A DNA stretch of 64,000 bases, from positions 1 to 64,000 of the forward strand of contig JADFMN010000003.1 in the NCBI GenBank assembly GCA_022563855.1. Direction: 5' to 3'. The position numbers were made by a program, and so were the translations under genes. A model generated the notes under the pieces. The model had not been told where the DNA came from and did no database searches. It was given only the letters and a program-made list of their open reading frames with translations. This stretch comes from Armatimonadota bacterium. GTDB lineage: Bacteria; Armatimonadota; Fimbriimonadia; Fimbriimonadales; Fimbriimonadaceae. This document shows, piece after piece, positions 1 through 64,000 of the stretch. Numbering within the stretch: the first letter of the stretch is position 1; the number at the start of each line of letters is the position of its first letter.

Positions 1-118
1 GCTCGCGCAGCCGCTCGCTGGCGAGGGGACCGGCGTTGATGATGCCGCCGCCGGTATAGAAAATCGGACGCTTAGCATTCGCCATCAGCTCGATGGCCTC
101 GGCGATGGCGTCGTCGTC
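1..118 (-). pseudogene. ilvB: Acetolactate synthase large-subunit fragment (N-terminus missing, runs off left edge)
   Basis: Reading leftward from about 118 the minus strand encodes KGDDDAIAEAIELMANAK followed by RPIFYTGGGIINAG and then the window edge. This matches the start of the central domain of thiamine-diphosphate-dependent acetolactate synthases, which make acetolactate for branched-chain amino acids. The preceding roughly 190 residues (the pyrimidine-binding domain) should lie to the right. Instead an NB-ARC ATPase reading frame occupies that DNA in another frame. So either the gene is broken or the junction is an assembly chimera. I am fairly sure of the family; whether the gene is functional cannot be judged. 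Confidence 0.55.
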
Positions 119-659
119 ACCCTTTGTCGCCGGCGAAATCGCGGAAGCGGGTAGTGATAAGCACCTTGTTCGGGAGTCTGATGTAGGTGTCGATCCATCT
201 GAACACGTCAGGCGGATTCTCAATGGTTTCGAAGTTATCAAACACGAACAGCGTTGGGCCGGCGGCTCCGTTGCTAAGGCAGTCCTGAAAGTAGACTTCT
301 GGCCGAAAACCTGGCTCCGTGCTTTCCGGTGGCTCGAGGAGCGTAACCGCTGCACGCGCGATATCGTTCTGTCTGACTACTCCTGGTGAGACTGGCTTCG
401 GGCCGGACTCGAGGAGATCGATATCGCGCGCACTCATCCAGAGAATCAGATCGTAAGGCGGCGGGTCTAGGTGTGTTATTCCCTCTAGCGCAACGATAGC
501 AAGGCTGGTCTTCCCAATACCTCCCGGCCCAGTGAGTGATACGATGGGGTGCCTGTCAGTCCTCAACAACTCTTCCCGCAGGGCCGTCTCCAGACTCGTC
601 CTGCGCACATAGCCCGTGAGTCCAGGAGGCGGCTTTTGGCGTTTCTGCCAGTCGCCCAC
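117..659 (-). pseudogene. NB-ARC/AAA-type ATPase, truncated at the C-terminus
   Basis: The 180-residue product has a P-loop GPGGIGKT at residues 44-51, a Walker B-like strand FVFDNFE near 138-144 and the NB-ARC sensor motif KVLITTR at 165-171. It then ends nine residues later at the junction with the acetolactate synthase fragment. Complete NB-ARC proteins continue with helical and sensor repeats for several hundred residues, so this is only the nucleotide-binding core. Such STAND ATPases usually serve as signalling or defence switches. A GTG start at 659 has a GGGGAG six bases upstream. The 3' end of the neighbouring EEP frame overlaps the 5' end of this one. Confidence 0.6.
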
Positions 660-1455
660 TGCCCACTCCCCTAGACCCTAGACCCCAGATCCTTCCTCCT
701 CGCCACTCAAGAACGGCCAGCATCGGCGCGTGGTCGCTGGCGACCGGCTCGTCCAGCACCTCGACGGATACGGCCCTCCACGGATCGCACTTCCGATAAA
801 GGACGTAGTCGATCCGTAGGCGCGGTGAGCTGGAGGGGGAGGTCGGCTGGGCTCCAACCGCATCCACGTCTATCCAACCGCCGGACAGCAACTCTTTCAT
901 CGGACGGGAGCCGGGCTTCGCGTTCAGGTCGCCTGCCATGACGACGGTCAAGGTCGCGTTGGCGAACAGCCTGTTCAACATGCCGCACTGCCACAGCCGT
1001 GTCTGGTCGCTCTGGTGGCAGAGGTGCGTGCCGACGATGAGCAGCTCGGCCAGGCCGCTGTCGGGCTTCACGCGCGCCGCGAGCGCGGAGCGGGGCTCCT
1101 GGCGTTCCTGATAGGGGAGCGCGTGCGCCTCGAAGCTCACGATCGGCCATCGCGACAGAACCGCCTCGCCGTAAGAGCCTCCGTCGTACGGCATCGCTTC
1201 GCCGAAGACCACGTGCATCCCGGTCAACTCGCCGAGCACCGCCGCTTGATCGACGCCCGATGAGCGCTCTGTGCCCTTGTCAACCTCCTGAAGCGCGACG
1301 AGGTCAGGCTTCACGCTCTTGATCACGCGCGCGATCCGCTCAAGGTCGAACACGCCGTCCTCACCCTGGCCGTGGTGGATGTTGTAGGTGAGCACGCGCA
1401 GAGTCGGAGGATCTGGGGCGGTCATCATAGTCACGAAGATCGCGAGGCCGATCAT
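556..1455 (-). CDS. Endonuclease/exonuclease/phosphatase (EEP) family hydrolase
   Basis: A metal-dependent phosphodiesterase-fold enzyme. Family motifs occur in order: LTYNIHHG, ALQEVD, VGTHL, GDLNAKPGS, RIDYVLY and SDHAP, which carry the metal ligands and catalytic His and Asp. The substrate cannot be told from sequence; relatives cleave nucleic acids, sphingomyelin or inositol phosphates. Homology ends at about 703 (LAVLEW). The last 48 codons read through an intergenic phrase repeat into the NB-ARC gene, so the original stop seems lost. The start at 1455 follows a TAACCT hexamer by six bases, which suggests a leaderless message. A short N-terminal hydrophobic stretch (IGLAIFV) may be part of a weak signal. 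Confidence 0.8.
   Translation of the reverse strand: MIGLAIFVTMMTAPDPPTLRVLTYNIHHGQGEDGVFDLERIARVIKSVKPDLVALQEVDKGTERSSGVDQAAVLGELTGMHVVFGEAMPYDGGSYGEAVLSRWPIVSFEAHALPYQERQEPRSALAARVKPDSGLAELLIVGTHLCHQSDQTRLWQCGMLNRLFANATLTVVMAGDLNAKPGSRPMKELLSGGWIDVDAVGAQPTSPSSSPRLRIDYVLYRKCDPWRAVSVEVLDEPVASDHAPMLAVLEWRGGRIWGLGSRGVGSGRLAETPKAASWTHGLCAQDESGDGPAGRVVED
655..700. repeat. Intergenic phrase repeat (CTAGACCCTAGACC type)
   Basis: The spacer holds GCCCACT direct copies followed by CTAGACCCTAGACCCC. This is the reverse complement of the GGTCTAGGGTC phrase seen near 3150 and 5865, so it belongs to the dispersed spacer family described in the findings. Confidence 0.5.
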
Positions 1456-1474
1456 GGCTCCAGGTTACACGGTC

Positions 1475-1560
1475 TGAGTCCCGAGTGCCGAGTGCTGAAT
1501 GCTGAATGCTGAATAGGGTCGAGGGTCGAACTACCGAATTCCCGAACCAACCCGAACCTG
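1475..1560. repeat. Intergenic phrase repeat (GAGTGCCGAGTGCTGAAT / CCCGAAC type)
   Basis: The spacer between the EEP gene and DUF1800 is made of short tandem words: CCGAGTG twice, GCTGAAT three times, GGTCGAGGGTCGAA, then CCGAATTCCCGAAC and CCCGAACC. The same vocabulary recurs at 3121-3235 and 5855-5940. Confidence 0.6.
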
Positions 1561-1567
1561 TGATAAA

Positions 1568-3046
1568 ATGACTAGTACTGTGACCATCCGGGAACGGAAC
1601 GCGCATCTGTTGAGACGCTTCGCGATGGGAGCGACGCTCGACGAGCTTGCGTTCTATGAAGGCAAGTCGCTCGACGAGGTGCTCGGCCACCTACTCGACT
1701 TCGAGAGGGAAGAAACCGCGTTTCCGGTCAGCCCATATTCGTTCTTCCTGAACGCCGACGGAAACCTGAACGGCCAGCCCCAGAGGGCGGTCGCCTGGTG
1801 GACGGTCAACATGTGCGTTACCGACCGCCCTGCGCTCGACCGGCTAAACCTCTTCTGGCACGACCACTTCGCCGTCAGCGCGGAAAAGGTGAAGAGCGGC
1901 GTCATCATGCTCTACCACCTGGAGACGATGCGCAAGCACGGGCACGGCAAGTTCCGCGATCTGCTCGGCGCGATGACGGTCGATCCTGCGATGCTCGTCT
2001 GGCTCGACGGAGCGCAGAACATCAAAGGCACGCCGAACGAGAACTACGGACGCGAACTGCTCGAGTTGTTCACCATGGGCGAGGGGAAGTACACGGAGAC
2101 AGACGTGCTCGAGGCCTCCCGCGCGCTCACGGGCTGGGGCTACCGGACGCTGTTCGTCCAGGGCCAGGGCAACGAGGAGAACAAGAGGCAGATTTTCGGC
2201 GCGGCTCTGAAGGGCCAGCAGCTCGTCGTTCCCGCGTTCAGCAAGTCGCTGTTCGACGACGGAGAGAAGACGATCCTCGGCAAGACCGCGAACTTCGACA
2301 CGGACTCCTTGCTCGACTTGCTTTGCGAGCGCGATGAGACGGTCGACTACGTCACGACAAAGCTTTGGGAGTTCTACGCCTACGACGATCCCGAGGAAAA
2401 AGTTAAGCGGCGGCTCGCCAGGGTTTGGAAAGAGACCGACGGGGACATCAAGTCGCTGCTCGTCGCGATCGCCGCGTCCGACGAGTTTTGGAGCGACAGG
2501 TGCGTCCGCAAACGGATCAAGAGCCCCGTGGACTTCGTCATCGCAATCGTTCGGCAGCTCGACCGCAAGGAAGTGTGGCTCGCCGACCGAGAACCGGACG
2601 CGCCGATCGACACGCCCGCAGGAAACACGCTGATCTCCACGGGCAACGCGCTCAACACGTTCATGTCGCAGCAGGGGATGGCCCTGCTATATCCGCCCGA
2701 CGTCGCAGGCTGGAACTGGGGAGAGGGGTGGATCACGACGGCGACGATGCTTGAGCGGATCAAGCTTTCGACGTTGCTCACCGGCCCGAACTCGTCGAAC
2801 GGCACGCTGGACTCGCTCCGCGAATCGTTCGCGGCGAGCGGCAAGGAAGCGACAGCCGAGTCTATCGTCGACCACGTCATTGAGAAGTTCGACGCTGAGG
2901 TTGACGATGAGCGGAAGGCGCTGATAGTCGTGGCGTTCGAGAACGCTGGCGGGGTCTCTGCGATGTCGGACAACGCGGCCGCAAAGCGAGCCCTCACCCC
3001 GGTCATCACTGCGCTGTTCGCCATGCCCGAGTTCCACCTTTGCTGA
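1568..3046 (+). CDS. DUF1800 domain protein
   Basis: At 492 residues it is a full-length DUF1800 protein. Typical blocks include FWHDHFAVS, MLVWLDGAQN, NENYGRELLELFTMGEG and EASRALTGW, then VDFVIAIVRQL and LYPPDVAGWNWGEGW near the end. The function is unknown; in many genomes DUF1800 is paired with a DUF1501 protein, but here the only DUF1501 gene lies 37 kb away. There is no obvious signal peptide. ATG 1568 overlaps a TAAAAT hexamer at 1564-1569, so GTG 1580, ten bases after it, is a possible leaderless start that would remove four residues. Confidence 0.85.
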   Translation: MTSTVTIRERNAHLLRRFAMGATLDELAFYEGKSLDEVLGHLLDFEREETAFPVSPYSFFLNADGNLNGQPQRAVAWWTVNMCVTDRPALDRLNLFWHDHFAVSAEKVKSGVIMLYHLETMRKHGHGKFRDLLGAMTVDPAMLVWLDGAQNIKGTPNENYGRELLELFTMGEGKYTETDVLEASRALTGWGYRTLFVQGQGNEENKRQIFGAALKGQQLVVPAFSKSLFDDGEKTILGKTANFDTDSLLDLLCERDETVDYVTTKLWEFYAYDDPEEKVKRRLARVWKETDGDIKSLLVAIAASDEFWSDRCVRKRIKSPVDFVIAIVRQLDRKEVWLADREPDAPIDTPAGNTLISTGNALNTFMSQQGMALLYPPDVAGWNWGEGWITTATMLERIKLSTLLTGPNSSNGTLDSLRESFAASGKEATAESIVDHVIEKFDAEVDDERKALIVVAFENAGGVSAMSDNAAAKRALTPVITALFAMPEFHLC

Positions 3047-3120
3047 GCGCTGAGCTGGAGGGTGGCGCTCCTGCGACACCGGCTCGGATGCTCACGGGCT
3101 ATCGCGCCGTTCGCCTTGGC

Positions 3121-3235
3121 GGGCGACGGGCAACGGGCGACGGGTGCAAGGGTCTAAGGTCCAGGGTCTAGCTCCCGAGCCTCCAAACTTCCGAACCTCG
3201 TCCCCCATTCAGCGCTCAGCACTCCACACTCGAGC
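3121..3235. repeat. Intergenic phrase repeat
   Basis: The spacer is built from GGGCGACGGGCAAC copies, GGGTCTAAGGTCCAGGGTCTA, CTTCCGAACCTCG and CATTCAGCGCTCAGCACT. These are the same words, in the same order, as at 5855-5940. Confidence 0.6.
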
Positions 3236-3286
3236 CACTTCTGCGCGGCCTCGCGTTACCCGACGCGCCTGGGCTACACTGACACA

Positions 3287-3859
3287 GTGACCGAAATGAT
3301 CAGGTCTGCGGGGCTGTGCGTCAGCCTGTCCGACTGGCCGCTGTTGTTGAACTATCAGCGACTGTGGTCGAAACCTCTTGCGGAGAACGATGACTTCCTC
3401 TCCGTAACGGTGTGGCGGCTCACATCCGACCCCACCGGCTTCATCGCGCTCAACCATTACGCCACCCCCGAGGCGGCTAAGCGAATAGAGGCGGAGGCAG
3501 CGAAAAGCGGGCAACTGGTCGACCTGATGGGGTCTTGGGAGGAAGCGCCGGACTTGCGCTTTATCCGCATCGAGGCGCGGGGGGGCCTTGCCCCCGACGA
3601 GATTGAGATCAAACAACTCGCGTCGTTCAGCACTCGGGTAGCGGACACCGGCCGAGGAGACGAACTCTCGAGCGAACTCTCTTACATCTTCGAGGAACTG
3701 AAACTGATGGACGGCTTCCTGGGGTTCATGCAGGGACGGCTGGAGGGTGTGCCCGAGGAGATCACCAGCGTTGGCTTCTGGAGAACCCAGGAGGCGTTCC
3801 AGAGATCGCTGCCGAGCAAGACGCAATACAAAGTTAACCTGTTCGAACGGGTTATCTGA
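3287..3859 (+). CDS. Hypothetical protein, possible tandem dimeric alpha/beta-barrel (antibiotic monooxygenase-like)
   Basis: A 190-residue cytosolic protein without signal or membrane segments. It has two halves, each with a strand-helix-strand pattern reminiscent of antibiotic-biosynthesis-monooxygenase/heme-degrading folds: FLSVTVWRLTSDPTGFIAL in the first, and FLGFMQGRLE with ITSVGFWRTQEAFQRSL in the second. That fold call is inference from pattern only, and no catalytic residue is identified. GTG 3287 is chosen because a TACACT hexamer ends six bases upstream; ATG 3296 is the alternative. The gene is flanked by a phrase-repeat spacer and by a broken convergent reading frame. Confidence 0.55.
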   Translation: MTEMIRSAGLCVSLSDWPLLLNYQRLWSKPLAENDDFLSVTVWRLTSDPTGFIALNHYATPEAAKRIEAEAAKSGQLVDLMGSWEEAPDLRFIRIEARGGLAPDEIEIKQLASFSTRVADTGRGDELSSELSYIFEELKLMDGFLGFMQGRLEGVPEEITSVGFWRTQEAFQRSLPSKTQYKVNLFERVI

Positions 3860-3890
3860 GAGCGATCCTCTCCCGCCGCCTCGCGCAGGC

Positions 3891-4034
3891 CTACCGCGCC
3901 GGGATCAGGCTCACGTAAACCTCGTACCCGTCAACCGTCTCAGCCGGTTGGGAGAACTCTTCGTCCGGCAACCGGCCAATGACGTCCTCAGTCGTGGCTA
4001 TGCCGGCGTGCAATTCGCCGCAACAGAGGCCGAG
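3891..4034 (-). pseudogene. C-terminal remnant of an unidentified protein
   Basis: A 47-codon open stretch with no start ends in GYEVYVSLIPAR and a stop at 3891. It contains ELHAGIATTEDVIGRL. The amino-acid composition is protein-like and the upstream side is closed by an in-frame TGA at 4035-4037. It could be the displaced end of a gene whose main part lies elsewhere, comparable to the alr and topA remnants, but no matching parent is visible in this window. Confidence 0.35.
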
Positions 4035-4050
4035 TCATGCCGGGAATGGC

Positions 4051-4093
4051 AGGGCCGTCACTCGCTCTGCGTATCCAGGCGAATGACGGCCCT
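4051..4093. repeat. 10-bp inverted repeat, AGGGCCGTCA arms
   Basis: AGGGCCGTCA (4051-4060) and TGACGGCCCT (4084-4093) can form a perfect stem with a 23-base loop. There is no T-tract, so it is not a clear intrinsic terminator. A second hairpin, CGCCGGC/GCCGGCG, covers the stop of the next minus-strand gene. Confidence 0.5.
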
Positions 4094-4119
4094 CTGCTGA
4101 TCGGGACTCTCGCCGGCCG

Positions 4120-5634
4120 CTAATAGCCGGCGTCCGATTCCCGCTTCTTCTTTTCTCTTTGCAGTTTTCTGTACTGCGCGTCACGCGCGTTCTTCGTCGC
4201 GTAACAGTCTTCGTGTGGGATGTCGGCGTGCGTGCCGCACTTCTTGTAAACGTAGGCGTGGTCTCCGGCGTGGCCCGACCTGAGAAGGCACGTTCCCAGA
4301 TTGCATTGTTCCGTCCACGTTACGCAGTACTGCCAGCCTTTTCTCGTCTTGGATATCCTCGATATCAACAGGACATGTGTCTGCACGCCGCACCTTGACG
4401 AGAATTCGCCGATCTCGCAGACGATCGTGAACGGCGCGGGTGTCTTCCCTGTAAGAACGTCGCTCATCGTGATCGGTCCCTCCATCCGCATTTCTTCTTG
4501 CAAGGACCAACCGACGTGCGCCGTGCCCGAGAGACTCACGATCCTAGGCGAACGGTTCACCAACCGCATCTGTATCGGAAAGGCGTCTGCGGACAAGCCC
4601 TGAAGGCCTTCGACGGTGGCTGTGATCGTTGTGGACTCGCCGCTCAGCAGCGAGAATTTGCCGACCGACAACTGCACGTTAAGGCGATTGAAGTCATCGC
4701 TGGCGATGACGCCGTTCTCAGTCAGTTCGACCCGCGTCGCTCCGGAAGCGCCCGGAGGACAGATGCCTACCGCTTTCCTGGGGGACTCGGCGAGAATCAG
4801 CACTTCTCGTCCGCCAATTGTAAGACCGGTGCTGCCGATGTCGCCGTCGAACGGTCCGGAAACCTCGAACGGTTTGCCTGCCTGCCCATACTCCGGCAGG
4901 TCGTAATCGCCTGCGGTCGGCTGGCCGGCGTGTCCGGGCCTTGGAGTCGGGTCGGCCGGAATCTGAGCCGTGCCGACGGTTCTCCCGCTTGAGTCCTTCA
5001 AAGCGATGTGTACGATGGCGCCAACGATCGGAAGTGTGAACTTGCCGCCGCCGCCCGGTGTCTCGGTGCTCTCCACCTCGACTACATAGCCGCTGAGCTC
5101 GCCCATGTTCCGCTGCATTTCATCCGGAGTGTCGCCGCTAGGCTGCGGAATCACCGTGCCGGAAATCGTGTCGCCCGCTGCGGCGTCGTCCGGCAGGTTC
5201 ACAGTCAGCGTGCCGTAGGCCGTGACGAACGTTGCGGTGTCAAGACCCCAAGAGGAGCCTGTGCTGGCCGTAGTCGGGCTGCCGTAATGTATCGGGCCCT
5301 CTCTCACCGTGTCTATCGTCCACCACCACCTCTTTACTTTCGGGTCGGAGCCGTTCCACGAAACGGTGACCGATGCGGTCGCACCTGCGGCGACGGTGCC
5401 TTTCGAATGGTCCGTCTTGTTCGAGCCGCTGCCGCTCGTCTTCTTGAACGGCGTGTCAGACTTCACCTTCACGGCCCTTGACCACTCAATGTGCAAGTCG
5501 TTGACCGCCACGCCCGTGCTGTTGGTGAAGGTGAACGTGTCTTCGTTGTCCAACAGCGCGTTCGATGCGATCGACTCAACGGAAAAAATTGTGAGTCCTG
5601 CGAGGATCATCAAGTACTTCAGCAAATGGTTCAT
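4120..5634 (-). CDS. Exported protein of unknown function
   Basis: A 504-residue protein with an N-terminal signal peptide (hydrophobic LMILAGLTIFSV, likely cleavage after IAS). The mature part is rich in Ser, Thr and Gly beta-strands and has a Trp-rich block (KRWWWTIDTV). Its last 100 residues contain about nine cysteines, in a WTEQCNLGTCLLRSGHAGDHAYV segment and a CGTHADIPHEDC segment, that could bind metal or form disulfides; the HAGDHxYV pattern is reminiscent of small zinc-like modules. I do not recognise a family. It stands alone, and its stop lies inside a GC-rich hairpin. Confidence 0.7.
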   Translation of the reverse strand: MNHLLKYLMILAGLTIFSVESIASNALLDNEDTFTFTNSTGVAVNDLHIEWSRAVKVKSDTPFKKTSGSGSNKTDHSKGTVAAGATASVTVSWNGSDPKVKRWWWTIDTVREGPIHYGSPTTASTGSSWGLDTATFVTAYGTLTVNLPDDAAAGDTISGTVIPQPSGDTPDEMQRNMGELSGYVVEVESTETPGGGGKFTLPIVGAIVHIALKDSSGRTVGTAQIPADPTPRPGHAGQPTAGDYDLPEYGQAGKPFEVSGPFDGDIGSTGLTIGGREVLILAESPRKAVGICPPGASGATRVELTENGVIASDDFNRLNVQLSVGKFSLLSGESTTITATVEGLQGLSADAFPIQMRLVNRSPRIVSLSGTAHVGWSLQEEMRMEGPITMSDVLTGKTPAPFTIVCEIGEFSSRCGVQTHVLLISRISKTRKGWQYCVTWTEQCNLGTCLLRSGHAGDHAYVYKKCGTHADIPHEDCYATKNARDAQYRKLQREKKKRESDAGY

Positions 5635-5854
5635 TTTTTCTTAGCCTCCTGTTCCGGCGCCTGGTCCCCGGCTCTCTCGTGCCTGCTGCTGTCGCCTTCG
5701 GCCACCCAGCCCCTGCCAGATGCCATGAACAATGCTGCAACTACTGACAGCAGATGGCTTCCTCTTGTTCCAGCGCTTCGAACGCCACTGGGCCCTTGCC
5801 GGGTTCACGCCGATTCAGGCCGCCCGTACCCTAAGGACGATGCGTTCGTGGGCT

Positions 5855-5940
5855 GAGGGTCGAGGGTCTAGGGTCGAACCCCCGAACTCCCGAACTCCCG
5901 AACTCCCGAACCCGGTCCCCATTCAGCACTCAGCACTACC
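5855..5940. repeat. Intergenic phrase repeat
   Basis: GAGGGTCGAGGGTCTAGGGTCGAA is followed by three tandem CCCGAACT units and then CATTCAGCACTCAGCACTACC. It is the clearest copy of the spacer family and abuts the 3' end of the DUF2207 gene. Confidence 0.65.
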
Positions 5941-7729
5941 AACTCCCACCGCCGCCGCCGCCGAAGCCGCCGCCGGAGAACCCGCCACCGCCGAACCCAG
6001 AGCTTCCAGAGCTGGCGCCGTCCGCCCTTAGCGGCATCGAAGCTGCGCTGCCGACCTGGCTGACGATGTGTCCAAGTGCGGCTGCAAAGAGCGACGCGTG
6101 GAAGGGCATGCCGTAAGGGTGCTTGTACCACGAAGGAGGCTCGGTCAAGATGTCCTTGAACGCGTCGTTCCACTGTTCGATCAGGTCAAAGGCGACCGCG
6201 TACGCAAGGTACTGTTCGTACTTGAGTCCGTCCGGCTGCGTCTCGACGACCCACTTGAGGTAGTTCTCGCGGTGGCGCATCATTTCATAGAACCCCAAGA
6301 CCTTGCGCCTAGCAGCTGAACCATACCGCGTCCGTTTCGGCATGTGCCAGCCGATCCAGACGGCGGGAACAACGCCGAGAAGACCTCCAACGATCGCCGC
6401 CGGAACAACCTGAATGATGGACAGCGAGAACAGCGCGTAGGCAACGCCGCCGCTCAGCGCGAATCCACCAAGGATCCATCCGCTGCGCACGGTCGCCGGG
6501 TTTCTGAGGTAGTAGCCGCGTGCGATCGCTTGGTCGTACAAGTCGGTTCTCAACGACTGGATCATCGGCGCGACGTTCTCACGCAGGTCCTTGGTCGTGA
6601 TCAACTCGCCGCCCCTCTTGATCAGTCGATACAGCCTCGATTCAAGCGCGGGCAATCCACTGGTGTCCGTCTTGTCCGTCAGGCGCAATAGGACTTCGTT
6701 CTTCTTGAAGACCGAACCGGTCTCTTTGATTTCGACGAGCAGGAAACCGTTGACTGCCAGCGACATGATGCCCGCGGCTAGGTCGCGCTGGTCGACCCTC
6801 TCGTCGATCAACGTGCCGGCTAATGATGCGCTGATGCCGTCAGGCGGTTCGAATTGAACGGGGATGGCTATGTCCTTGACGTCGCGACCGATTCTGTTCC
6901 AAATCGGAAGCAGGATCGCAACTACGACGAGCGGGGTGAACAGAGCAAGGTACTCAACTATGCGGGCCAGGAGTTCCTTGTGCCAAGGCAACTTCGGCAG
7001 CGCGTCCTGAGGGATGCCAAACACGATGGTCAAGCCGGAGCCGGGATAGATTCGAGAAGACGTACTGCCGGAAAACACTTGTCCTTGCAACGTGATGGCG
7101 GTGTTGGCACGGTTGTCTGCGTCGATTGAATTCGCGCCTTCGATAGCGACCGTGTTTGCGGATCCGTACCGGCCGATGAACACCTGCCCGCGTACGTTCT
7201 GAATATCCGTTTCGGGAAACTGCAGCCAGAAGCTCGCGGATTCGATCGGCACGTCCCATTCAGTGCCCGTCACGTTCCAGTACAGCTCCGTCCACGGCTC
7301 CCACCGGGAGTCGTCGTCGTGCCAGTTGAGCGCGCCGAACACCGTGTACCGAATGACGTAGGTGCGCTGCGTTTCAGCAGGCAGATAAACGTCCGGATTC
7401 CCGATCCGTATCTTCAGGTTGTTGCCTTCTCTGCTGATCTTTGTCTGCTGCCTGTTGCCCGCGAGGTCGGTCACGCCTATCACGCGCAGGTGGATCGCCC
7501 TCTCTTGGCCTCCGCCGGTGGGGTAGACGACCGGTATCGTCCGGAAGATGCCCCTTCTCGGCTCGTTGAACGTGACGGCGATCGTCTCCTCGACCTCGAT
7601 CGTCGTGTCCTCGTTCAACCATATCCGGACGTCGAAGCTGTCTATCGAGTAAGGGCCGCTCTGCGCGAGACAGATGCCGCTCAGCGCGACGAACGTAACA
7701 AGTGCTAGATCCCGTCTGACCAATTGCAT
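5936..7729 (-). CDS. DUF2207 family membrane protein
   Basis: A 597-residue protein with a signal peptide (LVTFVALSGICLAQ). The extracytoplasmic DUF2207 beta-domain includes FDVRIWLNEDTTIEVEETI and RRGIFRTIP. A transmembrane helix follows near 255-275, then a cytoplasmic region, a second pair of helices near 400-450, and a Gly-rich tail with repeated GFGGGG and FSGGG. That tail is usual for this family (YciQ-like), whose function is unknown. It is divergent from the trypsin-like protease gene, with about 90 bases between the two starts. Confidence 0.85.
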   Translation of the reverse strand: MQLVRRDLALVTFVALSGICLAQSGPYSIDSFDVRIWLNEDTTIEVEETIAVTFNEPRRGIFRTIPVVYPTGGGQERAIHLRVIGVTDLAGNRQQTKISREGNNLKIRIGNPDVYLPAETQRTYVIRYTVFGALNWHDDDSRWEPWTELYWNVTGTEWDVPIESASFWLQFPETDIQNVRGQVFIGRYGSANTVAIEGANSIDADNRANTAITLQGQVFSGSTSSRIYPGSGLTIVFGIPQDALPKLPWHKELLARIVEYLALFTPLVVVAILLPIWNRIGRDVKDIAIPVQFEPPDGISASLAGTLIDERVDQRDLAAGIMSLAVNGFLLVEIKETGSVFKKNEVLLRLTDKTDTSGLPALESRLYRLIKRGGELITTKDLRENVAPMIQSLRTDLYDQAIARGYYLRNPATVRSGWILGGFALSGGVAYALFSLSIIQVVPAAIVGGLLGVVPAVWIGWHMPKRTRYGSAARRKVLGFYEMMRHRENYLKWVVETQPDGLKYEQYLAYAVAFDLIEQWNDAFKDILTEPPSWYKHPYGMPFHASLFAAALGHIVSQVGSAASMPLRADGASSGSSGFGGGGFSGGGFGGGGGGSW

Positions 7730-7820
7730 CTCGCTACGACTTTACCTACCGGTCGCAGGGGCACCACGCTCCACGCCGTCTCGGAACAACGGTACTTCTG
7801 ACCCGTGCTATGATGGGCCT

Positions 7821-8852
7821 GTGAGAAAAGGAGTCTTTGCCGCAAAGGTGAGCCCTCTTCTGATTGGGCTCGCTTTGACCTCGCTCTGTTACGCCCAGTC
7901 TGCCCGTGAAATCGCGGACAGGACGCTTCCTTCTGTCGGACTCGTCACACTGTATGATTCCAACGGCACACCGCTCAGCCTGGGAAGCTGTTTCGTCGTG
8001 GACGAAGGGATAGTCGCAACAAACCTGCACGTGATCGAGGGAGGAGCAACGGCGACCGTAACCTTCGGTAATCAGTCGAGAAAACTTAGAGTCGAGTCAG
8101 TCCTTGCCGTGGATGAACAAAGAGACCTGGCTTTGCTCAAGGTGAGCACGTCCGGACTCCGGCCCCTGATAGTTGCGGACAGTTCCAACGTCGGGACAGG
8201 CGACAGGATCTACGCCGCAGGGAACCCGAGGGGTCTAACGGGAACCTTCAGTGACGGACTTGTCAGCGCTGTCCGCACCATTAGAAAGGGCCTTAGGCTC
8301 TTCCAGGTGTCGGCACCCATCTCCCCTGGAAGCAGCGGCGGCCCCATTTTGAACAGTTCGGGCGGGGTTATCGGAGTGGCATCGGCGGGCATCGAAGGCG
8401 GTCAGAACCTGAACTTTGCCGTGCCGAGCGAATACGTACTAGCGCTCATGGCGAGCGAAAGAGGCGAAGAGAAAAAGATCAGCAACTTCTCCAAGTCCAA
8501 GTCTACGTCATTTGCGGGCAACAGCCGAGAGAAGGCCCTGATTGCTGACAGATTCAAGTGGACCGGAACACATGCCAATCTGGGGTGTACGTTCGTCATT
8601 AAGAACACTGGCGAGTTCACTGTCAAAGATGTTGAATGTATCGTTATCTTCTTGGACGAAGATGAGCGGCCGATTCACTTTGTGCGCTACACGTACAAGA
8701 ACAGCGAAATACCTCCAGGCCTTGAAAGAACAGTTGAATTGCTTCCGAGTGGCGAACTGGTCCAGCAGAACTTTGTCGACTTGCCTGAATCCGTTCGGAA
8801 GAGTACACGCTCGGTTCAGTTGCGGATGCTCGATTACAAGATCGTGCGGTAG
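7821..8852 (+). CDS. Exported trypsin-like serine protease (HtrA-type catalytic domain, no PDZ)
   Basis: The protein is 343 residues from GTG 7821, chosen because TATGAT at 7809-7814 ends six bases before it and a signal peptide (LLIGLALTSLCYAQS) follows at once. The catalytic triad is visible: His in ATNLHVIEGG, Asp in EQRDLALLKV and Ser in SPGSSGGPILN. The chain then has about 120 residues of beta-rich C-terminal domain instead of the PDZ domains of DegP/HtrA. It probably acts outside the cytoplasmic membrane. The substrate is unknown. Confidence 0.85.
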   Translation: MRKGVFAAKVSPLLIGLALTSLCYAQSAREIADRTLPSVGLVTLYDSNGTPLSLGSCFVVDEGIVATNLHVIEGGATATVTFGNQSRKLRVESVLAVDEQRDLALLKVSTSGLRPLIVADSSNVGTGDRIYAAGNPRGLTGTFSDGLVSAVRTIRKGLRLFQVSAPISPGSSGGPILNSSGGVIGVASAGIEGGQNLNFAVPSEYVLALMASERGEEKKISNFSKSKSTSFAGNSREKALIADRFKWTGTHANLGCTFVIKNTGEFTVKDVECIVIFLDEDERPIHFVRYTYKNSEIPPGLERTVELLPSGELVQQNFVDLPESVRKSTRSVQLRMLDYKIVR

Positions 8853-9340
8853 GTCATGACTGAAAGGCCGATTCGTCGAACCCAGACCCTCCACCCCTCG
8901 AGCCGGGAGGGACAGGGACACAAACCCTCGGGACTGAGCTTGAAACCGTCGGCCGCGACCGCCGCGCGCGACGACACCCCCGTGAGTCTACCGGGATTGC
9001 TCGCCGCGTTCGAGTCCGGGCCGTCGGGAGTTGTGGCAAGTTTGCCGTAGAGTGCTGTCAATCTGCACAGGAGAGGAATAAAGTGGGTCATCGTCCCTTG
9101 ATGGCATTGCGCCAGAAACTTCAGCGGTGGCAGGGTCGTTACGCGGTTGACGCGCGATGATGCCAGCCGCCGGGAATCTGTCGCGTTCTTGATCCCTCTC
9201 CCCAGGCCCGGGGCCTTATTTCGTGCCGATCTGGGTTGCAGCGACTGTGCCCCGTAGTCGCCGGCAGCCCCGTAGAATTGCGTGGGGAAAAGGCTGTGGA
9301 AAACAACGCCAATCTTTGTGTTGCAATGTCGGCGACTTCG
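8853..9340. other. Non-coding stretch, no gene recognised
   Basis: I see no reading frame with protein-like composition on either strand. The first part has CCCTCCACCCCTCGAGCCGGGAGG, a possible weak hairpin after the protease gene. The rest leads into the candidate RNA gene. Confidence 0.4.
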
Positions 9341-9342
9341 TG

Positions 9343-9985
9343 TATTGTATTCACAAGCGATCGACGAGTTGCAAGACCCAGAGCCAAAGGGCAACCGGAG
9401 GCAAAGGGAATTGTGGCGGCGAGATAGCCTTTGGAGCGGACGGCCCAGCCGATGGGGGCTCAGAGTTTCGGCTTTGAGCAATCAAAGGAAGCGTCCGATC
9501 TAAGAATGCGAGGATAAGACCCGCAAGGTCGAGGGGCTTCGACTGACCGGGAGGACTTCGAGAAGCAGCCCACTTCGAGGTCAGTGTTCGCAAATCTCGG
9601 TTCGCTCTCTTGGCGATGGGCTACTGCGTAGGGCTAGGCTCTTCGGAGTCGAGTCTACGGCGGGACGCGAAATCGGCGTGCAAGCGTTGATGGAGCGAAA
9701 AGGATGATCGGTCGGATTTATCCGAGTTGGTTGTCTGCCCGTTAAATTAATGCGCGGAGCGCGCAGGGCGCGTCTGGCAACAGATGTGTCAGGCGTCTGA
9801 GTTTGGCGAATCGAGCCTGTTATGGTTCGTTGGGTCGAAGTGAAGAGCCTTCGGGCTCCGAATTAAGACATTATGGTCCGTCAGGGTTCGACTGGGTAGC
9901 TGGCTAGCACGGCTGCTCAGCCGAATATATAAAGAAGTAACGGCGTTGAGCGGTTTACCGCGCAACGCCGTTCTTCTCTTTTTTG
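9343..9985 (+). ncRNA. Candidate structured non-coding RNA, about 0.6 kb, unknown class
   Basis: No coding frame is supported here, yet the strand ends in a very strong intrinsic terminator 1.1 kb beyond the previous gene. Local stems are frequent: CGGACG/CGTCCG at 9437-9497 enclosing GCTCAGAG/CTTTGAGC (9458-9479), ACTGACC/GGTCAGT (9542-9585), and two UUCG-capped hairpins at 9637-9650 and 9845-9858. The second of these is enclosed by GTCGAA/TTCGAC. A further CGGCT/AGCCG hairpin lies at 9910-9923. A possible promoter is TTGCAA at 9321 with TATTGT at 9343. I do not find the conserved cores of RNase P RNA, tmRNA or SRP RNA. The 5' end is a guess. Confidence 0.45.
9939..9984 (+). terminator. Strong intrinsic terminator
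   Basis: AACGGCGTTG (9939-9948) pairs perfectly with CAACGCCGTT (9963-9972). Inside, GCGG/CCGC closes a TTTA loop after one A-G mismatch. CTTCTCTTTTTT follows. It would end transcripts coming from the left. Confidence 0.85.
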
Positions 9986-10132
9986 GAACAAGAATCCGAC
10001 AGGCCACGTCCAATCAATTGCTGTGCCCGGGGTTGTTTGCAGGGCGCCAGCATATATACTAGATTTGCGACAGGGCAGGTTTGAAAACCGTCGATTGACC
10101 TGTACCGCAAATAGAATGTAAAGACGAGGTTC

Positions 10133-11464
10133 ATGATGCATCTTCGAGCAGCAGCGTTCTTAGCGCTAATTTTCGCGACTGGGGTCGCACTGGCTCAGGT
10201 CACCTACGGTGAGACAGAGCTGGAATTCGGCTACATCACCAACGCCAAAGGAGAGCGAGTCGATGTCACCGGCACTGTGATCCAATATAGGATCCAACCG
10301 ATCAAAGCGAGGGAGTTCGGCAGCCCGGGAGCGGACAGGAGCCGTGGCCGCAGACCAAATCCGAGAAGCGGCAGAGGCGGAGGTCTGGAAGAGCCGGCCA
10401 GCGCTGATATTGTCGTCTACCAAAACGACACCGGTGACAACGCATACACTCCAAATAACAGCAGTTCGCTGGACGATCTGGTCCTGATACCCGGAAGTGA
10501 GAACAAGGCGTGGCGCATTGTATCGTTCGCGGTCAATTTAGGCGACTTCGGCGGCGGCAGAACGGACAAGTTCCTGGTTCGATGGCGCAGCTGGGAAACT
10601 CCCGATCCAGGGCAAGGCCCTGGCCAGCCGGCGTTCATCGACGAGCTGTTCGATTTTGGGTTCTACCTTGATCCGTTAGTTGACTTCCCGTCGACGATCG
10701 GGGCGTTCGAAGTTACCGTCGATCTGTCGCTTAGTCCAATTGCGATCGTGCCGAATCGCGTGTGCTACTTCGCCCAGCAGTACCGTGAACCGACCTTTCC
10801 GGAGGAAGGAGAAGGCCAGTTCGTGACGAACGTAGCGATCATTTTCGCCAGCAACGGCCCTCAGATCGGAACTAGCGAGGATCTGTTCTACTACGACAAT
10901 CCGCCGGACGGAATCTACGACGAGACGGAGATCGACAACTACGGTCCAGATTTTCCTGGAGCCAATATGTACCTCGAGATAAAGGTCAGCACCTCAGCAA
11001 CCGATGTGCTCAGGCCGGCCACGTTCCAGTGGTTCCGGGGCAACCCGATATCCGGCAACATCGGCAGCCTTTGGTTTGATGACGACAACTACCTGGTTGG
11101 AGAGGCTGGCATCACCTTGAACCAAAGCGAGCCGCCTGCACAGTTGATAGTGGAGACGTTTATCAGCTCCACGACGGTGAGCGGAATCAGGTTCGACGTG
11201 ACATCCAAAGTTGGAACCGTTGGCCTGAAAATGGACGTCGATCTTTGGAACTACGCGACGAATCGGTGGATCAAAGTCCACAGCGGAATCATCGGAACCT
11301 CCGAGTCGACGGTGCTGACATTTGCGCCTGGCAACTTGGCGGACTACATTCACCCGGCGAATCTAACGATGCGATCCAAGGTCAGCTACTTCCAAGTTGG
11401 GCCTGCCATCGGATTCCCGTGGACTGTTTTCCTGGAAAAGCTCCAGTGGGTCGTTAACACGTAG
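10133..11464 (+). CDS. Exported protein of unknown function
   Basis: A 443-residue protein with a clear signal peptide (AAAFLALIFATGVALAQ). The mature chain is acidic and beta-rich. It has a Gly/Arg-rich segment (RSRGRRPNPRSGRGGG) around residue 65 and no membrane segment. I do not recognise a domain; its general look fits the large exported protein families of Fimbriimonadia. It has its own terminator shared with the convergent prpC gene, so it is probably monocistronic. ATG 10133 has a GAGG-like site seven bases upstream; the ATG immediately after it is an equal candidate. Confidence 0.65.
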   Translation: MMHLRAAAFLALIFATGVALAQVTYGETELEFGYITNAKGERVDVTGTVIQYRIQPIKAREFGSPGADRSRGRRPNPRSGRGGGLEEPASADIVVYQNDTGDNAYTPNNSSSLDDLVLIPGSENKAWRIVSFAVNLGDFGGGRTDKFLVRWRSWETPDPGQGPGQPAFIDELFDFGFYLDPLVDFPSTIGAFEVTVDLSLSPIAIVPNRVCYFAQQYREPTFPEEGEGQFVTNVAIIFASNGPQIGTSEDLFYYDNPPDGIYDETEIDNYGPDFPGANMYLEIKVSTSATDVLRPATFQWFRGNPISGNIGSLWFDDDNYLVGEAGITLNQSEPPAQLIVETFISSTTVSGIRFDVTSKVGTVGLKMDVDLWNYATNRWIKVHSGIIGTSESTVLTFAPGNLADYIHPANLTMRSKVSYFQVGPAIGFPWTVFLEKLQWVVNT

Positions 11465-11492
11465 CCGGCCAACTGACAGGGCACAAAACGCA

Positions 11493-11525
11493 AGGCGCCT
11501 GCCGAATAAGTTTCGGCAGGCGCCT
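11493..11525. terminator. Bidirectional terminator hairpin
   Basis: AGGCGCCTGCCGAA (11493-11506) and TTCGGCAGGCGCCT (11512-11525) form a perfect 14-bp stem with a five-base loop. It lies between convergent genes. The rightward side has only CTCTTGT, while the leftward strand has TTGCGTTTTG. Confidence 0.8.
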
Positions 11526-11551
11526 CTCTTGTACTAGCGCGCTGGATGTGT

Positions 11552-12721
11552 TCAGCGGCTCTCGATCGGCGTGTACCCGACGTTCTCGGGGCCTTCGTAG
11601 ATGCACGTCGGTCGGATGAGCCGGTTGTTGTCGAGTTGCTCGATCGCGTGGGCGCTCCAGCCGCTCACGCGCGCGATCACGAAGATCGGCGTGTAGAGCG
11701 GGATCGGGATTCCCAGCAGGAAGTAGGCGTAGGCGGCGGGGAAGTCGACGTTCGGGTGGATCCCTTTCTCGTCGAGCATGATCTTCTCGAGCACGTTGGC
11801 GATGTCGCCCCACTTGGTGTTGCCCTTGCGCTGGCCGATCTCCTTGGCCATCTTGGACATCATCGGGACGCGGCTGTCGCCCTTCTTGTACTCGCGGTGG
11901 CCGAACCCCATGATCTTCTTCTTGGTCGCCAGCGCGTCTCGGATCCACGGCTCGGCGTTCTCGACCGACCCGATCTCCTGGAGCATCTCCATCGCCTTCT
12001 CGTTCGCTCCGCCGTGCAGGGAGCCCTTGAGGGTTCCGATGCCGGTCACAATGCCGCTGTAGACGTCGCTCAGGGTCGCAACGGTCACGCGGCAGGCGAA
12101 GGTCGAGGCGTTGTACGTGTGCTCCGCGTAGAGCGTCAGGCTTGTGTCCATCGTCTTCACGGTGAAGTCGTCGGACTTCTCGCCGTGGAGCATATAGAGG
12201 AAGTTGGCGGCCGTGTCGAGCTCGGGGTCGGGGTCGACAGGCTCTTGGCCGTTCTTGAGACGGTATCCAGCGGCGACGATCGCCGGCGCGGCGGCCATTA
12301 TCCGGATCGCCTTGCGAACGTTGGCATCGTGGTCGGAGTTCGCGTAGTCCGGGTCGAAAGCGCAGAGCACCGAGTAACCGACCTTTAGCTGGTCCATCGG
12401 ATGCATGTTCTTCGGCGTGAGCCGCAGCGCGTCGATGACCGCCTTCGGCAATGCGCGACCCTTGGCCAGCTCGGCCTTGAAGTCCGCCAACTCCTGCGCG
12501 TTCGGCAGGTGCCCGACGACCAGCAGGTGCGCGGTCTCTTCGAAGCTGCCCTTTTCGGCGAGGTCGTGGACGTTGACGCCTCGGTAGGTCAAGGTGCTGG
12601 TGTCGCTGACGATCTTTGAGATCGTCGTGATGCCGGCAATGATCCCCTGCAGGCCGGGGCTGTAGTTCGGATACGCGGTCACGCTCATGGTTCTTCTCGC
12701 TGTCGCTGACTTCGTCGTCAT
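11552..12721 (-). CDS. prpC: Citrate/2-methylcitrate synthase
   Basis: A 389-residue short-type (gram-positive/PrpC-like) citrate synthase that condenses acyl-CoA with oxaloacetate. Family signatures are GSLHGGANEKAMEML around the first catalytic His, IMGFGHREYKKGDSR around the second, and the C-terminal RVSGWSAHAIEQ that holds the arginine binding the CoA ester. Its partner just upstream on the same strand is a methylisocitrate lyase, which argues for 2-methylcitrate synthase activity in propionate breakdown. Sequence alone does not exclude that it is the main citrate synthase. An in-frame ATG about 11 residues downstream (MSVTAYPNYS) is an alternative start. Confidence 0.85.
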   Translation of the reverse strand: MTTKSATARRTMSVTAYPNYSPGLQGIIAGITTISKIVSDTSTLTYRGVNVHDLAEKGSFEETAHLLVVGHLPNAQELADFKAELAKGRALPKAVIDALRLTPKNMHPMDQLKVGYSVLCAFDPDYANSDHDANVRKAIRIMAAAPAIVAAGYRLKNGQEPVDPDPELDTAANFLYMLHGEKSDDFTVKTMDTSLTLYAEHTYNASTFACRVTVATLSDVYSGIVTGIGTLKGSLHGGANEKAMEMLQEIGSVENAEPWIRDALATKKKIMGFGHREYKKGDSRVPMMSKMAKEIGQRKGNTKWGDIANVLEKIMLDEKGIHPNVDFPAAYAYFLLGIPIPLYTPIFVIARVSGWSAHAIEQLDNNRLIRPTCIYEGPENVGYTPIESR

Positions 12722-12831
12722 TGGGGTTGGTTTCCGTGCCTGGACTGGTCGAGAATCAGGCGTCGGCGACGTCCCCAGCGTCTGATCCGAGTCTACCAGA
12801 GGCTTGTTCGGCTCCCAAGTTCAACTAGGGA

Positions 12832-13716
12832 CTATTCGCCCGACCACTCTTTGCCCATCGCGGTGTACTCCTCATAGTCGATCAGCTCGTACAGTTCGTC
12901 CCGCGTCGCCATCCGCTCGATCCACCCTTCTTGGGTGCCGGTTTTAAGCAGGTCTTCATAGAAGCTACCGACGGACTTCAGCATTACTCGCAGTGCGGAG
13001 ACGGGGAAGATCACCATCTGGTAGCCCATTTCGCCGAACCTTGCCGCAGGGATCAGGGGGGTCTTGCCGAACTCGGTCATGTTGGCCAGCAGCGGCACTC
13101 CCGGCAGGCCTGCCCGGAACGCCTCAAACTCCTCTTCGCTCGCCAGCCCTTCGGGGAAAACGCCGTCGGCTCCAGCGTCGACGTAGGCCTTCGCCCTGTC
13201 GATAGCCACTGGTACGCCCTCGATAGCTGCTGCATCGGTCCGGGCAAGGATCATGAAAGACGAGTCCTTCTTCGCCGAGACCGCTGCACGGATCTTCGAG
13301 CACATCCATTCCCTCGCCACGACTGCTTTGCCGTCCAGGTGTCCACACCGCTTCGGCGAAACCTGATCCTCAATATGGATGCCCGCGAGACCGGCCCGCT
13401 CGAACTCGATGACGGATCGCACCGCGTTCCACTCTGCCCCGAACCCCGTGTCTGCGTCGCTGATGATCGGCACCGGAGCGACCTGGCACGCCTGCGCGGC
13501 GATGCTCGACATCTCTGTCAGAGTCATCAGTCCGATGTCCGGAACCCCGAGCTGGTTGTTCGTCATCGCCCCGCCGCTCAGGTACACGGCTTTCGCTCCC
13601 GCCTTGTACGCCGCCAGCGCAGTCATCGCCGAAAACGCGCCCGGCATCACGACGATCTCGTCCTCGAACAACTTGCGCAGCTGTGCACCCGGAGCGTGGA
13701 GAGGTGCGTGGATCAT
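12832..13716 (-). CDS. prpB: Methylisocitrate lyase
   Basis: A 294-residue PEP mutase/isocitrate lyase superfamily enzyme that splits 2-methylisocitrate into pyruvate and succinate. The active-site loop SPKRCGHLDGK with the catalytic Cys is present, as are the metal-binding DADTGFG and ARTDAAA and the substrate-binding VFPEGL. The length is typical. It is transcribed with prpC 110 bases downstream. TACATT ends six bases before the ATG, suggesting a leaderless message that starts this pair. No prpD, acnD or regulator is next to it. Confidence 0.9.
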   Translation of the reverse strand: MIHAPLHAPGAQLRKLFEDEIVVMPGAFSAMTALAAYKAGAKAVYLSGGAMTNNQLGVPDIGLMTLTEMSSIAAQACQVAPVPIISDADTGFGAEWNAVRSVIEFERAGLAGIHIEDQVSPKRCGHLDGKAVVAREWMCSKIRAAVSAKKDSSFMILARTDAAAIEGVPVAIDRAKAYVDAGADGVFPEGLASEEEFEAFRAGLPGVPLLANMTEFGKTPLIPAARFGEMGYQMVIFPVSALRVMLKSVGSFYEDLLKTGTQEGWIERMATRDELYELIDYEEYTAMGKEWSGE

Positions 13717-13767
13717 ATGTGGAATGTACCCGCGCCTGGAAATGCTAGACAGAGATATACTGTTTTC

Positions 13768-15135
13768 ATGGAAGGCCTGATTCCAATCGTCGTTGGGTTT
13801 GCCGGTCTTGTGCTCGGCGCTCTAGTCGTTTACTTCGCAGATAAGCGAAGGCTCGAGGACGCAATGGGGATGCTCAATCGGGGAGACGAAGACCTGAAGG
13901 CACAGCAGCAAAGGGTCACCGACTTGACGGATGATCTGACAGAATCGACCCAGAAGTGCGGCGTTCTCGAAGGGCAGTTTGAACAGGCGCAGCGGGCCCA
14001 CAAGGAGAGAGTCGAAGAGCTGAACGACATGAAGAAGTCGGCGACGGACGCCTTCAAGGCCCTTGCCGCGGACGCCCTCAAAGACAACAGGGAGCAGTTC
14101 GTCGAGGCCGCAGGAGAGAAGATCGACCCGCTCTCGGAGCAGCTGAAAGAGTACGAGGAACTACTGATCAAGATGCAGGTCGACCACACTGAAAGATCTA
14201 CTAAGACGCAGGCTAGCGTCAAAAGCCTCGCCGATGAACTCGAGAAGCAGCGAGCCATGGCGACCGATCTCAAATCCCTGCTGAAAGGCCCCACGCAGCG
14301 AGGCCGCGTCGGCGAGATGATGCTAGAGGTGATTCTCGAACGCGTCGGTCTCGTCGATGGCAAGCACTACACCATGCAGCAGTCGTCACAGGTCGATGGC
14401 CAGACGCGCCGTCCGGACTGCACCGTTTTCATGCCGAACAACGGCCGGGTCGTCATCGACTGCAAGACACCGCTGAACTCCTACCACGACGCGATGGAGG
14501 TGGAAAGCGAAGAGGATAGGGCGACGCATTTGAAGCGACACGCCGCCAACGTGCGCCGCGACATCGACGCGTTGAACAGCAAGCAGTACCGAGACGAAGC
14601 CGTCGGAAACTCGTTGGTCGTGATGTACCTGCCGATCGAGGCTTCGCTTGCAGCCGCGCTGTACCACGACACCGAGATCATGGACTACGGGCTGGAGCGG
14701 AACGTTGTTCTCTCGTCTCCGACGATGCTGTTCGCCCTGTTGCAGACGATCGCCCTGGGCTGGCAGCAGGAGCAGCTTCGGAAGAACTCGGCTGAGGTAG
14801 CGTCGCTTGGCACCGAACTGATCACGCGGCTTGCGACGGTGGCGGACCACCTAAGAAAGCTCAAGGGCGGTCTGACCAGCGCCGTGGACGGATATAACAG
14901 TGCGATCGGGTCGATAGATTCCCGCCTCTTTGCGACGGCGCGGAAGTTTCAGAAGCTGGGCGTTCCAGGCGACACGAGCGAACTCAGATTAGGAGAAGTC
15001 AGCGATGACCTGCGCGATTTCAACAAAGACGAGCTGACATCGCCCCCTGACCGGGCGGCCATTGAAGCGTTGACGCCTCTGGATGATGACGAGGCCGAAG
15101 GCGAACAGCCTGAACTCGCCGAACTGACTGACTGA
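13768..15135 (+). CDS. rmuC: RmuC family DNA recombination protein
   Basis: A 455-residue protein. The N-terminal transmembrane helix (IPIVVGFAGLVLGALVVYF) is followed by a coiled coil to about residue 170. The RmuC nuclease-like core then has KGPTQRGRVGEMMLE, RRPDCTVFMPN, VVIDCKTPL and the conserved LQTIALGWQQEQ. RmuC proteins limit DNA inversion at repeats, presumably as membrane-anchored nucleases. ATG 13768 is preferred because TATACT ends six bases upstream and the membrane helix follows directly. It is divergent from prpB, with 51 bases between starts. Confidence 0.9.
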   Translation: MEGLIPIVVGFAGLVLGALVVYFADKRRLEDAMGMLNRGDEDLKAQQQRVTDLTDDLTESTQKCGVLEGQFEQAQRAHKERVEELNDMKKSATDAFKALAADALKDNREQFVEAAGEKIDPLSEQLKEYEELLIKMQVDHTERSTKTQASVKSLADELEKQRAMATDLKSLLKGPTQRGRVGEMMLEVILERVGLVDGKHYTMQQSSQVDGQTRRPDCTVFMPNNGRVVIDCKTPLNSYHDAMEVESEEDRATHLKRHAANVRRDIDALNSKQYRDEAVGNSLVVMYLPIEASLAAALYHDTEIMDYGLERNVVLSSPTMLFALLQTIALGWQQEQLRKNSAEVASLGTELITRLATVADHLRKLKGGLTSAVDGYNSAIGSIDSRLFATARKFQKLGVPGDTSELRLGEVSDDLRDFNKDELTSPPDRAAIEALTPLDDDEAEGEQPELAELTD

Positions 15136-15265
15136 GTTGAAATCACAGTTGGAGCCGGGTGGCTCGCTCTAACAACGTGCGGCCTGAGGCGAGACGGTTC
15201 ATACTCCCAAGTAACCTGCAGTCGCTCGGTTCGTCCGACCATGTGGGGAGGGCGAGGAGAGGAAC

Positions 15266-16966
15266 ATGATTGTCTTATCAGCTTTGCTGTGTGGCGCTTT
15301 CGTTGGGGACGAACTTCCAGAGCTTTCGTCAAGGATCGTCGAGGCCAACATCTTCAGGAACGGAACGATGTCCGTCGTCCGAGAGGTGTACATTCCGCCG
15401 GGAGGCGGCGTCTATAAGCTGGACGTTGTGCCCGACGCGGCCTCAGGGACGTTCTGGTACGAGATCGACGGAGACGGCCAGGTCAACAGCCTCCGGACGA
15501 AATGGTCTGAAAACGTCACCAGGCAGGAGGTTCAGCTTTTCGCTGTCGGTGACATCCTGATCGAGAACGTTGGGAATCAGGTCTCGCTCTCCTACCGCGA
15601 CCCGAACAACAGGCTCCAGAAGCTGCGAGGGGAGGTCCGCTACGTTTCGCCAGCCGCGCTCGGCACCGTCATCATCGATAGGGGCGGAGGAAAGCTCACC
15701 ATCATCAGCGTGACCCAGGTCGTCGAGCTGGACGTGAAGGGGCTCGACCTCGTCGGCGAGGTCGTTCTCACCGAAGACGGTGCCGAACTTGTGGTCGACG
15801 TGAGCACGGAGAACGGTTGCACGCTGCTCCTCTCATCGATCGAAACGGGTGCGACCTGGGCGCCGAGCTACAGGGTGACGCTCAGCGGCGAGCGGTGTAC
15901 GATCGACATGAAGACGCAAGTGGCCGTAGGCCCGAGAGAGTTTGACGACACGAGAGTGGGGCTGATCGCCGGTAGACCGGGCTTCCCGAGTGCGCCGGTC
16001 GCGGATCTCGCGAGCGGGCTCGCCCCGCTGGTCGATTTCATCGCTGGCGTCAGGATGCCGCGGTACCGGCCTGGCGCGGAGCGGGACCCGTTCGACGCGC
16101 TCAAGCAACAGTATACGAACCAAGGTCGTCCTGGTGCCATGCCGGGCTACCAGTACGCTGACGCGCTCTATCGCCCAGTGATGGCATTTGCAAGCTCTGT
16201 TTTTGCTGGGGTACGCCCCGGCGGCTATAGCCCGGGCGGCGTCGACAATCCGTACTACTACCCTTCGTCGAATGTATACCGAGACCCGAACCAGCCGGTG
16301 CCGCTGAACCGCGTCGAAGACCTTTTCCGCATCGACGTCGGCCTGTTGACGTTGGAGCGCGGCGAGCGGCTGACGCGCAGTTACCGTTCGGTCGAAGGCG
16401 ACGCGAGGCACCTATACCGCTGGACGGTGCGCGACTACATCACTCGATCGAACGTGCAGAGGGGCGCGGTTCTGGACGAGGTCGAGCACCTGATCCGGCT
16501 GACCAGCGACGAGCCGTTCGTTATGCCTGACGGAGACTGCCTCGTCATGAAGGACGGGCTGCCTCTTGCAAAGTCGGAGATGCCGTTCACCGCTGCCGGG
16601 CAAAAGGCGAGCGTCGTTCTCGGAGCGGCCGTCGATATCCCGGTCACCCACGTCCTGCAGGAGATCGAGCGCGAGCGCATAGATTCTCGCAACACAGAGT
16701 GGTTCGGGTGGAGCCACACAAAATACACGCGAGAGGCGCACTTCAAGATCGTCAACACGCGCAAGGAGGCGATCGAGTTTGAACTGGTCTATGAAATCAT
16801 CGCCGACCTGGTCGACGCAAACCCGGACGAGACGGAGACGATCCGACTGGTCTACCCGTACAGCGGGTCGTCCCGCTATCACAACCCGTCGAGGAACACC
16901 TGGCGCTTCACGATTGAGCCAGGCGAAGAGAAGATTCTCATCGTCAAGCACATCCGGCGTGAATAG
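15266..16966 (+). CDS. Exported DUF4139-type protein
   Basis: A 566-residue protein with a short hydrophobic leader (VLSALLCGAFVGD). The C-terminal half shows the DUF4139 pattern: WAPSYRVTLSGERCTIDMKTQVAV, then an extension, then ERLTRSYRSVEGDARHLYRW and a final FTIEPGEEKILIVK. A Pro/Tyr/Gly-rich insert (roughly residues 255-350) is unusual for the family and probably disordered. The function is unknown; related proteins are often annotated as mucoidy inhibitor A-like. A strong Shine-Dalgarno (GAGGAGAGGAAC) precedes the ATG, unlike many neighbours. Confidence 0.7.
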   Translation: MIVLSALLCGAFVGDELPELSSRIVEANIFRNGTMSVVREVYIPPGGGVYKLDVVPDAASGTFWYEIDGDGQVNSLRTKWSENVTRQEVQLFAVGDILIENVGNQVSLSYRDPNNRLQKLRGEVRYVSPAALGTVIIDRGGGKLTIISVTQVVELDVKGLDLVGEVVLTEDGAELVVDVSTENGCTLLLSSIETGATWAPSYRVTLSGERCTIDMKTQVAVGPREFDDTRVGLIAGRPGFPSAPVADLASGLAPLVDFIAGVRMPRYRPGAERDPFDALKQQYTNQGRPGAMPGYQYADALYRPVMAFASSVFAGVRPGGYSPGGVDNPYYYPSSNVYRDPNQPVPLNRVEDLFRIDVGLLTLERGERLTRSYRSVEGDARHLYRWTVRDYITRSNVQRGAVLDEVEHLIRLTSDEPFVMPDGDCLVMKDGLPLAKSEMPFTAAGQKASVVLGAAVDIPVTHVLQEIERERIDSRNTEWFGWSHTKYTREAHFKIVNTRKEAIEFELVYEIIADLVDANPDETETIRLVYPYSGSSRYHNPSRNTWRFTIEPGEEKILIVKHIRRE

Positions 16967-17037
16967 AGGTCGCTCGTCACCGCCCGTCCGAGCAAATGGG
17001 CGGGCGGTGACGGTCTTCCTGGTCTAAACTCTGGGCG

Positions 17038-18237
17038 ATGAACCAGACGCTGCAGAGGTGGCTGAAGACCAACATCCAGGAGCTCCACGACAAGAACCTG
17101 TACAAGACCCCGCGGGTGCTCGAGTCGCCAGCACGCGGGCGGGTGCGGATGGACGGCAAGGACGTCATCAACTTTTCGAGCAACAACTACCTCGGCCTCG
17201 CCGACCACCCGAAGGTCAAGCAAGCCATGGTCGATGCGGTCGAGCGGTGGGGCGTCGGCGCGGGGGCTGTGCGGTGGATCGGCGGCACGATGCAGGTCCA
17301 CGACGAGCTCGAGGAGCGTCTGGCTAAGTTCAAAAACGTCGAAGCGGTGCTGGTCTTCACGAGCGGGTTCACGGCGAACAGCGGCTGCATCCCAGCGGTG
17401 CTGTCGAAGAAAGACGTGGTGATCAGCGACGCGCTGAACCACGCCTCGATCATCGACGGCGTTCGTTTGTCCTCCGCCAAATACCGCAAGTCCGAGGGGT
17501 ACGTCTACGACCACAAGGACATGGGGATGCTCGAAGACATCCTGACCAAGACGCAGGAGTTCGAGAAGCGCATGATCATCACCGACGGCGTATTCAGCAT
17601 GGACGGCGACATCGCGCCGTTGCCTGCGATCGTCGAACTGGCGGAGAAGTACGACGCGTTCGTGATGGTCGACGACGCGCACGCTAGCGGGGTGCTCGGG
17701 AAGAACGGCGCGGGCTCGACCTCGCATTTCGATCTGTACGGCCGCGTCGATATCCAGCTTGGTACTCTGTCGAAAGCGATTGGCGTGGTCGGCGGTTACA
17801 TCGCCGGGTCAGGTTCATTGAAGGAGTGGCTGATCAACCGCGGCCGTCCGTACCTCTTCAGCACCGCGCACCCGCCAGCGATCGCCGCCGCGCTCATCGC
17901 TGCGCTCGACGTGATGGAGAACGATCCCGAGCCGATGAAGCGGCTTTGGGAGAACGCGAAGTGGTGGAAGAGCGCGCTGCAAGAAGCGGGGTTCGACACG
18001 ATGGGCACCGAGACGCCGATCACGCCGGTGTTCGTCGGCGACGAGGGCGACGCGCAGCAGATGGAGAAAATGCTGTTCGACGAGGGCGTCTACGCGCTCT
18101 CGATCGGCTACCCGACCGTCGCCCTCGGCAAAGCCCGCATCCGCACCATGCCCAGCGCCGCCCACACCCAAGAAGACCTCGAGGAGGCGCTGCAAGCGTT
18201 CATCCGCGTGCGCGACAAGCTCGGGGTGAAGGCTTGA
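17038..18237 (+). CDS. kbl: Glycine C-acetyltransferase / alpha-oxoamine synthase
   Basis: A 399-residue PLP enzyme of the KBL/BioF family. Features are FSSNNYLGLADHP, the aldehyde-stacking His in ALNHASIIDG, VDDAHASGVLG and the Schiff-base lysine in LGTLSKAIG (about K246). It would join acetyl-CoA and glycine to give 2-amino-3-ketobutyrate in threonine catabolism, or an acyl group and alanine if BioF-like. The spacing and length fit KBL slightly better, but no threonine dehydrogenase or biotin gene is adjacent. TAAACT ends seven bases before the ATG. Confidence 0.85.
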   Translation: MNQTLQRWLKTNIQELHDKNLYKTPRVLESPARGRVRMDGKDVINFSSNNYLGLADHPKVKQAMVDAVERWGVGAGAVRWIGGTMQVHDELEERLAKFKNVEAVLVFTSGFTANSGCIPAVLSKKDVVISDALNHASIIDGVRLSSAKYRKSEGYVYDHKDMGMLEDILTKTQEFEKRMIITDGVFSMDGDIAPLPAIVELAEKYDAFVMVDDAHASGVLGKNGAGSTSHFDLYGRVDIQLGTLSKAIGVVGGYIAGSGSLKEWLINRGRPYLFSTAHPPAIAAALIAALDVMENDPEPMKRLWENAKWWKSALQEAGFDTMGTETPITPVFVGDEGDAQQMEKMLFDEGVYALSIGYPTVALGKARIRTMPSAAHTQEDLEEALQAFIRVRDKLGVKA

Positions 18238-18240
18238 ACA

Positions 18241-18281
18241 AGATAGGTCCTACAAGTCACATACGACCGATAGGACCTATC
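18241..18281. repeat. AGGTCCTA/AGGACCTAT spacer repeat, left copy
   Basis: ATAGGTCCTACAAGTC and ATAGGACCTATC are near-palindromic words. A related set lies at 18957-18990, so the pair brackets the small exported gene between them. Confidence 0.5.
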
Positions 18282-18299
18282 CTCCGAAGTATTCAGCAG

Positions 18300-18821
18300 C
18301 TACCGATCGCGTCGTCTTCCGACGTGAATCGAATCGTGCCGCGCCCAACCGGCGAAGTCGAAGGATATCCTTGAGTCGCGCGCCTGGAATTGCAGTTCCA
18401 TCATGTCGACTACCCGGCGATGATGGCCGTCGCCGATCTCGACGTTGTCGCGGACGTGGACGCGCAGGCCTCCTCGGAACCGGTGGGTACCGTCTCGGGT
18501 CGTAACCTCAAACACCGCCGGGCCGGAGAACCAGGCCTCGTGCCGGCCGAGCCGGAGGTGGTTGATGTGAAAGCTGACGATGTGCACCTTGCCGCGATCC
18601 CGGATGTGGACTCCGAATCGGAAGCGGCCCTCTGCACGATGGTCGGCCGTCTGAGTCACGTGAAACGCGAACCGAGCGTCGATGTCGTGCCGCCCATGGA
18701 GAACCCCCTCGCCGACTGCGAAGTTCGTCCATTGCTCTGACGAGGCCGTTCTGATCTGCGCCGAACCCAAGCATGCGGCAAGAACTGCCAATAAAACCAA
18801 GAAAAGTCGTGTGTTCCTCAT
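18300..18821 (-). CDS. Small exported protein of unknown function
   Basis: A 173-residue protein with a signal peptide (LFLVLLAVLAACLGSAQ). The mature part is unusually rich in His and Arg with a repeated beta pattern (RDRGKVHIVSFHINHL, RGGLRVHVRDNVEIGD). The cysteine in AACLGS might make it a lipoprotein, but the spacing fits signal peptidase I as well. ATG 18821 is chosen because GAGGAG sits five bases upstream; an in-frame GTG at 18833 overlaps that site. It is bracketed by two copies of the AGGTCCTAT spacer repeat. Confidence 0.6.
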   Translation of the reverse strand: MRNTRLFLVLLAVLAACLGSAQIRTASSEQWTNFAVGEGVLHGRHDIDARFAFHVTQTADHRAEGRFRFGVHIRDRGKVHIVSFHINHLRLGRHEAWFSGPAVFEVTTRDGTHRFRGGLRVHVRDNVEIGDGHHRRVVDMMELQFQARDSRISFDFAGWARHDSIHVGRRRDR

Positions 18822-18956
18822 ATCGCTCCTCACGAAACGCGCTCAAGAACTCCTGTTCTGTTAGACGGCGGCAACGGGCAAAGGTTCATAGACCAGCATT
18901 CTCCGTCCGACAGCATTGGCCTGCGAGGCTATGAGCTTTGTGCGAAGAGAGCCGAC

Positions 18957-18990
18957 TAGATACGTCCTATAAGACCTATATGACCTATTC
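18957..18990. repeat. AGGTCCTA/AGGACCTAT spacer repeat, right copy
   Basis: ATACGTCCTATAAGACC and ATATGACCTATTC resemble the words at 18241-18281. The copy lies just upstream of the 3' end of the response regulator gene. Confidence 0.45.
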
Positions 18991-19009
18991 TAGCTCGAAC
19001 ATCGCAGCG

Positions 19010-19672
19010 TTAAGACCCCTGCACGAGCTTCGCGCGGACGGCCTTCATCGCGGCCTCCGTGCGGCTGTTGACCTGCAACGCCTTCAGGATGTTGCTCACG
19101 TGGTTCTTGACCGTCTTCTCGGCGATCGAGAGGTGGTTGGCGATCTCCTTGTTCCGCATGCCCTTCGCGATCAGCTCGAGGATCTCCGTCTCGCGGTCGC
19201 TGAGCACGTACAGCTCGGTGTCGTCCGTCTCGTCGTCGTCTTTGACTCGCCTGAAGTCGATGATCACCTTGGCAGCGATCTTGGGCGTCACCTTGGCCTC
19301 GCCGCGGTGCGCCAGCCGGATCGCATCGACCACGTCTTGCGGCGACGAGGTCTTGAGAAGGTAGCCCAGCGCGCCGGCGCGGAACGCCTCGAACACCGTG
19401 TCGTCCTCTTCGCTGACGGTCAGGACGACGATCTGGGTGTCCTTCTCCATCTTCACGATCCGCCGCATGAGCTCCATTCCGTCCATGCGGGGCATGTTGA
19501 TATCTGTGAGGAGAACGTTCGGAGCCTGCTTCTCACAGGCCTCCCACGCCTCCTGGCCGTCTCCGCAGACGGCTTGAACCTCGCACTCCGGCATGAGGGT
19601 CAGCGCTCGCTGGATGGCGCTGCGGAACGCAGGCTCATCCTCGGCGATGACGACTCGGATCGTGGACGACAT
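19010..19672 (-). CDS. NarL/FixJ family response regulator
   Basis: The protein is 220 residues from ATG 19672. The receiver domain (about 1-125) has acidic residues in VIAEDEPAF, the phospho-acceptor Asp in LLTDINMPRMDG, the switch Thr in VVLTVSEED and the Lys in YLLKTSS. The LuxR-type helix-turn-helix (about 155-215) contains LSDRETEILELIAKGM and IAEKTVKNHVSNIL. No histidine kinase is adjacent, so its input is unknown. TATAAT lies seven bases before this start (minus strand 19685-19680), which favours it over the upstream in-frame start that would add 16 residues. Confidence 0.9.
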   Translation of the reverse strand: MSSTIRVVIAEDEPAFRSAIQRALTLMPECEVQAVCGDGQEAWEACEKQAPNVLLTDINMPRMDGMELMRRIVKMEKDTQIVVLTVSEEDDTVFEAFRAGALGYLLKTSSPQDVVDAIRLAHRGEAKVTPKIAAKVIIDFRRVKDDDETDDTELYVLSDRETEILELIAKGMRNKEIANHLSIAEKTVKNHVSNILKALQVNSRTEAAMKAVRAKLVQGS

Positions 19673-19731
19673 ATCCGGGATTATACTTGCACGACCTGCG
19701 AATTGGAGCCGTCGAGTCATAATCTGGTGTT

Positions 19732-20700
19732 ATGGCCCTGCTGTCAGTGCGCGACCTGAACGTTCATATTCAGGACGCACATATCTTGAGGGGCGTCTCG
19801 TTCGACGTTGAACCTGGGGACACGCTCGGCGTAGTCGGGGAATCGGGCTGCGGCAAGTCGATGACCGGGTTGACTTTGATGGGGATGCTGCCGCGCACGG
19901 CCCGAATCACGAAAGGAAGCGTCGAGTTCGGCGGCCGCGACCTCACGTCGATCTCGAAGAAGGAGTGGCTGAAGATTCGCGGCCAGGAGATCTCGATGGT
20001 CATGCAGGACCCGTTCACCAGCCTCAACCCGATGATGAGGGTCGGCGACCAGATCGCGGAGGTGTTCCGGCTGCACCACGGTCAGCGTCGGAAAGAGGCG
20101 CGGGCAAACGCGCTAGAGATGCTCAAGAAGGTCGGCGTTCCGGCGCCAGAGGATTCATACCGCAAGTTCCAGCATCAGATGAGCGGCGGGCAGCGTCAAC
20201 GAATCGTCATCGCGATCGCGTTCGCGAGCAAGCCGAAACTGCTCATCGCAGACGAGCCGACGACCGCGCTGGACGTAACGCTGCAAGCGCAAATCCTGCA
20301 CCTGCTGCGAGACTTGCAGAAACAGGAGAACACCGCCGTAATCCTGATTTCGCACGACATCGGGGTGATCGGCTGTCTCGCCACGAACATCGCGGTCTAC
20401 TACGCCGGTCGGGTCGTAGAGTTCGGGCGGGCGGAAGCGGTGCTGAAATCGCCGGTCCATCCGTATACGCAGGCTTTGCTCGCGGCTCTTCCGCGCGTCG
20501 GCCAGGAGCGTCTTGCGTCGATCGGCGGCCAGCCGCCGAATCTAGCGAAGCTCCCGCCTGGCTGCTCGTTCGCTCCGCGGTGCCCCAAGCGATTCGACGC
20601 GTGCAAAGTCGAGCCAGGCTTGCTGGCGCTTGGGCAGGAGCGGCTGTCAGCTTGTTGGCTGGCTCAGGCAGACAGCGCTACTCCCCCAGCAGAGAGTTGA
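19732..20700 (+). CDS. Oligopeptide/dipeptide ABC transporter ATP-binding protein
   Basis: A 322-residue OppD/DppD-type ATPase with Walker A GESGCGKS (36-43), Q-loop VMQDPFTSLNP, signature MSGGQRQR, Walker B LLIADEP and switch ISHDIG. It ends with the oligopeptide-specific C-terminal extension, which has the Cys cluster GCSFAPRCPKRFDAC. It should energise uptake of peptides or related solutes, but no permease or binding-protein gene is nearby, so it may serve a transporter encoded elsewhere. CATAAT lies eight bases before the ATG. Its 3' end overlaps the convergent TetR gene by 23 bases. Confidence 0.9.
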   Translation: MALLSVRDLNVHIQDAHILRGVSFDVEPGDTLGVVGESGCGKSMTGLTLMGMLPRTARITKGSVEFGGRDLTSISKKEWLKIRGQEISMVMQDPFTSLNPMMRVGDQIAEVFRLHHGQRRKEARANALEMLKKVGVPAPEDSYRKFQHQMSGGQRQRIVIAIAFASKPKLLIADEPTTALDVTLQAQILHLLRDLQKQENTAVILISHDIGVIGCLATNIAVYYAGRVVEFGRAEAVLKSPVHPYTQALLAALPRVGQERLASIGGQPPNLAKLPPGCSFAPRCPKRFDACKVEPGLLALGQERLSACWLAQADSATPPAES

Positions 20701-21241
20701 ACACCGTGTCGAGGTGCCTCTGCGGTTCGAACTTGTCTTCGAGCATGTGCGACGCGATCCCCATCCCGAAGAGCGTCGCCATCAGCAACTCGGCGTCGGC
20801 GTACGGTGAATCCGCTTTCAGGGCATCGGCTGCTTTTGCCTTGGTCAACTGCTCTTCGATGAACCCCTTCCACTCGTCCCAGATCGAGCCGAGCTTCGCG
20901 CGAATCTGAGGATACTCGATCCCGGCGACGTAAAGCCCGGCCAGCACCTTCACAAACCGACTCTGCGGCCTACAGTACGCCTCGGCGAGGGCGATCTCGT
21001 TTTCGATCTTCTGCCTGTGCCCTCGCGCGCCTTTTTGGAACTGCACGCGATCCCGAATGAGCTGGTGCAGCGCGTATTCGGCGACCGCAACCAAAAGGTC
21101 GATGCGCCGAGCAAAGTAGTAGTGCACTGTAGCGTGGTTGATGCCGAGCTTGGCGGCGACCGTCCGGGCGTGGAGAGCCTCCAGCCCCTCGTTCCCCAAG
21201 ATGTCGTAAGCGGCCTGTCGGATTTGCTCGTCGCGGTTCAC
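20678..21241 (-). CDS. TetR family transcriptional regulator
   Basis: A 187-residue protein. The N-terminal helix-turn-helix RTVAAKLGINHATVHYYF (about 26-43) with the usual YYF helix is followed by an all-helical ligand domain. The target is unknown; the tail-to-tail oligopeptide ATPase gene is one possibility. A GTG start at 21241 is supported by TAGAAT ending six bases upstream on the minus strand. Confidence 0.85.
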   Translation of the reverse strand: MNRDEQIRQAAYDILGNEGLEALHARTVAAKLGINHATVHYYFARRIDLLVAVAEYALHQLIRDRVQFQKGARGHRQKIENEIALAEAYCRPQSRFVKVLAGLYVAGIEYPQIRAKLGSIWDEWKGFIEEQLTKAKAADALKADSPYADAELLMATLFGMGIASHMLEDKFEPQRHLDTVFNSLLGE

Positions 21242-21334
21242 CGCTCTATTCTAACCAGGTGGTTTGCAAGAATGCTAGTGGCCGATTAGCCCTTTGCGAG
21301 ATTCTCGGCCTAGCTGGCTCGTCAGAATGTTTCA

Positions 21335-22423
21335 GTGGATCCGTATCCTCGTACCTGGGTTGAAGTGGATTTGCCCGCGCTCGGTCGGAACTTGACCGTC
21401 GTGAGGGGCATCGTAGGTTCGGAGGTCAAGGTGGCCCTGGTGGCCAAGGCCGACGCCTACGGGCACGGCCTGGTCCCGGTGTGCAGGTACGCGCTTCGCT
21501 TCGGCGCTGATTACCTTGCAGTGGCCACCGTTCAAGAGGGCATAGCCCTGCGCGATGCAGGGATCGACGCGCCGATTCTGGTCCTCTCCCCCATGCTCCC
21601 AGTTGAGGCCGACCAGGCGGCGTTCTACGGCCTGGAGATCACGGTCGAAGGGCTCGAAATGAGCCAGGAGCTGAGCCGCGCGGCGCTGGAGTGCGGGCGA
21701 GACGTGAACCTTCACCTTAAGGTCGATACCGGACTATCGCGGTTCGGGTGCAAGCCGGAAGAGGCCGACGACGTGGCGGAGGCGATCACAGAGCTCCCGG
21801 GAGTAGATCTCATCGGCGTATCGCATCACTTTGCAACGGCGTCCGACCCGGACTCCGCAAAGCGCCAGATGCGACGGTTCCGCGATGCGATAGAAGCCTG
21901 CGAGCGAAACGGGATCACGTTTGCCATCCGACATGAGGCCAACTCGACTGCCACCGTGACCTACCCTGAGTCGCACCTCGACATGGTCCGCGTCGGAATG
22001 ATGGCGTACGGGTTCGGCGGGCATGCAGACATCGAGCCGGTGCTCAGTTGGTACAGCCGGATTTCGTCGCTGCGCGCGGTCGGACCGGGTGCGACACTCA
22101 GCTACGGTGAGACGTTTGCAGTTGAACGAGACATGCTTATCGCTACGGTCGGAGTCGGATACGGCGACGGTTACCCGCGGCGGTTGGACAGTAGCGCCTT
22201 CGTTTTGATTCGCGGCCAGCGCGCGCCGGTCGTGGGGGCCGTCTGCATGGATCAGGTGCTCGTGGACGTCACCAAAATCGAAGGCGCAGTACCGGGAGAC
22301 GTCGTCACGCTCATCGGCGACGGGGTCACCGCCGCGCAGCTCGCGGAGGCGGCGGGCACGATCTCGCACGAGATCGTAACGCGCATCATGTCCCGCGTCG
22401 CACGCCGGTATCTGTACGACTAG
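21335..22423 (+). CDS. alr: Alanine racemase
   Basis: A 362-residue PLP enzyme that interconverts L- and D-alanine for peptidoglycan. The PLP lysine is in VAKADAYGHG (K38), the catalytic Tyr in LSYGETF, and VDTGLSRFG, RHEANSTAT and VCMDQVLVDV fit the family. GTG 21335 is used because CAGAAT ends six bases upstream. Its last codons, encoding VARRYLYD, reappear at about 23560-23587 beyond the next gene, which marks an insertion between alr and serA. Confidence 0.92.
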   Translation: MDPYPRTWVEVDLPALGRNLTVVRGIVGSEVKVALVAKADAYGHGLVPVCRYALRFGADYLAVATVQEGIALRDAGIDAPILVLSPMLPVEADQAAFYGLEITVEGLEMSQELSRAALECGRDVNLHLKVDTGLSRFGCKPEEADDVAEAITELPGVDLIGVSHHFATASDPDSAKRQMRRFRDAIEACERNGITFAIRHEANSTATVTYPESHLDMVRVGMMAYGFGGHADIEPVLSWYSRISSLRAVGPGATLSYGETFAVERDMLIATVGVGYGDGYPRRLDSSAFVLIRGQRAPVVGAVCMDQVLVDVTKIEGAVPGDVVTLIGDGVTAAQLAEAAGTISHEIVTRIMSRVARRYLYD

Positions 22424-22562
22424 GTGCTGATGGCTGGCTCAGTTTCAGCAGTCCGGCTTGCTCAAACTGATGCACCGAGTAGCTAAGGTTGGCTGGGCGG
22501 CGGTTACGACCTGTAATCGAATCAACGAATCTTCTGCTGACCGTCGAGGCTGCTCGATCCGG

Positions 22563-23528
22563 TCACTTCCGCTTTAGTATCATGATCGGCGGGATGTTGC
22601 CTGCCGAGTCATGTGGGACGAGCGTTGTCCTATCCTCGGTTAGGCGCAGTTCCATAGTCAAGGCGTCGAGTTCCGTGGCGTCCATTAGAGCAGCCGCTTC
22701 CTCCGAAACGGACACTTTGAGAAAAACACTCGCTCCTTCCTCACTCACAGCCCACATTCCTTCCGGCGCGTCGTCTCCGAACCACCTGAAAGTCATGTCG
22801 TCCATAAGGTGCACGCCACCCGTCTCGAACTCGGAATCCTCTTTCATAATTTGCACGTCAGCCTCGCTCATCACCCCGCGCATGTCGTCCCAGCGTGCGT
22901 CCATATCGAACCACATTGACCACTCACCGACGAAGTCCGCAACCTCGCCGCTCGCCGCATAAGTGTACGGGTCGTCAGGCACCGGCGTCTCAGTTGCAAC
23001 GGTCCCAGGGCGCGTGTAGACGAGCTTGCCGACCTGCACCACCGTATCCGTCAGCGACTGCCCGTCTTCCGCAATTTTAAGGCTCATAACCGGTTCGGAA
23101 GGTCTTGGGGTGATCTCTTCGGTACTTCGTTCTTCACCAGTCACGGGCTGGACGCTCGTGGTTGTGCTCAACGGCCCTCCGCTCAGCTTCGAGACCGTGA
23201 TCGACTCGCGGTCCTCGCTCAGCTCCCAAGTTCCCTGGCTCATCGTGAAGGCGGGTATTCCGACAATTCCGAAAATTACGGTCCCGTCGGCGTTCAGCTT
23301 GAGGTGCCACACGATCATTGCAGCGTTTCGCCTCATGGTTCTTTCCAGCACTTCGCGGTCGCCTTCGGGGAACGTCTCGTGCATAGTGTCGAGATCCTCG
23401 TCGGTGATCACTGTATGGCCCTCCCACTTGCCCGTAAAGTCCGACATAGCCGCGACTGGCTCCGTTTCGTTCTTGCACGAGGCGGTCAGCAACGAGACGA
23501 CGACTAGGGAGAAAAAGAGTTCTCTCAA
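22563..23528 (-). CDS. Lipoprotein with two related domains, unknown function
   Basis: A 321-residue protein with a lipobox LLTASC at residues 13-18. Two halves look like an internal duplication: DFTGKWEGHTVITDEDLDT with ERTMRRNAAMIVWHLKLN and DGTVIFG, then DFVGEWSMWFDMD with the later MDDMTFRWFG. Each could be a small lipocalin-like or META-like barrel; that is inference. A TTG start with AAGGA just upstream is used. It is the only gene between the intact 3' end of alr and a displaced copy of that end, so it is probably an acquired cassette. Confidence 0.6.
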   Translation of the reverse strand: MRELFFSLVVVSLLTASCKNETEPVAAMSDFTGKWEGHTVITDEDLDTMHETFPEGDREVLERTMRRNAAMIVWHLKLNADGTVIFGIVGIPAFTMSQGTWELSEDRESITVSKLSGGPLSTTTSVQPVTGEERSTEEITPRPSEPVMSLKIAEDGQSLTDTVVQVGKLVYTRPGTVATETPVPDDPYTYAASGEVADFVGEWSMWFDMDARWDDMRGVMSEADVQIMKEDSEFETGGVHLMDDMTFRWFGDDAPEGMWAVSEEGASVFLKVSVSEEAAALMDATELDALTMELRLTEDRTTLVPHDSAGNIPPIMILKRK

Positions 23529-23559
23529 TTCCTTGCGCTCCTCCCTGAAGTATACGTCA

Positions 23560-23587
23560 CGTTGCGCGCAGGTACCTGTACGACTAG
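23560..23587 (+). pseudogene. alr: Displaced 3' end of alr
   Basis: The bases GTT GCG CGC AGG TAC CTG then TAC GAC TAG encode VARRYLYD and a stop, the same C-terminus as the intact alr gene. Five of these eight codons differ synonymously from the intact copy. Its TAG overlaps the stop of convergent serA, so this is probably the ancestral end of alr, with the intact copy's end brought in by the inserted DNA. Confidence 0.75.
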
Positions 23588-24792
23588 TTGGTCGAGATCG
23601 GCAGCACGCTCGCGTCGAAGATGTCGCTGTGCGTGCGGATTGTGACCAGTGCCTGTTCCGAGGGCGCCTTGTCCAGGGAGACGTGCGCGATGGCCGCCTT
23701 CGCCTTGCCCAGGATGACGTTCTCCATCTCTTGCACGTTCACCGAGTCGTCGCGCAACACGTCGAACACGTGCGCGAGCACGCCGACCTTGTCGAGGTGC
23801 CGCACGACGAGCAGGTGCGTCGCGATCTCGCCTCGCGTGACGTTCACCACGTTCGGAACGCCGCCGCTCGAGACGAACTCCTTTACGATCTGTACGACTT
23901 CATCGGCCACGGCCCCCTGCGCCTGCGCGGTGCTGGCGCCGATGTGGTGCGTGCAGTAGATTCCGGGGATATCCTTGATCTCGCCGTCGTAGCTCGCCTC
24001 GCCAGTCGTCGGCTCTCCCTCGATCACGTCGAGTCCGGCGACGATCTTGCCGGAGTTGACAGCCGCGATCAGGTCGTCCTGCACGACGACCTCCGCGCGG
24101 CTGGTGTTGATGAAGTAAGCCCCGTCCTTCATCGCGTCAAAGAAGCGCTTGTCGATCATCCTCGTCGTCTCCGAACGGAGCGCGACGTGCACCGAGACGA
24201 TGTCTGACTGTTGCGCCAACTCCTCGAGCGACTCCGCGCGACCGATGTTCAGACCGACTGCGGACTCCGGCGTCAAGAACCGGCTGAACCCCACGACGTT
24301 CATCCCGAACGCCTGCGCGCGCACGATCAGCTCTTGGGCCACGTTGCCCAGGCCGATGATGCCGAGCGTGCGACCGTACAGCCCCTTTCCTTTGCCGAAC
24401 CGCTTCTTGTTCCACTTTCCGGCTCGCAGCTCTGCGACGTTGTCGGGGATGAAGCGGTCGAGAGCGAGCATCAGCCCGAACGCCAGCTCGGCCACCGCGA
24501 TCGAGTTCTTGCCTGGGCAGTTCGCGACGTAAGTCCCACGCGTGCTGGCTGCCTCGACGTCAATGGTGTTATAGCCGGAGCCGGCGCGAATAATCAGCGA
24601 TAGGTTTGAGCCGTCCATAACGTTCTCGGGAACCCTCGTAGAGCGCACGATCAGGATTTCAGCCTGCGTCTCTTTCAGAGCATCGGCGAGAGCCCTTTCC
24701 TTCAGATCGGGATTGCTGACAACCTCGTACCCGAGGTCGCTGAGCCCGTCGAGGGCGCTCTGTTCGAGCTTGTCGGCGACTAGAACTTTCAT
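23584..24792 (-). CDS. serA: D-3-phosphoglycerate dehydrogenase
   Basis: A 402-residue 2-hydroxyacid dehydrogenase, the first enzyme of serine synthesis. It has the Rossmann loop LGIIGLGNVAQ, the catalytic Arg in FINTSRAEVV, the Glu in GLDVIEGEP and the His in CTHHIGAST. The last 75 residues form an ACT domain (VGVLAHVFDVLRDDSVNVQ), suggesting serine feedback. There is no intervening ASB domain. TAAACT lies eight bases before the ATG. Note VALRSETTRM where most relatives have VPLTPET, a small change beside the active site. Confidence 0.88.
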   Translation of the reverse strand: MKVLVADKLEQSALDGLSDLGYEVVSNPDLKERALADALKETQAEILIVRSTRVPENVMDGSNLSLIIRAGSGYNTIDVEAASTRGTYVANCPGKNSIAVAELAFGLMLALDRFIPDNVAELRAGKWNKKRFGKGKGLYGRTLGIIGLGNVAQELIVRAQAFGMNVVGFSRFLTPESAVGLNIGRAESLEELAQQSDIVSVHVALRSETTRMIDKRFFDAMKDGAYFINTSRAEVVVQDDLIAAVNSGKIVAGLDVIEGEPTTGEASYDGEIKDIPGIYCTHHIGASTAQAQGAVADEVVQIVKEFVSSGGVPNVVNVTRGEIATHLLVVRHLDKVGVLAHVFDVLRDDSVNVQEMENVILGKAKAAIAHVSLDKAPSEQALVTIRTHSDIFDASVLPISTN

Positions 24793-24808
24793 CGCCCGCG
24801 AGTTTACA

Positions 24809-26974
24809 TTAAGGCTTCTTCAGCACGCCGGAAAGAACCCGCTCCATAGGTTCGAGGCACTCGGAATCTGTACATGGCTGGAACCGCAGTTGAACCTCGA
24901 AGTCGGCCTTCGGACTCGTCGTTCGCAGGCGCAGGGCAATCCGCACCTGCCCCTTCAGTTGGTCGTTTTCTCCGTCCGGGAACGACGCCTCTCCGAGCAC
25001 GCCCTCGACGTGAAGCGAGGTCGGTGTCAGCCAGTTTGCCGGTGGATCGTCGGTGTTGATGTGCCACCCGTCCGGCAGGTCGATGACGACCTCGGCGTGC
25101 CCCCAGCCCTGCTCGTCAGCTTCTATCTCAGCGGGCTCGATTCTCACGTCGATGCTTGGCGGCGCTGAGCCAGAGACGGCCACTCCGTCCCTGTGCTCGA
25201 GCATGTAGTCAAGGGCCAAGCTCTGCAGGCTGGTGGTAGCCGTCGGCAGGCGCTGCATCCAGCCTGCGCACGCGCTCAACAGCTCTCTCGTCTCGTCGCT
25301 TCTGCCCAGGCGCCAGAGTACGCGACCTGCCTCTGCGGAGGCGCTCGGCGTTGAGCCGTCGGTCACCGGCCTCATGCGGCCGAACAGCTCTTCGTGCTCG
25401 TTGCTCGTCAGGAAGAAGCCGCCCCGATCTTCGTCGCGGAACAGCGCGCACATCTCGTCGACGAGTTCGGACGCCGCGCTCTGCCAACGTTCGTTGCCAG
25501 TGGCGTCGTGCAGATCGAGAAGGCCGTTCGCCATCGAGGCGTAATCGTCGAGGAAGCCCAGACCTGATGGTTTGCCTTTGCAGAATTGGCGAGGCAGCCG
25601 CCCGCTCTGTATGAGGTCGAGCCAGGCGGTCGCGGCGCGCTCTGCAAGCTCAAGCCGTCCGGTCACTGCGGCCGCTCCTATCATCATGCCGTTCCAGCCA
25701 GCCAAGCACTTGTCGTCCACGCCGGGTTCTGGACGGCTGGATCTGGCTTCAGCGAGTTTGCGCAGGTCGTCCGCAAACGCGTCCCCTTGATCCTGCCCGA
25801 GCCGGAGTACGTTGCGCCCCGACGGCTCTCGAGTCGCTTCGTCATCGAAGTTGCCCTCGGCCGAGACGTCGTATGCGTCGCAGAACGTGGCTGCGCGCTC
25901 GCCCAAAACGTCCGCGATCTCATCCGCCGTCCATGTGTAGAAAAGGCCCTCTCCGCCATCCGAGTCGGCGTCGACGGACGAGTAGAACAGGCCCTCCGGC
26001 GACGTCATAGAGCCTTCGATCCATCGCATCGTGCCGTCGATCGTCCGGTGAAAGAGCGACGCAAGACGTTCGTCGCCCGTCGACTTTTCTGCGGCTGCGA
26101 ATTGGTGGAGCAACAGCGCGTTGTCGGTCAGCATCTTCTCGAAGTGCGGCAGCCCCCAGTTCTCGTCGACCGAGTACCGGTGGAATCCGCCGCCAACGTG
26201 GTCGTGAATGCCGCCGAGCGCGATCTTCTCCAGCGTGAACAGCGCCATGTGCCCAGCCCGGCCCGAGAGGTCGTCGATCGTCGAGGCGTCGCCGCCAAAG
26301 ACGTGGCGCTGGGCTGCGTACTCGATCAGGAACTGGATCGTTGTATGCGGCGGGAACTTCGGGCGATCTCCGTAGCCGCCGTGTTCGAAGTCGAAGCTGT
26401 CGTGCAGTTGCGAGACGCACGCGTCGAGCTGGGTGTACTCCATCGCCTGCGCCAGCCGCCCAGCTGGCTTTGAGAACGCGCTCCGCAGCGCTTCGCCAAA
26501 TTTCTCAGCAGTCTTCCTCACCTGCTCTTTCTGCGACTCCCAGCTCTGACCTAGGCTGGACACGACGGTGCGGAATCCGGGGTAGTCGCCGCGCGCTTCC
26601 TTGGGGAAGTACGTCCCGGCGTAGAACGGTGCCTTGGAAGGCGTCAGGAAGACGCTGATGGGCCACCCGCCATGGCCCGTCGCCATCTGCACCGCCGCCA
26701 TATACACCTCGTCTACGTCGGGCCGCTCCTCCCGATCGACCTTGATGCTGATGAAGTACTGGTTCAGCGCGTCGGCGATCTCTTGGTCCTGAAAGCATTC
26801 GTGCGCCATGACGTGGCACCAATGGCAGGCGCTGTATCCGATGCTTAGGAAGATCGGTTTGTCTTCTGCCAAAGCCTTGTCGAGCGCCTCCTTGCCCCAC
26901 GCGTGCCAGTGCACAGGGTCGTCCAAGTGCTGTCTCAGATACGGCGAAGTCTCGCTTGCGAGACGGTTTGCCAT
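24809..26974 (-). CDS. DUF255 thioredoxin-like protein (YyaL/SSP411 family) with C-terminal DsbD-alpha-like domain
   Basis: A 721-residue protein. The N-terminal thioredoxin-fold domain has SACHWCHVM (C50, C53) and the family hallmark GGWPISVFLTP. It is followed by the six-hairpin glycosidase-like region (DHVGGGFHRYSVDENW, PHFEKMLTDNA) to about residue 590. The last 110 residues resemble the N-terminal domain of DsbD: LPDGWHINTDDPP, PTSLHVEG and a Cys pair in FQPCTDSECLEP. I infer a redox role for the tail; the family's overall function is poorly known. No signal peptide is seen. CAAAAT lies five bases before the ATG. Confidence 0.82.
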   Translation of the reverse strand: MANRLASETSPYLRQHLDDPVHWHAWGKEALDKALAEDKPIFLSIGYSACHWCHVMAHECFQDQEIADALNQYFISIKVDREERPDVDEVYMAAVQMATGHGGWPISVFLTPSKAPFYAGTYFPKEARGDYPGFRTVVSSLGQSWESQKEQVRKTAEKFGEALRSAFSKPAGRLAQAMEYTQLDACVSQLHDSFDFEHGGYGDRPKFPPHTTIQFLIEYAAQRHVFGGDASTIDDLSGRAGHMALFTLEKIALGGIHDHVGGGFHRYSVDENWGLPHFEKMLTDNALLLHQFAAAEKSTGDERLASLFHRTIDGTMRWIEGSMTSPEGLFYSSVDADSDGGEGLFYTWTADEIADVLGERAATFCDAYDVSAEGNFDDEATREPSGRNVLRLGQDQGDAFADDLRKLAEARSSRPEPGVDDKCLAGWNGMMIGAAAVTGRLELAERAATAWLDLIQSGRLPRQFCKGKPSGLGFLDDYASMANGLLDLHDATGNERWQSAASELVDEMCALFRDEDRGGFFLTSNEHEELFGRMRPVTDGSTPSASAEAGRVLWRLGRSDETRELLSACAGWMQRLPTATTSLQSLALDYMLEHRDGVAVSGSAPPSIDVRIEPAEIEADEQGWGHAEVVIDLPDGWHINTDDPPANWLTPTSLHVEGVLGEASFPDGENDQLKGQVRIALRLRTTSPKADFEVQLRFQPCTDSECLEPMERVLSGVLKKP

Positions 26975-27228
26975 GCATCATTTTGACCGACGTCCAGCGA
27001 TTGCTTCAGGACGGATCAGACTTCGAATCGCACGCTTGGCGGTCTTGGGTCTCTATCGCGCCGCCGGACTGTAACAATAATTCTATAAAGACGTGCGGAA
27101 GTTGGCCGAACATAAGGGATGGTTCTGGTCGTCTCGGTGGCCGGAATCACGCCAAGACAAGGCACCCTAGCAATCGCGGAGGCAGTAAATGTCTCTGTAA
27201 TGTGGACACACAATTGGGGGAGAGAACT

Positions 27229-27966
27229 CTAGTCAAGACCGGCTCGGCTGCGAAGTTGGGAGACCAACTTTTGGCCGAGAATCCGGCACTCTCCAGGCTT
27301 CATACCGCGCAGTTTTAGCGGGCCGAATACCGTTCGTTTGAGCGATGCGACCGGGTGGCCGGCTGCCGCGAGCATACTCCTCACTTGCCGGTTGCGACCT
27401 TCCTTGATCGTAATCTCGATGCGTGAGTTCCTGCCGTTTCGATGAGCGCTGATGAGCTTGACGCTAGCCGGGCCCGTGCGCTTTCCCTCGACGGTGATTC
27501 CTCGGCGTAGCCGCTCAAGGCACCTCTCGTTCGGAACACCGTCGACGCTGGCGACGTACGTCTTGGGCACTGAGTGGCGCGGATGGGTCAAGCGCATTGC
27601 GAGATCGCCGTCATTGGTCAGCAGCAGGAGCCCCTCGGAGTTCACGTCCAGACGCCCGACCGGCTTGACCGGCGTAGGCAACTTTGGCAGCAGGTCCTGA
27701 ACGGTTTTTCTGCCCTGAGGATCGGACATCGTAGTGATGAACCCGACAGGCTTGAACATGACGACGTAGATCAGATCCGCAAGCGCGATCGTCTTGCCAT
27801 CGACCTGCACATCGTCGATATCGGAGACCTTTGTGCCGAGCTGGCGAACCGTGTCGCCGTTGACGGACACCCGCCCTTCGACGATCAAGTCTTCCGCTTT
27901 TCTGCGGCTGCAAACCCCGCACAGCGCAATGTAGCGGTGCAGACGCATCACTTCAGGATCTGGCAT
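27229..27966 (-). CDS. rluB: Pseudouridine synthase, RsuA/RluB family
   Basis: A 245-residue protein. The N-terminal S4 RNA-binding domain (RLHRYIALCGVCSRRKAEDLI) is followed by the catalytic domain with the active-site Asp in VGRLDVNSEGLLLLTNDG and the later KEGRNRQVRSML. It modifies uridine in rRNA; the chromosomal position next to scpB-scpA is a widely conserved arrangement and favours rluB. TAAACT lies nine bases upstream of the ATG, so it may be transcribed separately although scpB ends only 13 bases away. Confidence 0.88.
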   Translation of the reverse strand: MPDPEVMRLHRYIALCGVCSRRKAEDLIVEGRVSVNGDTVRQLGTKVSDIDDVQVDGKTIALADLIYVVMFKPVGFITTMSDPQGRKTVQDLLPKLPTPVKPVGRLDVNSEGLLLLTNDGDLAMRLTHPRHSVPKTYVASVDGVPNERCLERLRRGITVEGKRTGPASVKLISAHRNGRNSRIEITIKEGRNRQVRSMLAAAGHPVASLKRTVFGPLKLRGMKPGECRILGQKLVSQLRSRAGLD

Positions 27967-27978
27967 TCTTGCCCTAGT

Positions 27979-28599
27979 TTAGACCGCCGCGGGGTCGGCC
28001 GGCTGCGGCTCTTCAGCGGAGTCGATCAAGTCCGGCTGCGGCTCTTCTGCGGAGTCTATCAAGGCCGGTTGCTCGGGCACGACGTCCGCTCCGACCGCAT
28101 TGACGTTCAGCTCGACCGTTGGGAGGTCTTCGATCTTCTCCAGATTGAAGAGGTGCAAGAACTGTTGCGTCGTGCCGTAGAGCACGGGGCGTCCTGGTGT
28201 TGATTTCCGTCCGACCTCCGCGATCAAGCGCCGGTCGATCAGGCTGCGAAGGCCGTAGTCGCTCTGCATGCCCCTGACCTCGTCGATCTCTGCGATCGTG
28301 GTGGGCTGTTTGTACGCGATGATCGCCAGCACCTCCATCATGCTGCGGCTGAGCTTCTGCTTTTGCGGCTTGAGGAACCGTGCGACGTACTCTGCCGCCT
28401 CCGGCTTGGTGCAAATCTGATACCCGCCGGCGATTCGCACGATTTGGAGGGCGCCCTCGTGGGTCAGCTTGGCGCCCAGCTTTTCAAGCGCCTCTTCGAT
28501 CTCATAGATCGGCATTTCCAAGGCGTCCGCTAACTCTTCCGGCGTCGCGGGAGAATCCGCGACGAAGAGGAGCGCCTGAACCTTCTCGATCAGCCTCAC
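27979..28599 (-). CDS. scpB: Segregation and condensation protein B
   Basis: The protein is 206 residues from GTG 28599, whose codon overlaps the scpA stop; GGAG lies in the scpA end. Two winged-helix domains are visible: IEKVQALLFVADSP to about 75, then SRSMMEVLAIIAYKQPTTIAEI and the typical GRPVLYGTTQQFLHLF. It works with ScpA and SMC in chromosome condensation. After about residue 175 there is an acidic tail with two copies of LIDSAEEPQP, not part of the usual fold. Confidence 0.9.
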   Translation of the reverse strand: MRLIEKVQALLFVADSPATPEELADALEMPIYEIEEALEKLGAKLTHEGALQIVRIAGGYQICTKPEAAEYVARFLKPQKQKLSRSMMEVLAIIAYKQPTTIAEIDEVRGMQSDYGLRSLIDRRLIAEVGRKSTPGRPVLYGTTQQFLHLFNLEKIEDLPTVELNVNAVGADVVPEQPALIDSAEEPQPDLIDSAEEPQPADPAAV

Positions 28600-29351
28600 G
28601 ACCGAATCTCCTTGCGGAAGAGCGCTTCTCCCTTGCGTAACTTGACGACAGCCTGGCCGAGGCGGATGAGTTCCAGCAGGGCGAGGAACCACCACACAAC
28701 GTCGGATCGCGTGAAATCGCCGACAACGATCTCGTCGAGCGATGCGAACTCCTCTGGCAACGCCAACATGACCACGACCATTTCCTCGCTCAGCATTCGC
28801 CGATCTTGAGTGAGGGCACCGTTGAGATCTGGCCTCGCGCGTTCGAGCAGGCGGACAAGCGCCTTCCCCAGGGCGTCGATCGTGACGCTCGACGAATCCA
28901 GCGGCATTTCAAACGTGTCGCCGCGGCCGTTGAGGCTGCGGAAGAACACGCTTTCTCGGCTCTCCTTGAGTTCGCTGAGGGCGGTGATCGCCGGCTTGAA
29001 CTCGTCGATGTACGGCAGGATCGCCTCGAGCACTTCGTCGCCCTCCGGCTCGTCGGACTCGTTCGGGAGCAAGAGCCACGCCTTCCTCTCAAGCAGATAT
29101 GACAGCGCAGCGAGCGCGACGGCGGCGCTCTCAAGATCGTGCTCGGCGTTTTCGAGCAGGTACGCAAAGTACGCCTCGCAGATCGGCGCTAGCGGGACGC
29201 CCAGCAACTCGATCTTCTGCTCGCGGACGCACTCGAACAGAGTTGCCAGCGAGCCGCGGAACGCGTCGCACTCGACGTGAATTTCCGGTGGGGCGTAAAA
29301 CCCCAGCGGGCCGAGCTTTTCGCGACTGACGATTTCAGAACGGTGTGGCAT
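28596..29351 (-). CDS. scpA: Segregation and condensation protein A
   Basis: The protein is 251 residues from ATG 29351 (MPHRSEIVSREKLG); upstream in-frame codons lack homology. The family pattern appears in ECDAFRGSLATLFECVREQKIELLGVPLAPIC, which binds the SMC neck, and in the C-terminal winged helix VVWWFLALLELIRLGQAVVKL, which binds the SMC head. It is translationally coupled to scpB. No clear Shine-Dalgarno is seen at this start, so another start nearby is possible. Confidence 0.85.
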   Translation of the reverse strand: MPHRSEIVSREKLGPLGFYAPPEIHVECDAFRGSLATLFECVREQKIELLGVPLAPICEAYFAYLLENAEHDLESAAVALAALSYLLERKAWLLLPNESDEPEGDEVLEAILPYIDEFKPAITALSELKESRESVFFRSLNGRGDTFEMPLDSSSVTIDALGKALVRLLERARPDLNGALTQDRRMLSEEMVVVMLALPEEFASLDEIVVGDFTRSDVVWWFLALLELIRLGQAVVKLRKGEALFRKEIRS

Positions 29352-29478
29352 TGACCAACAACTGCCCAGGCACCCCAACGCCGGACTAGCTAAACAACAG
29401 GTTATCATCCAGACGGTCCGACACTGTCCTTTGCCGCCGACAAACAGGCCTGTTTTTCCACTAGACCTCCATTCGCCG

Positions 29479-30207
29479 TCAGGTTCGCCTCGCATAGCCG
29501 AAGCCGACGAAACTGTCCGGCGCTCCGTTGGAGACCCCGAATCCGATGTGGAAATCCCATTGGGTGTCTCTGTCCGGCTGGAACGTCAGCCCGAAATGAA
29601 GGATGTGGCCTGGCCTCATGGTTTCGCCGAAGTCGACGACATGCTCAACGAACGCGCCGAGTCGGTCTCCAGCCGGGAATCCTACAACGAACGTGTGTCT
29701 TAAGTCGGTTCTTCCTCCCGGCCACTCTGCCTGAATCTGACCGCCGAACGAGGTGCCGCCGGACTCTGTGGCCCATATGAATGCTGCCATCGGCGTCGTA
29801 TGGGCTGCGCGCAACCCGGCATCGCCGGTACGGAACGCGACTTGGCCGAGAAGCGCGAACTCGACTTTCTCGTCACCGTTGAGCTCCTGCTTGAAACCGA
29901 TGGCAACGTCTCCAAAGCCGGTGACGTCGGTGCTGGTTCCGTTCACTGAGAGATGATTCGGGAGCGCGAGCCGCAACTCCGAACCGGGCTGGAACCCGTA
30001 CCGTATCAGGGCCTCGCCGATGCTTGTAGCGTTGCCTGCGCCGTTCAGCTCTTCGTAGGTCATGCCGGTCTCGAACTGAAGGGCACCGACGGGCACCGCG
30101 CGAGACCCCTCGGTGAAGTCAGGTCGGTCGGTAGAGATGGGAGCGGACTTGAGATCGCTCGCGGCGATTTGAAGTAAGAGAGCCCCGAGGCCGACAAAAG
30201 TTAACAT
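29479..30207 (-). CDS. Outer-membrane beta-barrel protein (phenol-degradation MetA-like transporter family)
   Basis: A 242-residue protein with a short signal sequence (FVGLGALLLQIAA), then ISTDRPDFTEGSRAVP. That opening and the regular alternating strands (GALQFETGMTYEE, GFGDVAIGFKQEL, FGGQIQAEWPGG) are typical of the small barrel family annotated as transporter or MetA-pathway protein. It ends in FVGFGYARRT. It implies an outer membrane. CAAAAT lies six bases before ATG 30207. It probably ends near the ACAGGCCTGT palindrome followed by T-tract downstream. Confidence 0.7.
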   Translation of the reverse strand: MLTFVGLGALLLQIAASDLKSAPISTDRPDFTEGSRAVPVGALQFETGMTYEELNGAGNATSIGEALIRYGFQPGSELRLALPNHLSVNGTSTDVTGFGDVAIGFKQELNGDEKVEFALLGQVAFRTGDAGLRAAHTTPMAAFIWATESGGTSFGGQIQAEWPGGRTDLRHTFVVGFPAGDRLGAFVEHVVDFGETMRPGHILHFGLTFQPDRDTQWDFHIGFGVSNGAPDSFVGFGYARRT

Positions 30208-30253
30208 AGGTTAATTTTGCTGGCGCGGGCTTCAATCTGTCAAGGCTATCGGG

Positions 30254-30946
30254 CTATTCCGTCCGCCGATCCCGCAGGAACTTGGCGTGCGTGTCGAGGA
30301 ACACCCTGTTCCGCCCGCCGAAGTGAACGGCCTTGCCCCGGTACCGCTCCGGCGTGGAAGGTATCGTGCCGGGGAAGTACGGGTCGACTAGGATTTCAAC
30401 GTCCGACACCCCGTCCGGCACGCCGATGTACGGGCTGTTCGCCCTCTGCAAATCCCCCACCGCTATCTCCGGAGTCTTGCCCCATAGGTTGTCCAGCGGT
30501 ATCGGCGTGTCTGGCCTGTCGAACCGCCACATCCAGTAATTTGTGATGTTGCCGTTGAACGCGGCCTGCTCGACCTGTACCGCGCCGGAGAAAACGCCCT
30601 TCGCGGTCGGGCAGATCCAGATTTCATCGCTCTTGGCGTACGGACGGAGGACGATCATCGCCCACGCGCTTCTCGGATCCGATCTGGGCCACGTCGTCCA
30701 CGGCTTCCACCCTCCCGGCAGCGAGTTTTTCAGGTCGCGCCGATCCGGTAGCCGATCGTCGCTGTCGATCAGGTACAGCTGCAGCGCCATCCCGATCTGC
30801 CGCATGTTGCTCATGCAGACGGTCTGCTTGGCCTTCTCCTTGGCACGCGCGAAGACGGGGAACAGGATCGCCGCCAGGATAGCGATGATAGCGATCACCA
30901 CGAGCAGTTCGATCAAAGTGAATGCGGCGTTTCGTCGATTCTTCAT
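30254..30946 (-). CDS. Type IV pilin-like/DUF1559 protein with prepilin leader
   Basis: A 230-residue protein. The leader [20 protein letters not shown] has the prepilin peptidase site before F9 and Glu at +5, then [20 protein letters not shown]. The C-terminal block [18 protein letters not shown] is the usual His-Gly-Asn-Phe-Asp-His-Lys pattern of these proteins. They are numerous in Planctomycetes and Armatimonadota and are probably minor pseudopilins; the exact role is unknown. It lies next to the degenerate tRNA-Cys copy that borders the CHAT slot. Confidence 0.85.
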
Positions 30947-31002
30947 CTGCCAGGGATCAGTACGGCTTCTCTCTCGCCATAGGTGCCGCTGAGAGGAAGT
31001 TC

Positions 31003-31071
31003 TGGAGGCGTAGAGCGGATTCGAACCGCTGAATGACGGTTTTGAAGACCTTTACTCCAGTTCGGACACAG
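31003..31071 (-). pseudogene. Displaced, degenerate tRNA-Cys 3' part
   Basis: Positions 31003-31044 are identical to 34993-35034, the 3' 42 bases of the intact tRNA-Cys. One mismatch follows at 31045 (31003-31050 against 34993-35040 is 47 of 48). Similarity continues weakly through the D-arm (CCAGTTCGGACAC against CCACTTGGGCAC) but the 5' acceptor strand is absent, so it cannot fold as a tRNA. Same orientation as the intact gene, 3,990 bases away. Confidence 0.85.
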
Positions 31072-31175
31072 GTTACTTAGTTTTGCATTTGAACCTGCGC
31101 TAATCAGTTGATTCCGGATGAAAGAATGAACGTGGAGTCGGCTGAATAGGGGAAGTCCCACTTCGACATGATTGC

Positions 31176-34100
31176 CTATCGCCAATCCCCGACGAGCATG
31201 AACGGCGCCCAGTGGAACGGGTGGCGCCATCTCGGGTCTTCGCGGATCGAGTCCATGGCACGCTGCAGGGCGACGTCCTTCGCCGCTCCTTTTATCAGCT
31301 CCGTGTAGAACGCGACCATCAGGGCCGACGTGCTGTCGTCCTGGACGCTCCACAGGCTAACGACGATGCTGCGCGCGCCGGCGTACTGCAATGCGCGAGT
31401 CAGGCCGATGACCCCTTCGCTTCTTGTAGTTTCTCCGAGCGCCGTCTCGCACGCGCTGAGCACCACGAGGTCCGCGTTCAGACGGAACCCCTCGAAGATC
31501 TCCCAGGCCTGCAGGAAGCCGTCGTCGCTCCCAGATGCCACGAGCGCAAGGCCGGACGCCAGCGGGTCCTCGTCGTCCAGCAGCCCGTGGCAGGCGAAGT
31601 GCACGATGCGCGCCCTCGGGGAAAGCTCCTTCGCCTCCGTCTCAGTCGCCATTGCGCCGAGACGGACTATGGCAGCGTCGCCGAACAGCGCGGCGATGGA
31701 CTCCACTTCAACCAGCGTGAACGGAAGGCGCGACAGTTCGCCCGACCTTAGACTGCTGCGACGAATGCGCGAGTCCTGATCGGCCTCTTCCTCGTTGCAG
31801 TTCCCTCCGTACGCCGGGTCGCCGAAGGCGAGAATCTCGTACTCGTACTCGTACTCCTTCGGGGATTCCTCCCACTGCAGGCGGGCCTCTGCGTAGACCG
31901 TCATCGAGACGATGGTGTGCAGAGGCTTCGCTTCTGTGAAGAAGCGGGCGTTCGCGAGGTCCTGCGAGCCTTCGGCGGGCGGTACGGGAACCGGCTTGCT
32001 GCCTCTTTGCCCTGCCCGCCAGGCGCCGCGCACGGTTTCTCTTTGCCTGGTCTTGCTCGCGCTGGGATCTTCGACCTTGGTGACCAGCGCCGCGAACGGC
32101 AGGTTGTGGAGCGGGCCGTCGGGGCAGATCAGGACGCGCTCGGCTCTTTCTACTTCGGATTCGGCAGGCCGGACGAGAAGGTCGTACAGGTCCTTGCCTT
32201 TTTGCACTACCGCTCCCCCCACGACGATCAAGGCCCTGAATTCTTCGACGAGCTGCTGCAATTCCTCTGCGCCGGCTTTCAAACGGTACAGCTTGAGGCC
32301 GTAGTCTTTCTCCTTCCGCGCTCCTTCTCCTCCCAGGAGGGTGAAGAGGTAGGTCTCCTCCCTGTCCACAAAATAGGTGAGCAGCAACGTTCCCTTGTCC
32401 AGCGCAGCTTGCGATCCCTCAAGGTCGAGCGGCTGCGGGTACTGGACCGCTGCGTACTTCGGCGACACTCTTCGGAACTCGGCGTCCAGCTCGCGCTGCT
32501 GGACCTTGAGGCTCAGTATCTCCGCCCGCAGCTCGTCCTCCCGAGCTGGGTCGGCTTTGTCTGCGAGCTTTGCGAGCATGGAATAAGCATTTGCTCTATT
32601 AGCATCAAGTTCGTTCTGTTCTTCGACCAGCACTACCGGCGCGTCTGCCGTGAAGTCCACTCCCCGTTCGGCGATCTGGTCCGCCAGGCCGCGCGCGCGG
32701 CTGCGCTCGACAACGTCGAAGGCCGTAGCTCCATCCGCCAACGCCACGTGCGCGCGGAGCAGTCCGGCATACGCATAGAATTGCCTGCCGAGAAACAACG
32801 AACGGACCTCAGCGGAGCGTATCGACCCACGTTGCGACTCGATGATCTCGATCGCTTGCGAGCAGTACTGGACTGCGTCAGCGAAGTTGTCTCGGTCGGA
32901 CGCGACAACGCCCAGGCTGTAGAGAATCGTGGCCACGTCGAGCGAATCCGGGGCGAGACGCTCCTCAATAGCCAGCGCGCGCTTGTGATACTCCTCCGCC
33001 GCCTGAAGGTCGCCACGGTCGTATGCTACCAATCCCAGGTTGTTGAGGCTCCCAGCCACGTCGAGCGAGTCGGGAGCGAGACGCTTCCTGATCCCCAGCG
33101 CGCGCTTGTGATACTCCTCTGCTGACTGCAGGTCGCCACGCCGCGATGCGACGCTTCCCAGGTTGTTGAGGCTAAGTGCCACGTGGAGAGAATCCGGAGA
33201 GAAACGCTCCTTTATTGCCAGCGCGCGCTTATAATACTCCTCGGCTGCCTGGAGGTCGCCACGGTCGTATGCTACCAATCCCAGGTTGTTGAGGCTCCCA
33301 GCCACGTCGTGCGAGTCGGGAGCGAGACGCTTCCTGATCCCCAGCGCGCGCTTGTGATACTCCTCGGCCGCCTGCAGGTCGCCACGGTCGTAGGCGACAG
33401 CGCCCAGGATGTTGAGGCTCATTGCCACCTCGAGCGAGTCCAGAGCCAGACGCTCTTTGATCGCCAGAGAGCGCCTGGAGTACTCCGCCGCCGCCTGCAG
33501 GTCGCCACGTTTGGATGCGACGTTGCCCAGGTTGTTGAGGCTCACGGCCACGCTGGGCGAGTCCGGAGCCAGACGCTCTTTGATCGCCAGAGAGCGCCTG
33601 TAGTACTCCTCCGCCGCCTGCAGGTCGCCACGTTTGGATGCGACGTTGCCCAGGTTGTTGAGGCTCATTGCCACATCGAGCGAATTGGGGGCCAGACGTT
33701 CCTTGATTTCCAACGCACGCGCGTAATAATTCTCCGCCGCCTGTAGGTTCCCTCGGCCACCTGCGGCGATCCCCAGATTGTTCAAGCTTGCGGCAACGGC
33801 GAGTGAATCGGGCGCTAGACGCTCCTCAATAGCCAGCGCGCGCAGGAAATACGAATCCGCTGCACCTGGGTCGCCACGGTCGTAGGCGACAGCGCCCAGG
33901 TTGTTGAGGCTCCCAGCCATGTCGAGCGAGTCCGGAGCCAGACGCTCTTTGATCGCCAGAGAGCGCCTGAAGTACTCCTCCGCCGCCTTCAGGTTCCCTC
34001 GGCCGCGTGCGGCGATCCCCAGGTTGTTGAGGCTCCCAGCCACGTCGAGCGAGTCGGGAGCGAGACGCTCCCTGATCTCCAGTACTCGCAGGAAATACGA

Positions 34101-34889
34101 TTCCGCTGCGCGAGGGTCGCCGCGCATGTCTGCGACAATGCCCACACTCGTTAACATGTCCGCTAACCAGAGTTCGTATCCCGCACCTTCACTTGCCTCG
34201 CAAGCTTGGTCGTACCACTCCTTGGCCGCGTCAAAATCGTTCAGGTTTTGGCTGCATCGACCGAGGGATGACAAAGTTTTCGATCGCGCCGCCATATCTC
34301 CGCTACCCGACAACAGTTCCAGGGCGGACTCGTTCGACTGCAGTGCCCCTTCCCAATTCCGCTGGCGGAACAAAATCCTCGCCATCCGGCGATATAGCCA
34401 GGACGCGGACGTTTTGTCGCCCTCTTTCTCGGCCGCTCCCGCAGCGTCGGTCCATTTCGCGACCGCCTCGTCCGAAGCGCCCGACTCCAGCAGCGTAGAG
34501 CCCTCGGAATACAGCTTCAGCACCTCGGGCGAGAGATCGGGCCACGCAACGATGCCCAAAGACCTCAGCGGCACCTCGAGGCTCAACGTCCCATCCCCGC
34601 GCACAAGCCGCAGCTTCACGCTCTCCGGACCGAACGTGTTCTCCTCCAGCGCGCGCAGCTTCGCAGGCGAGGTCAGCGGCTTACCGTCATACGTCATCAG
34701 CCGGTCCCCGGCCTCGATCCCCGCCTTCTCCCCCGCAGAGCCCGGCTCCACGCTCTCCACGATCAGCCCCTTCGTCTGGGCGTCCTGCGACGGCGTACCT
34801 CCAACCCAAGATGGGTCGGGCACCGATAAGAGCGCCCCCGCGAGGGCGATTCCGACAGCAAGCGTTAGCGGCGTTCGTAACATCATCAT
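31176..34889 (-). CDS. Exported PDZ-TPR-CHAT protease-like protein
   Basis: A 1,237-residue protein with a signal peptide (LTLAVGIALAGALLS, 8-22). A PDZ domain covers about 38-110 (VEPGSAGEKAGIEAGDRLM), then irregular TPRs and an array of about ten 42-residue TPR units (about 244-664) with consensus RGDLQAAEEYYKRALAIKE. The C-terminal CHAT caspase-like domain has the catalytic His in HFACHG (H1101) and Cys in VVLSACETALG (C1147). CHAT proteins are caspase/separase-like peptidases; TPRs normally bind a partner. Export would place it outside the cytoplasm, unlike CRISPR-associated TPR-CHAT. GGAGGG precedes the ATG. It is the only gene between tRNA-Cys and its displaced copy. Confidence 0.88.
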   Translation of the reverse strand: MMMLRTPLTLAVGIALAGALLSVPDPSWVGGTPSQDAQTKGLIVESVEPGSAGEKAGIEAGDRLMTYDGKPLTSPAKLRALEENTFGPESVKLRLVRGDGTLSLEVPLRSLGIVAWPDLSPEVLKLYSEGSTLLESGASDEAVAKWTDAAGAAEKEGDKTSASWLYRRMARILFRQRNWEGALQSNESALELLSGSGDMAARSKTLSSLGRCSQNLNDFDAAKEWYDQACEASEGAGYELWLADMLTSVGIVADMRGDPRAAESYFLRVLEIRERLAPDSLDVAGSLNNLGIAARGRGNLKAAEEYFRRSLAIKERLAPDSLDMAGSLNNLGAVAYDRGDPGAADSYFLRALAIEERLAPDSLAVAASLNNLGIAAGGRGNLQAAENYYARALEIKERLAPNSLDVAMSLNNLGNVASKRGDLQAAEEYYRRSLAIKERLAPDSPSVAVSLNNLGNVASKRGDLQAAAEYSRRSLAIKERLALDSLEVAMSLNILGAVAYDRGDLQAAEEYHKRALGIRKRLAPDSHDVAGSLNNLGLVAYDRGDLQAAEEYYKRALAIKERFSPDSLHVALSLNNLGSVASRRGDLQSAEEYHKRALGIRKRLAPDSLDVAGSLNNLGLVAYDRGDLQAAEEYHKRALAIEERLAPDSLDVATILYSLGVVASDRDNFADAVQYCSQAIEIIESQRGSIRSAEVRSLFLGRQFYAYAGLLRAHVALADGATAFDVVERSRARGLADQIAERGVDFTADAPVVLVEEQNELDANRANAYSMLAKLADKADPAREDELRAEILSLKVQQRELDAEFRRVSPKYAAVQYPQPLDLEGSQAALDKGTLLLTYFVDREETYLFTLLGGEGARKEKDYGLKLYRLKAGAEELQQLVEEFRALIVVGGAVVQKGKDLYDLLVRPAESEVERAERVLICPDGPLHNLPFAALVTKVEDPSASKTRQRETVRGAWRAGQRGSKPVPVPPAEGSQDLANARFFTEAKPLHTIVSMTVYAEARLQWEESPKEYEYEYEILAFGDPAYGGNCNEEEADQDSRIRRSSLRSGELSRLPFTLVEVESIAALFGDAAIVRLGAMATETEAKELSPRARIVHFACHGLLDDEDPLASGLALVASGSDDGFLQAWEIFEGFRLNADLVVLSACETALGETTRSEGVIGLTRALQYAGARSIVVSLWSVQDDSTSALMVAFYTELIKGAAKDVALQRAMDSIREDPRWRHPFHWAPFMLVGDWR
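32900..34160 (-). repeat. Tandem 126-bp repeats encoding TPR units
   Basis: About ten units of 126 bp encode 42-residue TPRs. Neighbouring units are nearly identical in DNA, for example the blocks around 33010-33100 and 33250-33340, or 33480-33560 and 33600-33680. This suggests recent unit duplication or gene conversion, and copy number is likely to vary among strains. Confidence 0.85.
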
Positions 34890-34992
34890 CCCTCCGCTAT
34901 CTGACGAATAAGATAGTCCATGCTGCGGGAGAAGTCAAGGGCACTTGAGCGTGAACACGCTGTCGACTATCCCGCAGTTCAGATTGAAATTT

Positions 34993-35068
34993 TGGAGGCG
35001 TAGAGCGGATTCGAACCGCTGAATGACGGTTTTGCAGACCGTTCCCTTAACCACTTGGGCACTACGCC
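34993..35068 (-). tRNA. tRNA-Cys (GCA)
   Basis: Acceptor strands GGCGTAG (35068-35062) and CTACGCC (35003-34997) pair fully. The anticodon loop CTGCAAA lies in an ACGGT/ACCGT stem. The T-arm is AGCGG TTCGAAT CCGCT. Discriminator U and CCA are encoded (34993-34996). Its 3' part is duplicated at 31003. Confidence 0.95.
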
Positions 35069-35159
35069 TCGATTGCGGTGCCATTTTACCGCAGGGCCCC
35101 ACCTTTGAACCTGAAGGCCCTACCCGAGCCGACCTTGTTCCAAGGTGTAGACTGGTCGC

Positions 35160-35615
35160 ATGGCGAAGCTTCATGAGTACCCTGTAAACGTCCAATGGAA
35201 CGGAGGTCGCGGGGGTTCCGGCAAAGTGGCGTCTGAGAGGTCCGGCGTCGGCTCTGCGCTGGCGGTCGGCTCCGAGTTCGGCGGCACCGGAGAGGGCACG
35301 AATCCCGAGGAGCTGCTCACGAAGGCGGTGGCTGGATGCTACGCCATGACGTTCGGGATCATCGCTGAGAACCGAAAGTTGCCGGTCGTCGGCATCGCTG
35401 TGGACGCAGTCGGCGAAGTGGAGGAGAACGGCCCGCAGTTCACCTACAAGAAGGTCACGGTTCGGCCAAAGATCACTCTGGCCTCGGACGCAACGGACGA
35501 ACAGGTCGAGTTGGCCGAAGACATGGCGCACAAGGCGGACATGTACTGCATCATCACCAATTCGATTCGCGGCAAGGTGGAAATCGAAGTCCAGCCGGTG
35601 ATCGTCAAGTCATAG
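35160..35615 (+). CDS. OsmC family peroxiredoxin
   Basis: A 151-residue OsmC-type thiol peroxidase, which reduces organic hydroperoxides. The two redox cysteines lie in AVAGCYAMTFG and ADMYCIITNSIRG, and NPEELLTKA is the family dimer motif. TAGACT lies six bases before the ATG, so the message is probably leaderless. The tpiA gene starts 13 bases after its stop and has its own GAAGGTG site, so the two may be co-transcribed. Confidence 0.9.
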   Translation: MAKLHEYPVNVQWNGGRGGSGKVASERSGVGSALAVGSEFGGTGEGTNPEELLTKAVAGCYAMTFGIIAENRKLPVVGIAVDAVGEVEENGPQFTYKKVTVRPKITLASDATDEQVELAEDMAHKADMYCIITNSIRGKVEIEVQPVIVKS

Positions 35616-35628
35616 AAGGTGTTAGCGT

Positions 35629-36420
35629 ATGCGAACGAAGCTCGTGGTCGGCAATTGGAAGATGAACCTGACGACTGCAGAGGGCGTCGCCCTCGTAGAG
35701 TCGTTTGCCGAGAAGGTCGACAGGATGTGGGACGTGGACGTCGTAGTCTGCCCGCCGTACCTTGCGATCCAGCGCGTGCGGCAGGCGATCAAGAACACCC
35801 ACGTCAAGCTCGGAGCGCAGGACTGCTTCTGGCTAGACAGCGGGGCGTTCACCGGCAAGGTGAGCGCGATGCAGCTCGCTGAGGTCGGCGTCGAGTACTG
35901 CATCGTCGGTCACTCCGAGGCGCGTGGAAGGTTCGGCTCGACGGAGCTTTCCACGACCCAGGTTCTTATGTTCGCCGACTCGGATGAGACCGTCAACCTC
36001 AAGATACGGGCTCTGCTGTTCTGTTCGATCATGCCGATCCTCTGTGTCGGGGAGACCGCTGCGGAGCGCGACGCCGGGAGTACGGATTCGGTTGTTCAAG
36101 AACAGCTTACGGTAGCGTTGGAGGGTGTTGATTCGAGCGAGCTTTTCACGTTCGTCGTGGCTTACGAGCCAGTGTGGGCGATCGGCACGGGCAACGTGTG
36201 CGAGCCGCAGGAGGCCGCGCGGGTTTGCGGACATATCCGTAGCGTCGTTGCTGGGCTTTCGGACGTGGAGGTCGCTGACAGTGTGCGGGTGCTCTACGGA
36301 GGCAGCGTGAACGCCGAGAACGCCAAGGAGCTGTTCGCGCAGAAGGAGATTGATGGCGCCCTGGTAGGCGGAGCAAGCCTCGATGCCAAAGCGTTTGCTA
36401 GGATCGTGATGTGCGCATGA
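35629..36420 (+). CDS. tpiA: Triosephosphate isomerase with an enlarged catalytic-His loop
   Basis: A 263-residue glycolytic enzyme. Lys11 in GNWKMN, His95 in VGHSE and Glu180 in AYEPVWAIGTG are the catalytic residues; YGGSVNAENA binds phosphate. Between GHSE and the conserved Lys the chain has about 13 extra residues (STELSTTQVLMFADSDE region) compared with common bacterial enzymes, while the rest is standard. It is followed by a thioesterase with an ATGA stop-start overlap. Confidence 0.9.
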   Translation: MRTKLVVGNWKMNLTTAEGVALVESFAEKVDRMWDVDVVVCPPYLAIQRVRQAIKNTHVKLGAQDCFWLDSGAFTGKVSAMQLAEVGVEYCIVGHSEARGRFGSTELSTTQVLMFADSDETVNLKIRALLFCSIMPILCVGETAAERDAGSTDSVVQEQLTVALEGVDSSELFTFVVAYEPVWAIGTGNVCEPQEAARVCGHIRSVVAGLSDVEVADSVRVLYGGSVNAENAKELFAQKEIDGALVGGASLDAKAFARIVMCA

Positions 36421-36974
36421 GCGGCAAGCGCGTTTCTGAGACCCGGCTTCGCATGGCGCAGGTTATGACGCCGAACAACGCCAACGTGCTCGGTCACGTG
36501 TTCGGCGGATCGATCCTCGCGATGGTGGACCTTACGGCATCTGCGACGGCTCAAAAGTTCGCGGGGCGGATCTGCGTGACAGCCTCGTTCGATCGGGTGG
36601 ACTTCCACCAGCCGGTCGAGGTCGGCAACCTCGTCGAGATGGAGGGGTTTGTCAGCTACGTCGGCACTACGTCGCTAGAGGTGACGATCGACGTTTTCGC
36701 GACGAACCTTGCGAAAGACGAGCGCCGGCACACGAACACCGCGCGCGTCACCATGGTAGCGCTCGACGATGACGGCAAGCCGACAAAGGTGCCGAGGCTC
36801 GTCTGCGAGACCAGGGAAGAGAAGGTGCGGTTCCTAGAGGGGTTTGCGAGGCGCAACCTCAGAAAGTCCCGGGTCGAGCAGATGGTGCAGCTCCACGAGA
36901 TCCTTGCGCTGTGCGAAGACGGAGAGTTGGACGCGCTAGTTGCCGATCCGAAAGGCGTGCTAGAAAAGCTGTAG
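36417..36974 (+). CDS. Acyl-CoA thioesterase, hotdog fold (YciA/ACOT-like)
   Basis: The protein is 185 residues from ATG 36417, which overlaps the tpiA stop (ATGA); GTG 36411 is an alternative. The core has MTPNNANVLGHVFGGSILAMVD with the family Asp, then CVTASFDRVDFHQPVEVG. It hydrolyses acyl-CoA. The C-terminal 45 residues are an extra helical tail (FARRNLRKSRVEQMVQLHEI). Confidence 0.85.
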   Translation: MSGKRVSETRLRMAQVMTPNNANVLGHVFGGSILAMVDLTASATAQKFAGRICVTASFDRVDFHQPVEVGNLVEMEGFVSYVGTTSLEVTIDVFATNLAKDERRHTNTARVTMVALDDDGKPTKVPRLVCETREEKVRFLEGFARRNLRKSRVEQMVQLHEILALCEDGELDALVADPKGVLEKL

Positions 36975-37120
36975 GCGATTTGATGGGGGAGCTGGAAAAA
37001 CCTGGAATCACGAACAAGGGTTGTGGATCGCGCTTCTTTGACGGCTACACAGAGGGAACAATCTGTCTCCTCTCCCCAACTTCTCTCGCTGATCGACGGC
37101 TAGTTTGGTAACCTCGGCGT

Positions 37121-40324
<3,204 letters not shown>

Positions 40325-40325
40325 G

Positions 40326-41825
40326 ATGGTGCCCTTCGACCCCGAACACCCTCTTGGCAGAAACCTCGGTCTGACGAGGCGCGAGTTCTTCGGAAATACT
40401 GCGAGCGGCATCGGCTCGCTCGCGCTGGCGTCGATCCTGCCCGATTGGCTGACCGGCCAAGAGCCCGTGCCGGGCGTCCTGGGACAGCTTCACCACGCAG
40501 CGACGGCGAAGCGAATCATCTATCTCTTTCAAGCCGGCGGGCCCGCACAGCAGGATCTGTTCGACTACAAACCCTTGCTAAGAGAACAGCACGGGCTTGC
40601 ACTTCCGGACGAGGTGAGAAGGGGGCAGCGGCTCACCGCGATGACCGTCAACCAGGGCATCCTTCCGCTTGCGGGGTCGCCGTTCGAGTTCAAGCAGCAC
40701 GGCGAGAGCGGCGCGTGGGTCAGCGAGCTGCTCCCTCACATCGCGGAGATCGTCGACGATATCTGTTTCGTCAAGTCGATGTTCACCGAGGCGATCAACC
40801 ACGACCCGGCGATCACGTTCTTCCAGACCGGCAGCCAGATCGCAGGGCGACCGTCGTTCGGATCGTGGGTTTCGTATGGGCTCGGATCGATGACCGACGA
40901 CCTGCCGGCGTTCGTTGTTTTAGCCAGCGCGGGGCAGGGCGGTCAGCCGCTATATGCGCGTTTGTGGGGCAGCGGCTTCCTCGATTCGCGCTACCAAGGC
41001 GTGCGGTTCCGCTCAGGGGCCGACCCCGTGCTGTACCTCACGAACCCCGACGGCGTCTGCCAGTCCGGGCGCCGTGCGATGCTCGACCGGCTGAGCGAAC
41101 TGAACAGAATCCAGTACGAAAAGGAGCTCGACCCCGAGATCGAGAGCCGCATCGCGCAGTACGAGATGGCGTACCGCATGCAGACCAGCGTCCCGGAGGT
41201 CACCGACTTGAACGACGAGCCGGACTCGGTGTTCGAGCTTTACGGCGAAGACAGTCGCAAGCCGGGGACGTACGGCGCGAACTGTTTGCTCGCCCGGCGG
41301 CTTGCGGAAAAGGGCGTGCGATTCATCCAGCTCTACCACCAGGGCTGGGATCATCACGGCGGTCTCGACGCCGCGATTCGGAACCAGTGCAAGGAGACGG
41401 ACCAGCCGACCGCTGCTTTGATCCAAGATTTGAAACGCCTTGGAATGCTCGATGATACTTTGATCGTCTGGGGAGGGGAGTTCGGTCGCACGAGCTACTC
41501 GCAGGGGCCGCTCGAGCCCGCCGTTTTCGGCCGCGACCACCACCCGCGTTGCTTCACTCTGTTCATGGCTGGCGGCGGGGTTAAGCCGGGGATCACGTAC
41601 GGCCGCACCGACGACTACGGCTACAACATCGCCGACTCCGACGGCAACGCGATCGACCCGGACAAGCACTCGTTCCACGAGGGAGCGGTCCACGTTCACG
41701 ACCTGCAAGCGACGATCCTGCACCTGATGGGCGTCGACCACAAGCGCATGACCTTCCCGTACCAAGGCCGCGACTTCCGCATCACAGACGTCCACGGCCA
41801 CGTCGTTCATGATCTGATCCGTTAA
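40326..41825 (+). CDS. DUF1501 protein with Tat-type leader
   Basis: A 499-residue protein with a twin-arginine motif LTRREFFGNTASG near the N-terminus. The alkaline-phosphatase-like DUF1501 core shows FQAGGPAQQDLFDYKP, VKSMFTEAINHDPA, RFIQLYHQGWDHHGGL, TLIVWGGEFGRTSYSQ and GRDHHPRCFTLFMAGGG. It starts two bases after the PSD1 gene with a GGAGGCGAT site, so the two are co-expressed and probably work together. The function is unknown; the sulfatase-like fold suggests a hydrolase. Confidence 0.88.
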   Translation: MVPFDPEHPLGRNLGLTRREFFGNTASGIGSLALASILPDWLTGQEPVPGVLGQLHHAATAKRIIYLFQAGGPAQQDLFDYKPLLREQHGLALPDEVRRGQRLTAMTVNQGILPLAGSPFEFKQHGESGAWVSELLPHIAEIVDDICFVKSMFTEAINHDPAITFFQTGSQIAGRPSFGSWVSYGLGSMTDDLPAFVVLASAGQGGQPLYARLWGSGFLDSRYQGVRFRSGADPVLYLTNPDGVCQSGRRAMLDRLSELNRIQYEKELDPEIESRIAQYEMAYRMQTSVPEVTDLNDEPDSVFELYGEDSRKPGTYGANCLLARRLAEKGVRFIQLYHQGWDHHGGLDAAIRNQCKETDQPTAALIQDLKRLGMLDDTLIVWGGEFGRTSYSQGPLEPAVFGRDHHPRCFTLFMAGGGVKPGITYGRTDDYGYNIADSDGNAIDPDKHSFHEGAVHVHDLQATILHLMGVDHKRMTFPYQGRDFRITDVHGHVVHDLIR

Positions 41826-41847
41826 AGAAATCGCCTTAAACCTTAAC

Positions 41848-42738
41848 ATGTCAAAACGATCTTTTCGCTTCGACCGAAGACAGTTCCTCACCGCGACCGG
41901 CGGGATTGCGCTCGCAATGACAGTGTCGCCAAAGATGCTTACAGCGATCGCGCCCCGGCGACGCGCGGGCGCTCTGCGCACCATCACCTACAACGTCCTC
42001 GCCTGTCGCGGGTACCCATCGACTGACGAAAACAGGGCGGTGCTGCGCGAAGCGCGCAAGCAGATGCCGGCCCGCATGGCGCTGGAGCTTGCGCTCTACG
42101 AACCGGACATCGTCACGTTCCAAGAGTCTCCCGCCGAGTCCGTCTCCGCCGAGATCGCGGACCGTATGGGGATGAACTACACGTACTTTCCCGGCGGCTA
42201 TCCGGGGACAGTGATCACGCGGTTCGAGATTACGGAATCGACCAACAAGCCGTTGGCTGCAGGGGTGGACGCTGACGACGTCAAGGGTCTGTTCACGCGC
42301 CACTGGGGCCGCGCTGTTTTGAAGACCGACGACGGCGACCTCGTTATTTACAGCGCGCACCTGCACCCCGGCAACGTGGAGACCCGCGGAAAGGAGGTCG
42401 CGCAGATGCTCGCCGCGATGTCGGCAGACATCGAGTCGGGCCGCGACATGATCCTGCAGGGAGATCTGAACCACCTGCCGGACGGACCGGAATACGGGCG
42501 ATGGGTCTACGCGGGACTTGTGGATTCGATTGCGACGAAAGGCGTTGGCGACAACCGTTTCAGCATCAACAGCATCGCGCCGACGCGGTATATCGACTAC
42601 ATCTGGACGCACGGCCCGCTCGCCGACCGCCTCACCGAGTGCCGCGTGCTGTTCGAGGGCGGCTTCCGCACCAACCCCGACGACCCGAAGTCGTTCGCGC
42701 TCAGCGACCACATCCCTGTGCTGGCTGTGTTCGAGTAG
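41848..42738 (+). CDS. Tat-exported EEP family hydrolase
   Basis: A 296-residue endonuclease/exonuclease/phosphatase-fold protein with a Tat leader (FDRRQFLTATGGIALAM). The motifs are TITYNVLACRG, VTFQESPAES, IYSAHLHPGN, LQGDLNHLPDG, RYIDYIWTHGP and LSDHIPVLAVFE. It follows the DUF1501 gene and may belong to the same unit. It is not close to the EEP protein at the left end of the window. A displaced copy of its last 67 codons lies at 43578-43779, beyond an inserted lipoprotein gene. Confidence 0.88.
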   Translation: MSKRSFRFDRRQFLTATGGIALAMTVSPKMLTAIAPRRRAGALRTITYNVLACRGYPSTDENRAVLREARKQMPARMALELALYEPDIVTFQESPAESVSAEIADRMGMNYTYFPGGYPGTVITRFEITESTNKPLAAGVDADDVKGLFTRHWGRAVLKTDDGDLVIYSAHLHPGNVETRGKEVAQMLAAMSADIESGRDMILQGDLNHLPDGPEYGRWVYAGLVDSIATKGVGDNRFSINSIAPTRYIDYIWTHGPLADRLTECRVLFEGGFRTNPDDPKSFALSDHIPVLAVFE

Positions 42739-42769
42739 AGGAGCAAGCGTTCGCGACCGCTGCCGTTTC

Positions 42770-43459
42770 TCACTCTTCGTCAATCCCAAGAACTATGTCA
42801 ACGGTGAACACCTTCTGCTCCCCATCTTCTTCGATGAAGTCAAACAGAATGCTTGTGTCGTCAATCGCAATGACGAAAAACGGCTCCTCGATGCTTTCGT
42901 ATGGAATTATCGTCCAGTAGTATTGCAGTTCATTCGCGTTTGCTTTCCTAACGTGTATTGGAAATTTGGGTTTGAATTCGGGCAGCAAGCGAAACGCGTC
43001 CAAATACAACTGAAAAAGATCCCAAAACTCTTCCTGCTGTGCATCGGTCTTGAATACTCTGCCGTCAAGGCTCTGCACCTCTCCGCTCGCTAGATTCGGA
43101 ATCACGAAAGTAGCGGGCATGGCGTCCTGCAACTCCTTTGGCGCCGTGTCCTTTAAGGCGTTCCACAGGCCTGGGCCGCATATAATGGCTTTCGGGCTTT
43201 TCTTCCTGAGTTCCTCGGCTGGACGAACCTCGTCAACAAGGCTTTGCAGAAAATCGAACGCCTTACTGTTGTCCTCTGCCGATGCCTCGGTGTATTTAAC
43301 GCCTGGAGGGATTTCTATTTCACCACTTTGCCAGTTCGAGGCTTCAGGTTCATCACCCTGTTGGTTCGAGGCTTCCGCCTCATTCTTGGACCGACTCGAA
43401 CATCCGGCAAGTATGCACAGAACAGCTATGCCGCACCAGACTCCTTTGCGAAACAGCAT
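42770..43459 (-). CDS. Lipoprotein of unknown function (cargo of the EEP slot)
   Basis: The protein is 229 residues from ATG 43459 (MLFRKGVWCG), chosen because a lipobox ILAGCSS follows; the longer in-frame start adds 28 residues without a signal. After a low-complexity linker with two copies of an EASN-Q-GE motif, the mature domain is mixed alpha/beta (AFDFLQSLVDEV, FWDLFQLYLDAF, YYWTIIPYESIEEPFFVIAIDD). I do not recognise it. It is opposite in direction to its neighbours and lies between the EEP gene and the displaced EEP 3' end. Confidence 0.6.
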   Translation of the reverse strand: MLFRKGVWCGIAVLCILAGCSSRSKNEAEASNQQGDEPEASNWQSGEIEIPPGVKYTEASAEDNSKAFDFLQSLVDEVRPAEELRKKSPKAIICGPGLWNALKDTAPKELQDAMPATFVIPNLASGEVQSLDGRVFKTDAQQEEFWDLFQLYLDAFRLLPEFKPKFPIHVRKANANELQYYWTIIPYESIEEPFFVIAIDDTSILFDFIEEDGEQKVFTVDIVLGIDEE

Positions 43460-43577
43460 GATCCTCGCCGACGAAGTTACCTCACTGGCATCTGCGAAAG
43501 TGGCTTCCACATGTTTCGCGGCTTCTGCAATCTTTGGCGGCATGGCTACCCATCGCGTTTTGTCCTTCCACCGCTAG

Positions 43578-43779
43578 TCGAAGGGCACCGGCGGCGATCT
43601 CACCATTCCCAGCACCGAGCCGCGAGTGAGGATCGACTACGTCTGGGCGCATGGCCCAGCTCGCCGACCGCCTCACCGAGTGCCGCGTGCTGTTCGAAGG
43701 TGCATTCCGCACTAACCCCGACGACCCGAAGTCGTTCGCGCTCAGTGACCACATCCCGGTGCTCGCGGTGTTCGAGTAA
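43578..43779 (+). pseudogene. Displaced 3' end of the EEP gene (one frameshift)
   Basis: In frame it reads KGTGGDLTIPSTEPRVR then IDYVWAHGP. After one extra base near 43657 it continues as LADRLTECRVLFEGAF, RTNPDDPKSFALSDHIPV, LAVFE and a stop. The last 39 residues differ from the intact gene at one position, while several codons differ synonymously. No start or 5' part exists. Confidence 0.85.
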
Positions 43780-43840
43780 TCCGCTCCGCACGTGGAGCGG
43801 CCACTTCCCGGTCGCGGCGCGTTTCTGTCAGAATGCCTCC

Positions 43841-45505
43841 ATGCGACACTTGGCACTCCCTCGTATCGGGTGGGCGCTGGCTTTGGTCACCCTCGTGACT
43901 GGTCTCGGCCTTTGGTCCAATGCCTCTGAGCCAAGCAGCACTGAGATGCGGTCTGTCCCAAAGGCAGCCCCGTTAGCCAATGCTGCCGTAGGCGAGACGC
44001 CTCTCAAGACGCACTACAAGCTGGGCCGCTTCTCCGCTACGATCCTCGACGAAGCGACGGGCGAGCCGACACCCGTTCGAGTGCGTCTCACGGATGCAAA
44101 CGGGGTGGGTGTTCCGTTGCCCGAGGCCGCGATCGGGGTCATGTACGGTCCGAATGACGTAGCGTCGGGATACGGCTCTCAGCGGGACGGTTCCTTCTAT
44201 GTGGACGGGGCCTTCCGAGTCGAGCTTGAGCCGGGCACCTACCGACTGACGCTGTCCAAAGGCAACGAGTATTTGAGCCAGCAGCATGAGATCAGGCTCG
44301 AACCCGATGGTGACCTGTCGCAGACTTTCCGGATGGACCGATGGATCAACATGCCGGAGAGAGGCTGGTTCTCGGCAGACGATCACATCCATATCCGGCG
44401 GTCGCCGCGAGAAAACCCGCTGATACTCACGTGGATCGCGGCCGAGGATATCCACGTCGGCGCGCTCTTGCAGATGGGTGACTTCTGGGCGACCTACTTC
44501 GCGCAGTACGCGTGGGGCCAAGACGGCGTTTACCAAGTCGAGGAGTATTTCTTGACATCAGGGCAGGAAGAGCCGCGCACCCACGAGATCGGGCACACCA
44601 TTTCGCTCGGAGCCGACGCATTGGTTCGGTTCCAGGGTGAGTACTACCACTACGATCGAGTGTTCGACCGCGTGCACGAACTGGGCGGCTTGACCGGTTA
44701 CGCGCATAAGGCGGTGGCATTCCACGGTTACCGGGGCATGACGCTGGACGTCCTCAGGAACAAGGTGGACTTTCTCGAGATCCTACAGTTCGGTTCGATG
44801 AACACCGAGCACTACTACCACTTCCTCGACCTGGGATTCAAACTGACCGCAACGGCAGGCTCGGACTTTCCCTGGGGCTCTCCGATCGGAGCCGAACGGT
44901 TCTACACCTACGTCGTAGACGACTTCACCTTCGACAACTGGCGCGCAAGCTTTCACGCCGGCCACACGTTCGTCACCAACGGCCCCATCATCGAACTAAA
45001 GGTGAATGGAGCGATCCCCGGTGACGGGTTGGACGTGGCAAGCGGGACGACGCTGTCCATCACGGCTCGAGCGTTCGGACACGCGGAGCAGGTGCCGCTC
45101 AGCGACCTGGAGATCGTCGCCCACGGCAAGGTCCTCAAGCGCGTCACGCGGGAGGAGCCGGGGCAGTCGACGAGCCAGCTCGTGATCGAGATGGAGCTGC
45201 CCGCGGAGTACGGCGTGTGGATCGCCGCCCGGACAAAGGCCTCAGCAAACCAGGTGGCGCATACGACGCCAGTCTACGTCAGTGTGGACGGTTCCGGGTA
45301 CCACAACCCGGAGACGGCACTTCGATATCTCGCCCTCTGCGAGCGGTATCTCCTGGAGCTGCAGCGCGAGATCGCCCAGCCCAACCAGACGCTCAACCAA
45401 CACGCCTGGCGGTATCGCGAGGGGCTCGAAGGCCGCATCGCCGAGACTCGCGAGATCATCGCAGAACTCAGGGCAGAGTTCGCGGCACAAGCAATGTCGG
45501 GCTAG
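43841..45505 (+). CDS. Exported CehA/McbA-type PHP metallohydrolase
   Basis: The protein is 554 residues from ATG 43841, with CAGAAT ending six bases upstream and a signal peptide (WALALVTLVTGLGLWSNA). After a carboxypeptidase-regulatory-like beta domain (ATILDEATGEPTPVRVRL), the PHP-type catalytic region has SADDHIHIRR, LLQMGDFWATYF, GLTGYAHKAVAF and ATAGSDFPWGS; these His and Asp residues would bind metals. Named relatives hydrolyse carbaryl, but the natural substrate here is unknown. A C-terminal coiled segment ends the chain. Confidence 0.8.
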   Translation: MRHLALPRIGWALALVTLVTGLGLWSNASEPSSTEMRSVPKAAPLANAAVGETPLKTHYKLGRFSATILDEATGEPTPVRVRLTDANGVGVPLPEAAIGVMYGPNDVASGYGSQRDGSFYVDGAFRVELEPGTYRLTLSKGNEYLSQQHEIRLEPDGDLSQTFRMDRWINMPERGWFSADDHIHIRRSPRENPLILTWIAAEDIHVGALLQMGDFWATYFAQYAWGQDGVYQVEEYFLTSGQEEPRTHEIGHTISLGADALVRFQGEYYHYDRVFDRVHELGGLTGYAHKAVAFHGYRGMTLDVLRNKVDFLEILQFGSMNTEHYYHFLDLGFKLTATAGSDFPWGSPIGAERFYTYVVDDFTFDNWRASFHAGHTFVTNGPIIELKVNGAIPGDGLDVASGTTLSITARAFGHAEQVPLSDLEIVAHGKVLKRVTREEPGQSTSQLVIEMELPAEYGVWIAARTKASANQVAHTTPVYVSVDGSGYHNPETALRYLALCERYLLELQREIAQPNQTLNQHAWRYREGLEGRIAETREIIAELRAEFAAQAMSG

Positions 45506-45566
45506 TTGCTGAGGCACGATCGCAACGCGCAAAGCCAAGGTCAGCTCCGGCGAGTTATCGGGCGTA

Positions 45567-45935
45567 CTAATCTCGGGTCTCGAACAGTTCGATGGGATTG
45601 CCTGAAGGATCCTCGATGAGGATCTGCTTGCCTCCAGGCCCCTCTATTAGCTCGCCTCTGAACGTGACACCTTCTTTCCGGAGATCCTCGACGAACGAAG
45701 GCAAGTCCTCGACGATGATTACCAGCCTGTTCCATCCGCCCGGCACGGGCTTCCGTCCGTCGGGCATTGGCTGGGCGGCGGACGACTGAGGCCCGCTGAT
45801 CCATAAGCGCAAATCGCCCTTAGCGAGAATCGCGAAGGGCGGCCCCCACCGTTTCTCCAGCTCGAACCCGAGTCTCTCCGTGTAGAACTCGAGGACCGCA
45901 TCTACGTCGTCGACAAGGTAGCGCACAGTGGCCAT
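45567..45935 (-). CDS. VOC superfamily (glyoxalase/bleomycin-resistance-like) protein
   Basis: The protein is 122 residues from ATG 45935 (MATVRYLVDDVDAVLEFY). It has the paired beta-alpha-beta modules of the vicinal oxygen chelate fold, with PPFAILAKGDLRLWISG, VIIVEDLPSFVEDLRKEGV and the C-terminal metal Glu in NPIELFE. The substrate is unknown. TAGAGT lies seven bases upstream. The N-terminal half plus upstream DNA recurs at 50332-50521. Confidence 0.85.
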   Translation of the reverse strand: MATVRYLVDDVDAVLEFYTERLGFELEKRWGPPFAILAKGDLRLWISGPQSSAAQPMPDGRKPVPGGWNRLVIIVEDLPSFVEDLRKEGVTFRGELIEGPGGKQILIEDPSGNPIELFETRD

Positions 45936-45993
45936 GTCAAGAACTCTACCCAGCTGAGTTCGTTTCGACCTTGCCGAAGAGGTGGTGTGACCG

Positions 45994-46067
45994 TTGTGGT
46001 GCAGGCATCCTGCCTGCACGGTACGAGACTGTAGGACAGAGGAGCAGGCAGGATGCCTGCACCACAA
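45994..46067. repeat. 24-bp inverted repeat upstream of the REP-type transposase
   Basis: TTGTGGTGCAGGCATCCTGCCTGC (45994-46017) is perfectly complementary to 46044-46067 across a 26-base spacer. Such GC-rich palindromes next to a Y1 transposase are typical of REP/REPIN sequences recognised by RAYT enzymes. Only this copy is seen in the window. Confidence 0.8.
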
Positions 46068-46099
46068 GTCTGGCCTCGAACAGGAGTACACTTCGGTAT

Positions 46100-46690
46100 A
46101 TGGGAGATAATGACGAGACCGATCTTCAAGCTCAAGTATTCAGCTTTCTTGACCAGCGAAATGCGAGGCTAACAAGAGGATCGGGGGTTTTGGCAAGGCC
46201 TGAGGTTGCGCAGATTGTCGAAGACGCGATCTGTTTCAATCGTGGCGAGAGGCACTTGCTCCATGCATGGTGCATCTTGCTCAACCATGTGCATTTGGTA
46301 ACGACACCCCTGCCACCATTTGAGCTGAGTGAAGTCATGCACTCGATCAAGAGCTTCAGCTCCTTGAAGATCAACAAGCTGCTTTCACGAAAGGCCCCGC
46401 TATGGGAGCGGGAGTCGTTCGACCACATGATCCGTTCGGCGGATCAGTTCGGAGCGATCTGTTCGTACGTTGAGCAGAATCCCGTATCAGCCGGCTTGTG
46501 CGCGAAACCTGAGGAGTGGCAGTTCAGCTCGGCGTGCGCTGGGAAAGAGACCGACTCATTGGAAGTTTGGATCGATCAGAGGAAGACTCCTTTCGTCCCC
46601 TTGGCCAGCAGAGGTGAGCTGCCTCACTTGTCCAAAGACGGCGCGACGTACTTTGTAACGTTCAGGCTGTTGGACGCGGTTAAGTCCTGA
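46100..46690 (+). mobile_element. REP-associated tyrosine transposase (Y1_Tnp), apparently rearranged
   Basis: A 196-residue HUH enzyme: LNHVHLVTTPL carries the His-x-His metal site, the YVEQNPVSAGL block carries the catalytic Tyr, and KSFSSLKINKLL and LWERESFDHMIR are family blocks. The usual first strand of the family, ATYFVTFRLLD, is at the very C-terminus (about residues 180-192) rather than at the start. So the gene looks permuted, or is the join of the end of one copy with the beginning of another. TACACT lies seven bases before the ATG. Activity is uncertain. Confidence 0.75.
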
Positions 46691-46760
46691 AGGCTGGCTC
46701 AAATCGACGAGCTCTTAGGATCGTGACCGGGAGCAGTGTGATACGCTTGAGAGTAGATCA

Positions 46761-47108
46761 ATGATGGAAATCAGCGTTCATCGACCTTGGAATTACTTTG
46801 GCTGTGCGAGAAAGCTCAAAGTCCGAGTCGATGGCATGGTGATCGGCGCAGTGAAGGCAGGCAAGACTGAGGTCTTCGAAGTCATCGCTGCGGTTCACGC
46901 GGTCCAGGTTTCCATGGACTGGGTCAAGAGCCCGGCAGTCGAGGTCGATCTGAGATCAATCGATCGAGCTGAACTAAGAGTTCAGTTCGCGAGCATTCCA
47001 GAGAGTCTTGTCTATACGTTCTTTGCCCCTACGAAGATATTCACCCTGGTTCACCTGTCCGAACGCCCTCCGATTCAGAACGGTGTTAGTCCCTATCCGA
47101 GGGCATGA
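46761..47108 (+). CDS. Small hypothetical protein
   Basis: A 115-residue cytosolic protein, HRPWNYFGCARKLKVRVDG at the start, then VIGAVKAGKTEVFEVIAA and VHAVQVSMDWVKSPAV. The R-V-V-D-G-x-x-x-G-x-x-K-x-G pattern followed by H-x-V-x-x-x-x-D-W resembles small beta-sandwich domains that follow PEGA or DUF2846 patterns. That is weak inference. It ends close to the truncated tfoX gene. Confidence 0.5.
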   Translation: MMEISVHRPWNYFGCARKLKVRVDGMVIGAVKAGKTEVFEVIAAVHAVQVSMDWVKSPAVEVDLRSIDRAELRVQFASIPESLVYTFFAPTKIFTLVHLSERPPIQNGVSPYPRA

Positions 47109-47136
47109 CCGACAGGTTGTTCGATAGACTGGCGCG

Positions 47137-47271
47137 ATGCACTCGAACATGGAGATTGTCGAACGTTTGCGTGACGAATTGGAGGGTCAATTGGGGGTTA
47201 AAGAGACGAAGATGTTTGGCGGAATCTGCTTCATGCTCAACGGCAACATGTGTGTCGGGGTGTGGCGTTGA
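47137..47271 (+). pseudogene. Truncated TfoX N-terminal domain gene
   Basis: A 44-codon frame, MHSNMEIVERLRDELEG then KETKMFGGICFMLNGNMCVGV, matches the first half of TfoX_N proteins (MFGGxxFMxNGNM). It then stops at 47269-47271, and the second half is absent. Its promoter-like TAGACT remains six bases before the ATG. The break falls 92 bases before the dehydratase operon, so it probably marks an insertion or deletion edge. Confidence 0.75.
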
Positions 47272-47363
47272 TGTAGATGGTCACAGGTGATTGTTCGCGA
47301 GCTATCTTCGAAGATCCGGGGTGGCCATTCAGCAAGAAATTCTGGGCCCGGTAGACTGCCTCC

Positions 47364-48314
47364 ATGACGAGTCGGCCGGAGCTGTCGGAAATACGCGCCG
47401 CGTCGGAAGGGATGAAGAACGTCGTTTGCCGGACACCGCTCGTGCCGTTTCAGCCGGGCGAGCCAACCGACATACATCTTAAATTGGAAATCCACCAGCC
47501 GATGAATTCGTTCAAGATCCGGGGCGTATTTCATGCCGTCGCGTCCCTCGGGCCCGAAGGGCGCGCCAAGGGATTGAGTACGGTGAGCGCAGGCAACACA
47601 GCTCAGGCCCTGGCGTGGGCGGCTCGCCACTTCGGCGTTGCCGCTCGTAGTTTGATGCCCGACAAAGCGCCGAGCAGCAAAATTCAAGCGGTGAGAGGGC
47701 TCGGAGCAACACCGGTCCTGGTGCCGACCGAAGAAGTGTTCGCGTATATGAAGGGTCACGGTTGGGAGGACGAGCCCTATGCATTCATCCACCCCTGGAC
47801 CAATCGGGACGTGATGACCGGCCATGGCGGCATGGGGATCGAGATCGTCGAGGATCTTCCCGACGTCGACTCGGTGTTCATTCCTGTCGGCGGCGGCGGA
47901 CTCCTGGGCGGCGTGGGCAGCGCCCTTAAGGCCCTGCGACCTGAGGTGAAGATCTTTGGCGTCGAACCGGCGGGCTGCCCATCGCTGTACGACGCGATTC
48001 AGAGTGGCAGGCCAGTGACGGTCGAGTGCAAGACGATTTGCGACGGCGTCGCCGTGCCGTACATCACCCAAGAGATGTTCCCCCTCCTCAGCGGCCTGGT
48101 AGAAAAAGTCATCCTGGTGAGCGAGGAATCAGTCCGCGATTCGATCCGCATGCTCTGTCTCGAATGCAAGTTGATCGTCGAACCGGCGGGAGCACTGTCA
48201 TTGGCAGCCGCCCTTGCCACACCCTTGGGCGACCGCGGCAAGAGCGTCTGCATCGTGTCCGGCGGCAACATCGACAATGATCTATTGATCGGGATTCTCA
48301 GGCCCCAGAAGTGA
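47364..48314 (+). CDS. Threonine dehydratase-like PLP enzyme (first of two)
   Basis: A 316-residue fold-type II PLP enzyme. The Schiff-base lysine is in NSFKIRG (K51), the phosphate loop is GGGGLLGG, and TVSAGNTAQALAW and IVSGGNIDND fit serine/threonine dehydratases. There is no regulatory ACT domain, so it is a catabolic type; hydroxyaspartate or ectoine-derived substrates are possible. TAGACT lies six bases before the ATG. It is the first gene of an operon with a cyclodeaminase-family gene eight bases on. Confidence 0.85.
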   Translation: MTSRPELSEIRAASEGMKNVVCRTPLVPFQPGEPTDIHLKLEIHQPMNSFKIRGVFHAVASLGPEGRAKGLSTVSAGNTAQALAWAARHFGVAARSLMPDKAPSSKIQAVRGLGATPVLVPTEEVFAYMKGHGWEDEPYAFIHPWTNRDVMTGHGGMGIEIVEDLPDVDSVFIPVGGGGLLGGVGSALKALRPEVKIFGVEPAGCPSLYDAIQSGRPVTVECKTICDGVAVPYITQEMFPLLSGLVEKVILVSEESVRDSIRMLCLECKLIVEPAGALSLAAALATPLGDRGKSVCIVSGGNIDNDLLIGILRPQK

Positions 48315-48321
48315 GCAACCG

Positions 48322-49323
48322 ATGAAAGTTCTCCATATCAACTACAAGGAAGTCCGTCGACTGCTGCCAATGGAGCAATGCATCGAGGAGATGTCCGAAG
48401 TGCTCAAGACGTTCTCCGACGGCGACGTTGTGATGCCCCTGCGCTCGATCGTCTGGCATCCCGACAAACGAGGCGCATTGGGCGTGATGCCGGCGTATTT
48501 AGGGAATCCTGAGCTCTTTGGCATCAAGATCGTAACGGTGTTTCCCGGCAACGAAGGAACGGACTACGAATCACACCAAGGGGCAGTGATGTTGTTCGAT
48601 GCCGAGCACGGTCGGCTCCTTGCGATCATCGACGGCGGCGAGATCACGACGATCCGCACCGCCGCGGTGAGCGCGGTCGCTACCAGAGTTCTCGCACGCA
48701 AAGACGCACGAGATCTGGCGATCATCGGGTCGGGAACGCAAGCCCGATCTCATCTGCAAGCGATGGCGGCGGTGCGCGACCTCCGTCGCATTCGCGTCTG
48801 GAGCCGCAACCGGGAGAACGCGCAACATTTCGCCGAATGGGCTCGCCCGATTGCGGACGTGGAAGTGGCGCAGACCGCCCGCGGAGCCGTCGAGGGCGCG
48901 GACATCATCTGCACGGTAACAGGTTCGAAAGAACCGGTGATTCAAGGTGAGTGGATCAGTCCCGGCTCTCATATCAACGCGGTCGGTGCCTGCGTCAAAG
49001 TCGCTCGCGAGCTGGATTCGGCTGCGGTCGCCCGTTCGCGCCTGTTCGTCGACTGCCGAGAATCGGCGTTCAATGAATCGGGCGATATCCTGATCCCGAG
49101 GCAAGAAGGACTCTTTGGAGACGACCACGTTAGAGCCGAATTGGGAGAGGTCTTGGCGGGCCGAGCGGAGGGCAGAGAGTCGGACGAAGAGGTTACTCTC
49201 TTCAAAAGCCTCGGAATTGCCGTCGAAGACCTGGCGGCGGCCCACTACATCTATCGCAGAGCTCAGGCCGAGAACATCGGCCTGTCGGTCGAGCTGGGGG
49301 GACTGCGCCATGGAGCATCGTGA
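48322..49323 (+). CDS. Ornithine cyclodeaminase/mu-crystallin family protein
   Basis: A 333-residue NAD(P)-dependent protein. It has the Rossmann loop IIGSGTQARSHLQAM, the substrate-binding MPLRSIVW and GIKIVTVFPGNE, and the family block DGGEITTIRTAAVSAVATR. Members deaminate ornithine, reduce imines or make amino acids. In ectoine (EutC) and hydroxyaspartate (BhcD) pathways a member sits next to a dehydratase, as here. It overlaps the next gene by 14 bases. Confidence 0.88.
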   Translation: MKVLHINYKEVRRLLPMEQCIEEMSEVLKTFSDGDVVMPLRSIVWHPDKRGALGVMPAYLGNPELFGIKIVTVFPGNEGTDYESHQGAVMLFDAEHGRLLAIIDGGEITTIRTAAVSAVATRVLARKDARDLAIIGSGTQARSHLQAMAAVRDLRRIRVWSRNRENAQHFAEWARPIADVEVAQTARGAVEGADIICTVTGSKEPVIQGEWISPGSHINAVGACVKVARELDSAAVARSRLFVDCRESAFNESGDILIPRQEGLFGDDHVRAELGEVLAGRAEGRESDEEVTLFKSLGIAVEDLAAAHYIYRRAQAENIGLSVELGGLRHGAS

Positions 49324-50272
49324 GCCGATTCCCCTCGAGGAAATCCGCGCCGCTCGGGAACGCATCGTCGGCACGGCGATGCGCACGCCGCTGGTGCCTC
49401 TCGGCAACGATCAGGGCGGTGCTGAGATCTTCCTCAAGCTCGAAAACCTCCAGCCCATCGGCTCCTTCAAGATTAGGGGCGCTGCCAACGCTATCCTGAG
49501 CACGCCGACGGAAGAACTGGCCGCCGGTGTCTACACGGCTAGCGCTGGAAACATGGGCCAGGGAGTCGCCTGGGTAGCGCGGAAATTCGGGTTTCCCGCT
49601 CGCGTCGTCGTTCCCGATCACGCTCCCAAAACCAAACTGGACGCCATCGAGCGGCTCGGTGCAACAATCGTTAAGGTGCCGTTCGATCGCTGGTGGCGCG
49701 TCATCGTCGAACACGAGCTCGAAGGGATGGAGGGGAAGTTCATCCATCCCGTCTCCAATCGGGCGGTCATCGCTGGCAACGGAACTATCGGCCTCGAAAT
49801 CCTGGAGGATCTGCCCGAGGTCGATACGATCGTAGTACCCTACGGAGGCGGAGGATTGAGCTGCGGCATCGCCTCGGCGGTCAAGGCACTGAAAGCAGAT
49901 ACAAGGGTGTTTGCCGCTGAGGTGGCCACGGCCGCGCCCTTTGCCGCATCCCTCGAAAAGGGAGAGCCGGTGGAAATCGACTACCAGGCCAGTTTCGTCG
50001 ACGGTATCGGAGGCAAGAGCGTGCTTCCTGAAATGTGGCCCCTGGCAAGTTCCATACTGGACGGGTCGCTCGTTGTCTCCGTGGCAGAGATCGCTTCGGC
50101 GATCCGCTTTATGATCGAGCGCAACCGGGTCGTTGCCGAAGGGGCTGGGGCGGCGTCGGTCGCCGCTGCCCTCGCCGGGCGGGCCGGTGTAGGCAAGATC
50201 GTCTGTGTCGTTTCCGGTGGCAACATCGACGGTTCCAAGATCCGACAAATCCTGGCTGGCGACGTTCCGTGA
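49310..50272 (+). CDS. Threonine dehydratase-like PLP enzyme (second of two)
   Basis: The protein is 320 residues from ATG 49310, inside the end of the cyclodeaminase gene. It has GSFKIRGAAN (K54), TASAGNMGQGVAW, YGGGGLSCGI and VVSGGNIDGSKI. It is a clear paralogue of the first gene of the operon, but the sequences are well diverged, so they probably have different substrates or form a heteromer. There is no ACT domain. The operon ends here; a partial VOC gene follows. Confidence 0.85.
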   Translation: MEHREPIPLEEIRAARERIVGTAMRTPLVPLGNDQGGAEIFLKLENLQPIGSFKIRGAANAILSTPTEELAAGVYTASAGNMGQGVAWVARKFGFPARVVVPDHAPKTKLDAIERLGATIVKVPFDRWWRVIVEHELEGMEGKFIHPVSNRAVIAGNGTIGLEILEDLPEVDTIVVPYGGGGLSCGIASAVKALKADTRVFAAEVATAAPFAASLEKGEPVEIDYQASFVDGIGGKSVLPEMWPLASSILDGSLVVSVAEIASAIRFMIERNRVVAEGAGAASVAAALAGRAGVGKIVCVVSGGNIDGSKIRQILAGDVP

Positions 50273-50337
50273 TCCGCGCTTACTCGATTGTGCTTGAGAA
50301 CGAACCATCCGCAAAGAAGGTTTGACTCAAGCGGCTG

Positions 50338-50491
50338 ACGACTGAGGCCCGCAGATCCACTAACGCAAATCACCCCTGCGGAGAATCGCGAAGGGCGGCC
50401 CCCACCGTTTCTCAAGCTCGAACCCGAGCCTCGCTGTGTAGAACTCGAGGACCGCATCTACGTCGTCAACAAGGTAACGCACGGTAGCCAT
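50338..50491 (-). pseudogene. N-terminal remnant of the VOC gene
   Basis: From 50491 it reads MATVRYLVDDVDAVLEFY, then TARLGFELEKRWGPPF, then AILRRGDLR and a stop where the intact gene continues. It then has ICGPQSS and ends. The similarity to 45777-45959 spans about 190 bases including the upstream region. The second half of the gene is missing. Confidence 0.85.
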
Positions 50492-50523
50492 GTCAATAAC
50501 TTCCTAGCGTATCCAACTGAGTA

Positions 50524-50680
50524 CGGTCGCCTCCCGCCTCAAGGGGGGCGAGAGTGGGGTTGAGCAGACAGAGTCCCTTCGTCTTTCCCAACCGGGCACC
50601 GCGGGAGAAAGGCAAGGTGGAAAGGACTGGATTTCCTTGACCCCTCACCCTGTCCTCTCCCTCAAGGGGAGAGGGGAAAA
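50524..50680. repeat. CCCTC/GAGGG hairpin repeats
   Basis: The spacer downstream of atpG has CCTCTCCCTCAAGGGGAGAGG (about 50654-50675), a tight hairpin, and a looser copy near 50530 (CGCCTCAAGGGGGGCGAGAG). Palindromes of this CTCTCCCTCAAGGGGAGAG type are dispersed in many bacterial genomes. It may also help end the ATP synthase transcript. Confidence 0.5.
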
Positions 50681-50689
50681 CAATTCCTG

Positions 50690-51544
50690 CTACTGCTTCA
50701 GAGCTTCCGCACCGCCGACGATCTCTAGGATCTGGGTGGTGATGCCGGCTTGCCGCGCCCTGTTGGCGACCATCGTCAGGTCGGTGATCATGTTGGCAGC
50801 GTTGTCGGTCGCGCTTGTCATCGCGGTCATGCGCGCGCCGTGTTCGCTGGCGTTGGATTCGAGCAGCGCCTGGTAGATCGTGGTCAGCAGGTACTTCGGC
50901 AGCAGCAGGTCGAGGAGCGTGTGCGCGTCCGGCTCGAACGTCGCCTCGCCGCCCGCCGCCTCGTCGCCCTCCGGCGGTTCGATCGGCAGAACTTGAACGA
51001 CCAAAGGCTCCTGGCGGATCGGCGAGTGGAACTTGCTGTAGCAGATGTGGATCGCGTCCGCTTCGCCAGAGACGAACAGCTCCGTGACGATGTCGCTCAG
51101 CTCGTTGGCTATATCGACAGTTGGGCCAGAGGTCGGCACCGTGATCGACTGCAAAACGGTGAACCCGCGCTTTTGGAAGAACTGCCGGCCTTTCTTCCCG
51201 ACGCAGACGAGCGACATTTCGGAATCCTGCCCTGAGATGAAGTCCCCCGCGCGGCGCACGAGGTTTCCGTTGAATCCACCGCACATTCCGCGCTCCGCAG
51301 TGATCAGAACGAGCACGGTTTTTTTGACCGGCCGACGGATCAGCAGCGGGTTGTCCGGCAGGTCGCCCGCCCCGCCGATGCTGCCGACGAACTCGCGCAT
51401 TTTCTCGAAATACGCGCGGGCCTGTTCGGCCTTGTTCTTGGCTTTAGTCAAGCGAGCGACGGCGACGAGCTTCATCGCCCGCGTGATCTGCTGGATGTTC
51501 TTCGCGCTCTTGATGCGCTGCCGAATCTGCTTGAGCGTTGCCAT
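50690..51544 (-). CDS. atpG: ATP synthase gamma subunit
   Basis: A 284-residue central-stalk subunit of F1. The N-terminal helix ATLKQIRQRIKSAKNIQQITRAMKLVA and the C-terminal RMTAMTSATDNAANMI with NRARQAGITTQILEIVGG are the coiled-coil parts that rotate in the alpha/beta ring. The length is normal. It is the last ATP synthase gene here; atpD and atpC, which normally follow, are absent, and the next DNA is a repeat spacer and the VOC remnant. Confidence 0.93.
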   Translation of the reverse strand: MATLKQIRQRIKSAKNIQQITRAMKLVAVARLTKAKNKAEQARAYFEKMREFVGSIGGAGDLPDNPLLIRRPVKKTVLVLITAERGMCGGFNGNLVRRAGDFISGQDSEMSLVCVGKKGRQFFQKRGFTVLQSITVPTSGPTVDIANELSDIVTELFVSGEADAIHICYSKFHSPIRQEPLVVQVLPIEPPEGDEAAGGEATFEPDAHTLLDLLLPKYLLTTIYQALLESNASEHGARMTAMTSATDNAANMITDLTMVANRARQAGITTQILEIVGGAEALKQ

Positions 51545-51552
51545 CTGCCTTT

Positions 51553-53091
51553 CTAAGCGCTCTGCTCGGCCTTGAACCTTTCAAGGAACTCGGAGATCGC
51601 CTTCTTGAGGGTCTCAGTCGTCTCGTCGGACACCTCCATTGTTGTGCGAATCGTCTCCACAACGTCGGGATACTTTTCGTGCACGAACGCAAGCAGTCCG
51701 GCCTCAAACTTGCGTACTTCCTCGTTCTTGATGTCGTCGAGGAATTGATTCGTGCCGGCGAATATGGCGATGACCTGGTCCACCACGGACACCGGGCTAT
51801 GCAGCCCCTGCTTGAGCAGCTCGGTCAGGCGCTGACCTCGTAGCAGCTGCATCTGCGTCACCTTGTCAAGATCGCTTGCGAACTGTGAGAACGCCTGTAC
51901 CTCGCGGTACTGCGCCATCTCCAGCTTCAATCGGCCAGCGACCTGTTTCATCGCCTTCACCTGAGCGTTGCCGCCGACGCGGCTGACCGAGATGCCTACG
52001 TTGATCGCGGGGCGGACGCCAGCGAAGAACAGGTCTGGTTCGAGGTAGATCTGGCCGTCGGTGATCGAGATCACGTTTGTCGGGATGTACGCCGCGATGT
52101 CGCCTGCCTGCGTCTCGATGATCGGCAGAGCGGTCAACGACCCGCCGCCGTTCGCATCGGACAGCTTGGCCGCTCGCTCCAAGAGCCGCGAGTGCAGGTA
52201 GAAAACGTCGCCTGGATACGCCTCGCGCCCTGGCGGACGCCGCAGCAGAAGCGACAGAGCGCGATACGCAACGGCGTGCTTCGAGAGATCGTCGTAAATG
52301 ATCAAAGCGTGCATTCCGTTGTCTCGGAAGTACTCGCCGATCGCCGCGCCGCAGGACGGAGCCAAGTACTGCATCGCGTTCGAGTCGGCCGCGCCGCCAA
52401 CGACGACCGTCGTGTACTCCATCGCACCGTGCGACCTCAAGGTCTCGACGACGCGAGCAACGTTCGCCAGCTTCTGGCCGATGGCGACGTATATGCAGTA
52501 GACCGGGTCGCCGCCCGCTTCGTGCGTCGGTTTTTGGTTGATGATCGTGTCGATACAGATCGCGGTCTTGCCCGTCTGGCGGTCTCCGATTACCAGCTCT
52601 CGCTGACCGCGACCGATCGGGATCATCGTGTCGATCGCCTTGATGCCTGTCTGGAGCGGTTCGGTGACCGGCTGTCGGTCTACAACGCCAGGAGCGACGG
52701 TTTCGATCATCGACTGCGCCTCCGCGGCGATCGTGCCGCCGTCGTCGATCGGCTGGCCGAGCGAGTTGACGACGCGCCCCAGCATCGCCTTGCCGACCGG
52801 CACCTGGACGATCCGGCCGGTTTCCTTGACCGGGTCGCCTTCCTTGATGTGTTCGTAGTCGTCGATGAGTACGGCGCCGATCGAGTCCTCTTCGAGGTTC
52901 AGCGCGAGGCCGATGGTGCCGCCGGGGAACTCGAGCATCTCACCGACCTGGCAGTCGGGGAGGCCGTGAACGCGCGCAATGCCGTCGCCGATCTGCAGGA
53001 CTGTGCCGACGTGCTCGACGCCGACGCTCTTGTCGAACGCCTTCAGCTCTTTCTCAAGGATCGATGTGATTTCTTCTGGTCGAATGGCCAT
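51553..53091 (-). CDS. atpA: ATP synthase alpha subunit
   Basis: A 512-residue F1 subunit with the P-loop [10 protein letters not shown], the arginine-finger-bearing [13 protein letters not shown], and [21 protein letters not shown]. It forms the non-catalytic nucleotide sites. It lies 12 bases after atpH. Confidence 0.95.
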
Positions 53092-53103
53092 GGTTCTTTT
53101 TGT

Positions 53104-53655
53104 CTATGCCTGTTTCAAAACGTCGTAGAGCAGGTGGTCCCTCATCCGGTTGAGGAATCCGCGCGCGGTGCCGTCCAGCACGTAGTTGTCGTACATCACG
53201 CGGACGCCGCCGATCATGTTCGGGTCGACGATGAACTCGGGCTCTACCGTCCGGCCGGTCTCGCTTGAGATCTTTTGAACGATCGCAGAACGCTGTCCCT
53301 CGTCGAGGTTGACCGATGAAGCGATGACGGCATGGATCACCTTTTCGTGCTTGTTCTTCAAGGTTGAGAACTCCGCCAAGACGTGCCTGAGCAGGCTCTC
53401 CCTCCTGCGCTTGAGGAGCAGCCGGAAGAGGTTCATCGTCAGGTCGGAAACCTTGTCGCCGAACACGCTCTCGAACAGCTTCAGCTTGTCTTCGCGGGTC
53501 CGAGTCGGGCTGGCGATGAACCGTTGCAGGTCGACGCTGGATTCGATGACGGCGCAAAGACCCTTGAGATCGTCTTCGATCTTCTGGGCCTGGCTCGTCT
53601 CAAGCGCCGTGTTGAACAGGGCTCGGGCGTACCGCTTTGCGACTCGCTCGTCCAT
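53104..53655 (-). CDS. atpH: ATP synthase delta subunit
   Basis: A 183-residue peripheral stalk subunit. It has VAKRYARALFNTALE at the start, the six-helix N-terminal domain, then the C-terminal block FIVDPNMIGGVRVMYDNYVLDGT. Its start overlaps the atpF stop by one base, so translation is coupled. Confidence 0.92.
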   Translation of the reverse strand: MDERVAKRYARALFNTALETSQAQKIEDDLKGLCAVIESSVDLQRFIASPTRTREDKLKLFESVFGDKVSDLTMNLFRLLLKRRRESLLRHVLAEFSTLKNKHEKVIHAVIASSVNLDEGQRSAIVQKISSETGRTVEPEFIVDPNMIGGVRVMYDNYVLDGTARGFLNRMRDHLLYDVLKQA

Positions 53656-54284
53656 CAGTTCTTGGGCACCTCGACACTGTCGACGAACTCATCGACGAGC
53701 CGCCGGTTTCGGTCGGTGTCCATGTTCTCGCCGATGATCTTCTCTGCCGCGAGCATCGAGACCTTCGCAACGTGCACGCGCAGGTTGACGAGCGCCTTGT
53801 CGCGCTCTGCCCTGATCTCTTCCTGCGCCTTCTTGATCATCTCGTCGGCCTTCGCGCTGGCTTCGGCCTGTATCTGCGTCCTCAGATCCTGCGCCTTCTT
53901 GACCTCGGCTTGGATCTGGGCTCTGGCGTTCGCTTCTGTCTCCGACAGTCTGGCCTCATACTCGGCCTTCATCGTTTCCATCTGAGCCTCGAGCAGCTCA
54001 GCTTCCGTAAACGTCTTTTCAAGCGAAGTAGTTCTATTGTTGATGGCTTCTGAAAGCGGCTTGATAAGCATTCCGTAGATCGCGCCGATCCAGAACAGGA
54101 AGACTCCTATCGAAGTGACCGTCTCGCCCAGATGCAGATCGATGCCTTCCAGCAGCTTCGGCTTGAACGCTTCGCCGGTCATCGCAAACCGACCGATCAG
54201 GAACAGCACCACGCCGGCGACTATCAGCAAAAGGGGCCAGGACACTGCGCCGCGACGTTTGGTCAAGATACGGTTATCGTTCAT
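53655..54284 (-). CDS. atpF: ATP synthase b subunit with an extra N-terminal membrane helix
   Basis: A 209-residue protein. A first hydrophobic helix (VSWPLLLIVAGVVLFLIG, about 14-31) precedes the usual b-subunit membrane helix (SIGVFLFWIGAIYGMLI, about 58-74), which is followed by the long charged coiled coil typical of the stator. Standard bacterial b subunits have one membrane helix. Gene order (E-F-H) confirms identity. Confidence 0.88.
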   Translation of the reverse strand: MNDNRILTKRRGAVSWPLLLIVAGVVLFLIGRFAMTGEAFKPKLLEGIDLHLGETVTSIGVFLFWIGAIYGMLIKPLSEAINNRTTSLEKTFTEAELLEAQMETMKAEYEARLSETEANARAQIQAEVKKAQDLRTQIQAEASAKADEMIKKAQEEIRAERDKALVNLRVHVAKVSMLAAEKIIGENMDTDRNRRLVDEFVDSVEVPKN

Positions 54285-54307
54285 CTACTCAGTGACCGCA
54301 GTCGTCG

Positions 54308-54685
54308 CTAATTGTTCGATTCAAAGTCGACGACTTGCCCGTCGCCCAACTGAAGGGAATCGGGGTCGGCCATCGCTACCTTGTCCTCGATCTGCAAAGA
54401 TGAACTCTCGGCCTCACCTTTGGCCTCCTCGGCGTAGTTCGGCATCTTGGCGCCGATTCCGTTGACGACGACGAACGTAAAGATGACCAGGGATTCGATC
54501 AGCGCGAGACCGATGATCATGGCCGTCTGAATTTTGCCCGTGGCCTCTGGCTGGCGCGCGATGCCGCTGACGGCGTTGCCTGCGGCGATGCCTTGGCCTA
54601 TTCCGGCTCCGAGGACGGCAAGCCCCATTCCGAGGCCTACTCCGATTGCGATTAGGGCTGGATTACCAGCTGTTTCTTGAAGCAT
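54308..54685 (-). CDS. atpE: ATP synthase c subunit with an acidic C-terminal tail
   Basis: A 125-residue c-ring subunit. Helix 1 is ALIAIGVGLGMGLAVLGAGI, the polar loop is GIARQPEATG, and helix 2 holds the ion-binding Glu64 in LALIESLVIFTFV. Gln31 and Ser65 match two Na+ ligands of Na+-type rings, but Leu66 and Phe69 replace the other usual polar residues, so coupling ion is undecided. About 45 residues after helix 2 (EEAKGEAESSSLQIEDK onward) are extra; normal subunits stop near residue 80. Confidence 0.9.
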   Translation of the reverse strand: MLQETAGNPALIAIGVGLGMGLAVLGAGIGQGIAAGNAVSGIARQPEATGKIQTAMIIGLALIESLVIFTFVVVNGIGAKMPNYAEEAKGEAESSSLQIEDKVAMADPDSLQLGDGQVVDFESNN

Positions 54686-54749
54686 TGTTAGTCGATATTC
54701 TCCTAGTCAGCACCCCTCTCGGGGGCGCAAGATTGAATCGTTGAAGCCA

Positions 54750-55484
54750 TTATGTCCGAGCCTCGGCAACTTCGCCATGGGTTTCCTGGGCATCGTCCTC
54801 TTGGTGAGTCACCAGGCTCAGGTAAATCGTTGTGAGGATGGTGAAGACGAGCGCCTGGATGATGGCGACGAGGATTTCCAGCGGCATGACGAAAACCCCG
54901 AAAGGAAATGAGCCGAGGCCGTCCAGGCTGGCCTTGACTGCGTGCCCACCGCTGATGTTTCCGTACAGGCGGAGCGAGAGCGAGACGATCTTGATCAGCT
55001 CGCTGATGATCTCAATCGGAAAGATGAGCAGCGCCATCACCGCGAGCACGCCCGGCAGTTTCGGGCCGGCAAAATGCTTAAGGTGCCCCCAGCCGCCTTT
55101 CGCGCGGACTCCCTCGATCTGGACGTAGACGAACACGACCAGCGACATGCCCAGGTTCCAGCTCCAGCTCGCGGTCGGCGTGTGCGGAAGCATGAGCCCG
55201 AGCATATTCGACACGAAGATGAACATCCACATCGCCAGCAGGAACGGCACGTACTTGGCGCCGTGGGGGCCGATTATGCTGAACGCCATGTGCTCGATGA
55301 AGAGGTACATCTGCTCGACAGCTTGAGCGATGGGTTTCTTGAAGACGCGATCCTTGAACCCGCTGCGGGCCACGTAGATGAGGATCACCATCGTGAGGAA
55401 GACGACCCCGACGTAGAAGTGGATAGCATAGTCCGCGAGCTGTGTCTCACTAGACGCGATCATGTTCCCAATGCTAGGTGTCAT
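54750..55484 (-). CDS. atpB: ATP synthase a subunit
   Basis: The protein is 244 residues from ATG 55484; ATG 55463 is an alternative. It has the stator Arg region SLSLRLYGNISGGHAV, five to six membrane helices (VVFLTMVILIYVA, VPFLLAMWMFIFVSNMLG, LVVFVYVQIEGV) and the C-terminal ALVFTILTTIYLSLV. It forms the proton or Na+ path with the c-ring. Its start overlaps the atpI end by 11 bases. Confidence 0.92.
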   Translation of the reverse strand: MTPSIGNMIASSETQLADYAIHFYVGVVFLTMVILIYVARSGFKDRVFKKPIAQAVEQMYLFIEHMAFSIIGPHGAKYVPFLLAMWMFIFVSNMLGLMLPHTPTASWSWNLGMSLVVFVYVQIEGVRAKGGWGHLKHFAGPKLPGVLAVMALLIFPIEIISELIKIVSLSLRLYGNISGGHAVKASLDGLGSFPFGVFVMPLEILVAIIQALVFTILTTIYLSLVTHQEDDAQETHGEVAEART

Positions 55485-55887
55485 CCTGACTCGTGCCTGC
55501 CGTAACACTGTCGGCGCTGGAATCGCGGTCAGCTCTCCGTGCGGCCAGCAATCCAAGGCAAAGCAGCAGCGAGTATACCAAACCGATACTCCATAGGAAG
55601 GACCCAGTGGCGTCGCTTCCGAGCCTCCCCGCCAGGATAACAAGCCCTCCCAAGACCGGGAGTTTCACGAGCATCCAGAGGACTGCCCAGTTGCGGCCCC
55701 GCTGGGGCGAGTCAGACGCCGTGACGACGGTCGTCAGCAGCATAATCGAGAGGATGCTCAGAACACCGGTCAGGCACCCGAGCAGGATGCCTACGGCAAC
55801 GAACATCGAGCCCGCCAGCGCCGCCGCGAGCGCTCCGATGCCTCCGAGCAGGATTGCAAGTCGAACCGTTCTCTTTGCTAGTTCCAT
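55474..55887 (-). CDS. atpI: ATP synthase subunit I-like membrane protein
   Basis: A 137-residue four-helix membrane protein (LAILLGGIGALAAALAG, VGILLGCLTGVLSILSIM, WMLVKLPVLGGLVILAG, SIGLVYSLLLCLGLLAA). Position between atpZ and atpB identifies it as the AtpI-type assembly factor; the sequence itself is poorly conserved. Confidence 0.75.
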   Translation of the reverse strand: MELAKRTVRLAILLGGIGALAAALAGSMFVAVGILLGCLTGVLSILSIMLLTTVVTASDSPQRGRNWAVLWMLVKLPVLGGLVILAGRLGSDATGSFLWSIGLVYSLLLCLGLLAARRADRDSSADSVTAGTSQDDT

Positions 55888-55894
55888 TGCCTGG

Positions 55895-56215
55895 TCAGCT
55901 CTTCGATCTGCTGGTGAACATTACCAGGATGAACATACCGACGAAGAATCCGATGATGGTGCCCCACATCTGGGCAGTGCCGTCTCCGGAGTTGCGGTCG
56001 ATCAGGTAACCCACGAGCCAACCCGCTATCATCGGCGCAATGATGAGGTACGCGTACTTGACGCCCGTCGCAAGCCCGGAGTAGTCACCGTTTCCGCTTC
56101 TGGGCTTATGCCGCTCCTTGCGCTTGTATTTCCAGGAAGGAGGATCTGGGAACCGTGAACCGCCAGGCGCCTCTGGCTTCTGATTATCGTCCTGATCCTC
56201 GGGGCCATCGGGCAT
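55895..56215 (-). CDS. AtpZ/AtpI family protein
   Basis: A 106-residue protein. A charged Pro-rich N-terminus precedes two membrane helices, KYAYLIIAPMIAGWLVGYLI and WGTIIGFFVGMFILVMF, with the family Gly/Asp pattern GYLIDRNSGDG. It opens the ATP synthase operon. TTTAAT lies six bases before its ATG (minus strand), so the operon message is probably leaderless. Only 14 bases separate its start from the divergent recG start. Confidence 0.82.
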   Translation of the reverse strand: MPDGPEDQDDNQKPEAPGGSRFPDPPSWKYKRKERHKPRSGNGDYSGLATGVKYAYLIIAPMIAGWLVGYLIDRNSGDGTAQMWGTIIGFFVGMFILVMFTSRSKS

Positions 56216-56229
56216 ACTTGAATTAAAGC
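56216..56229. promoter_or_regulatory. Compact divergent promoter between atpZ and recG
   Basis: Fourteen bases separate the two start codons. TTTAAT on the minus strand (56227-56222) sits at leaderless distance from atpZ. On the plus strand CATACT (56212-56217) lies inside the atpZ start region, 12 bases before the recG ATG. The two promoters must overlap. Confidence 0.55.
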
Positions 56230-58404
56230 ATGAATCAGGAGACAGCGAGCCGTGCCGGGGGCAAGCCCCAGCGGAAAACAGGCCTTGAAACCGAGGTTCA
56301 GTGGCTGAAAGGCGTCGGGCCCAAGCACGCCGTGTCGTTGGGCAAGCTGGGCATCGAAACGGTCGGCGACCTGCTGTTCTACATGCCTCGCCGGTACGAA
56401 GATCGCCGGAACCTCCCGCCGATCGGTTTCCTGAAGCCGGGGCAGCAAGCGACGATCCGCGGCGAGATCGTGGATATCCGGTCGCGCAAGGGCAGGGGCG
56501 GAAAGGTCATTCTCACCGTGACGGTCGGCGACGGCACCGGACACGTGCGGCTCATTTGGTTCAACCAGCCGTGGCTGCGAAAGACTTTGGAGAGCGTGAA
56601 GGGCGAGGTCATCGCGTTCGGCATGGTCAAAGAGTCGCGGCAGATCATGGAGATGTCCAGCCCTGAGTGGGAAGCCGTCGAAGACGACGACGACAGCGAG
56701 GACTTCGCCCGAATCACGCCGGTGTATCCGCTGACCGAGGGCGTTCAACAGTGGGTCGTGAGGCGGGCTGCCCGCTCTGCGGTCGACTACTTCGGCGATC
56801 AGCTCAAGGACCCTTTGCCGAAAGAGCTGCGCAAGAGCCACGATCTGCCCGATCTGGCTTGGACAGTCCGCCAGATGCACGGCCCCGATGGCGAGAAAGA
56901 GCAAGAGCAGGCGCGACGGAGGCTCGTGTTTGAGGAGTTCCTGTTCCTACAACTCTCGCTTCAGATGCGTCGCGCCGAAGTGAAGCAGGAGATCGGAACC
57001 GTGTTCCCGATCTCGAAGATCGGGTCTGACGAGATGCCCGACGGCGGGACGCTGTTCGCCGAGGGGGTCGAGCGTCTGCCGATTTGGGAAGAGCTGGTCA
57101 AAATGCTGCCGTTCGAGATGACCGATGCCCAGCGTCGGGTCACCCAAGAGATTTTCGACGACATGGAGCGGCCCGCGCCGATGAACAGGCTGCTGCAGGG
57201 CGACGTCGGCAGCGGCAAGACGGCGGTCGCCGCGGCCGCGATGTTGGCTGCGGTCCGGTGCGGGTGGCAAGCGGCGCTCATGGTACCGACCGAAATCCTC
57301 GCGGAACAGCACCACGTCAACTTCCGCGAACTGTTCGACCCGGTGGGCGTTCGAGTTGGGCTGCTGGTCGGCAGGATGGGAGCGCGGGCCAAGAAGAAGG
57401 CCGTCGACGGGGCTTTATCAGGAGAGCTGCAGATCGTGGTCGGCACCCACGCCTTGATCCAAGACAAGGTCGAGTTCGCCAAGATGGGCCTGGCGATCAT
57501 CGACGAGCAGCACAGGTTCGGCGTCATGCAGCGCGCTGCGCTGAGGGGGAAGGCGCGGGAGAACCCCGATGTTCTGGTGATGACCGCGACGCCGATCCCT
57601 CGAACGCTGACGATGACGCTGTACGGCGACCTCGACCTCTCCGTGATCGACGAGATGCCGCCGGGCCGAAAGCCGATCAAGACGCATTGGAAGCTCCCCC
57701 ACGAGCGGCCACAGGTCTACGCTTCGGTCCGCAAGCTCTTGGACGGCAAGCGCCAGGCGTACTTCGTCTGCCCGATGATCACAGAGAGCATCAAGATGCA
57801 GACACAGGCGGCGGTGGACCTCCACTACCGCCTCAGCGAGGACGTTTTCAAGGACTTCCGCGTCGGCCTGTTGCACGGCCAGATGAAGTCGGCCGAGAAG
57901 GAGGAGGCGATGAATCGGTTCCGGAACGCCGAGCTCGACGTGCTCGTTTCGACGGTGGTGATCGAGGTCGGCGTCGATGTGCCAAACGCCAGCGTGATGG
58001 TGATCGAAGACGCAAACCGGTTCGGCCTCAGCCAGTTGCACCAGCTCCGCGGGCGCGTCGGTCGGGGCCGTTATCAGAGCTACTGCGTGCTGATCGCCGA
58101 CGGTCGGACGGCGGACGCGCAAAGGAGGCTGGAGGTGCTGGTGCAGACCACGGATGGCTTCCTGATCGCCGAAGAGGACCTGAGAATACGCGGCCCCGGC
58201 GACATGGCGGGAACGCGCCAGCACGGCGAACTCGACTTCCGGTTTGGCGATTTAATCCGGGACGGCGTGCTGCTCGAAGAGGCTCGCAGCGCGGCGATCG
58301 CTGTACTTGCGGACGACCCGGGCTTAGCGTCCAAGAAGAACGCAGATATACTGAACCGAGTGAAGCAGCGGCGCTCTGAAGAATCGTTGATCACCGTGTC
58401 ATGA
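56230..58404 (+). CDS. recG: ATP-dependent DNA helicase RecG
   Basis: A 724-residue branch-migration helicase for stalled forks and recombination intermediates. The N-terminal wedge/OB region has VQWLKGVGPKHAVSLGKLG and LLFYMPRRYEDRR. The motor has motif I GDVGSGKTA, motif II IIDEQHRFGV, motif III VMTATPIPRTL, motif V STVVIEVGVDVPNA and motif VI QLRGRVGRG. The length is normal. It is translationally coupled (ATGA) to a rhodanese gene. Confidence 0.95.
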   Translation: MNQETASRAGGKPQRKTGLETEVQWLKGVGPKHAVSLGKLGIETVGDLLFYMPRRYEDRRNLPPIGFLKPGQQATIRGEIVDIRSRKGRGGKVILTVTVGDGTGHVRLIWFNQPWLRKTLESVKGEVIAFGMVKESRQIMEMSSPEWEAVEDDDDSEDFARITPVYPLTEGVQQWVVRRAARSAVDYFGDQLKDPLPKELRKSHDLPDLAWTVRQMHGPDGEKEQEQARRRLVFEEFLFLQLSLQMRRAEVKQEIGTVFPISKIGSDEMPDGGTLFAEGVERLPIWEELVKMLPFEMTDAQRRVTQEIFDDMERPAPMNRLLQGDVGSGKTAVAAAAMLAAVRCGWQAALMVPTEILAEQHHVNFRELFDPVGVRVGLLVGRMGARAKKKAVDGALSGELQIVVGTHALIQDKVEFAKMGLAIIDEQHRFGVMQRAALRGKARENPDVLVMTATPIPRTLTMTLYGDLDLSVIDEMPPGRKPIKTHWKLPHERPQVYASVRKLLDGKRQAYFVCPMITESIKMQTQAAVDLHYRLSEDVFKDFRVGLLHGQMKSAEKEEAMNRFRNAELDVLVSTVVIEVGVDVPNASVMVIEDANRFGLSQLHQLRGRVGRGRYQSYCVLIADGRTADAQRRLEVLVQTTDGFLIAEEDLRIRGPGDMAGTRQHGELDFRFGDLIRDGVLLEEARSAAIAVLADDPGLASKKNADILNRVKQRRSEESLITVS

Positions 58405-58727
58405 AGGACGTTCCGCAAGTCACCGTGGAAGAGTTGAACGAGGAGCTGCGCGGAGACGCGCCTCCGGTTCTGCTGGACGTTCGAGAAGATGACGAGCTGA
58501 AGATCAGCAAGCTCGACTATCGGCACCACATCCCGGTCGACGACTTGCGGGATCGGGTAGATGAGCTGAGCCCGGACGACGACATCGTGGTGATTTGCCG
58601 AACCGGATTGCGATCTGGCAACGCGACTACGTTCCTGCGGGAGAAGGGTTTCACCCGCGTCCGGTACATGTTCGGGGGCATGAACGAGTGGTCCGAGCGA
58701 ATCGATCCGACGATGCGGCAGTACTGA
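58401..58727 (+). CDS. Rhodanese-like domain protein
   Basis: A 108-residue single rhodanese domain, PPVLLDVREDDELKI and the active-site loop CRTGLRS with the catalytic Cys. It could transfer sulfur or act as a sulfur carrier; the partner is unknown. The start overlaps the recG stop (ATGA). Confidence 0.88.
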   Translation: MKDVPQVTVEELNEELRGDAPPVLLDVREDDELKISKLDYRHHIPVDDLRDRVDELSPDDDIVVICRTGLRSGNATTFLREKGFTRVRYMFGGMNEWSERIDPTMRQY

Positions 58728-59184
58728 GGGGCGCTTCGCTGACACGGGCCTTGAGGAGATGCGCCTTGGTGCTGGCAGGGCGAGCACGTCATCCTGAGCC
58801 TGTCGAAGGACCTCGCGAGCCGCGCTCGGTTTTGGGAGTGCGCCTTCCTTCGCCATCGCTTGTTGCAAGACTAGGCGGCTTGACGCCTACTTGGCCTCAC
58901 GCTCTTGATCGCGCGTCCGTGGACTAAGAGTCCACGGGCCGGGATGCGGACTAAGAGTCCGCGCTCCTTTCCAGCCCCAGAACCGTCATCCTGAGCGGAT
59001 CGAAGGAGCATGGTTCTGGGGTGATCGCTTCGACAACATGTGCTGGTCGAGCTGTCACATCGTAGCGGTCGGCAGTTTATTCGAATCCCAATCGCGCTCC
59101 TTGTCCTCGTCGAGCTCAGAACAGGCTCGCTCAGGATGACGATTGGGATTCTAATCTCTCGGGACTCGGGACTCGGGACTGGTC
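58728..59184. repeat. Spacer filled with dispersed short repeats
   Basis: No gene is seen. CATCCTGAGCCTGTCGAAGGAC (58790) recurs as GTCATCCTGAGCGGATCGAAGGA (58986) and inverted as AGGCTCGCTCAGGATGAC (59124). Two hairpins, CGTGGACT-AAG-AGTCCACG (58918-58936) and GCGGACT-AAG-AGTCCGC (58946-58962), share a loop. GGGACTC is repeated three times at 59160-59180. These words look like widespread intergenic repeats. Confidence 0.65.
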
Positions 59185-59232
59185 CCTACTTCTTCTTCGT
59201 GAACCGCCGTCGCTTGGTCGATTCCGTTGCAG
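59185..59232 (-). pseudogene. topA: Displaced 3' end of topA
   Basis: On the minus strand the DNA encodes TKRRRFTKKK and a stop, exactly the C-terminus of the intact topA gene, with three synonymous differences over the ten codons. Weaker similarity extends a few codons upstream. It lies in the same orientation as topA, 2.78 kb away, with the kinase-HD gene between. Confidence 0.85.
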
Positions 59233-59322
59233 TCAGTTCTCTCCCGAAAGTTGATTCAGCACCATTGAGAACTTAGAATCGTGTCACGCTGACTCCTCGA
59301 TGGCCATCGAGGCAGAAAAGAC
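59233..59322. other. Short spacer at the slot edge
   Basis: Between the topA remnant and the end of the kinase-HD gene I see no gene and no clear terminator. Confidence 0.4.
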
Positions 59323-61740
59323 CTATCGTCTCTTAGTTGTAGGCAGCATCTTTAGAATGTCATTCTGGACTGTTGCGAACTTGCCAGTGGACATAAGATC
59401 GTCTCGCACCTTCTGAGGTACGAATACGCGTATCTTCTTGACCAACGACTGAAAATTCTCGAACACAGACTTGGACACTCCAGAAATACGGCTGAGAGGT
59501 TCGATGCTGTATCCCTGCGCACTTCCAAGCATCTTGGTGCGCACAAATATTTCCCTACTTGCATCTTCTTCTGGATCAATGCGGGGAATGTCTAGTAAGA
59601 CACAACTAGCATGATCGATAGTTGCGATGCCAGATTCGCTGATGATGTTCGTAATTCTTAGTCGTAGCGCCTCGACGCCTGCAGAATCCAATCCTATAAG
59701 GTGTTTATATGTAATCTTGTACTTGCCCCTGTCTGTGATCTCGATCAAGCGACGGTAATGACCTCGCCCTCCACTTAGCAGACTCACTAGCGGATTGGAC
59801 TCAGCCGGAAAATTGATTTCAAACTCTAGTGACAGCAGGGCAACGGCCTCGTAATCAGTCATGAACATACTTCGGTAGACATATTCTTTAAAACCAAATC
59901 CTGTCGCATCAATAAACAGCTTGCGAGCAACGTACTTGATCATAGCCATCATCGCTCGATTAGCATGGTGCCAATACACTCTCGCGTACATGTGGTATCG
60001 GGCAATCACAATGCTTTCTGCCGCCATAATTGCTTTCTCAGCTACTCCGATCTGCGCATTACGATCGCCCTGCTCGGGGATGGCAATCAGTCCATCAAGC
60101 AACGCGTCCAAATCAACTCCGGATCCATAACCAACGCCAGTGAAAAGGCTATCGGACGTCAGATATGCAACCTTGTCTGCATCGATTGGTCCATCAATAA
60201 TGGAAGTTTGCAAGTGTGCAACCTCCGATGTCCCCTCTCCTTCTATGAGCGAAACTACTTGCCTATAATCCAGTCCCCAAGCTGGTTCATCAAGTATGTC
60301 GGCCAGCGACTTGTCAATGTTTTGCTCACTGCCATCGGTAGCTGCAGTTGTGCCCTTGAAGTTCAGGAAATAGCGGGACATTCTGCTATGGAATTCGGGC
60401 GGACGTCCCTTGAACAAGTTTTCCGTAGCCTCGCGAGGAGTACAGAGGTCATCTAGTGCATGGGCGAGCGGGTAGTGCCCAATATCGTGAAGAAGGGCCG
60501 ACGCGAGAAGTAGAGAGTGATCCTTTGGGAACATCAATATCCTTGCTGTAGGATCTGAGATAAGGGCTCGAACATATTGTTTGACGACAGAGAAAGTTGC
60601 TAGAGAGTGGGCAAATCTAGAGTGCTTAGCATCTGGAAACACACGCTCTACAAGATTGAGCTGATTCTGAAACCGTAATCGCTGAAACATAGGGTGGTCG
60701 ACAAGTGCCTGAGCCCTGCTGGACAGCGATACACGGTGTGTTGCGAGATTGACTTTTTGCTCTGAGCGCTCAACTCGAAATTCAGGCACTCCAAGTGGTT
60801 CGGTATATGACGCTGACAGTTTCTCAAAGTCCAGCAGAGCCTGAGAAGCTGATCGGTAGCAATGTGGATCGTTTCGATCACTCACTAGCAAGCGACGTAT
60901 AAAGGATTTCATGAGGTGCAGATCACTTGCAGTTAGCTCAGACTTGATATTTGGCTTAATGTGTTCGAGGAGCTCGTCAAAATCACGATCGGATTTCGCT
61001 GGAATTGTCTTTTGCGAAACCAATTCACAGAATGTAGTGCCTAGGCAGTATAGGTCAAGATGTGGTAAAAATTCTGAGAGCAATGCTCGTGAGACTTTCT
61101 TTCCGATGAGTTCACGTGCGTAATTTGGTGCATACCTATGTGAGCCGAAGAGAGGCGTATCTGCAAGGAACTCAATTGTGGCAGAATCACCTGTTTTGAA
61201 GGAAAGGGGTTTAGCGCATCCGAGATCCGCAATTCTTACCTCTAGTTCCCCATTCGGCAAGCGCAAGTAAAGAAGATTCGAGGGCTTAATATCGCAGTGC
61301 AGAATCTCTTGTGAGTGAAGATACTCTAGACCCGTGAGAACTTGACGAAAGCAATCGATGATTTCAGTCCCATCAGAGATAGACCTGAAAAGTGCGGACA
61401 ATGTTGGTTCGTCGCCATCAGCCGAGGGCATCAGTTCCATCACGTAGAATGGACGGATCTTGCCTGCATGCTCGACTTCTCCCGCGTCGACAATCTTCAC
61501 TACATTGCGATGTGTGATTGAAGATAGCAAGCGTATTTCGTTCTCGAACGTTCTATCAAAGGTCTTCGCGCGTGGGCCGCGAGCATATAGTGGATGCGAA
61601 AGTTTGAGTGCCCGTCGAGCTCCTAGGCTGAGCTGTTCAACCTCGTACAGTTTAGCTGCACCACCATGAGAGATGGATGCTACCACTCGATACTTCTGAT
61701 CTACGATGTCGCCGTCGGTGATTGCTTTCGCGCTCGGCAT
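59323..61740 (-). CDS. Ser/Thr protein kinase fused to a SAMHD1-like HD phosphohydrolase
   Basis: An 805-residue protein. Residues 16-310 are a Hanks-type kinase: Gly-loop SHGGAAKLYEV, Lys46 in RALKLS, catalytic loop LHCDIKPSNLL (Asp150, Cys in place of the usual Arg), DLG (172-174) in place of DFG and SHRYAPNYARE for the APE region. Residues 340-805 match COG1078 HD proteins: HPMFQRLRFQNQL, HSRFAHSLATF (H378), LLHDIGHYPLAHAL (H418, D419) and the later Asp in PIDADKVAYL. The HD part may hydrolyse dNTPs. Base composition is clearly AT-richer than its neighbours. TATCAT lies ten bases upstream. Confidence 0.88.
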   Translation of the reverse strand: MPSAKAITDGDIVDQKYRVVASISHGGAAKLYEVEQLSLGARRALKLSHPLYARGPRAKTFDRTFENEIRLLSSITHRNVVKIVDAGEVEHAGKIRPFYVMELMPSADGDEPTLSALFRSISDGTEIIDCFRQVLTGLEYLHSQEILHCDIKPSNLLYLRLPNGELEVRIADLGCAKPLSFKTGDSATIEFLADTPLFGSHRYAPNYARELIGKKVSRALLSEFLPHLDLYCLGTTFCELVSQKTIPAKSDRDFDELLEHIKPNIKSELTASDLHLMKSFIRRLLVSDRNDPHCYRSASQALLDFEKLSASYTEPLGVPEFRVERSEQKVNLATHRVSLSSRAQALVDHPMFQRLRFQNQLNLVERVFPDAKHSRFAHSLATFSVVKQYVRALISDPTARILMFPKDHSLLLASALLHDIGHYPLAHALDDLCTPREATENLFKGRPPEFHSRMSRYFLNFKGTTAATDGSEQNIDKSLADILDEPAWGLDYRQVVSLIEGEGTSEVAHLQTSIIDGPIDADKVAYLTSDSLFTGVGYGSGVDLDALLDGLIAIPEQGDRNAQIGVAEKAIMAAESIVIARYHMYARVYWHHANRAMMAMIKYVARKLFIDATGFGFKEYVYRSMFMTDYEAVALLSLEFEINFPAESNPLVSLLSGGRGHYRRLIEITDRGKYKITYKHLIGLDSAGVEALRLRITNIISESGIATIDHASCVLLDIPRIDPEEDASREIFVRTKMLGSAQGYSIEPLSRISGVSKSVFENFQSLVKKIRVFVPQKVRDDLMSTGKFATVQNDILKMLPTTKRR

Positions 61741-61963
61741 GGTCGATTGAATGATACCTTCCTACACGGTTCACTTTCTTCCTGCCGTTACTCGCCTTGC
61801 GCGATGCGCCTGAAACGGTACTCAAGCATAATTGGACTGTGGGATCTTATTCTGGCTGTTTCTGATTAACAGTTGTCTGGTACGAATACACATGTATGAC
61901 TATGCATATGCGGCTGTTTGAATGTCCGATCTGAACCCCGCTCCATAGTGCAAATATCTGTTG
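61741..61963. other. AT-rich spacer at the slot edge
   Basis: No coding frame with protein-like composition is seen. The AT-rich composition matches the kinase-HD gene and changes abruptly to GC-rich at the topA stop, so this is probably part of the acquired DNA. Confidence 0.5.
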
Positions 61964-61964
61964 C

Positions 61965-64000
61965 CTACTTTTTCTTCGTGAACCGTCGGCGCTTGGTCGG
62001 ACCCTTGGCAGCCTTCGCTTTGACCAGCTCGACCGCCTTTTCCGGCGTCAAGTCAGCAGGGTCGAGCCCCTTGGGGAGGGTCGCGTTGACCTTGCCGTTC
62101 TTCACGTAAGGCCCGTACCGCCCGCTCAGCAGTTGCACCGGCCCTTCGAGCCCTTCAAGCTCGCCGAAGTCCTTGATGATCTCCGGGCCAGAGCGCGCCT
62201 TCTTTGCGTTCACCAAGAACACGACCGCCTCATCGACTGTGACAGAAGCGCCCTTGCGCCAGTCGCCGACGTTCGCCTTCTTGTCGCCGCAGATCAGATA
62301 CGGCCCAAACTTGCCGAGCGCGACGGAGATCATGTCGCCGCTCTCGGGGTGCGGGCCGATCTCGCGCGGGTAGCTGAGGAGGATCGCCAGCTCCTTGTCC
62401 CCGATCTCTGCCGGCTTCAGCTCCTTCGGGATCGTGATACGCTTCGGCTTCTTTCCGCTCTTCCTCTCAGCCTCGGTCTGCTCGACCTCCAGATAGTCGC
62501 CGAACCGACCTGTCTTGTGGAGCACGCACTGCCCCGTCGCGGGGTCTTCGCCCAGAGCCTGACCGCCCGCCTTCTTCTGCGCCAGAAGTTCGAGCGCTAT
62601 CTCCAGCGTCAACTCCGCCGGCGGCAAATCGCCAGGGACGCTGGCCGTGTTGCCGGGGCCGCCCTCCCCTCGCTGGAGGAAAGGACCGTTGCGGCCAATT
62701 CGAACGATGATGTTTTCGCCGACGGCGATCGCAGGGAACGGAATATCTTTGCTCAAATGCGTGACCTGCGGCTCGATCCCAGGATGTTCATCAGTGCCGG
62801 TATAGAACTCTCGCAGATAGCCAACGTGGTCTAGGTTGCCGTTAGCAATCTCATCAAGCTGTTCTTCGAGCTGCGCCGTAAAGGTCGTATCGACCAGCTC
62901 CGTGAAGTTGTTCTCCAGAAGCTCCGTCACGGCGAACGCGGTGAACGTTGGCACTAGTTCTCGGCCTTTCTTGAAGATATATCCGCGGTCTTCGATGGTT
63001 CCGAGGATGCTCGCGTAGGTACTTGGCCGTCCGACGCCTTCTGACTCCAGCTCCTTGACGAGCGACGCCTCGGTGAACCGCGCGGGCGGTCGTGTTGCGT
63101 GCTCGGTCGCGCGGACTTCCTTTGCCGCCAGCTCTTGCCCCTTCTCGAGGGTGGGAAGGATGCGCTCCTTGTTGGCCAAGTCGGCGTCAGGGTCGTCTGC
63201 GCCCTCCACATACGCTTTCAGGAAACCCGGAAAGAGGATGCTCTTGCCGCTCGCAGCAAATACGAACTTCGTGCCGTTGCTCGAGACCGCGATAGAGACT
63301 CTTGTACGCTCAACCTCTGCAGGCTTCATCTGACAGGCGATCGTTCTTTTCCAGATCAAGTCGTACAGCTTGAACTGGTCCGCAGATAGAGAACTCCTTA
63401 CATCCTGCGGTCGACGGGCGAGATCCGAAGGGCGGATCGCCTCGTGAGCTTCCTGAGCGTTCTTAGACTTCGACTTGTACTGCTTCGGCTTGGCGGGAAC
63501 GTGCTCAGCGCCGTACAGGTCGCCAATCACCGTGCGTGCCTGCTTGATCGCTCGATCTGCGAGCGTGAGGCTGTCGGTACGCATATACGTGATCAAACCG
63601 ACCCGTTCGCCGCTGCCGAGGTCGATGCCTTCGTACAGTTGTTGGGCGATTCTCATCGTTCGACGGGCCGTGTAGCCGAGCTTTCGGTTTGCCTCTTGTT
63701 GCAGCGTCGAGGTCATGAACGGCGGTGGAGGGTTCTCCCTGCCCGGCTTCGCATCGATATCTGACACGGTCCAAGGCGAACTTTCGGCGACGGCAGCTTG
63801 GAACGACTGTGCCTCGTTCGCCATGAGCCAGCGAACTTTGTCAGATGAGAGCTGTCCCCGGCTGTCGAAATGCTCGCCCTCCGCGACCCTGGCGTCGTCG
63901 ACGCTGCGCAGTCGCGCGACGAACGATTGCCCGTTTGTCACAAGGGTCGCTTCAACCCCCGAGTACTCGGCGATGACGAACTGCTTGCGCTCTCTTTCAC
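61965..64000 (-). CDS. topA: DNA topoisomerase I (N-terminus beyond right edge)
   Basis: The visible 678 or so codons cover most of a type IA topoisomerase, which relaxes negative supercoils. The catalytic Tyr is in VGLITYMRTDS; EAHEAIRPSD, TRPPARFTEASLVKELE and GIGRPST-like GVGRPSTYASI fit the family. The C-terminal part has several GRYGPYV/GKFGPYL repeat modules replacing zinc fingers, and a basic tail. The frame stays open to 64000. Its 3' end is duplicated at 59185. Confidence 0.93.
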   Translation of the reverse strand, partial: ERERKQFVIAEYSGVEATLVTNGQSFVARLRSVDDARVAEGEHFDSRGQLSSDKVRWLMANEAQSFQAAVAESSPWTVSDIDAKPGRENPPPPFMTSTLQQEANRKLGYTARRTMRIAQQLYEGIDLGSGERVGLITYMRTDSLTLADRAIKQARTVIGDLYGAEHVPAKPKQYKSKSKNAQEAHEAIRPSDLARRPQDVRSSLSADQFKLYDLIWKRTIACQMKPAEVERTRVSIAVSSNGTKFVFAASGKSILFPGFLKAYVEGADDPDADLANKERILPTLEKGQELAAKEVRATEHATRPPARFTEASLVKELESEGVGRPSTYASILGTIEDRGYIFKKGRELVPTFTAFAVTELLENNFTELVDTTFTAQLEEQLDEIANGNLDHVGYLREFYTGTDEHPGIEPQVTHLSKDIPFPAIAVGENIIVRIGRNGPFLQRGEGGPGNTASVPGDLPPAELTLEIALELLAQKKAGGQALGEDPATGQCVLHKTGRFGDYLEVEQTEAERKSGKKPKRITIPKELKPAEIGDKELAILLSYPREIGPHPESGDMISVALGKFGPYLICGDKKANVGDWRKGASVTVDEAVVFLVNAKKARSGPEIIKDFGELEGLEGPVQLLSGRYGPYVKNGKVNATLPKGLDPADLTPEKAVELVKAKAAKGPTKRRRFTKKK

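What the first reader, a model, noticed from the sequence alone, without database searches (positions are those of the whole stretch)
22398..62012. Recurrent insertion slots: an intact host gene, one accessory gene, and a displaced second copy of the host gene's 3' end
Seen directly: four host genes (alr, tRNA-Cys, an EEP gene, topA) each have a second copy of their 3' end, same orientation, 1.0-4.0 kb downstream, with one accessory gene in between and no recombinase. In alr and topA the copies encode the same last 8-10 residues through synonymous codons; in the EEP gene 38 of the last 39 residues agree. Known: integrative elements targeting tRNA or gene 3' ends carry a replacement end and leave the native end at the far side. 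Here the slots carry only one cargo gene. I infer either single-gene cassettes moved by a recombinase encoded elsewhere, or repeated uptake of related DNA with one homologous and one illegitimate junction.
Basis: partly seen in the sequence, partly recalled or inferred. Interest (0 to 1): 0.92.

Follow-up and report, generated by a model that had tools for sequence, protein, structure and literature searches.

The report
Gene-end scars from related DNA
Several ordinary genes of this bacterium are followed by a foreign stretch and then a leftover stub of the gene's own end, most likely scars left when DNA from a related species was recombined into the chromosome rather than a new kind of jumping cassette.

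Summary
All four second copies are real, and a fifth, at a glyoxalase-type (VOC) gene, lies in the same window. The genome belongs near Fimbriimonadaceae (Armatimonadota). Relatives have empty sites: alr abuts serA, topA faces a rhodanese gene, scpA follows tRNA-Cys. A scan of 864 kb of this genome (27%) adds gyrA, a TauE-family gene, hppD, a pirin gene and two 5'-end cases. Stubs lie beyond the duplicated end in 9 of 9 scan hits, one Rhs-like hit dropped. Differences between copies are mostly synonymous (31 of 41 in the window; 48 of 72 over ten slots found by DNA match), so the two ends mostly diverged in separate functional lineages before being joined. No junction motif stands out, both gene ends are used, and two slots hold no called gene. 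This disfavours cassettes moved by one recombinase and favours recombination with DNA of related species: homologous on the gene side, illegitimate (or one crossover with a circle) on the other. The kind is known; so many cases in one genome is what is new.

The parts
21335..22423 (+). alr, intact (alanine racemase)
   Evidence: Pfam Ala_racemase N and C; one match in own genome
22563..23528 (-). passenger of the alr slot, 321-aa lipoprotein-like protein, no Pfam family
   Evidence: two paralogues (56-57% aa) elsewhere in this genome, one weak match (E 3e-4) in 60 relatives
23560..23590 (+). alr 3'-end remnant, its stop codon overlapping the serA stop
   Evidence: read as the native end, since alr and serA abut in relatives
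23584..24792 (-). serA, native neighbour of alr
   Evidence: Pfam 2-Hacid_dh; synteny
34993..35068 (-). tRNA-Cys(GCA), intact
   Evidence: ARAGORN
31176..34889 (-). passenger of the tRNA-Cys slot: PDZ-TPR-CHAT protein, 1237 aa
   Evidence: Pfam
30996..31053 (-). tRNA-Cys 3'-half remnant
28596..29495 (-). scpA, the gene that follows tRNA-Cys in a third of the relatives examined; here also separated by 29479-30207 and 30254-30946
   Evidence: Pfam SMC_ScpA; adjacency
41848..42738 (+). EEP gene (Exo_endo_phos), intact, itself accessory
   Evidence: Pfam; only weak partial matches in relatives
42770..43543 (-). passenger of the EEP slot, 257 aa, no Pfam family
43579..43779 (+). EEP 3'-end remnant with a frameshift at the identity step (73% then 91%)
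45567..45935 (-). VOC (glyoxalase family) gene, intact
   Evidence: Pfam Glyoxalase; start placed
45946..50330 (.). passenger of the VOC slot: Y1 transposase-like ORF, PALP, ornithine-cyclodeaminase family, PALP and short ORFs
   Evidence: Pfam
50331..50501 (-). VOC 5'-end remnant, decayed (two stops in its 60-codon protein match, 50312-50491)
61965..64000 (-). topA, intact (runs past the window end to contig position 64577)
59323..61740 (-). passenger of the topA slot: Ser/Thr kinase plus HD-type protein, 805 aa
   Evidence: Pfam; PADLOC PD-T4-6 models to E 4e-27; only partial matches in 60 relatives, best 32%
59179..59232 (-). topA 3'-end remnant
58401..58727 (+). rhodanese-like gene, native neighbour of topA
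   Evidence: Pfam; synteny in 6 of 19 loci

Best explanation
Each slot is the scar of a past recombination event with DNA of a related species. Incoming DNA carried an orthologue of the host gene end plus whatever followed it in the donor. It paired by homology inside the host gene (inferred), so the resident gene now ends in the donor's version (inferred) followed by donor passenger DNA. The far end was joined without extended homology at a point inside the resident gene's own end, or the donor was a circle that entered by a single crossover; both give the same anatomy. What is left of the resident end is the stub, still next to its old neighbour (shown by synteny for alr; supported for topA; for tRNA-Cys two more genes intervene). 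Passenger genes are incidental: none, one or several. Scars are seen at gene ends because the gene must stay intact and because homology between related species fades where intergenic DNA begins (inferred).
For: Empty sites: alr-serA convergent with the passenger absent in 6 of 29 relative loci (in two of them serA matches only over residues 1-306) and 6 of 25 named loci, matched ends 6-36 bp apart (the two sets may share genomes); topA-rhodanese facing in 6 of 19 loci; scpA 22-222 bp after tRNA-Cys in 10 of 29 loci, plus one whose coordinates were shifted by a contig end and one at 1.1 kb. In L192 and L193 the alr and serA stops overlap as the stub's stop does here. Synonymous excess: 31 of 41 substitutions in the four coding slots of the window (p 9e-5) and 48 of 72 in ten slots found by DNA match (p 2.5e-4), against 46% under the most lenient decay model tried. 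Polarity: 7 of 7 3' stubs lie downstream and 2 of 2 5' stubs upstream (one Rhs-like hit dropped). Copies stop matching 0-10 nt past the gene boundary in alr, tRNA-Cys, EEP, topA, hppD, pirin, M42 and the 606-aa gene. No shared junction k-mer beyond shuffles. A ComEC homologue is present. Passengers of three slots lack close relatives in 60 genomes.
Against: No donor lineage with gene end plus the same passenger was found, so donor origin of the intact end is inferred. Microhomology at the far junction cannot be judged without a donor. Stubs are too short for trees. gyrA (4 synonymous of 11), YCII (4 of 8) and the 723-aa gene (2 of 8) show no clear synonymous excess. YCII similarity runs 84 nt past the called start and VOC keeps patchy similarity upstream, so the gene-boundary rule is not strict. 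EEP has an identity step that one event does not explain. HFIR is rare in the laboratory, 10^2 to 10^6 times below homologous recombination (PMC3240628, passages), no Ku was found, and 7-19% divergence makes pairing inefficient. In most relative loci the empty junction could not be seen at all.
Confidence: 0.75

Rival explanations
1. Integrase-type elements: a site-specific recombinase inserts a cassette that carries a replacement gene end; the recombinase is encoded elsewhere or lost.
For: Anatomy (intact end, cargo, displaced native end) is that of islands in tRNA and gene 3' ends (recalled); the tRNA-Cys stub runs from near the anticodon to the 3' end.
Against: No k-mer shared at junctions beyond shuffles over 11 slots; 5' ends used as well; slots without a called gene; five tyrosine-recombinase matches in the genome, none in the window. 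Serine recombinases were not searched genome-wide.
Confidence: 0.1
2. Local duplication of the gene end (long target duplication or partial tandem duplication) with later decay of the second copy.
For: Direct orientation and short distance; 'insertion with long target duplication' is described for H. pylori (passages of PMC1643837); gyrA, YCII and the 723-aa gene show no clear synonymous excess.
Against: Synonymous excess over decay models for the set; most duplicates stop at the gene boundary; EEP and TauE-family copies use different stop codons.
Confidence: 0.07
3. Assembly artefact: related strains mixed in the assembly, with haplotype ends joined wrongly.
For: Contamination is given as 3.27% and nearly all named relatives are metagenome-assembled; whether this assembly is an isolate or a bin is not known.
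Against: 22 contigs for 3.18 Mb; the alr stub sits exactly beside its native neighbour; many slots share one polarity; one slot also in G007, a single-contig genome.
Confidence: 0.05

Closest known systems
Homology-facilitated illegitimate recombination (HFIR) and the single-crossover product of the same assay (PMC3240628, passages read)
   Same: One homologous and one non-homologous junction, inserts of about 1 kb. In that E. coli study 56 of 60 clones gave the PCR product of a lacZ-end duplication (14 sequenced, 109-950 bp), put down to a single crossover with a circle; 4 of 60 were HFIR. The duplication is the anatomy seen here.
   Different: Here old scars at many loci of one wild genome, with a diverged donor gene end; recipient deletion and microhomology not measurable.
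Displacement of T6SS effector ends and orphan immunity arrays in Vibrio cholerae (PMC5361080, passages read)
   Same: New module enters by upstream homology; the old gene's 3' end is shifted downstream; the authors propose an HFIR-like event and cite the same idea for Rhs loci.
   Different: There the host genes are toxin loci; here they include alr, tRNA-Cys, topA and gyrA, and the passenger is unrelated to the host gene.
Insertion with long target duplication, H. pylori (Nobusato 2000, not read; described in passages of PMC1643837)
   Same: Gene inserted between long direct copies of target sequence.
   Different: Here the copies mostly diverged synonymously before joining.
Integrative elements at tRNA and gene 3' ends (recalled)
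   Same: Intact end on one side, displaced native end on the other.
   Different: No integrase found in the slots, no common site, 5' ends too, passenger often one gene or none.

Membership tests
HFIR product | Homologous segment at one junction | tested here: met
   Diverged homologous gene end at the slots
HFIR product | Other junction without homology or with 3-10 bp microhomology | tested here: inconclusive
   The 12 nt beside the stub show no clear match to the host gene in most slots; donor unknown, so microhomology cannot be scored
HFIR product | Recipient DNA lost between the two junctions | not testable with these tools
   Needs the recipient's sequence before the event
Site-specific integrative element | Recombinase gene in or beside the element | tested here: not met
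   None among the main ORFs of the four slots and no tyrosine-recombinase match in the window; the VOC slot has a Y1 transposase-like ORF
Site-specific integrative element | Common attachment sequence among sites | tested here: not met
   No 6-8-mer shared beyond shuffles over 11 slots, 80-nt junction windows
Site-specific integrative element | Precise excision or a circular form | not testable with these tools
   Needs reads or PCR
Insertion with long target duplication | Copies identical at insertion, diverging only afterwards | tested here: not met
   Synonymous excess over decay models for the set, 48 of 72; not clear for gyrA, YCII and the 723-aa gene
Insertion with long target duplication | Empty site in relatives | tested here: met
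   alr-serA, topA-rhodanese, tRNA-Cys-scpA

The most novel reading that the evidence does not exclude
A recombinase-free form of mobility: genes that circulate among Fimbriimonadaceae because they stay linked to a neighbour's gene end, which works as a homology arm and lets the same module re-enter the same gene of any relative, leaving one stub per entry.
Probability: 0.12. Interest if true: 0.85.

Novelty: new variant of a known kind. Interest (0 to 1): 0.5.

Why it matters
Half-homologous, half-illegitimate recombination is rare in the laboratory and hard to see in genomes. A stub that matches a gene end by synonymous codons, placed beyond that end and beside the old neighbour, marks such an event without needing close strains. 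If the reading holds, the rate at which wild bacteria trap foreign genes this way can be counted from single genomes and compared between lineages. It would also warn that an intact gene's end may be foreign, and that a displaced copy of a gene end is not by itself evidence for an integrase.

Tried and rejected
Chance matches: rejected by antisense, displaced and inverted controls. Tandem paralogues: removed by requiring similarity under 60 aa. A shared recombinase site: no motif. NHEJ as the joiner: no Ku match. Donor lineages: passengers of the alr, topA and hppD slots were sought in 60 relatives; the best were partial or remote (hppD passenger 33% in G032). PADLOC: of five passengers scanned the topA one matches defence kinase models and the CHAT one a TPR model, so 'defence cassettes' is not supported for the set. 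The one search hit at C1:398996 is a tRNA-Thr, not a second Cys stub. Pairs of the DNA scan that I left unclassified and out of all counts: C1:220263, C1:408355, C1:481790, C3:157631 and those in the Rhs-like and transposon-like regions.

Strength of the family comparison: with every hit counted, 8 of 759 genes here against 3 of 1040 in samples of G007, G010 and G018 for 3' ends (p 0.06), 10 against 4 with 5' ends (p 0.03); without the Rhs-like hit here and the two hits in one G018 tandem region, which I did not study further, 7 of 759 against 1 of 1040 (p 0.012). A cruder scan of 23 Armatimonadota loci (425 kb) and 40 loci of other phyla (708 kb) gave 0 short hits each, against 4 + 4 here, of which I count 5 as slots; it also gave 5 unfiltered antisense hits on C1. 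The G007 sample too has more direct than inverted repeats (21 against 5). A first synonymous count used other frames for EEP and VOC; replace it. The 92-substitution count includes slots picked by protein score and is biased towards synonymous change; I rely on the DNA-picked sets.
Full report
What was checked. The window is contig C3:1-64000 of a 3.18-Mb, 22-contig genome. The closest named relatives are Fimbriimonadaceae and other Armatimonadota. The copies are in the same orientation, 1.0 to 4.0 kb beyond the intact end, with one main gene between. A fifth case in the window has the 5' end of a VOC gene repeated 4.4 kb away, 45775-45945/50331-50501 (89%), around a Y1 transposase-like ORF and a PALP/ornithine-cyclodeaminase/PALP set.

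Is it more than chance. In 864 kb of this genome (window, C3 to 364 kb, C1 to 500 kb), low-copy direct repeats 0.3-12 kb apart number 83 against 17 inverted ones at the same score, tandem paralogues included; at three larger distance bands the two kinds are alike (8, 14, 10 direct against 13, 9, 4 inverted). A scan of the last 12 residues plus stop of each called gene, with paralogues and repeats removed, leaves 8 sense and 0 antisense hits in 759 genes; the 5' scan leaves 2 sense and 1 antisense. One of the 8 lies in an Rhs-like locus (C3:102833) and is dropped below. The others are alr, EEP, topA, gyrA, a TauE-family gene, hppD and a pirin gene; the 5' hits are an M42 peptidase and a YCII gene (families; hppD named from its sequence, recalled). 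tRNA-Cys and VOC come from the DNA comparison, as do two weaker 3' cases (723-aa and 606-aa genes, C1:124717 and C1:373586). In 400 kb of G007, a single-contig relative, there is one clear case (689-aa gene, two passenger ORFs); G010 has none; G018 has three hits in one tandem region that I did not count as slots.

Empty sites. alr and serA are convergent neighbours in 6 of 29 relative loci examined (two with a serA match over residues 1-306 only) and in 6 of 25 named loci, where matched ends are 6-36 bp apart; the sets may overlap. None of these carries the passenger. In L192 and L193 the two stop codons overlap, as the stub's stop overlaps serA's here. So the stub sits where the native alr end belongs. 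A rhodanese gene, with recG beyond it, faces topA in 6 of 19 loci. The matched part of scpA starts 22-222 bp after tRNA-Cys in 10 of 29 loci, plus L149 whose coordinates were shifted by a contig end, and 1.1 kb after it in L167; L142 shows osmC, tRNA-Cys and scpA in a row. In this genome two further genes (29479-30946) also separate the stub from scpA. For EEP no empty site can be shown: the gene has only weak partial matches in relatives. In the other loci the neighbour was not found within the short flanks held, which says nothing either way. G007 keeps alr-serA (20 bp apart) and topA-rhodanese-recG as local blocks without the passengers, while other genes of the region have moved.

How the copies differ. 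In the four coding slots of the window 31 of 41 substitutions are synonymous; over ten slots picked by DNA match, the two weaker ones and YCII included, it is 48 of 72. Decay of one copy after a local duplication, with the other fully constrained and a transition bias of 4, would give 46% (p 9e-5 and 2.5e-4). The excess is not universal: gyrA has 4 of 11, YCII 4 of 8, the 723-aa gene 2 of 8. Some copies use a different stop codon (EEP, TauE family). Similarity ends 0-10 nt past the gene boundary in alr, tRNA-Cys, EEP, topA, hppD, pirin, M42 and the 606-aa gene, but YCII runs 84 nt past the called start and VOC keeps patchy similarity upstream. The copies mostly look like ends of orthologues from separate species, 81-93% alike, brought together later. 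The VOC stub has since decayed (two stops).

Mechanism. The stubs lie beyond the duplicated end in 7 of 7 3' and 2 of 2 5' scan hits. This is what follows if incoming DNA with a related gene end recombines inside the resident gene and its trailing DNA is then joined into the resident gene's end, or if a circle with a gene-end fragment enters by one crossover. Shown: both copies, empty sites, polarity, synonymous divergence of the set, native position of the alr stub. Inferred: that the intact end is the donor's, the order of events, and the carrier. A ComEC homologue is present, so uptake is possible; no Ku was found. In a published E. coli test meant to catch HFIR, 56 of 60 clones gave the PCR product of a lacZ-end duplication, 14 were sequenced (109-950 bp) and put down to a single crossover with a circle, and 4 were HFIR (PMC3240628, passages). 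I cannot tell the two routes apart. Pairing at 10-20% divergence is inefficient (recalled), but natural transformation with DNA up to about 23% diverged has been studied (start of the abstract of PMC6382021 in the listing).

Why not a cassette system. Eleven slots share no junction 6- to 8-mer beyond mononucleotide shuffles (lowest 21 of 300). Five tyrosine-recombinase matches exist in the genome, none in the window; serine recombinases were not searched. Slots at gyrA and the TauE-family gene hold 286 and 266 bp and no called gene. Passengers are unlike one another: a lipoprotein-like protein with two paralogues in this genome, PDZ-TPR-CHAT and kinase-HD proteins, metabolic genes. The tRNA-Cys slot, with a stub from near the anticodon on, could be an old integrase island and is the weakest fit.

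Known or new. HFIR and displaced gene ends are known; Kirchberger and colleagues propose an HFIR-like event for T6SS arrays and cite the idea for Rhs loci (PMC5361080, passages). HFIR has also been proposed for small variable segments of E. coli (PMC2884548, passages). Insertion with long target duplication is known from H. pylori (PMC1643837, passages; the original was not read). In five paper searches, of which I saw listings and the passages named, I did not meet a genome-wide set of such scars at housekeeping genes. About 11 firm cases in 27% of one genome is high, but the comparison with relatives is only suggestive (p 0.06 for 3' ends with every hit counted, 0.012 after exclusions).

Open points. 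The EEP stub changes from 73% to 91% identity at a one-base frameshift, which a single event does not explain. The donor is unseen. Read-level support for the contigs could not be checked.

Noticed in passing
L039 (G000:C1:380001-400000), about 3.3-13.5 kb: A series of single accessory genes separated by related repeats of 40-120 nt, two of them paralogues of the alr-slot passenger; it resembles a repeat-spaced gene array.
   Followed up: partly
window 29479-30946: A Phenol_MetA_deg family gene and a type-IV-pilin-like gene lie between the tRNA-Cys stub and scpA, where 10 of 29 relative loci have at most 222 bp; perhaps an earlier insertion without a stub.
   Followed up: partly
window 43579-43779: The EEP stub is a mosaic: 73% identity, then a one-base frameshift, then 91% identity to the intact gene.
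   Followed up: partly
G000:C3:92000-107500 (L025, L026): Rhs-like locus (label from sequence, recalled) with repeated 3' modules and small paralogous genes, a classic setting for displaced gene ends.
   Followed up: no
G000:C1:297600-301800: Tandem family of about 110-aa proteins starting MKKLGAGLAVLGV.
   Followed up: no
window 58787-59007 and 45995-46065: Repeats (CATCCTGAGC..., and an inverted GCAGGATGCCTGCA...), the second next to a Y1 (IS200-like) transposase-like ORF, possibly a REP and RAYT pair.
   Followed up: no
window 59323-61740: The topA passenger is a Ser/Thr kinase with an HD-type region that matches PADLOC phage-defence kinase models (PD-T4-6).
   Followed up: partly

Follow-up and report, generated by a model that had tools for sequence, protein, structure and literature searches.

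For Rhs genes, a model has been proposed in which a circle with a conserved part and a new tip integrates by single crossover; the incoming DNA replaces the end of the gene and shunts the old end downstream, and repeats of the event give a series (Jackson et al. 2009, PMC2935791). In the T6SS effector-immunity arrays of Vibrio cholerae, for which one-sided homology and an illegitimate join have been proposed, old parts likewise stay downstream (PMC5361080). Homology-facilitated illegitimate recombination, a laboratory process, requires only one end of the incoming DNA to be homologous, the other end being joined illegitimately (PMC3240628). A further study reports direct repeats on both sides of 10-18% of the small variable segments in other species (PMC2884548).

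Displaced gene ends were found in the genome analysed here, both in a window of 64,000 nt (the whole stretch of DNA that was analysed around alr) and outside it. Rhs loci differ in that a polymorphic toxin gene is affected and the new end is a different protein tip (PMC2935791), whereas here housekeeping genes carry a synonymous end and the novelty is the cargo gene behind that end. The T6SS arrays are toxin-immunity loci at fixed places (PMC5361080), whereas the ends reported here are scattered over unrelated core genes. The gene alr is no rhs with a variable C-terminal tip, both of its ends being identical in protein.

In the minimal mobile elements of Neisseria, a pair of conserved genes likewise encloses varied cargo that has no mobility gene. 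Their exchange depends on homology at either side, and they are not known to be marked by displaced gene ends. Such an element would show alternative cargo at one pair of flanking genes in different strains; at alr and serA, relatives have the empty site. Insertion with long target duplication, which Nobusato et al. reportedly described in 2000, similarly places an inserted gene between direct repeats of host sequence. In that process the copies should be born identical, whereas the copies found here show divergence of the coding type. No published account of displaced housekeeping gene ends was found in a search that was thin on subscription literature.

The alr locus and its counterparts in relatives

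The last nine codons of alr (22397-22423) were found again at 23561-23587, in the same direction and 1164 nt downstream (Table 1). The direct repeat (22396-22426 versus 23560-23590) agrees at 84% over 31 nt; 24 positions of the 28-nt repeat match, the four base differences (GTC/GTT, GCA/GCG, CGG/AGG and TAT/TAC) are all synonymous, and CTGTACGACTAG is identical in both copies. The initial annotation, which had VARRYLYD plus stop encoded twice with synonymous codon changes around an identical core, is borne out by this alignment, its coordinates being correct to within 1-2 nt. The serA stop codon (23584-23586) overlaps the displaced alr stop TAG (23585-23587) through the palindrome CTAG, again as annotated. 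The two alr ends are separated by 1136 nt (22424-23559). The gene reads unbroken into the homologous end adjoining the cargo, giving one homologous border, and the junction between cargo and tail at 23559/23560 is abrupt.

Table 1. Features of the alr locus and further loci with displaced gene ends
Feature	Position	Strand	Basis or remark
alr (alanine racemase), anchor gene	21335-22423	+	Pfam Ala_racemase_N and Ala_racemase_C; intact
Gene-attached alr end, first repeat copy, probably the newcomer	22396-22423	+	Direction of displacement judged from relatives' loci
Spacer from alr stop to cargo gene	22424-22562		About 10-25 nt at right end resemble 3' flank of paralogues
Cargo gene: 321-aa probable lipoprotein, start TTG, two similar halves	22563-23528	-	No Pfam match
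GTATAC element upstream of cargo gene, possible -10 box	23549-23559	-	Common to both paralogues
Displaced, probably native alr end (VARRYLYD and stop)	23560-23587	+	Repeat alignment; relatives' loci
serA (D-3-phosphoglycerate dehydrogenase-like), convergent neighbour	23584-24792	-	Pfam; convergent in 16/53 relatives' loci
Exo_endo_phos slot	41848-43779		Gene 41848-42738; last at least 124 nt recur at 43779
topA slot	59186-64000 (window)		topA (C3:61965-64577) runs past the window
C5:78505 series	C5:73880-80424		One gene end, two displaced copies in series

A second alr gene as donor of the additional end was ruled out, alr being single in this genome. A chance repeat was likewise rejected. When contig C3 was scanned for gene tails whose last 7 or more residues recur identically no further than 8 kb away, nine matches were obtained, not all of them tail slots, versus 0-1 per run in shifted controls; these low controls and the reproduction of the ancestral stop overlap exclude a chance copy for practical purposes, and genes paired with wrong regions (see below) point the same way.

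The alr loci of family relatives (53, in two sets of 28 and 25) were compared. In 16 of them serA lies convergent directly behind alr, with nothing between and a gap of -4 to 55 nt, and half of these (8/16) show the exact 4-nt stop overlap seen at 23585-23587. The sole relative of the same genus (G001) is among the 16, with a gap of 35 nt. In the remaining 37 loci, serA has the same direction as alr in one, and 36 have no serA in the available DNA, a figure that includes loci cut by a contig end or lacking the alr C-terminus. The lipoprotein gene is missing from all 53. These results agree with the annotated view that alr and serA originally met tail to tail and that the intervening lipoprotein gene is cargo; the counter-case that had been named, a lipoprotein gene between alr and serA without a copy of the alr end, occurs at none of the 53 loci. 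Because the junction of alr and serA is empty in those 16 loci and the lipoprotein gene occurs in none of the 53, the end beside serA (23560-23587) is taken, from its position, as probably native, and 22424-23559 as the probable cargo.

The cargo protein has no Pfam match at E 0.001, and its paralogues gave weak matches only in a search up to E 1. Two paralogues with 56-57% amino-acid identity are located 4 kb apart on contig C1. Clear family members were found in one of 85 family genomes, namely this one, with weak partial matches in two others; relative G016 gave one weak match (E 3e-4). In favour of its annotation as a lipoprotein, the protein has a hydrophobic N-terminal stretch and a Cys18 common to the three paralogues, but its lipobox is non-canonical. 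The two-domain description is faintly suggested by an alignment of the halves of the protein with each other (27% identity, E = 0.003). Structure prediction from three sequences was poor (mean pLDDT 64, pTM 0.50) and did not identify a fold, the closest PDB entry having E 1.5e-3 and TM 0.14. As a guess, the cargo may be a lipoprotein of the cell surface or periplasm in which a beta-rich domain is repeated.

Conservation of the cargo unit extends up to the GTATAC element and stops exactly at the junction with the displaced end. The spacer of about 130 nt on the other side, apart from the flank similarity given in Table 1, has no other significant match in the genome and was thus rejected as a piece of repeated sequence. 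Scans of the slot detected no sigma-70-type promoter, and terminator-like sites did not exceed the chance level; no recombinase was recognised in the insert, which holds a single gene without a Pfam match.

Dispersed repeats of about 40-140 nt (CCACCCCTTGAGCCGGGAGGGACAGGGGGA...) cluster around the two lipoprotein paralogues at C1:388-392 kb. The first paralogue (C1:388.5 kb) is bracketed by a 95-nt direct repeat with 97% identity; other copies of this repeat reach 93-96%, so the repeat is a dispersed one and the paralogue was left out of the slot count.

A series of displaced gene ends

Slots like that of alr recur elsewhere in the genome; the initial annotation included neither this series nor the probably native status of the end beside serA. 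A sample of 1.65 Mb (contig C3 whole, C1 1-520000, C2 1-360000, and C4 and C5 1-200000) yielded 13 accepted slot genes with 14 displaced ends. The genes are alr, topA, gyrA, pnp, those for an Exo_endo_phos protein, a TauE transporter, a pirin, a pyridine nucleotide-disulphide oxidoreductase and a PMT-family protein, plus four further genes; ten of the 13 were scanned against Pfam, and all but one of these gave a match. The repeats are 28-124 nt long (somewhat more at C3:42738 if an indel is allowed) and 364-4625 nt apart, and the similarity of the displaced ends stops at the stop codon or within 7 nt past it. Most inserts hold one gene, encoding a probable lipoprotein, another secreted protein, a PEP-CTERM protein, an alpha/beta hydrolase, a protein kinase or a PD40 protein, or contain nothing recognisable; two inserts of 287 nt have no large gene. 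No recombinase was found in the nine cargo proteins scanned besides the lipoprotein. The G+C content of the insert is below that of its flanks in 12/14 cases.

An automatic count under fixed criteria gave 16 tail copies downstream of their genes versus 2 upstream (1245 genes), a count that includes some weak rows and lacks C3:42738 and C1:400580. The same count gave one copy, of low complexity, in 585 genes of the two relatives that served as control genomes (G007 and G014, 800 kb), and one in 697 genes when genes were paired to wrong regions. In a histogram of matches by position in the gene, the last-5% bin with the copy downstream contained 25 matches versus 1-10 in the other downstream bins, and the first-5% bin with the copy upstream contained 8, a slight rise only.

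Rows were excluded for long forward extension, for dispersed or low-complexity repeats, as tandem paralogues or where the copy was lost on extension (C3:96282, C3:100984, C1:225968, C1:258617, C1:409974 twice, C1:494402, C2:339577 and G007:351849), and others as weak (C3:124157, C1:122584 and C1:188774). The slots at C3:42738 and C1:400580, missed by the simple gene caller or outside its list, were added. At C2:238264-240465 and C2:339577-341010 the tail copies precede a related copy of the next gene, and these two loci therefore look like tandem duplications that carried the end of the upstream gene; C2:238264 is still counted among the 13 slot genes. Copies of the 5' part of a gene were seen upstream of it at C3:323157-324218, C3:362127-362789, C1:246934-247491 and C5:62498-63454; they are rarer than tail copies and possibly represent the mirror event.

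Two further slots lie in the window, that of topA for the most part. The cargo of the Exo_endo_phos slot is a gene for 257 aa (42770-43543, minus strand) with a lipobox-like LAGCSS, and the tail copies there differ at 8 codons synonymously and at 2 nonsynonymously. The end of topA (TKRRRFTKKK) is copied 2779 nt downstream, beyond a kinase-HD gene of 805 aa (59326-61740, minus strand, 48% G+C). In relatives recG faces topA within 1.5 kb at 12/25 loci, and here it lies beyond the displaced end; the kinase cargo occurs at none of the 25 relatives' topA loci. The topA locus is thus a second slot with an empty site in relatives.

At C5:78505 one gene end is followed by two displaced copies, in the order 639-aa gene, PD40 protein gene, displaced tail, two genes, second displaced tail. 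Both tails are 53 nt long, and the three versions of the tail differ at 9-11 of 53 bases. A 762-aa product of the two-gene stretch is weakly similar to other proteins of the genome. This is apparently the pattern left by repeated insertion at one gene end. The displaced copy at C2:155501 has decayed, its stop codon being broken.

Divergence of the copies and origin of the displaced ends

Taken together, the 14 copies show synonymous differences at 78 codons and nonsynonymous ones at 37, with 25, 19 and 91 differences at codon positions 1, 2 and 3, after two tails had been trimmed by hand (C1:400580 from 38 to 30 nt and C5:106831 from 63 to 48 nt), which removed three nonsynonymous and two synonymous codons. 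The synonymous share of 0.68 exceeds the value of at most 0.42 expected if one copy had been free of selection after the insertion (p = 2.8e-8; p = 1.4e-9 if the nonsynonymous rate of the gene copy is 0.1). This expectation was calculated with transitions weighted by 2, and its unit is the codon rather than the event. Synonymous and nonsynonymous differences number 4/0 at alr, 3/0 at topA and C1:400580, 3/5 at gyrA, 6/6 at C2:155501 and 8/6 at C5:135120. For alr alone, four synonymous differences out of four have a probability of about 0.03 under simple decay, which is weak. The synonymous excess suggests that the copies diverged mostly while both were coding, and the divergence most simply would have occurred in different lineages before the copies met.

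With moderate confidence, we favour an origin in which DNA of a sister lineage, consisting of a gene end and its cargo, entered the resident gene end by recombination and pushed the old end aside, much as Rhs tips are displaced but at housekeeping genes. The published models outlined above fit such an origin. In an ancestor in which alr and serA stood tail to tail with overlapping stops, DNA with an alr 3' end and the lipoprotein gene would have been taken up and anchored by homology within alr. Its other end may then have joined illegitimately inside the native alr tail, by homology-facilitated illegitimate recombination (a laboratory process, whose part in these scars is our proposal; PMC3240628), or a small circle of alr end and cargo may have integrated by a single crossover in the tail. 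Either route would have pushed the native end 1164 nt off and left a 28-nt scar beside serA. The same event would have taken place at about a dozen other gene ends here, one of which was apparently hit two times in a row, and gene 3' ends would then be tolerated landing sites for single accessory genes. Because the incoming DNA would have brought a synonymous replacement end, alr would have stayed intact, its enzyme unchanged, and the insertion would have been tolerated; a bias to 3' ends would be expected, since insertion at a 5' end would separate the gene from its promoter. A DprA-family match was found in the genome; such matches are common in control organisms too and are no proof of competence.

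Some observations fit this origin less well. No donor genome or sister strain was found, and at some slots (gyrA and C2:155501) nonsynonymous differences equal or exceed synonymous ones. None of the displaced ends is long (28 to about 150 nt), yet no part of the gene should be closed to an illegitimate join; the proposed origin therefore needs an additional assumption, e.g. insert loss between long repeats. Short ends may reflect survival, since long direct repeats would recombine and lose the insert. A different, unlikely arrangement is that core-gene 3' ends of this lineage are reusable attachment sites at which single accessory genes, as circles of gene end and cargo, leave and enter by homologous recombination without an integrase; if true, this would amount to an integron-like, genome-wide exchange of secreted proteins at housekeeping gene ends.

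A chimera of the assembly, in which two co-occurring strains with alr-lipoprotein and alr-serA arrangements were joined and the second alr end is foreign and not in the molecule, would likewise produce synonymous differences at much the same level from slot to slot and account for short, k-mer-sized tails, and the assembly consists of 22 contigs with 3.27% contamination. Misjoins should, however, strike 5' ends equally, whereas the excess is confined to 3' ends, and the sampled contigs contain no N. Some copies have decayed, as the broken stop at C2:155501 shows, a chimera at C5:78505 would need three strains, and the boundary of the conserved cargo unit coincides exactly with the junction, all of which makes a misassembly improbable. 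Insertion with target duplication, by which the alr end would have been copied identically and diverged later, matches the geometry of a direct repeat at both insert borders and has reportedly been proposed for restriction-modification genes. We consider it quite unlikely: the displaced copy would be unselected, in conflict with the synonymous share given above, and the length of the repeat varies between slots.

Some phages carry substitute gene ends, at icd, and a family of site-specific elements that recognise gene 3' ends and bring substitute ends would account for the specificity in the position histogram and for the equal length of both displaced tails at C5:78505. With no recombinase in the alr cargo or the nine other scanned cargo proteins, unrelated genes as targets and no common junction motif apparent by eye, such elements are very unlikely. 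Retention of the displaced end because it is itself functional, either as upstream promoter DNA for the cargo gene or a tandem gene copy or in terminating serA, might be suggested by the conserved cargo unit, which stops at the GTATAC element adjoining the displaced copy, and by C2:238264 and C2:339577, where the tail stands before a related copy of the gene that follows. This too is very unlikely, as the lipoprotein paralogues have unrelated sequence at the position of the displaced end, the slot has neither a sigma-70-type promoter nor terminator-like sites beyond chance, and the synonymous excess would be left unexplained.

Taken alone, the alr locus is a modest case of gene gain, whereas the series of oriented scars is a new form of the known end displacement. 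How single accessory genes enter a chromosome without mobility genes has so far mostly been deduced from which genes are present. Displaced gene ends are scars with an orientation, which show the anchor gene and the older copy and indicate that the incoming DNA came probably from a relative. If the pattern holds, any genome could be searched for such scars, and events of one-sided recombination at the ends of genes could be counted.

Follow-up and report, generated by a model that had tools for sequence, protein, structure and literature searches.

The window, which is the whole 64,000-nucleotide stretch of DNA analyzed here, contains a single tRNA gene, tRNA-Cys(GCA), as called by ARAGORN (Table 1). 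The earlier note on this DNA had reported that the 3' half of this gene is repeated at 47 of 48 bases, and BLAST and a repeat search confirmed the match, with a start-to-start distance of 3,990 bp and an islet body of 3,942 bp between the two copies. The sole mismatch lies at anticodon position 34 (GCA to TCA); positions 35 to 76 are identical through the CCA end, and 5' of position 29 the tRNA and the fragment have next to nothing in common. A chance match is excluded (E = 2e-19 against 0.95 Mb of the genome's own DNA). Since the fragment is non-functional yet still 98% identical, the event that formed the islet was probably fairly recent. We rejected the fragment as a second functional tRNA, or a tRNA with a UCA anticodon, since it has no 5' half and was called by neither ARAGORN nor Rfam. 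Querying the whole genome (3.18 Mb, 22 contigs) with tRNA-Cys returned one further match, 30 nucleotides of T-arm on contig C1, which was rejected as another tRNA-Cys fragment because it is tRNA-Thr.

The tRNA, the fragment and the CHAT gene between them all lie on the minus strand, with the fragment beyond the 3' end of the tRNA. The interval thus has the intact tRNA and the same-orientation displaced 3' fragment of a tRNA-targeted genomic island, as had been proposed, with a fragment that falls in the anticodon class. The ORF content also bore out the earlier claims of one gene and no integrase: the only credible ORF inside the islet is that of the 1,237-residue PDZ-TPR-CHAT protein, and the tyrosine recombinase genes present in the genome lie outside it. 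At the islet ends we found no arm-type repeats above chance, the longest shared word being 6 nucleotides, the same as in shuffled sequence. The flank on the prepilin side of the fragment reads GAACTTCCTCTC....

Table 1. Features of the tRNA-Cys locus and of two further tRNA loci in the same genome. Positions without a contig prefix are those of the window.
Feature	Position	Strand	Basis or remark
ScpA, ancestral downstream neighbor of tRNA-Cys	28596..29495	-	Gene order in relatives
Phenol_MetA_deg-family gene, between fragment and ScpA	29479..30207	-	Patchy in relatives
Type IV prepilin-like gene, immediately outside fragment	30254..30946	-	Orthologue elsewhere in relatives
Displaced tRNA-Cys 3' fragment, positions 29-76, 47/48, attR-like	31003..31050	-	BLAST and repeat search
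Islet body, intact tRNA-Cys to fragment	31051..34992	-	Missing from tRNA-Cys/ScpA junctions of relatives
PDZ-TPR-CHAT protein, 1,237 aa, signal-peptide-like N-terminus, His1101/Cys1147 dyad	31176..34889	-	Pfam
Array of 123-bp (41-aa) kinesin-light-chain-type TPR units within CHAT gene	32838..34121	-	Repeat family
Promoter-like TTGACT-17-TATCTT	34910..34938	-	Conserved at C2 paralogue; paralogue homology stops here
Intact tRNA-Cys(GCA), putative regenerated target, attL side	34993..35068	-	ARAGORN; Rfam tRNA, 65 bits
OsmC-like gene, ancestral upstream neighbor of tRNA-Cys	35160..35615	+	Gene order in relatives
tRNA-Trp	C5:186928-187003		53/53 copy (positions 24-76) 3,299 bp on
tRNA-Trp islet, 3.3 kb	C5:186928-190302 (L190 6929-10303)		Truncated tyrosine integrase and SagB-family dehydrogenase ORF
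tRNA-Asn	C2:94325-94400	-	
tRNA-Asn copy, 50/50 (positions 27-76)	C2:36580-36630	-	
tRNA-Asn island, 57.7 kb	C2:36580-94400 (L188, L189, L249)		

We surveyed the 20-kb 3' flanks of the ~45 tRNA genes located by Rfam in this genome, a span in which longer islands could be missed. Long 3' fragments lie downstream of three of the ~45, namely tRNA-Cys, tRNA-Trp and tRNA-Asn, and all three begin at the anticodon stem (positions 29, 24 and 27, respectively) and finish at the CCA end. In total, seven fragments are in place, four of them short, and every one is a same-strand copy of a 3' end; no 5', internal or opposite-strand fragments were detected in this survey. The tRNA-Trp islet carries repeats TTGTTCATACT (also given as GTTCATACT) near both ends, unlike the tRNA-Cys islet, and at 3.3 kb it displaces the latter from the rank of smallest island of its kind that the earlier note had given it. 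The tRNA-Asn island encodes an apparently full-length tyrosine integrase of 381 residues just inside its fragment end. Near that end are a large RecF/Rad50-like ATPase with a weak LmuB-type PADLOC match and a PD-(D/E)XK-like nuclease with a weak match to the Aga nuclease, which together with other ORFs look like a defense cluster. The word GAACCTAAAAC occurs 6 to 7 nucleotides past the CCA end both inside the tRNA-Trp islet (L190 7011) and outside the tRNA-Asn fragment (L188 2572), with three occurrences in 0.95 Mb against 0.45 expected; it is possibly a shared att arm or the trace of an older element.

The site was then compared with its counterparts in relatives; judging by the names given to homologous loci, the genome is one of the Fimbriimonas-like Armatimonadota. 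In nine genera (G002, G006, G009, G012, G015, G020, G024, G030 and G031), tRNA-Cys is followed by ScpA and ScpB, usually after a gap of tens to ~100 bases, and in several relatives OsmC-TIM-4HBT lies on the other side of the tRNA. ScpA is ~5.6 kb from tRNA-Cys in the present genome. No CHAT gene and no long same-strand tRNA-Cys fragment was found at the site in the relatives, and so the segment between tRNA and fragment is absent from the tRNA-Cys-ScpA junction of all nine genera. The earlier prediction of an empty site therefore stood as regards tRNA-Cys without the insert and failed as regards the gene next to it, which is ScpA and not the prepilin gene; the old tRNA duplication that it had feared, with CHAT gene and partial tRNA at all orthologous loci, did not appear, as no relative has either at the site. 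This comparison is of the tRNA-Cys-ScpA junction in other genera, with two extra genes here parting the fragment from ScpA, and the one same-genus genome (G001) is uninformative for the empty site, being a 68% complete assembly without tRNA-Cys and ScpB. Because the site in relatives reads tRNA-Cys and then ScpA, the prepilin and Phenol_MetA_deg genes are further lineage-specific additions outside the islet, and the junction gained DNA more than once. The Phenol_MetA_deg-family gene is present in 12 of 61 genomes, and no conserved neighbors of the prepilin orthologue were found in relatives.

A displaced tRNA end could also have arisen by tandem duplication of tRNA-Cys, with the CHAT gene inserted between the copies and the second copy then losing its 5' half. 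Intact tandem tRNA-Cys genes do occur at or near the locus in two other genera (G004/G033 and G006/G035; L067, L068, L073 and L074). However, the second copies there are full length, are 79 to 87% identical and are separated by spacers of ~30 to 130 bp, whereas the copy in the present genome matches at 98% along its 3' part, has no trace of a 5' part and breaks off where the tRNA-Trp and tRNA-Asn copies do, at the anticodon stem. We therefore consider an origin by tandem duplication unlikely.

By Pfam, the islet protein consists of a PDZ domain, ~9 TPRs encoded by 123-bp units and a C-terminal CHAT peptidase domain (PF12770; E = 5e-65, 220 bits against a cut-off of 24), and its residues His1101 and Cys1147 are invariant in 18 homologues. 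In an AlphaFold model of residues 700 to 1237 (pLDDT of 82), the best Foldseek matches were the TPR-CHAT protein Csx29, separase and SAVED-CHAT. By inspection, the N-terminal sequence resembles a Sec signal peptide. We infer that the protein is most likely an exported cysteine peptidase of the caspase/separase fold, acting in the cell envelope under the control of its PDZ and TPR modules. It shares with Csx29 (Craspase) the TPR and CHAT fold and the His/Cys dyad but is only ~14% identical to it in the fold alignment and differs in having a signal-peptide-like start and a PDZ domain and in lacking a Cas7-11 neighbor. The score with the Csx29 model NF041237 was 20.7 bits against a cut-off of 300, and the PADLOC match was to a generic TPR model and to no specific defense model; a defense label is thus unjustified. 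No Cas7-11 partner or defense gene was found among the neighbors scanned at 27 to 40 kb, which are housekeeping or unrelated genes. The role in cell death or defense that the earlier note had attached to this cargo is unsupported in view of these results, the signal-peptide-like N-terminus, the PDZ domain and the presence of the family in multiple copies in this genome.

A full-length paralogue of the CHAT gene lies at C2:14368-18087 and encodes a protein with 76% identity (dS of 0.45, dN of 0.15). The dN/dS of ~0.33 suggests that purifying selection acts, on average, on both paralogues. DNA homology between them is limited to the promoter and coding sequence, from the -35 box through the stop codon. 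Since this paralogue lies away from any tRNA and the homology covers promoter and coding sequence only, the CHAT gene itself may be native. The paralogue was rejected as a second tRNA islet because there is no tRNA or fragment beside it and it lies outside the tRNA-Asn island. It is flanked (L125 9218-19999) by genes for a 1,319-residue WD40-repeat protein and a Peptidase_C14 caspase-domain ORF, with another CHAT gene ~10 kb beyond. The islet gene has no foreign composition, its GC and GC3 being equal to those of its neighbors. CHAT genes are common in the order: matches to the protein, partly via the TPRs, were found in 54 of 61 genomes. A tree built from the C-terminal part places the islet protein and its paralogue in a tight pair, and the next shortest paths lead to CHAT proteins of another family (f2) and not of their own, the supporting forks being ~90 and unstarred. 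The earlier note had suggested looking for other CHAT genes next to tRNA 3' ends; we looked at ~20 CHAT loci of relatives and at the genome's own paralogue and found a tRNA 3' fragment beside none of them. No close relative of the CHAT protein was found in phages, viral contigs or plasmids: one phage match was weak (30%), the plasmid CHAT proteins were ~34% identical among the matches listed and all below 60%, and none of the viral contigs had the tRNA core. The CHAT gene may have entered from outside the lineage, with capture from the gene pool of the lineage itself an equal possibility.

These properties of the cargo bear on a further explanation, in which illegitimate recombination, rather than a site-specific event, moved the CHAT unit, and perhaps the prepilin and Phenol_MetA_deg genes, beside the tRNA, with template switching duplicating the tRNA end. 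Such an insertion or rearrangement would agree with the native composition, with a paralogue in the same genome that is homologous over precisely the promoter and coding sequence, and with the single genes gained at the tRNA-Cys/ScpA junction of relatives without fragments, namely a histidine kinase gene in G030, a PEP-CTERM protein gene in G012 and an LPG_synthase_C protein gene in G031. It leaves unexplained, however, the tRNA-class boundaries and the match to two integrase-bearing islands, and we judge it very improbable.

In our view the best explanation, and a probable one, is that an integrase, since lost or acting in trans, mediated entry at tRNA-Cys. The fragment has exact limits at the anticodon stem and the CCA end and lies on the correct side in the correct orientation, and the tRNA-Trp and tRNA-Asn pairs, which have the same fragment geometry, carry tyrosine integrase genes. 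From this geometry, the lineage specificity of the islet and the sister islands with their integrase genes, we infer a recombinase mechanism as follows. A small integrative element would have entered the tRNA-Cys gene when a tyrosine recombinase made a crossover within the anticodon loop. The attP of the incoming DNA would have carried a tRNA-Cys 3' half, so that integration restored a complete tRNA at one end and pushed the original 3' half 3,990 bp to the other. What is left would be a remnant with two att-like ends and one cargo gene that has a promoter-like site of its own, the integrase having been either deleted or supplied in trans by another element. The junction of an excised circle would be predicted to read CAAAACCGTCATTCAGCGGTTCGAATCCGCTCTACGCCTCCA between the two inner flanks of the islet. 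Against integrase-mediated entry stand the lack of an integrase and of arm-type repeats, the native GC and GC3, the 76%-identical paralogue away from any tRNA and the fragment-free gains in G012, G030 and G031. In addition, the mismatch at anticodon position 34 falls in the presumed crossover region, and, with two extra genes between fragment and ScpA, the precise empty site is unseen.

The islet fits a known kind, tRNA islands without an integrase, examples of which are decayed elements and CIMEs. Like the tRNA islands of Islander, it has an intact tDNA and a same-strand 3' fragment from the anticodon arm and exceeds 2 kb in length (PMC4383910). Islander requires an integrase, however, and its integrase filter would reject the islet, which passes the other filters quoted; anticodon-centered sites, to which it would belong, are given there as the larger class, with 2,083 of 3,919 islands (PMC4383910). 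CIMEs are cis-mobilizable elements that keep attL and attR without integration and transfer genes, and the islet likewise keeps att-like ends and has neither kind of gene (PMC5704250). It differs in having a single cargo gene, and any kinship to an ICE or IME, like any mobility, would be hypothetical. Partial tRNA copies left by integrating elements include a tRNA-Cys case in Pseudomonas fluorescens SBW25 (PMC9897764); the partial tRNA copy of the islet would likewise be the product of an integrating element, but the islands described there measure ~9 to 121 kb against ~4 kb here.

In a little-studied phylum, the Armatimonadota (relatives of Fimbriimonas), the locus cleanly illustrates, almost to the nucleotide, a tRNA islet that has one cargo gene and no integrase, and such an islet would escape island finders that require an integrase. 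Together, the Cys, Trp and Asn islands suggest that this lineage really does acquire genes through anticodon-class tRNA integration; neither a new mechanism nor a defense system is established. A bolder and unlikely idea is that single-gene CHAT cassettes are non-autonomous mobile islets, comprising two tRNA-derived att sites and an envelope protease gene, that are moved in trans by anticodon-class integrases, such as those of the tRNA-Trp and tRNA-Asn elements in the same cell.

Shorter tRNA copies were also observed in this genome. A 20-nucleotide exact copy of the tRNA-Phe 3' end lies at C2 ~309050 (L251 15731-15750), with tRNA-Phe itself at the edge of contig C15. Downstream of tRNA-Glu(CTC) on C1 (L256 19566-19977) are three copies, 19 to 20 nucleotides long, of its own 3' end at a spacing of ~110 bp, each followed by a hairpin-like stretch, an arrangement that we take to resemble the tyrT/rtT repeats of Escherichia coli.

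Follow-up and report, generated by a model that had tools for sequence, protein, structure and literature searches.

A broken second 3' end beside an intact EEP gene in an Armatimonadota genome: probable remnant of a separately diverged gene and possible scar of DNA uptake

Homology-facilitated illegitimate recombination (HFIR) is described, in PMC3240628, for three naturally competent species and as a rare event in conjugation of E. coli. It has also been proposed, in the corresponding part of PMC5361080, to account for the sequential displacement of gene ends in the T6SS clusters of Vibrio. Replacement 3' ends are likewise known for integrases acting at icd and at tRNA genes, as outlined in PMC10111431. 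Here we describe a locus that invites comparison with these systems. It lies in a 64,000-nucleotide stretch of an Armatimonadota genome (contig JADFMN010000003.1 of GCA_022563855.1; hereafter the window), where the end of an endonuclease/exonuclease/phosphatase (EEP) gene recurs as a broken copy beyond a lipoprotein gene (Table 1).

Copy 1 matches the PF03372 profile at 46.6 bits (4.7e-12, residues 46-288), above the cut-off of 24.5, which places it in the EEP superfamily; its Tat-type label goes with a TAT_signal score of 13.9 bits, under the 16.7 cut-off of that model. A tblastn search with the EEP protein recovered the relic in two frames, residues 230-257 at 46% and residues 258-296 at 97% identity (E 9e-21), so that the repeat is far beyond chance; the frame is shifted by one extra base at about position 43658. 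An unfiltered profile scan of positions 42730-43790 in the three plus-strand frames detected no further EEP sequence upstream of 43578, and the relic therefore begins abruptly. The likeness of the two copies is uneven: the last 123 nt are 92% identical and the preceding part is much less alike. Ten positions differ over the last 120 nt, and eight of the last 39 codons differ, seven of them synonymously, with TAG and TAA as the stop codons; over the first ~27 relic codons, 13 of 28 residues are identical to copy 1 (counted by eye on the alignments).

A first-pass annotation had reported the recurrence with its added base, the lipoprotein gene on the opposite strand between the copies, and mostly synonymous changes. 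The first two are borne out, and the third holds for the last 39 codons and not for the first ~27. Its judgement that the copy is untranslatable also agrees with our reading: since the first ~229 residues are missing and the frame is shifted, the relic cannot encode a working enzyme.

A run of 13 codons (39 nt, 42618-42656) is shared unchanged by three diverged versions of the 3' part of EEP, including the one at L041:5517-6413, and the 3' end of the gene displays more synonymous conservation than the remainder. Searches of solved structures and of plasmids with the EEP protein gave nothing, and none of the stretches matched by EEP peptide patterns, 25 in genome_contigs and 105 in viral_contigs, was a relative. 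An Rfam search and a promoter/terminator scan also found nothing.

The insert between the copies is compositionally foreign: the contig mean is 59.6% GC (sd 2.7), and 0.9% of 1,850 windows of 839 bp are equally low. It holds the lipoprotein frame and overlapping frames, among which the family search covered the lipoprotein alone. The lipoprotein gene is the only gene identified in the insert, and no integrase gene was found there. The 229-aa protein has a lipoprotein-like beginning with a lipobox-like LAGC. Apart from itself, it has a single homologue in the 291 phylum genomes, encoded by G032 (39% over residues 49-222). A longer reading of 257 aa (42773-43543) had no Pfam match, a single-sequence fold of the lipoprotein was uninformative (pLDDT 37.5), and a search of solved structures returned one row at chance level.

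Both EEP copies belong to a lineage-specific accessory block which also contains the lipoprotein gene, the CehA gene, a glyoxalase gene, a REP/RAYT element, a PALP-OCD-PALP group and a glyoxalase relic. In G031, from another genus of the same family, TPI-PSD1-DUF1501 on contig C136 is collinear with the window and atpG-atpA follows, DUF1501 and atpG being 1,430 nt apart versus 8,865 nt in the window. The order TPI-PSD1-DUF1501 is confirmed in G001, of the same genus, whose contig C99 ends inside DUF1501. The glyoxalase relic sits at the right edge of the block, beside atpG, and differs from the start of the glyoxalase gene by 10 synonymous and 4 non-synonymous codon changes. A perfect 24-nt inverted repeat (REP-like, 45994-46067) lies beside a Y1_Tnp (RAYT-type) gene (46100-46690). 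With regard to REP/RAYT activity as a candidate cause of the relic, the palindrome is not at the EEP-relic junctions.

Table 1. Features of the EEP locus and of the nearby tRNA-Cys duplication (positions in the window).
Feature	Position	Strand	Basis or remark
tRNA-Cys 3' fragment, 58 nt, 93%	30996-31053	-	intact gene 34993-35068
Lone PDZ-TPR-CHAT gene between tRNA-Cys and its fragment	31176-34889		
Lineage-specific accessory block between DUF1501 and atpG	41826-50600 (right edge approximate)	.	absent at G031 locus
Tat-type EEP gene, copy 1, intact	41848-42738	+	296 aa; PF03372; TAT_signal model
Stretch of copy 1 repeated further downstream	42535-42738	+	sequence alignments
Low-GC insert between EEP copies, 839 bp	42739-43577	.	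51.5% GC
Putative lipoprotein gene, 229 aa, unknown family	42770-43459	-	lipobox-like LAGC; one phylum homologue
EEP relic (copy 2): 3' end alone, frameshifted, sharp 5' edge	43578-43779	+	alignments, profile scan
CehA/McbA family metallohydrolase gene	43841-45505	+	NF038032, 189.8 bits
Glyoxalase 5'-end relic, in-frame stop	50331-50501	-	88.9% identical to 45775-45945 over 171 nt

A third lineage bears on the kinship of the two copies. At E 1e-10 no EEP relative was found in the other 290 genomes of the window's phylum (EEP in 1 of 291). A search of ten genomes reached through the CehA protein yielded one close homologue (73% amino acid identity, E 9e-143), encoded on contig C90 of G291, the Acidobacteria MAG behind L029, and the same MAG carries the closest CehA relative found (70%). 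Among 297 genomes drawn from the phylum of G291, EEP was found in G291 together with one weak 30% match, and among nine genomes of its order and class in G291 alone. The EEP contig of G291 bears a single copy, with no second EEP or CehA match and no insert; the gene that follows is on the opposite strand and resembles a gamma-glutamyltransferase by eye.

Pairwise comparison over the fragment region gives 36 differences in 201 sites for copy 1 and the relic, 42 in 204 for copy 1 and G291, and 38 in 201 for the relic and G291. As the three are equidistant, the relic appears to have diverged separately rather than to have been recently displaced from copy 1. It is the remnant of a separately diverged second EEP gene, the two window copies being, to judge from these distances, no more recently related to each other than to the gene of another phylum. 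Within the last 39 codons there are four at which copy 1 equals G291 and the relic departs from both, each time by a synonymous change; at another two codons, no two of the three copies agree. Of random changes in this part, 71-76% would be non-synonymous, and none in four has a probability of 0.003-0.007 under neutral change, on small counts. This argues for a recent truncation: the relic diverged as part of a working gene, under purifying selection, and was then cut. That divergence, whether it took place in this genome or in a different one, lasted about as long as the separation of copy 1 from the Acidobacteria homologue.

The similarity step toward the 3' end also exists between copy 1 and G291, where, of the codons for a shared residue, 33 of 37 within the last 39 match exactly versus 117 of 174 elsewhere (Fisher p 0.009, with the boundary between the parts set by the extent of the relic). 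Because conversion in situ cannot act between these two genomes, the step reflects constraint rather than gene conversion within the genome, and the apparent recent kinship of the copies is old divergence combined with strong 3' conservation. The recent displacement proposed by the first-pass annotation thus divides in two: a recent truncation is supported and a recent departure from copy 1 is not. Its companion proposal, that the relic still recombines with the intact gene, finds no support either, given the same distances and the step seen against G291. Nor was a "slot" with other occupants seen: EEP occurs in one of 291 phylum genomes, and G291 lacks the insert. The order expected in relatives, EEP directly followed by a CehA-type gene, does not occur in G291, the sole close homologue. 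Two complete tandem EEP genes, named beforehand as the refuting case, were not seen, G291 being the one informative relative.

The origin that we favour for the relic, with about even chances, is an integration of foreign DNA that was homologous on one side and illegitimate on the other. The starting point would be a resident EEP gene in front of the CehA-type gene, and the incoming DNA would have consisted of a diverged EEP gene followed by the lipoprotein gene. Pairing with the resident EEP may have involved its conserved 3' stretch or sequence lying more upstream, while an illegitimate junction would have fused the far end into the resident gene, about 67 codons short of its terminus. The outcome would be an intact EEP gene, a foreign lipoprotein gene and the truncated tail of the resident, which may later have taken one frameshift. 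On this reading the relic would be an accidental scar without a function of its own, now within the divergent promoter region between the lipoprotein gene and the CehA gene.

This integration model is favoured by the equidistance of the copies, the foreign GC content of the insert, the abrupt edge of the relic and the absence of the block in G031. It is favoured too by other inserts bordered by gene ends (tRNA-Cys, glyoxalase, TauE-like) with the repeat excess described below, and by a mechanism of a type already published (PMC3240628) and proposed for Vibrio T6SS gene ends (PMC5361080), as those accounts present it. Set against the marks of HFIR, the locus has one abrupt non-homologous junction and a gain of non-homologous DNA (insert GC, block absent in G031), and its anchor copies show the degree of difference expected between orthologues of a donor and a recipient, though old paralogy looks alike. 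No donor, recipient or relative with an intact EEP gene at this spot was found among the genomes searched, the same-genus contig ending inside DUF1501, and the ancestral gene order is for this reason inferred. It also counts against the integration model that tandem paralogues losing the second 5' part would yield the same end product, and that homologous pairing would face a large overall divergence of EEP, even though the 39-nt exact run exists.

Within the same 20 kb lie two more inserts, each with an end-fragment of the flanking gene as a border, namely of tRNA-Cys and of glyoxalase. The tRNA-Cys duplication lies ~7 kb left of the EEP locus, with no integrase between the gene and its fragment. 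The CHAT gene was absent from all 10 loci examined in relatives, and the distance from tRNA-Cys to scpA is 117 nt in G002 versus 5,498 in the window. As G004 has two adjacent tRNA-Cys genes, the fragment is possibly a decayed second tRNA. Elsewhere in the genome, the last ~45 codons of a TauE-like gene (L081; C1:380467-381267; family name by eye) recur ~300 nt downstream, at about 381520-381668, with mostly synonymous changes and the same sequence of intact gene, gap and 3' fragment as for EEP; a search for the empty site gave short matches alone. On contig C3 the 3' end of an S8-type (subtilisin-like) peptidase gene (96138-96300 and 100961-102729; family by eye) recurs 4.7 kb off as a 96-aa ORF (77% nt).

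Nearby two-copy direct repeats of 50-260 nt were counted by one fixed procedure, families with more than two copies being dropped beforehand. This genome has 17 over 771 kb (C3 8, C1 9), and four family members together have seven over 1,600 kb (G007 0, G032 2, G018 0, G016 5). The binomial p of 0.0002 ignores clustering, and the contrast is over-dispersed: G016 alone contributes five, and three of the nine C1 repeats fall in one cluster at 386-393 kb. The list, some of whose 17 members were inspected, includes the tRNA-Cys, EEP, glyoxalase, S8-type peptidase (C3) and TauE-like (C1) cases. A gene-based automatic scan for gene ends gave strict counts of 2 for C3, 5 for C1 and 0 each for G007 and G032; neither the EEP nor the glyoxalase case was picked up by it, most likely since its gene set had longer overlapping frames in place of those genes. 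A common process, by which single-gene cargo is taken up without an integrase and attaches at gene ends (EEP 3', tRNA-Cys 3', glyoxalase 5', TauE 3'), each time with the anchor kept intact and the displaced end remaining as a scar, is in our opinion a doubtful extension.

Long-separated tandem paralogues, in which an insertion/deletion introduced the lipoprotein gene at the cost of the first ~229 codons of EEP number two, form an explanation that we hold to be on the unlikely side, with real weight nonetheless. It is simple, for the EEP locus alone nearly as good as integration, and, provided that the duplication is old, compatible with copies as far apart as either is from G291; contig C1 moreover has many tandem and partial gene copies. 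It is opposed by the single EEP copy in the only relative with a close EEP and by the absence of EEP from the rest of the phylum sample, and it leaves the tRNA-Cys and glyoxalase end-fragments at two other inserts unexplained.

That an integrase-mobilised cassette inserted site-specifically at the EEP 3' end, replacing it and pushing the old end away, seems improbable to us. Cargo flanked by a gene-end duplication with a 39-nt exact block, whose 13 conserved codons are identical in G291 too, would suit such an event, as would the tRNA-Cys case of the same shape, and a replaced 3' end is what icd and tRNA integrases leave in the account cited above; yet the enzyme would have to come from elsewhere than the 839-bp insert, and the glyoxalase duplication is of a 5' end, with no second integration found. 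Recent duplication followed by gene conversion between the copies is very improbable, since the sharp rise in likeness over the last 123 nt that would suggest it recurs against the other-phylum homologue and all three copies are equidistant. A polymorphic-toxin arrangement of EEP toxin, lipoprotein immunity protein and orphan tip was rejected, the 3' end being conserved and the lipoprotein on the other strand. An assembly artefact is barely credible: the genome is a draft of 22 contigs (96.2% complete, 3.27% contamination) and the relic has one frameshift, but the region repeat scan found no repeat at the 43577/43578 junction to explain a false join, and 36 differing sites in 201 are too many for read error.

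A partial copy whose protein sequence is conserved is easily misread: in the absence of a third lineage it resembles recent displacement or conversion, and with one the same copy becomes old divergence followed by recent breakage. If the several gene-end scars of this genome share one cause, they would be traces left where foreign DNA was joined to gene ends, in a phylum that has been sampled sparsely.

As in gene-end integration at icd and tRNA genes, where the target 3' end is duplicated, the intact gene restored and cargo placed between (PMC10111431, in the part describing these sites), an intact gene, cargo and a second 3' end follow one another here; the EEP insert differs in having no integrase. 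With the displaced effector ends and orphan immunity genes of Vibrio T6SS clusters and with Rhs C-terminal displacement, the locus shares a new gene and cargo that precede what is left of the old gene, its truncated 3' end. In those systems, as described in the relevant part of PMC5361080, the 3' end is variable, toxic and accompanied by immunity genes, whereas the 3' end of EEP is its most conserved part, in place of a constant 5' region with a variable end, and the cargo is an opposite-strand lipoprotein gene. The EEP case differs from HFIR in being inferred from one sequence, with putative donor and recipient, and resembles it, as characterised in PMC3240628, in its one homologous and one illegitimate junction, its gain of foreign DNA and the partial copy of the anchor gene left behind. 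The locus has the look of an ordinary scar of DNA uptake, not of a special slot for insertions, and as a scar of a known kind it is well formed.

Follow-up and report, generated by a model that had tools for sequence, protein, structure and literature searches.

A Hanks-type kinase fused to a SAMHD1-like HD domain: a candidate kinase-controlled deoxynucleotide hydrolase acquired beside topA in an Armatimonadota bacterium

A single gene in the 64,000-nucleotide stretch of Armatimonadota DNA analysed here (the window) joins a Hanks-type protein kinase to a COG1078/SAMHD1-like HD phosphohydrolase. The gene has eleven counterparts of the same domain order scattered over several phyla, including one on a phage contig and one inside a BREX-like operon, and in the window it lies in a segment that appears to have entered the chromosome where topA ends. 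Our main reading, which we would put at about even odds, is that it encodes a mobile, single-chain, kinase-controlled deoxynucleotide hydrolase. In searches of open-access papers we recognised no earlier description of a kinase-HD dNTPase fusion.

Results

Architecture of the fusion protein

The fusion gene occupies positions 59,323–61,740 on the minus strand (805 amino acids; coordinates include the stop), with its ATG at 61,738–61,740 and its stop at 59,323–59,325, and the plus strand is closed at the same place. Residues 19–290 (60,871–61,686, minus strand) matched the Pfam Pkinase model with 78.1 bits against a cut-off of 31.7 (E = 9.3e-22), and the kinase half also matched solved StkP-type bacterial Ser/Thr kinases with E values near 1e-11. 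The COG1078/SAMHD1-like half, defined by alignment and structural match, extends over residues 326–805 (59,326–60,765, minus strand). It includes an HD_assoc_2 region at residues 563–617 (59,890–60,054, minus strand; 33.1 bits against a cut-off of 23.1, E = 4.9e-8), which contains the signature RYxxYxxVYWHHxxRA, while the generic Pfam HD model stayed below threshold (20.5 against 22) over residues 375–429. Among solved HD dNTPases, sequence matches were found to 2hek (2e-21), to the Enterococcus faecalis entries 2o6i/4lrl (9e-17), to 2q14 and to SAMHD1. The fusion protein gave no Pfam match to a SAM domain, its N-terminus being taken up by the kinase.

The first-pass annotation had placed a kinase and a SAMHD1-like HD domain in one chain at 59,323–61,740; these coordinates are right, and Pfam and the homologues bear out both halves. 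The kinase that it called complete-looking does carry Lys46, Asp150 and Asp172, together with Glu68, Asn155 and Asp229, and its proposed HD core of His378, His418-Asp419 and a later aspartate stands, the last residue being Asp522. It had also suggested a search for other proteins with the same two-domain order; since 11 further records have it, the fusion is no chance open reading frame.

The HD half retains a complete predicted active site

Residue equivalences were obtained by counting along an alignment of the HD profile to SAMHD1. In this alignment the metal ligands His378, His418, Asp419 and Asp522 correspond to SAMHD1 His167, His206, Asp207 and Asp311, and His422, His427 and Asp430 to His210, His215 and Asp218, with Asp430 read from the ungapped motif. 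Arg375, Lys523, Tyr526, Asp530, Arg581 and Tyr589 correspond to Arg164, Lys312, Tyr315, Asp319, Arg366 and Tyr374. The roles of SAMHD1 His210, Asp218, His233, Tyr315, Asp319, Arg366 and Tyr374 are described in the available part of PMC7045340, and that of PMC7311409 proposes His215 as general acid. Every metal, substrate and general-acid position that we checked is present in the window protein, including the general-acid pair His427/Asp430. In most other fusions the position of Asp218 is a glutamate, so that a histidine and a glutamate stand at +9 and +12 relative to the HD motif; the Clover protein CloA, whose HD motif is His117/Asp118, uses His126/Glu129 (PMC12265719, available sections).

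Across the 12 fusions Arg375, His378, Asp419, His427, Asp522, Lys523, Tyr526, Asp530, Arg581 and Tyr589 are invariant, as are the YWHH histidines, and the metal ligands are intact in all but one, L193, in which an asparagine replaces the HD-motif histidine. For a structure model based on seven fusion sequences (mean pLDDT 65.8, pTM 0.66) the best structural match was E. faecalis EF1143 with dGTP and dATP (3irh; Z 31.5, 391 residues, 4.5 Å), followed by 2q14, 2hek and SAMHD1 (4bzc, Z 26.3), over residues about 322–800. The predicted active site and the modelled fold both bear out the SAMHD1-like assignment of the first-pass annotation, and the HD half is very probably a nucleotide phosphohydrolase.

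A non-RD kinase with uneven conservation

The kinase was assigned from Pfam and sequence comparison. Two of its motifs, HCD for HRD and DLG for DFG, had been remarked on as unusual; they are real, they make the window protein a non-RD kinase, and they prove to be features of the family. None of the 12 fusions has arginine in the HxD motif, and DLG replaces DFG in eight, the exceptions being DFG in L011 and L260, DFS in L259 and no such motif in L143. The catalytic Lys, Glu, Asp, Asn and Asp are kept in 11 of the 12, the lysine column being doubtful for L143 and L260 because the L143 kinase is degenerate and L260 is without a recognisable kinase N-lobe. L143 has serine, cysteine and glutamine at the positions of Asp150, Asn155 and Asp172 with its HD half intact, so kinase catalysis would be dispensable in some members.

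The kinase half resembles defence kinases in PADLOC (PD-T4-6, E = 4.3e-27; mad6, 3e-22), although the PADLOC kinase models match ordinary kinases equally strongly, and PD-T4-6-type models also match kinases adjoining stand-alone HD genes. No phospho-site was identified in the HD half. The kinase half probably controls the HD half.

Erosion of the GTP-site triad

SAMHD1 Asp137, Gln142 and Arg145 read the guanine of the activating nucleotide (PMC7045340, available part). The corresponding residues of this AL1 GTP site, Asp348-Gln353-Arg356 by alignment (60,673–60,699, minus strand), are complete in the window protein and in no other of the 12 fusions, whereas all nine of the nearest stand-alone HD proteins keep them (L068, L125, L133, L138, L198, L207, L160, L197 and L199). 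Many stand-alone HD proteins of Planctomycetota also lack the triad, so its loss is not limited to fusions. We infer that for most fusions control passed from guanine-nucleotide allostery to the kinase half. The loss of allostery is not the window protein's own story, since its AL1 site is retained; with site and kinase both present it would be a dual-input form, for which two inputs, guanine nucleotide and kinase, are expected.

A rare family of probably single origin

The full or near-full fusions are that of the window and those of L010 (= L084; Armatimonadetes MAG JAPLCU010000092.1), L011 (a genome of the window's own family), L052 (an IMG/VR contig), L074 (a Burkholderiales MAG), L113 (a Myxococcales MAG), L143 (a Leptospiraceae MAG; degenerate kinase half), L193 (Chloroflexi RBG_16_48_8; interrupted at a scaffold gap), L217 (a genome of the window's phylum; one in-frame stop), L256 (from the phylum of a Bryobacterales MAG) and L259 and L260 (from the phylum of the Leptospiraceae MAG). 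The hosts therefore fall in Armatimonadota, Pseudomonadota, Myxococcota, Chloroflexota, Acidobacteriota and Spirochaetota, with one phage contig. Within the window's phylum the fusion was found in 3 of 291 genomes, counting frames that match both halves and L011 from its sequence, and other samples gave 1/377, 2/400, 1/297, 1/300 and 3/198 genomes; these counts include the seed genomes, and score thresholds differ between samples.

No entry in the plasmid and phage collections reaches 80% coverage of the protein; matches were found in 131 plasmid and 22 phage records and extend over about half of it or less. Whole-protein alignment and scans of the VYWHH region in IMG/VR gave half-matches or none, and a DNA-pattern scan of IMG/VR gave one full fusion, L052.

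VYWHHxxRA was considered as a signature specific to the fusions and rejected: it has at least 120 matches in genome contigs, and all those listed match the HD half. Among the 120 listed, three (L074, L084 = L010, and L113) proved by script to have a kinase match in frame with the HD half. L154 proved to have a kinase too, beyond the piece first scanned, and the degenerate kinase half of L143 had been overlooked by a single-sequence query. L061 is a truncated copy in which a kinase half was looked for and not found, and the other 114 are stand-alone in appearance or incomplete. Planctomycetota and Myxococcota have many stand-alone HD relatives.

An HD-domain tree built on 12 fusions, 41 stand-alone proteins and the truncated L061 (54 rows) places the fusions and L061 on one side of a single branch with support 97/96; in an earlier 51-row tree, which included 10 of these 13, the same branch had support 100/98. 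The fusion clade spans at least six phyla and is nested among stand-alone HD proteins of Latescibacterota and Myxococcota. Given its scattered hosts, the clade is most simply explained by a single fusion event and later horizontal transfer. Several of the fusions have long branches in the tree.

Probable insertion at the 3′ end of topA

The fusion gene has a G+C content of 48.2%, whereas the remainder of the window stands at 60.9%. On its right lies the 3′ part of topA (61,965–63,941, minus strand; the gene extends past the start of the open reading frame), and on its left a rhodanese-like gene (58,401–58,727, plus strand) and recG (56,230–58,404, plus strand). A 54-bp direct repeat flanks the fusion: the right copy (61,958–62,011) is the present topA 3′ end, encoding ...TKRRRFTKKK*, and the left copy (59,179–59,232) is a second topA 3′ end (TKRRRFTKKK*). 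The copies are 81% identical, both encode the TopA end, and they differ partly at synonymous positions. A flanking repeat of this kind is what elements usually leave behind when they integrate at a gene's 3′ end and restore it. The acquired segment would then be 59,233–61,957, with topA as its target and the fusion as its sole recognised gene; we saw no integrase between the repeats.

In a search of the whole genome the second copy was found at E = 8.9e-9 and the next-best match at 0.1, with no further copy at E < 0.1. For comparison, the 38 matched genomes gave 30 topA loci, one of them that of the window. In the 29 relatives the fusion is never at topA, and rhodanese and/or recG lies within 1.5 kb downstream of topA in ten, which marks both as ancestral neighbours; in the window the interval from topA to the rhodanese gene is 3.2 kb and contains the fusion. 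None of the 29 flanks held a second topA end clearly above shuffled sequences, those of L220, L222 and L226 exceeding the shuffle maximum by 1–2 bases. The window's own flank does not count in this comparison, its repeat falling outside the 1.5 kb covered. A tRNA attachment site was considered and rejected, the window's only tRNA being far from the insertion, and there was no Rfam match in 54,000–64,000. The first-pass annotation had spoken of an acquired look; judged by its low G+C, the topA repeat and its absence from topA in the relatives, the window gene is acquired. At L113, part of an HNH gene is present as an 80-bp direct repeat (93%), and the fusion and a HIT gene lie between its two copies.

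Gene neighbourhoods

Recognised defence genes accompany the fusion in three of eight cellular contexts (L010, L113 and L217), a count that is small and was defined after looking. In L010 the genes pglZ, fusion, pglX, abiEi, abiEii and brxL form a tight same-strand run, a BREX-like operon, in which gaps of about 10 and 50 bp separate the fusion from pglX and pglZ, respectively (PglZ, 8.6e-9; PglXI, 1.3e-79; BrxL, 1.5e-167; AbiEi and AbiEii also matched). The fusion of L113 neighbours two HNH genes, a HIT gene and the PADLOC candidate PDC-S11, with PDC-S27 further away, and that of L217 has a SIR2-like PDC-S25 gene (3.4e-138) about 4.4 kb off on the opposite strand. The other five contexts, those of the window, L045, L193 (one side only), L259 and L260, have no recognised defence gene, L259 and L260 being judged by reading open reading frames only. 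The surroundings of these last two look chromosomal and ordinary. At a ninth locus, L052, the fusion is inverted between portal and terminase genes on a contig that also carries head protease and integrase genes, and its G+C is 55.8 against 66.9%. The contigs of L074, L143 and L256 are too short for a call. These three stand outside the eight contexts, as does the truncated L061 (L196), whose flanks were also covered by the scan.

Around the window gene, 30 open reading frames at 34,000–76,000 of the contig gave PADLOC matches, listed at 1e-10, to PD-Lambda-2_C (twice), cll, DpdF and PsyrT. The DpdF and PsyrT matches we take to be RecG, and those to PD-Lambda-2_C and cll were in none of the ten reading frames rescanned.

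For comparison we scanned 115 flanking reading frames from 24 of 25 eligible stand-alone HD loci, which come from other genomes than the fusions. In a scan of 114 of them the best 25 of 41 families were kinase models, two reading frames matching each; without two kinases found by motif (113 reading frames) nine families remained with one member each, namely SspA, DndA, RT_UG29, RTasDnaG-like, RtcR-CARF, PDC-M51B, mad3, CARF_m8 and VakA. No BREX, restriction or SIR2 gene was found in the flanks of these 24 loci, in a comparison drawn up post hoc. The corresponding fusion set of 48 reading frames was partly hand-picked from 52, with antisense frames swapped for Pfam-supported ones; it adds the SIR2 gene, which straddles the 5-kb limit, and excludes BrxL and PDC-S27. 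It also matches SspA, DndA and DpdF, which were not counted as defence.

The first-pass annotation had proposed looking for defence genes near homologues, and had named as contrary evidence homologues confined to housekeeping contexts. Neighbouring defence genes were found, the window's own context not being among the three, and with a further member in a phage the homologues are not so confined.

Discussion

Nucleotide depletion is an antiviral strategy common to animals and bacteria, and how such enzymes are held in check is the key question. In the scheme that we favour, the C-terminal half would be a triphosphohydrolase of the SAMHD1/EF1143 type, as its anatomy and fold suggest, and the N-terminal non-RD kinase would be its built-in switch. 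A cue, probably phage infection, would lead the kinase to phosphorylate the HD half or to alter its conformation; dNTP hydrolysis would thereby be released or restrained, and replication might be starved. The gene would spread horizontally, and some members are indeed observed in defence islands and in a phage. A phospho-regulated anti-phage hydrolase is a reasonable hypothesis on these grounds, and we lean slightly towards a role in anti-phage or phage-phage conflict. More tentatively, the fusions could form a new family of immune switches, each a single chain, whose kinase domain replaces the GTP/dNTP allostery that gates a dNTP-destroying HD effector. Such a family would be the analogue in bacteria of SAMHD1 under kinase control, carried as free cargo (at topA), as phage cargo and as a BREX-like component between pglZ and pglX, but we regard this broader proposal as rather less probable than not.

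The strongest competitor, though an unlikely one, is a housekeeping or stress regulator whose kinase senses the growth state and tunes dNTP pools, horizontal transfer then being that of a physiological accessory and not of immunity. The five cellular contexts without a recognised defence gene, the window's included, would fit this, as would the spirochaete members amid ordinary chromosomal genes and the frequency of stand-alone relatives in Planctomycetota and Myxococcota. In Caulobacter, a dNTPase has a cell-cycle role (PMC12186491, available part). The fusions are rare and patchy, however, and low G+C, flanking repeats, a copy in a BREX-like operon and a copy in a phage are not what such a regulator would lead one to expect.

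HD enzymes have varied substrates. We think it improbable that the HD half acts on some other nucleotide, be it a second messenger, a modified phage nucleotide or another signal, possibly as phage-borne counter-defence or superinfection exclusion: the inverted, compositionally distinct L052 gene between terminase and portal genes would suit that idea, but every dNTP-contacting position checked matches SAMHD1/EF1143, and a single member is on a phage contig. Least probable of all is a toxic kinase effector with the HD half as nucleotide sensor or brake, on the precedent of the prophage KKP modules, a phosphorylation-based toxin-antitoxin and anti-phage system (PMC11341870, available part), for despite the likeness to PD-T4-6 and mad6 kinases and the one phage-borne member, ordinary kinases match the PADLOC kinase models just as strongly, and the HD active site is more strictly kept than that of the kinase, which in L143 is dead beside an intact HD half.

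Returning to the kinase-controlled hydrolase, the nearest relatives by sequence and tree are stand-alone COG1078-type HD proteins with VYWHHxxRA from Myxococcota, Latescibacterota and Planctomycetota. They have the same catalytic residues but no kinase, and the nearest of them keep the AL1 triad that is eroded in 11 of the 12 fusions and retained in one, a natural series of intermediates. EF1143 (2o6i/3irh/4lrl) shares the HD fold across the C-terminal half and the metal, substrate and general-acid positions, and is likewise without a kinase. SAMHD1 shares all of these and, with the window protein, the AL1 triad, but differs in its SAM domain and in being the substrate of a separate kinase (PMC6110608, available part).

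Phosphorylation of SAMHD1 is one precedent for restraint, and Clover's p3diT is another. The HD dNTPase CloA, which has the H..E dyad at +9/+12 like most fusions, is a dGTPase restrained until phage infection through a second protein, CloB, which makes p3diT (PMC12265719, available sections). Clover has no kinase, unlike the fusions, and no CloB-like nucleotidyltransferase lies beside the window gene, whose neighbours are topA and rhodanese/recG. A natural kinase-HD fusion makes the question of restraint testable within one polypeptide.

Likeness to the anti-phage dGTPases NF041026 and NF003701 is weak and lies in the HD core (15.8 bits, cut-off 400, and 18.4 bits, cut-off 383, respectively). 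Matches to PglW of BREX type 2 (20.9 of 990 bits) and MAD6 (55.6 of 460 bits) fall below the curated cut-offs and, like those to PD-T4-6, are confined to the kinase half. PglW, MAD6, PD-T4-6 and KKP are nevertheless all Ser/Thr kinases in a defence setting, as is the L010 fusion in its BREX-like operon, and if our reading is correct it would add a nucleotide-hydrolase component to BREX-type loci.

Genomic context of the kinase-HD fusions

In the window, the 3′ end of topA recurs as a 54-bp direct repeat (59179–59232 and 61958–62011) on both sides of the low-G+C segment that holds the fusion, and this pair is likely to be the footprint of an integration at topA. No integrase was found within the segment between the two repeats. 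A separate element, CGTCATCCTGAGC...TCGAAGGA, is present in two copies (58787–58810 and 58984–59007) between the rhodanese-like gene and the topA-end repeat. On the Myxococcales contig (L194), an 80-bp direct repeat of 93% identity, derived from part of an HNH gene (2048–2127 and 5952–6031), encloses HIT and the fusion.

The fusion of an Armatimonadetes MAG (L010) belongs to a BREX-like operon of PglZ, kinase-HD, PglX, AbiEi/AbiEii and BrxL (L043:9726–18982 and L044:16253–19159), in which the AbiE pair is placed between PglX and BrxL, and a CARF-Lon model also matches the C-terminal part of BrxL. In window 34000–64000 or L051 8000–20000, a further stretch of the same contig, an ORF matched PADLOC PD-Lambda-2_C (1.5e-41) and one matched cll (4.1e-27); among the matches listed, neither fell in any of the ten ORFs rescanned.

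Variant fusions and stand-alone relatives

The Chloroflexi fusion (L193:7478–8371) has ND in place of the HD motif and is otherwise intact, which could reflect either loss of one metal ligand or a sequencing error. The kinase is eroding in a spirochaete subgroup (L143:1077–3461, L259:7254–9710 and L260:2108–4546), one member lacking the catalytic residues and another a recognisable N-lobe, and these may represent a pseudokinase branch. Among the matches listed (genome_contigs loci L053–L172), stand-alone HDs with the VYWHHxxRA signature form a large family in Planctomycetota and Myxococcota, and many of those from Planctomycetota have partly lost the GTP-site triad, the equivalent of the AL1 guanine site of SAMHD1.
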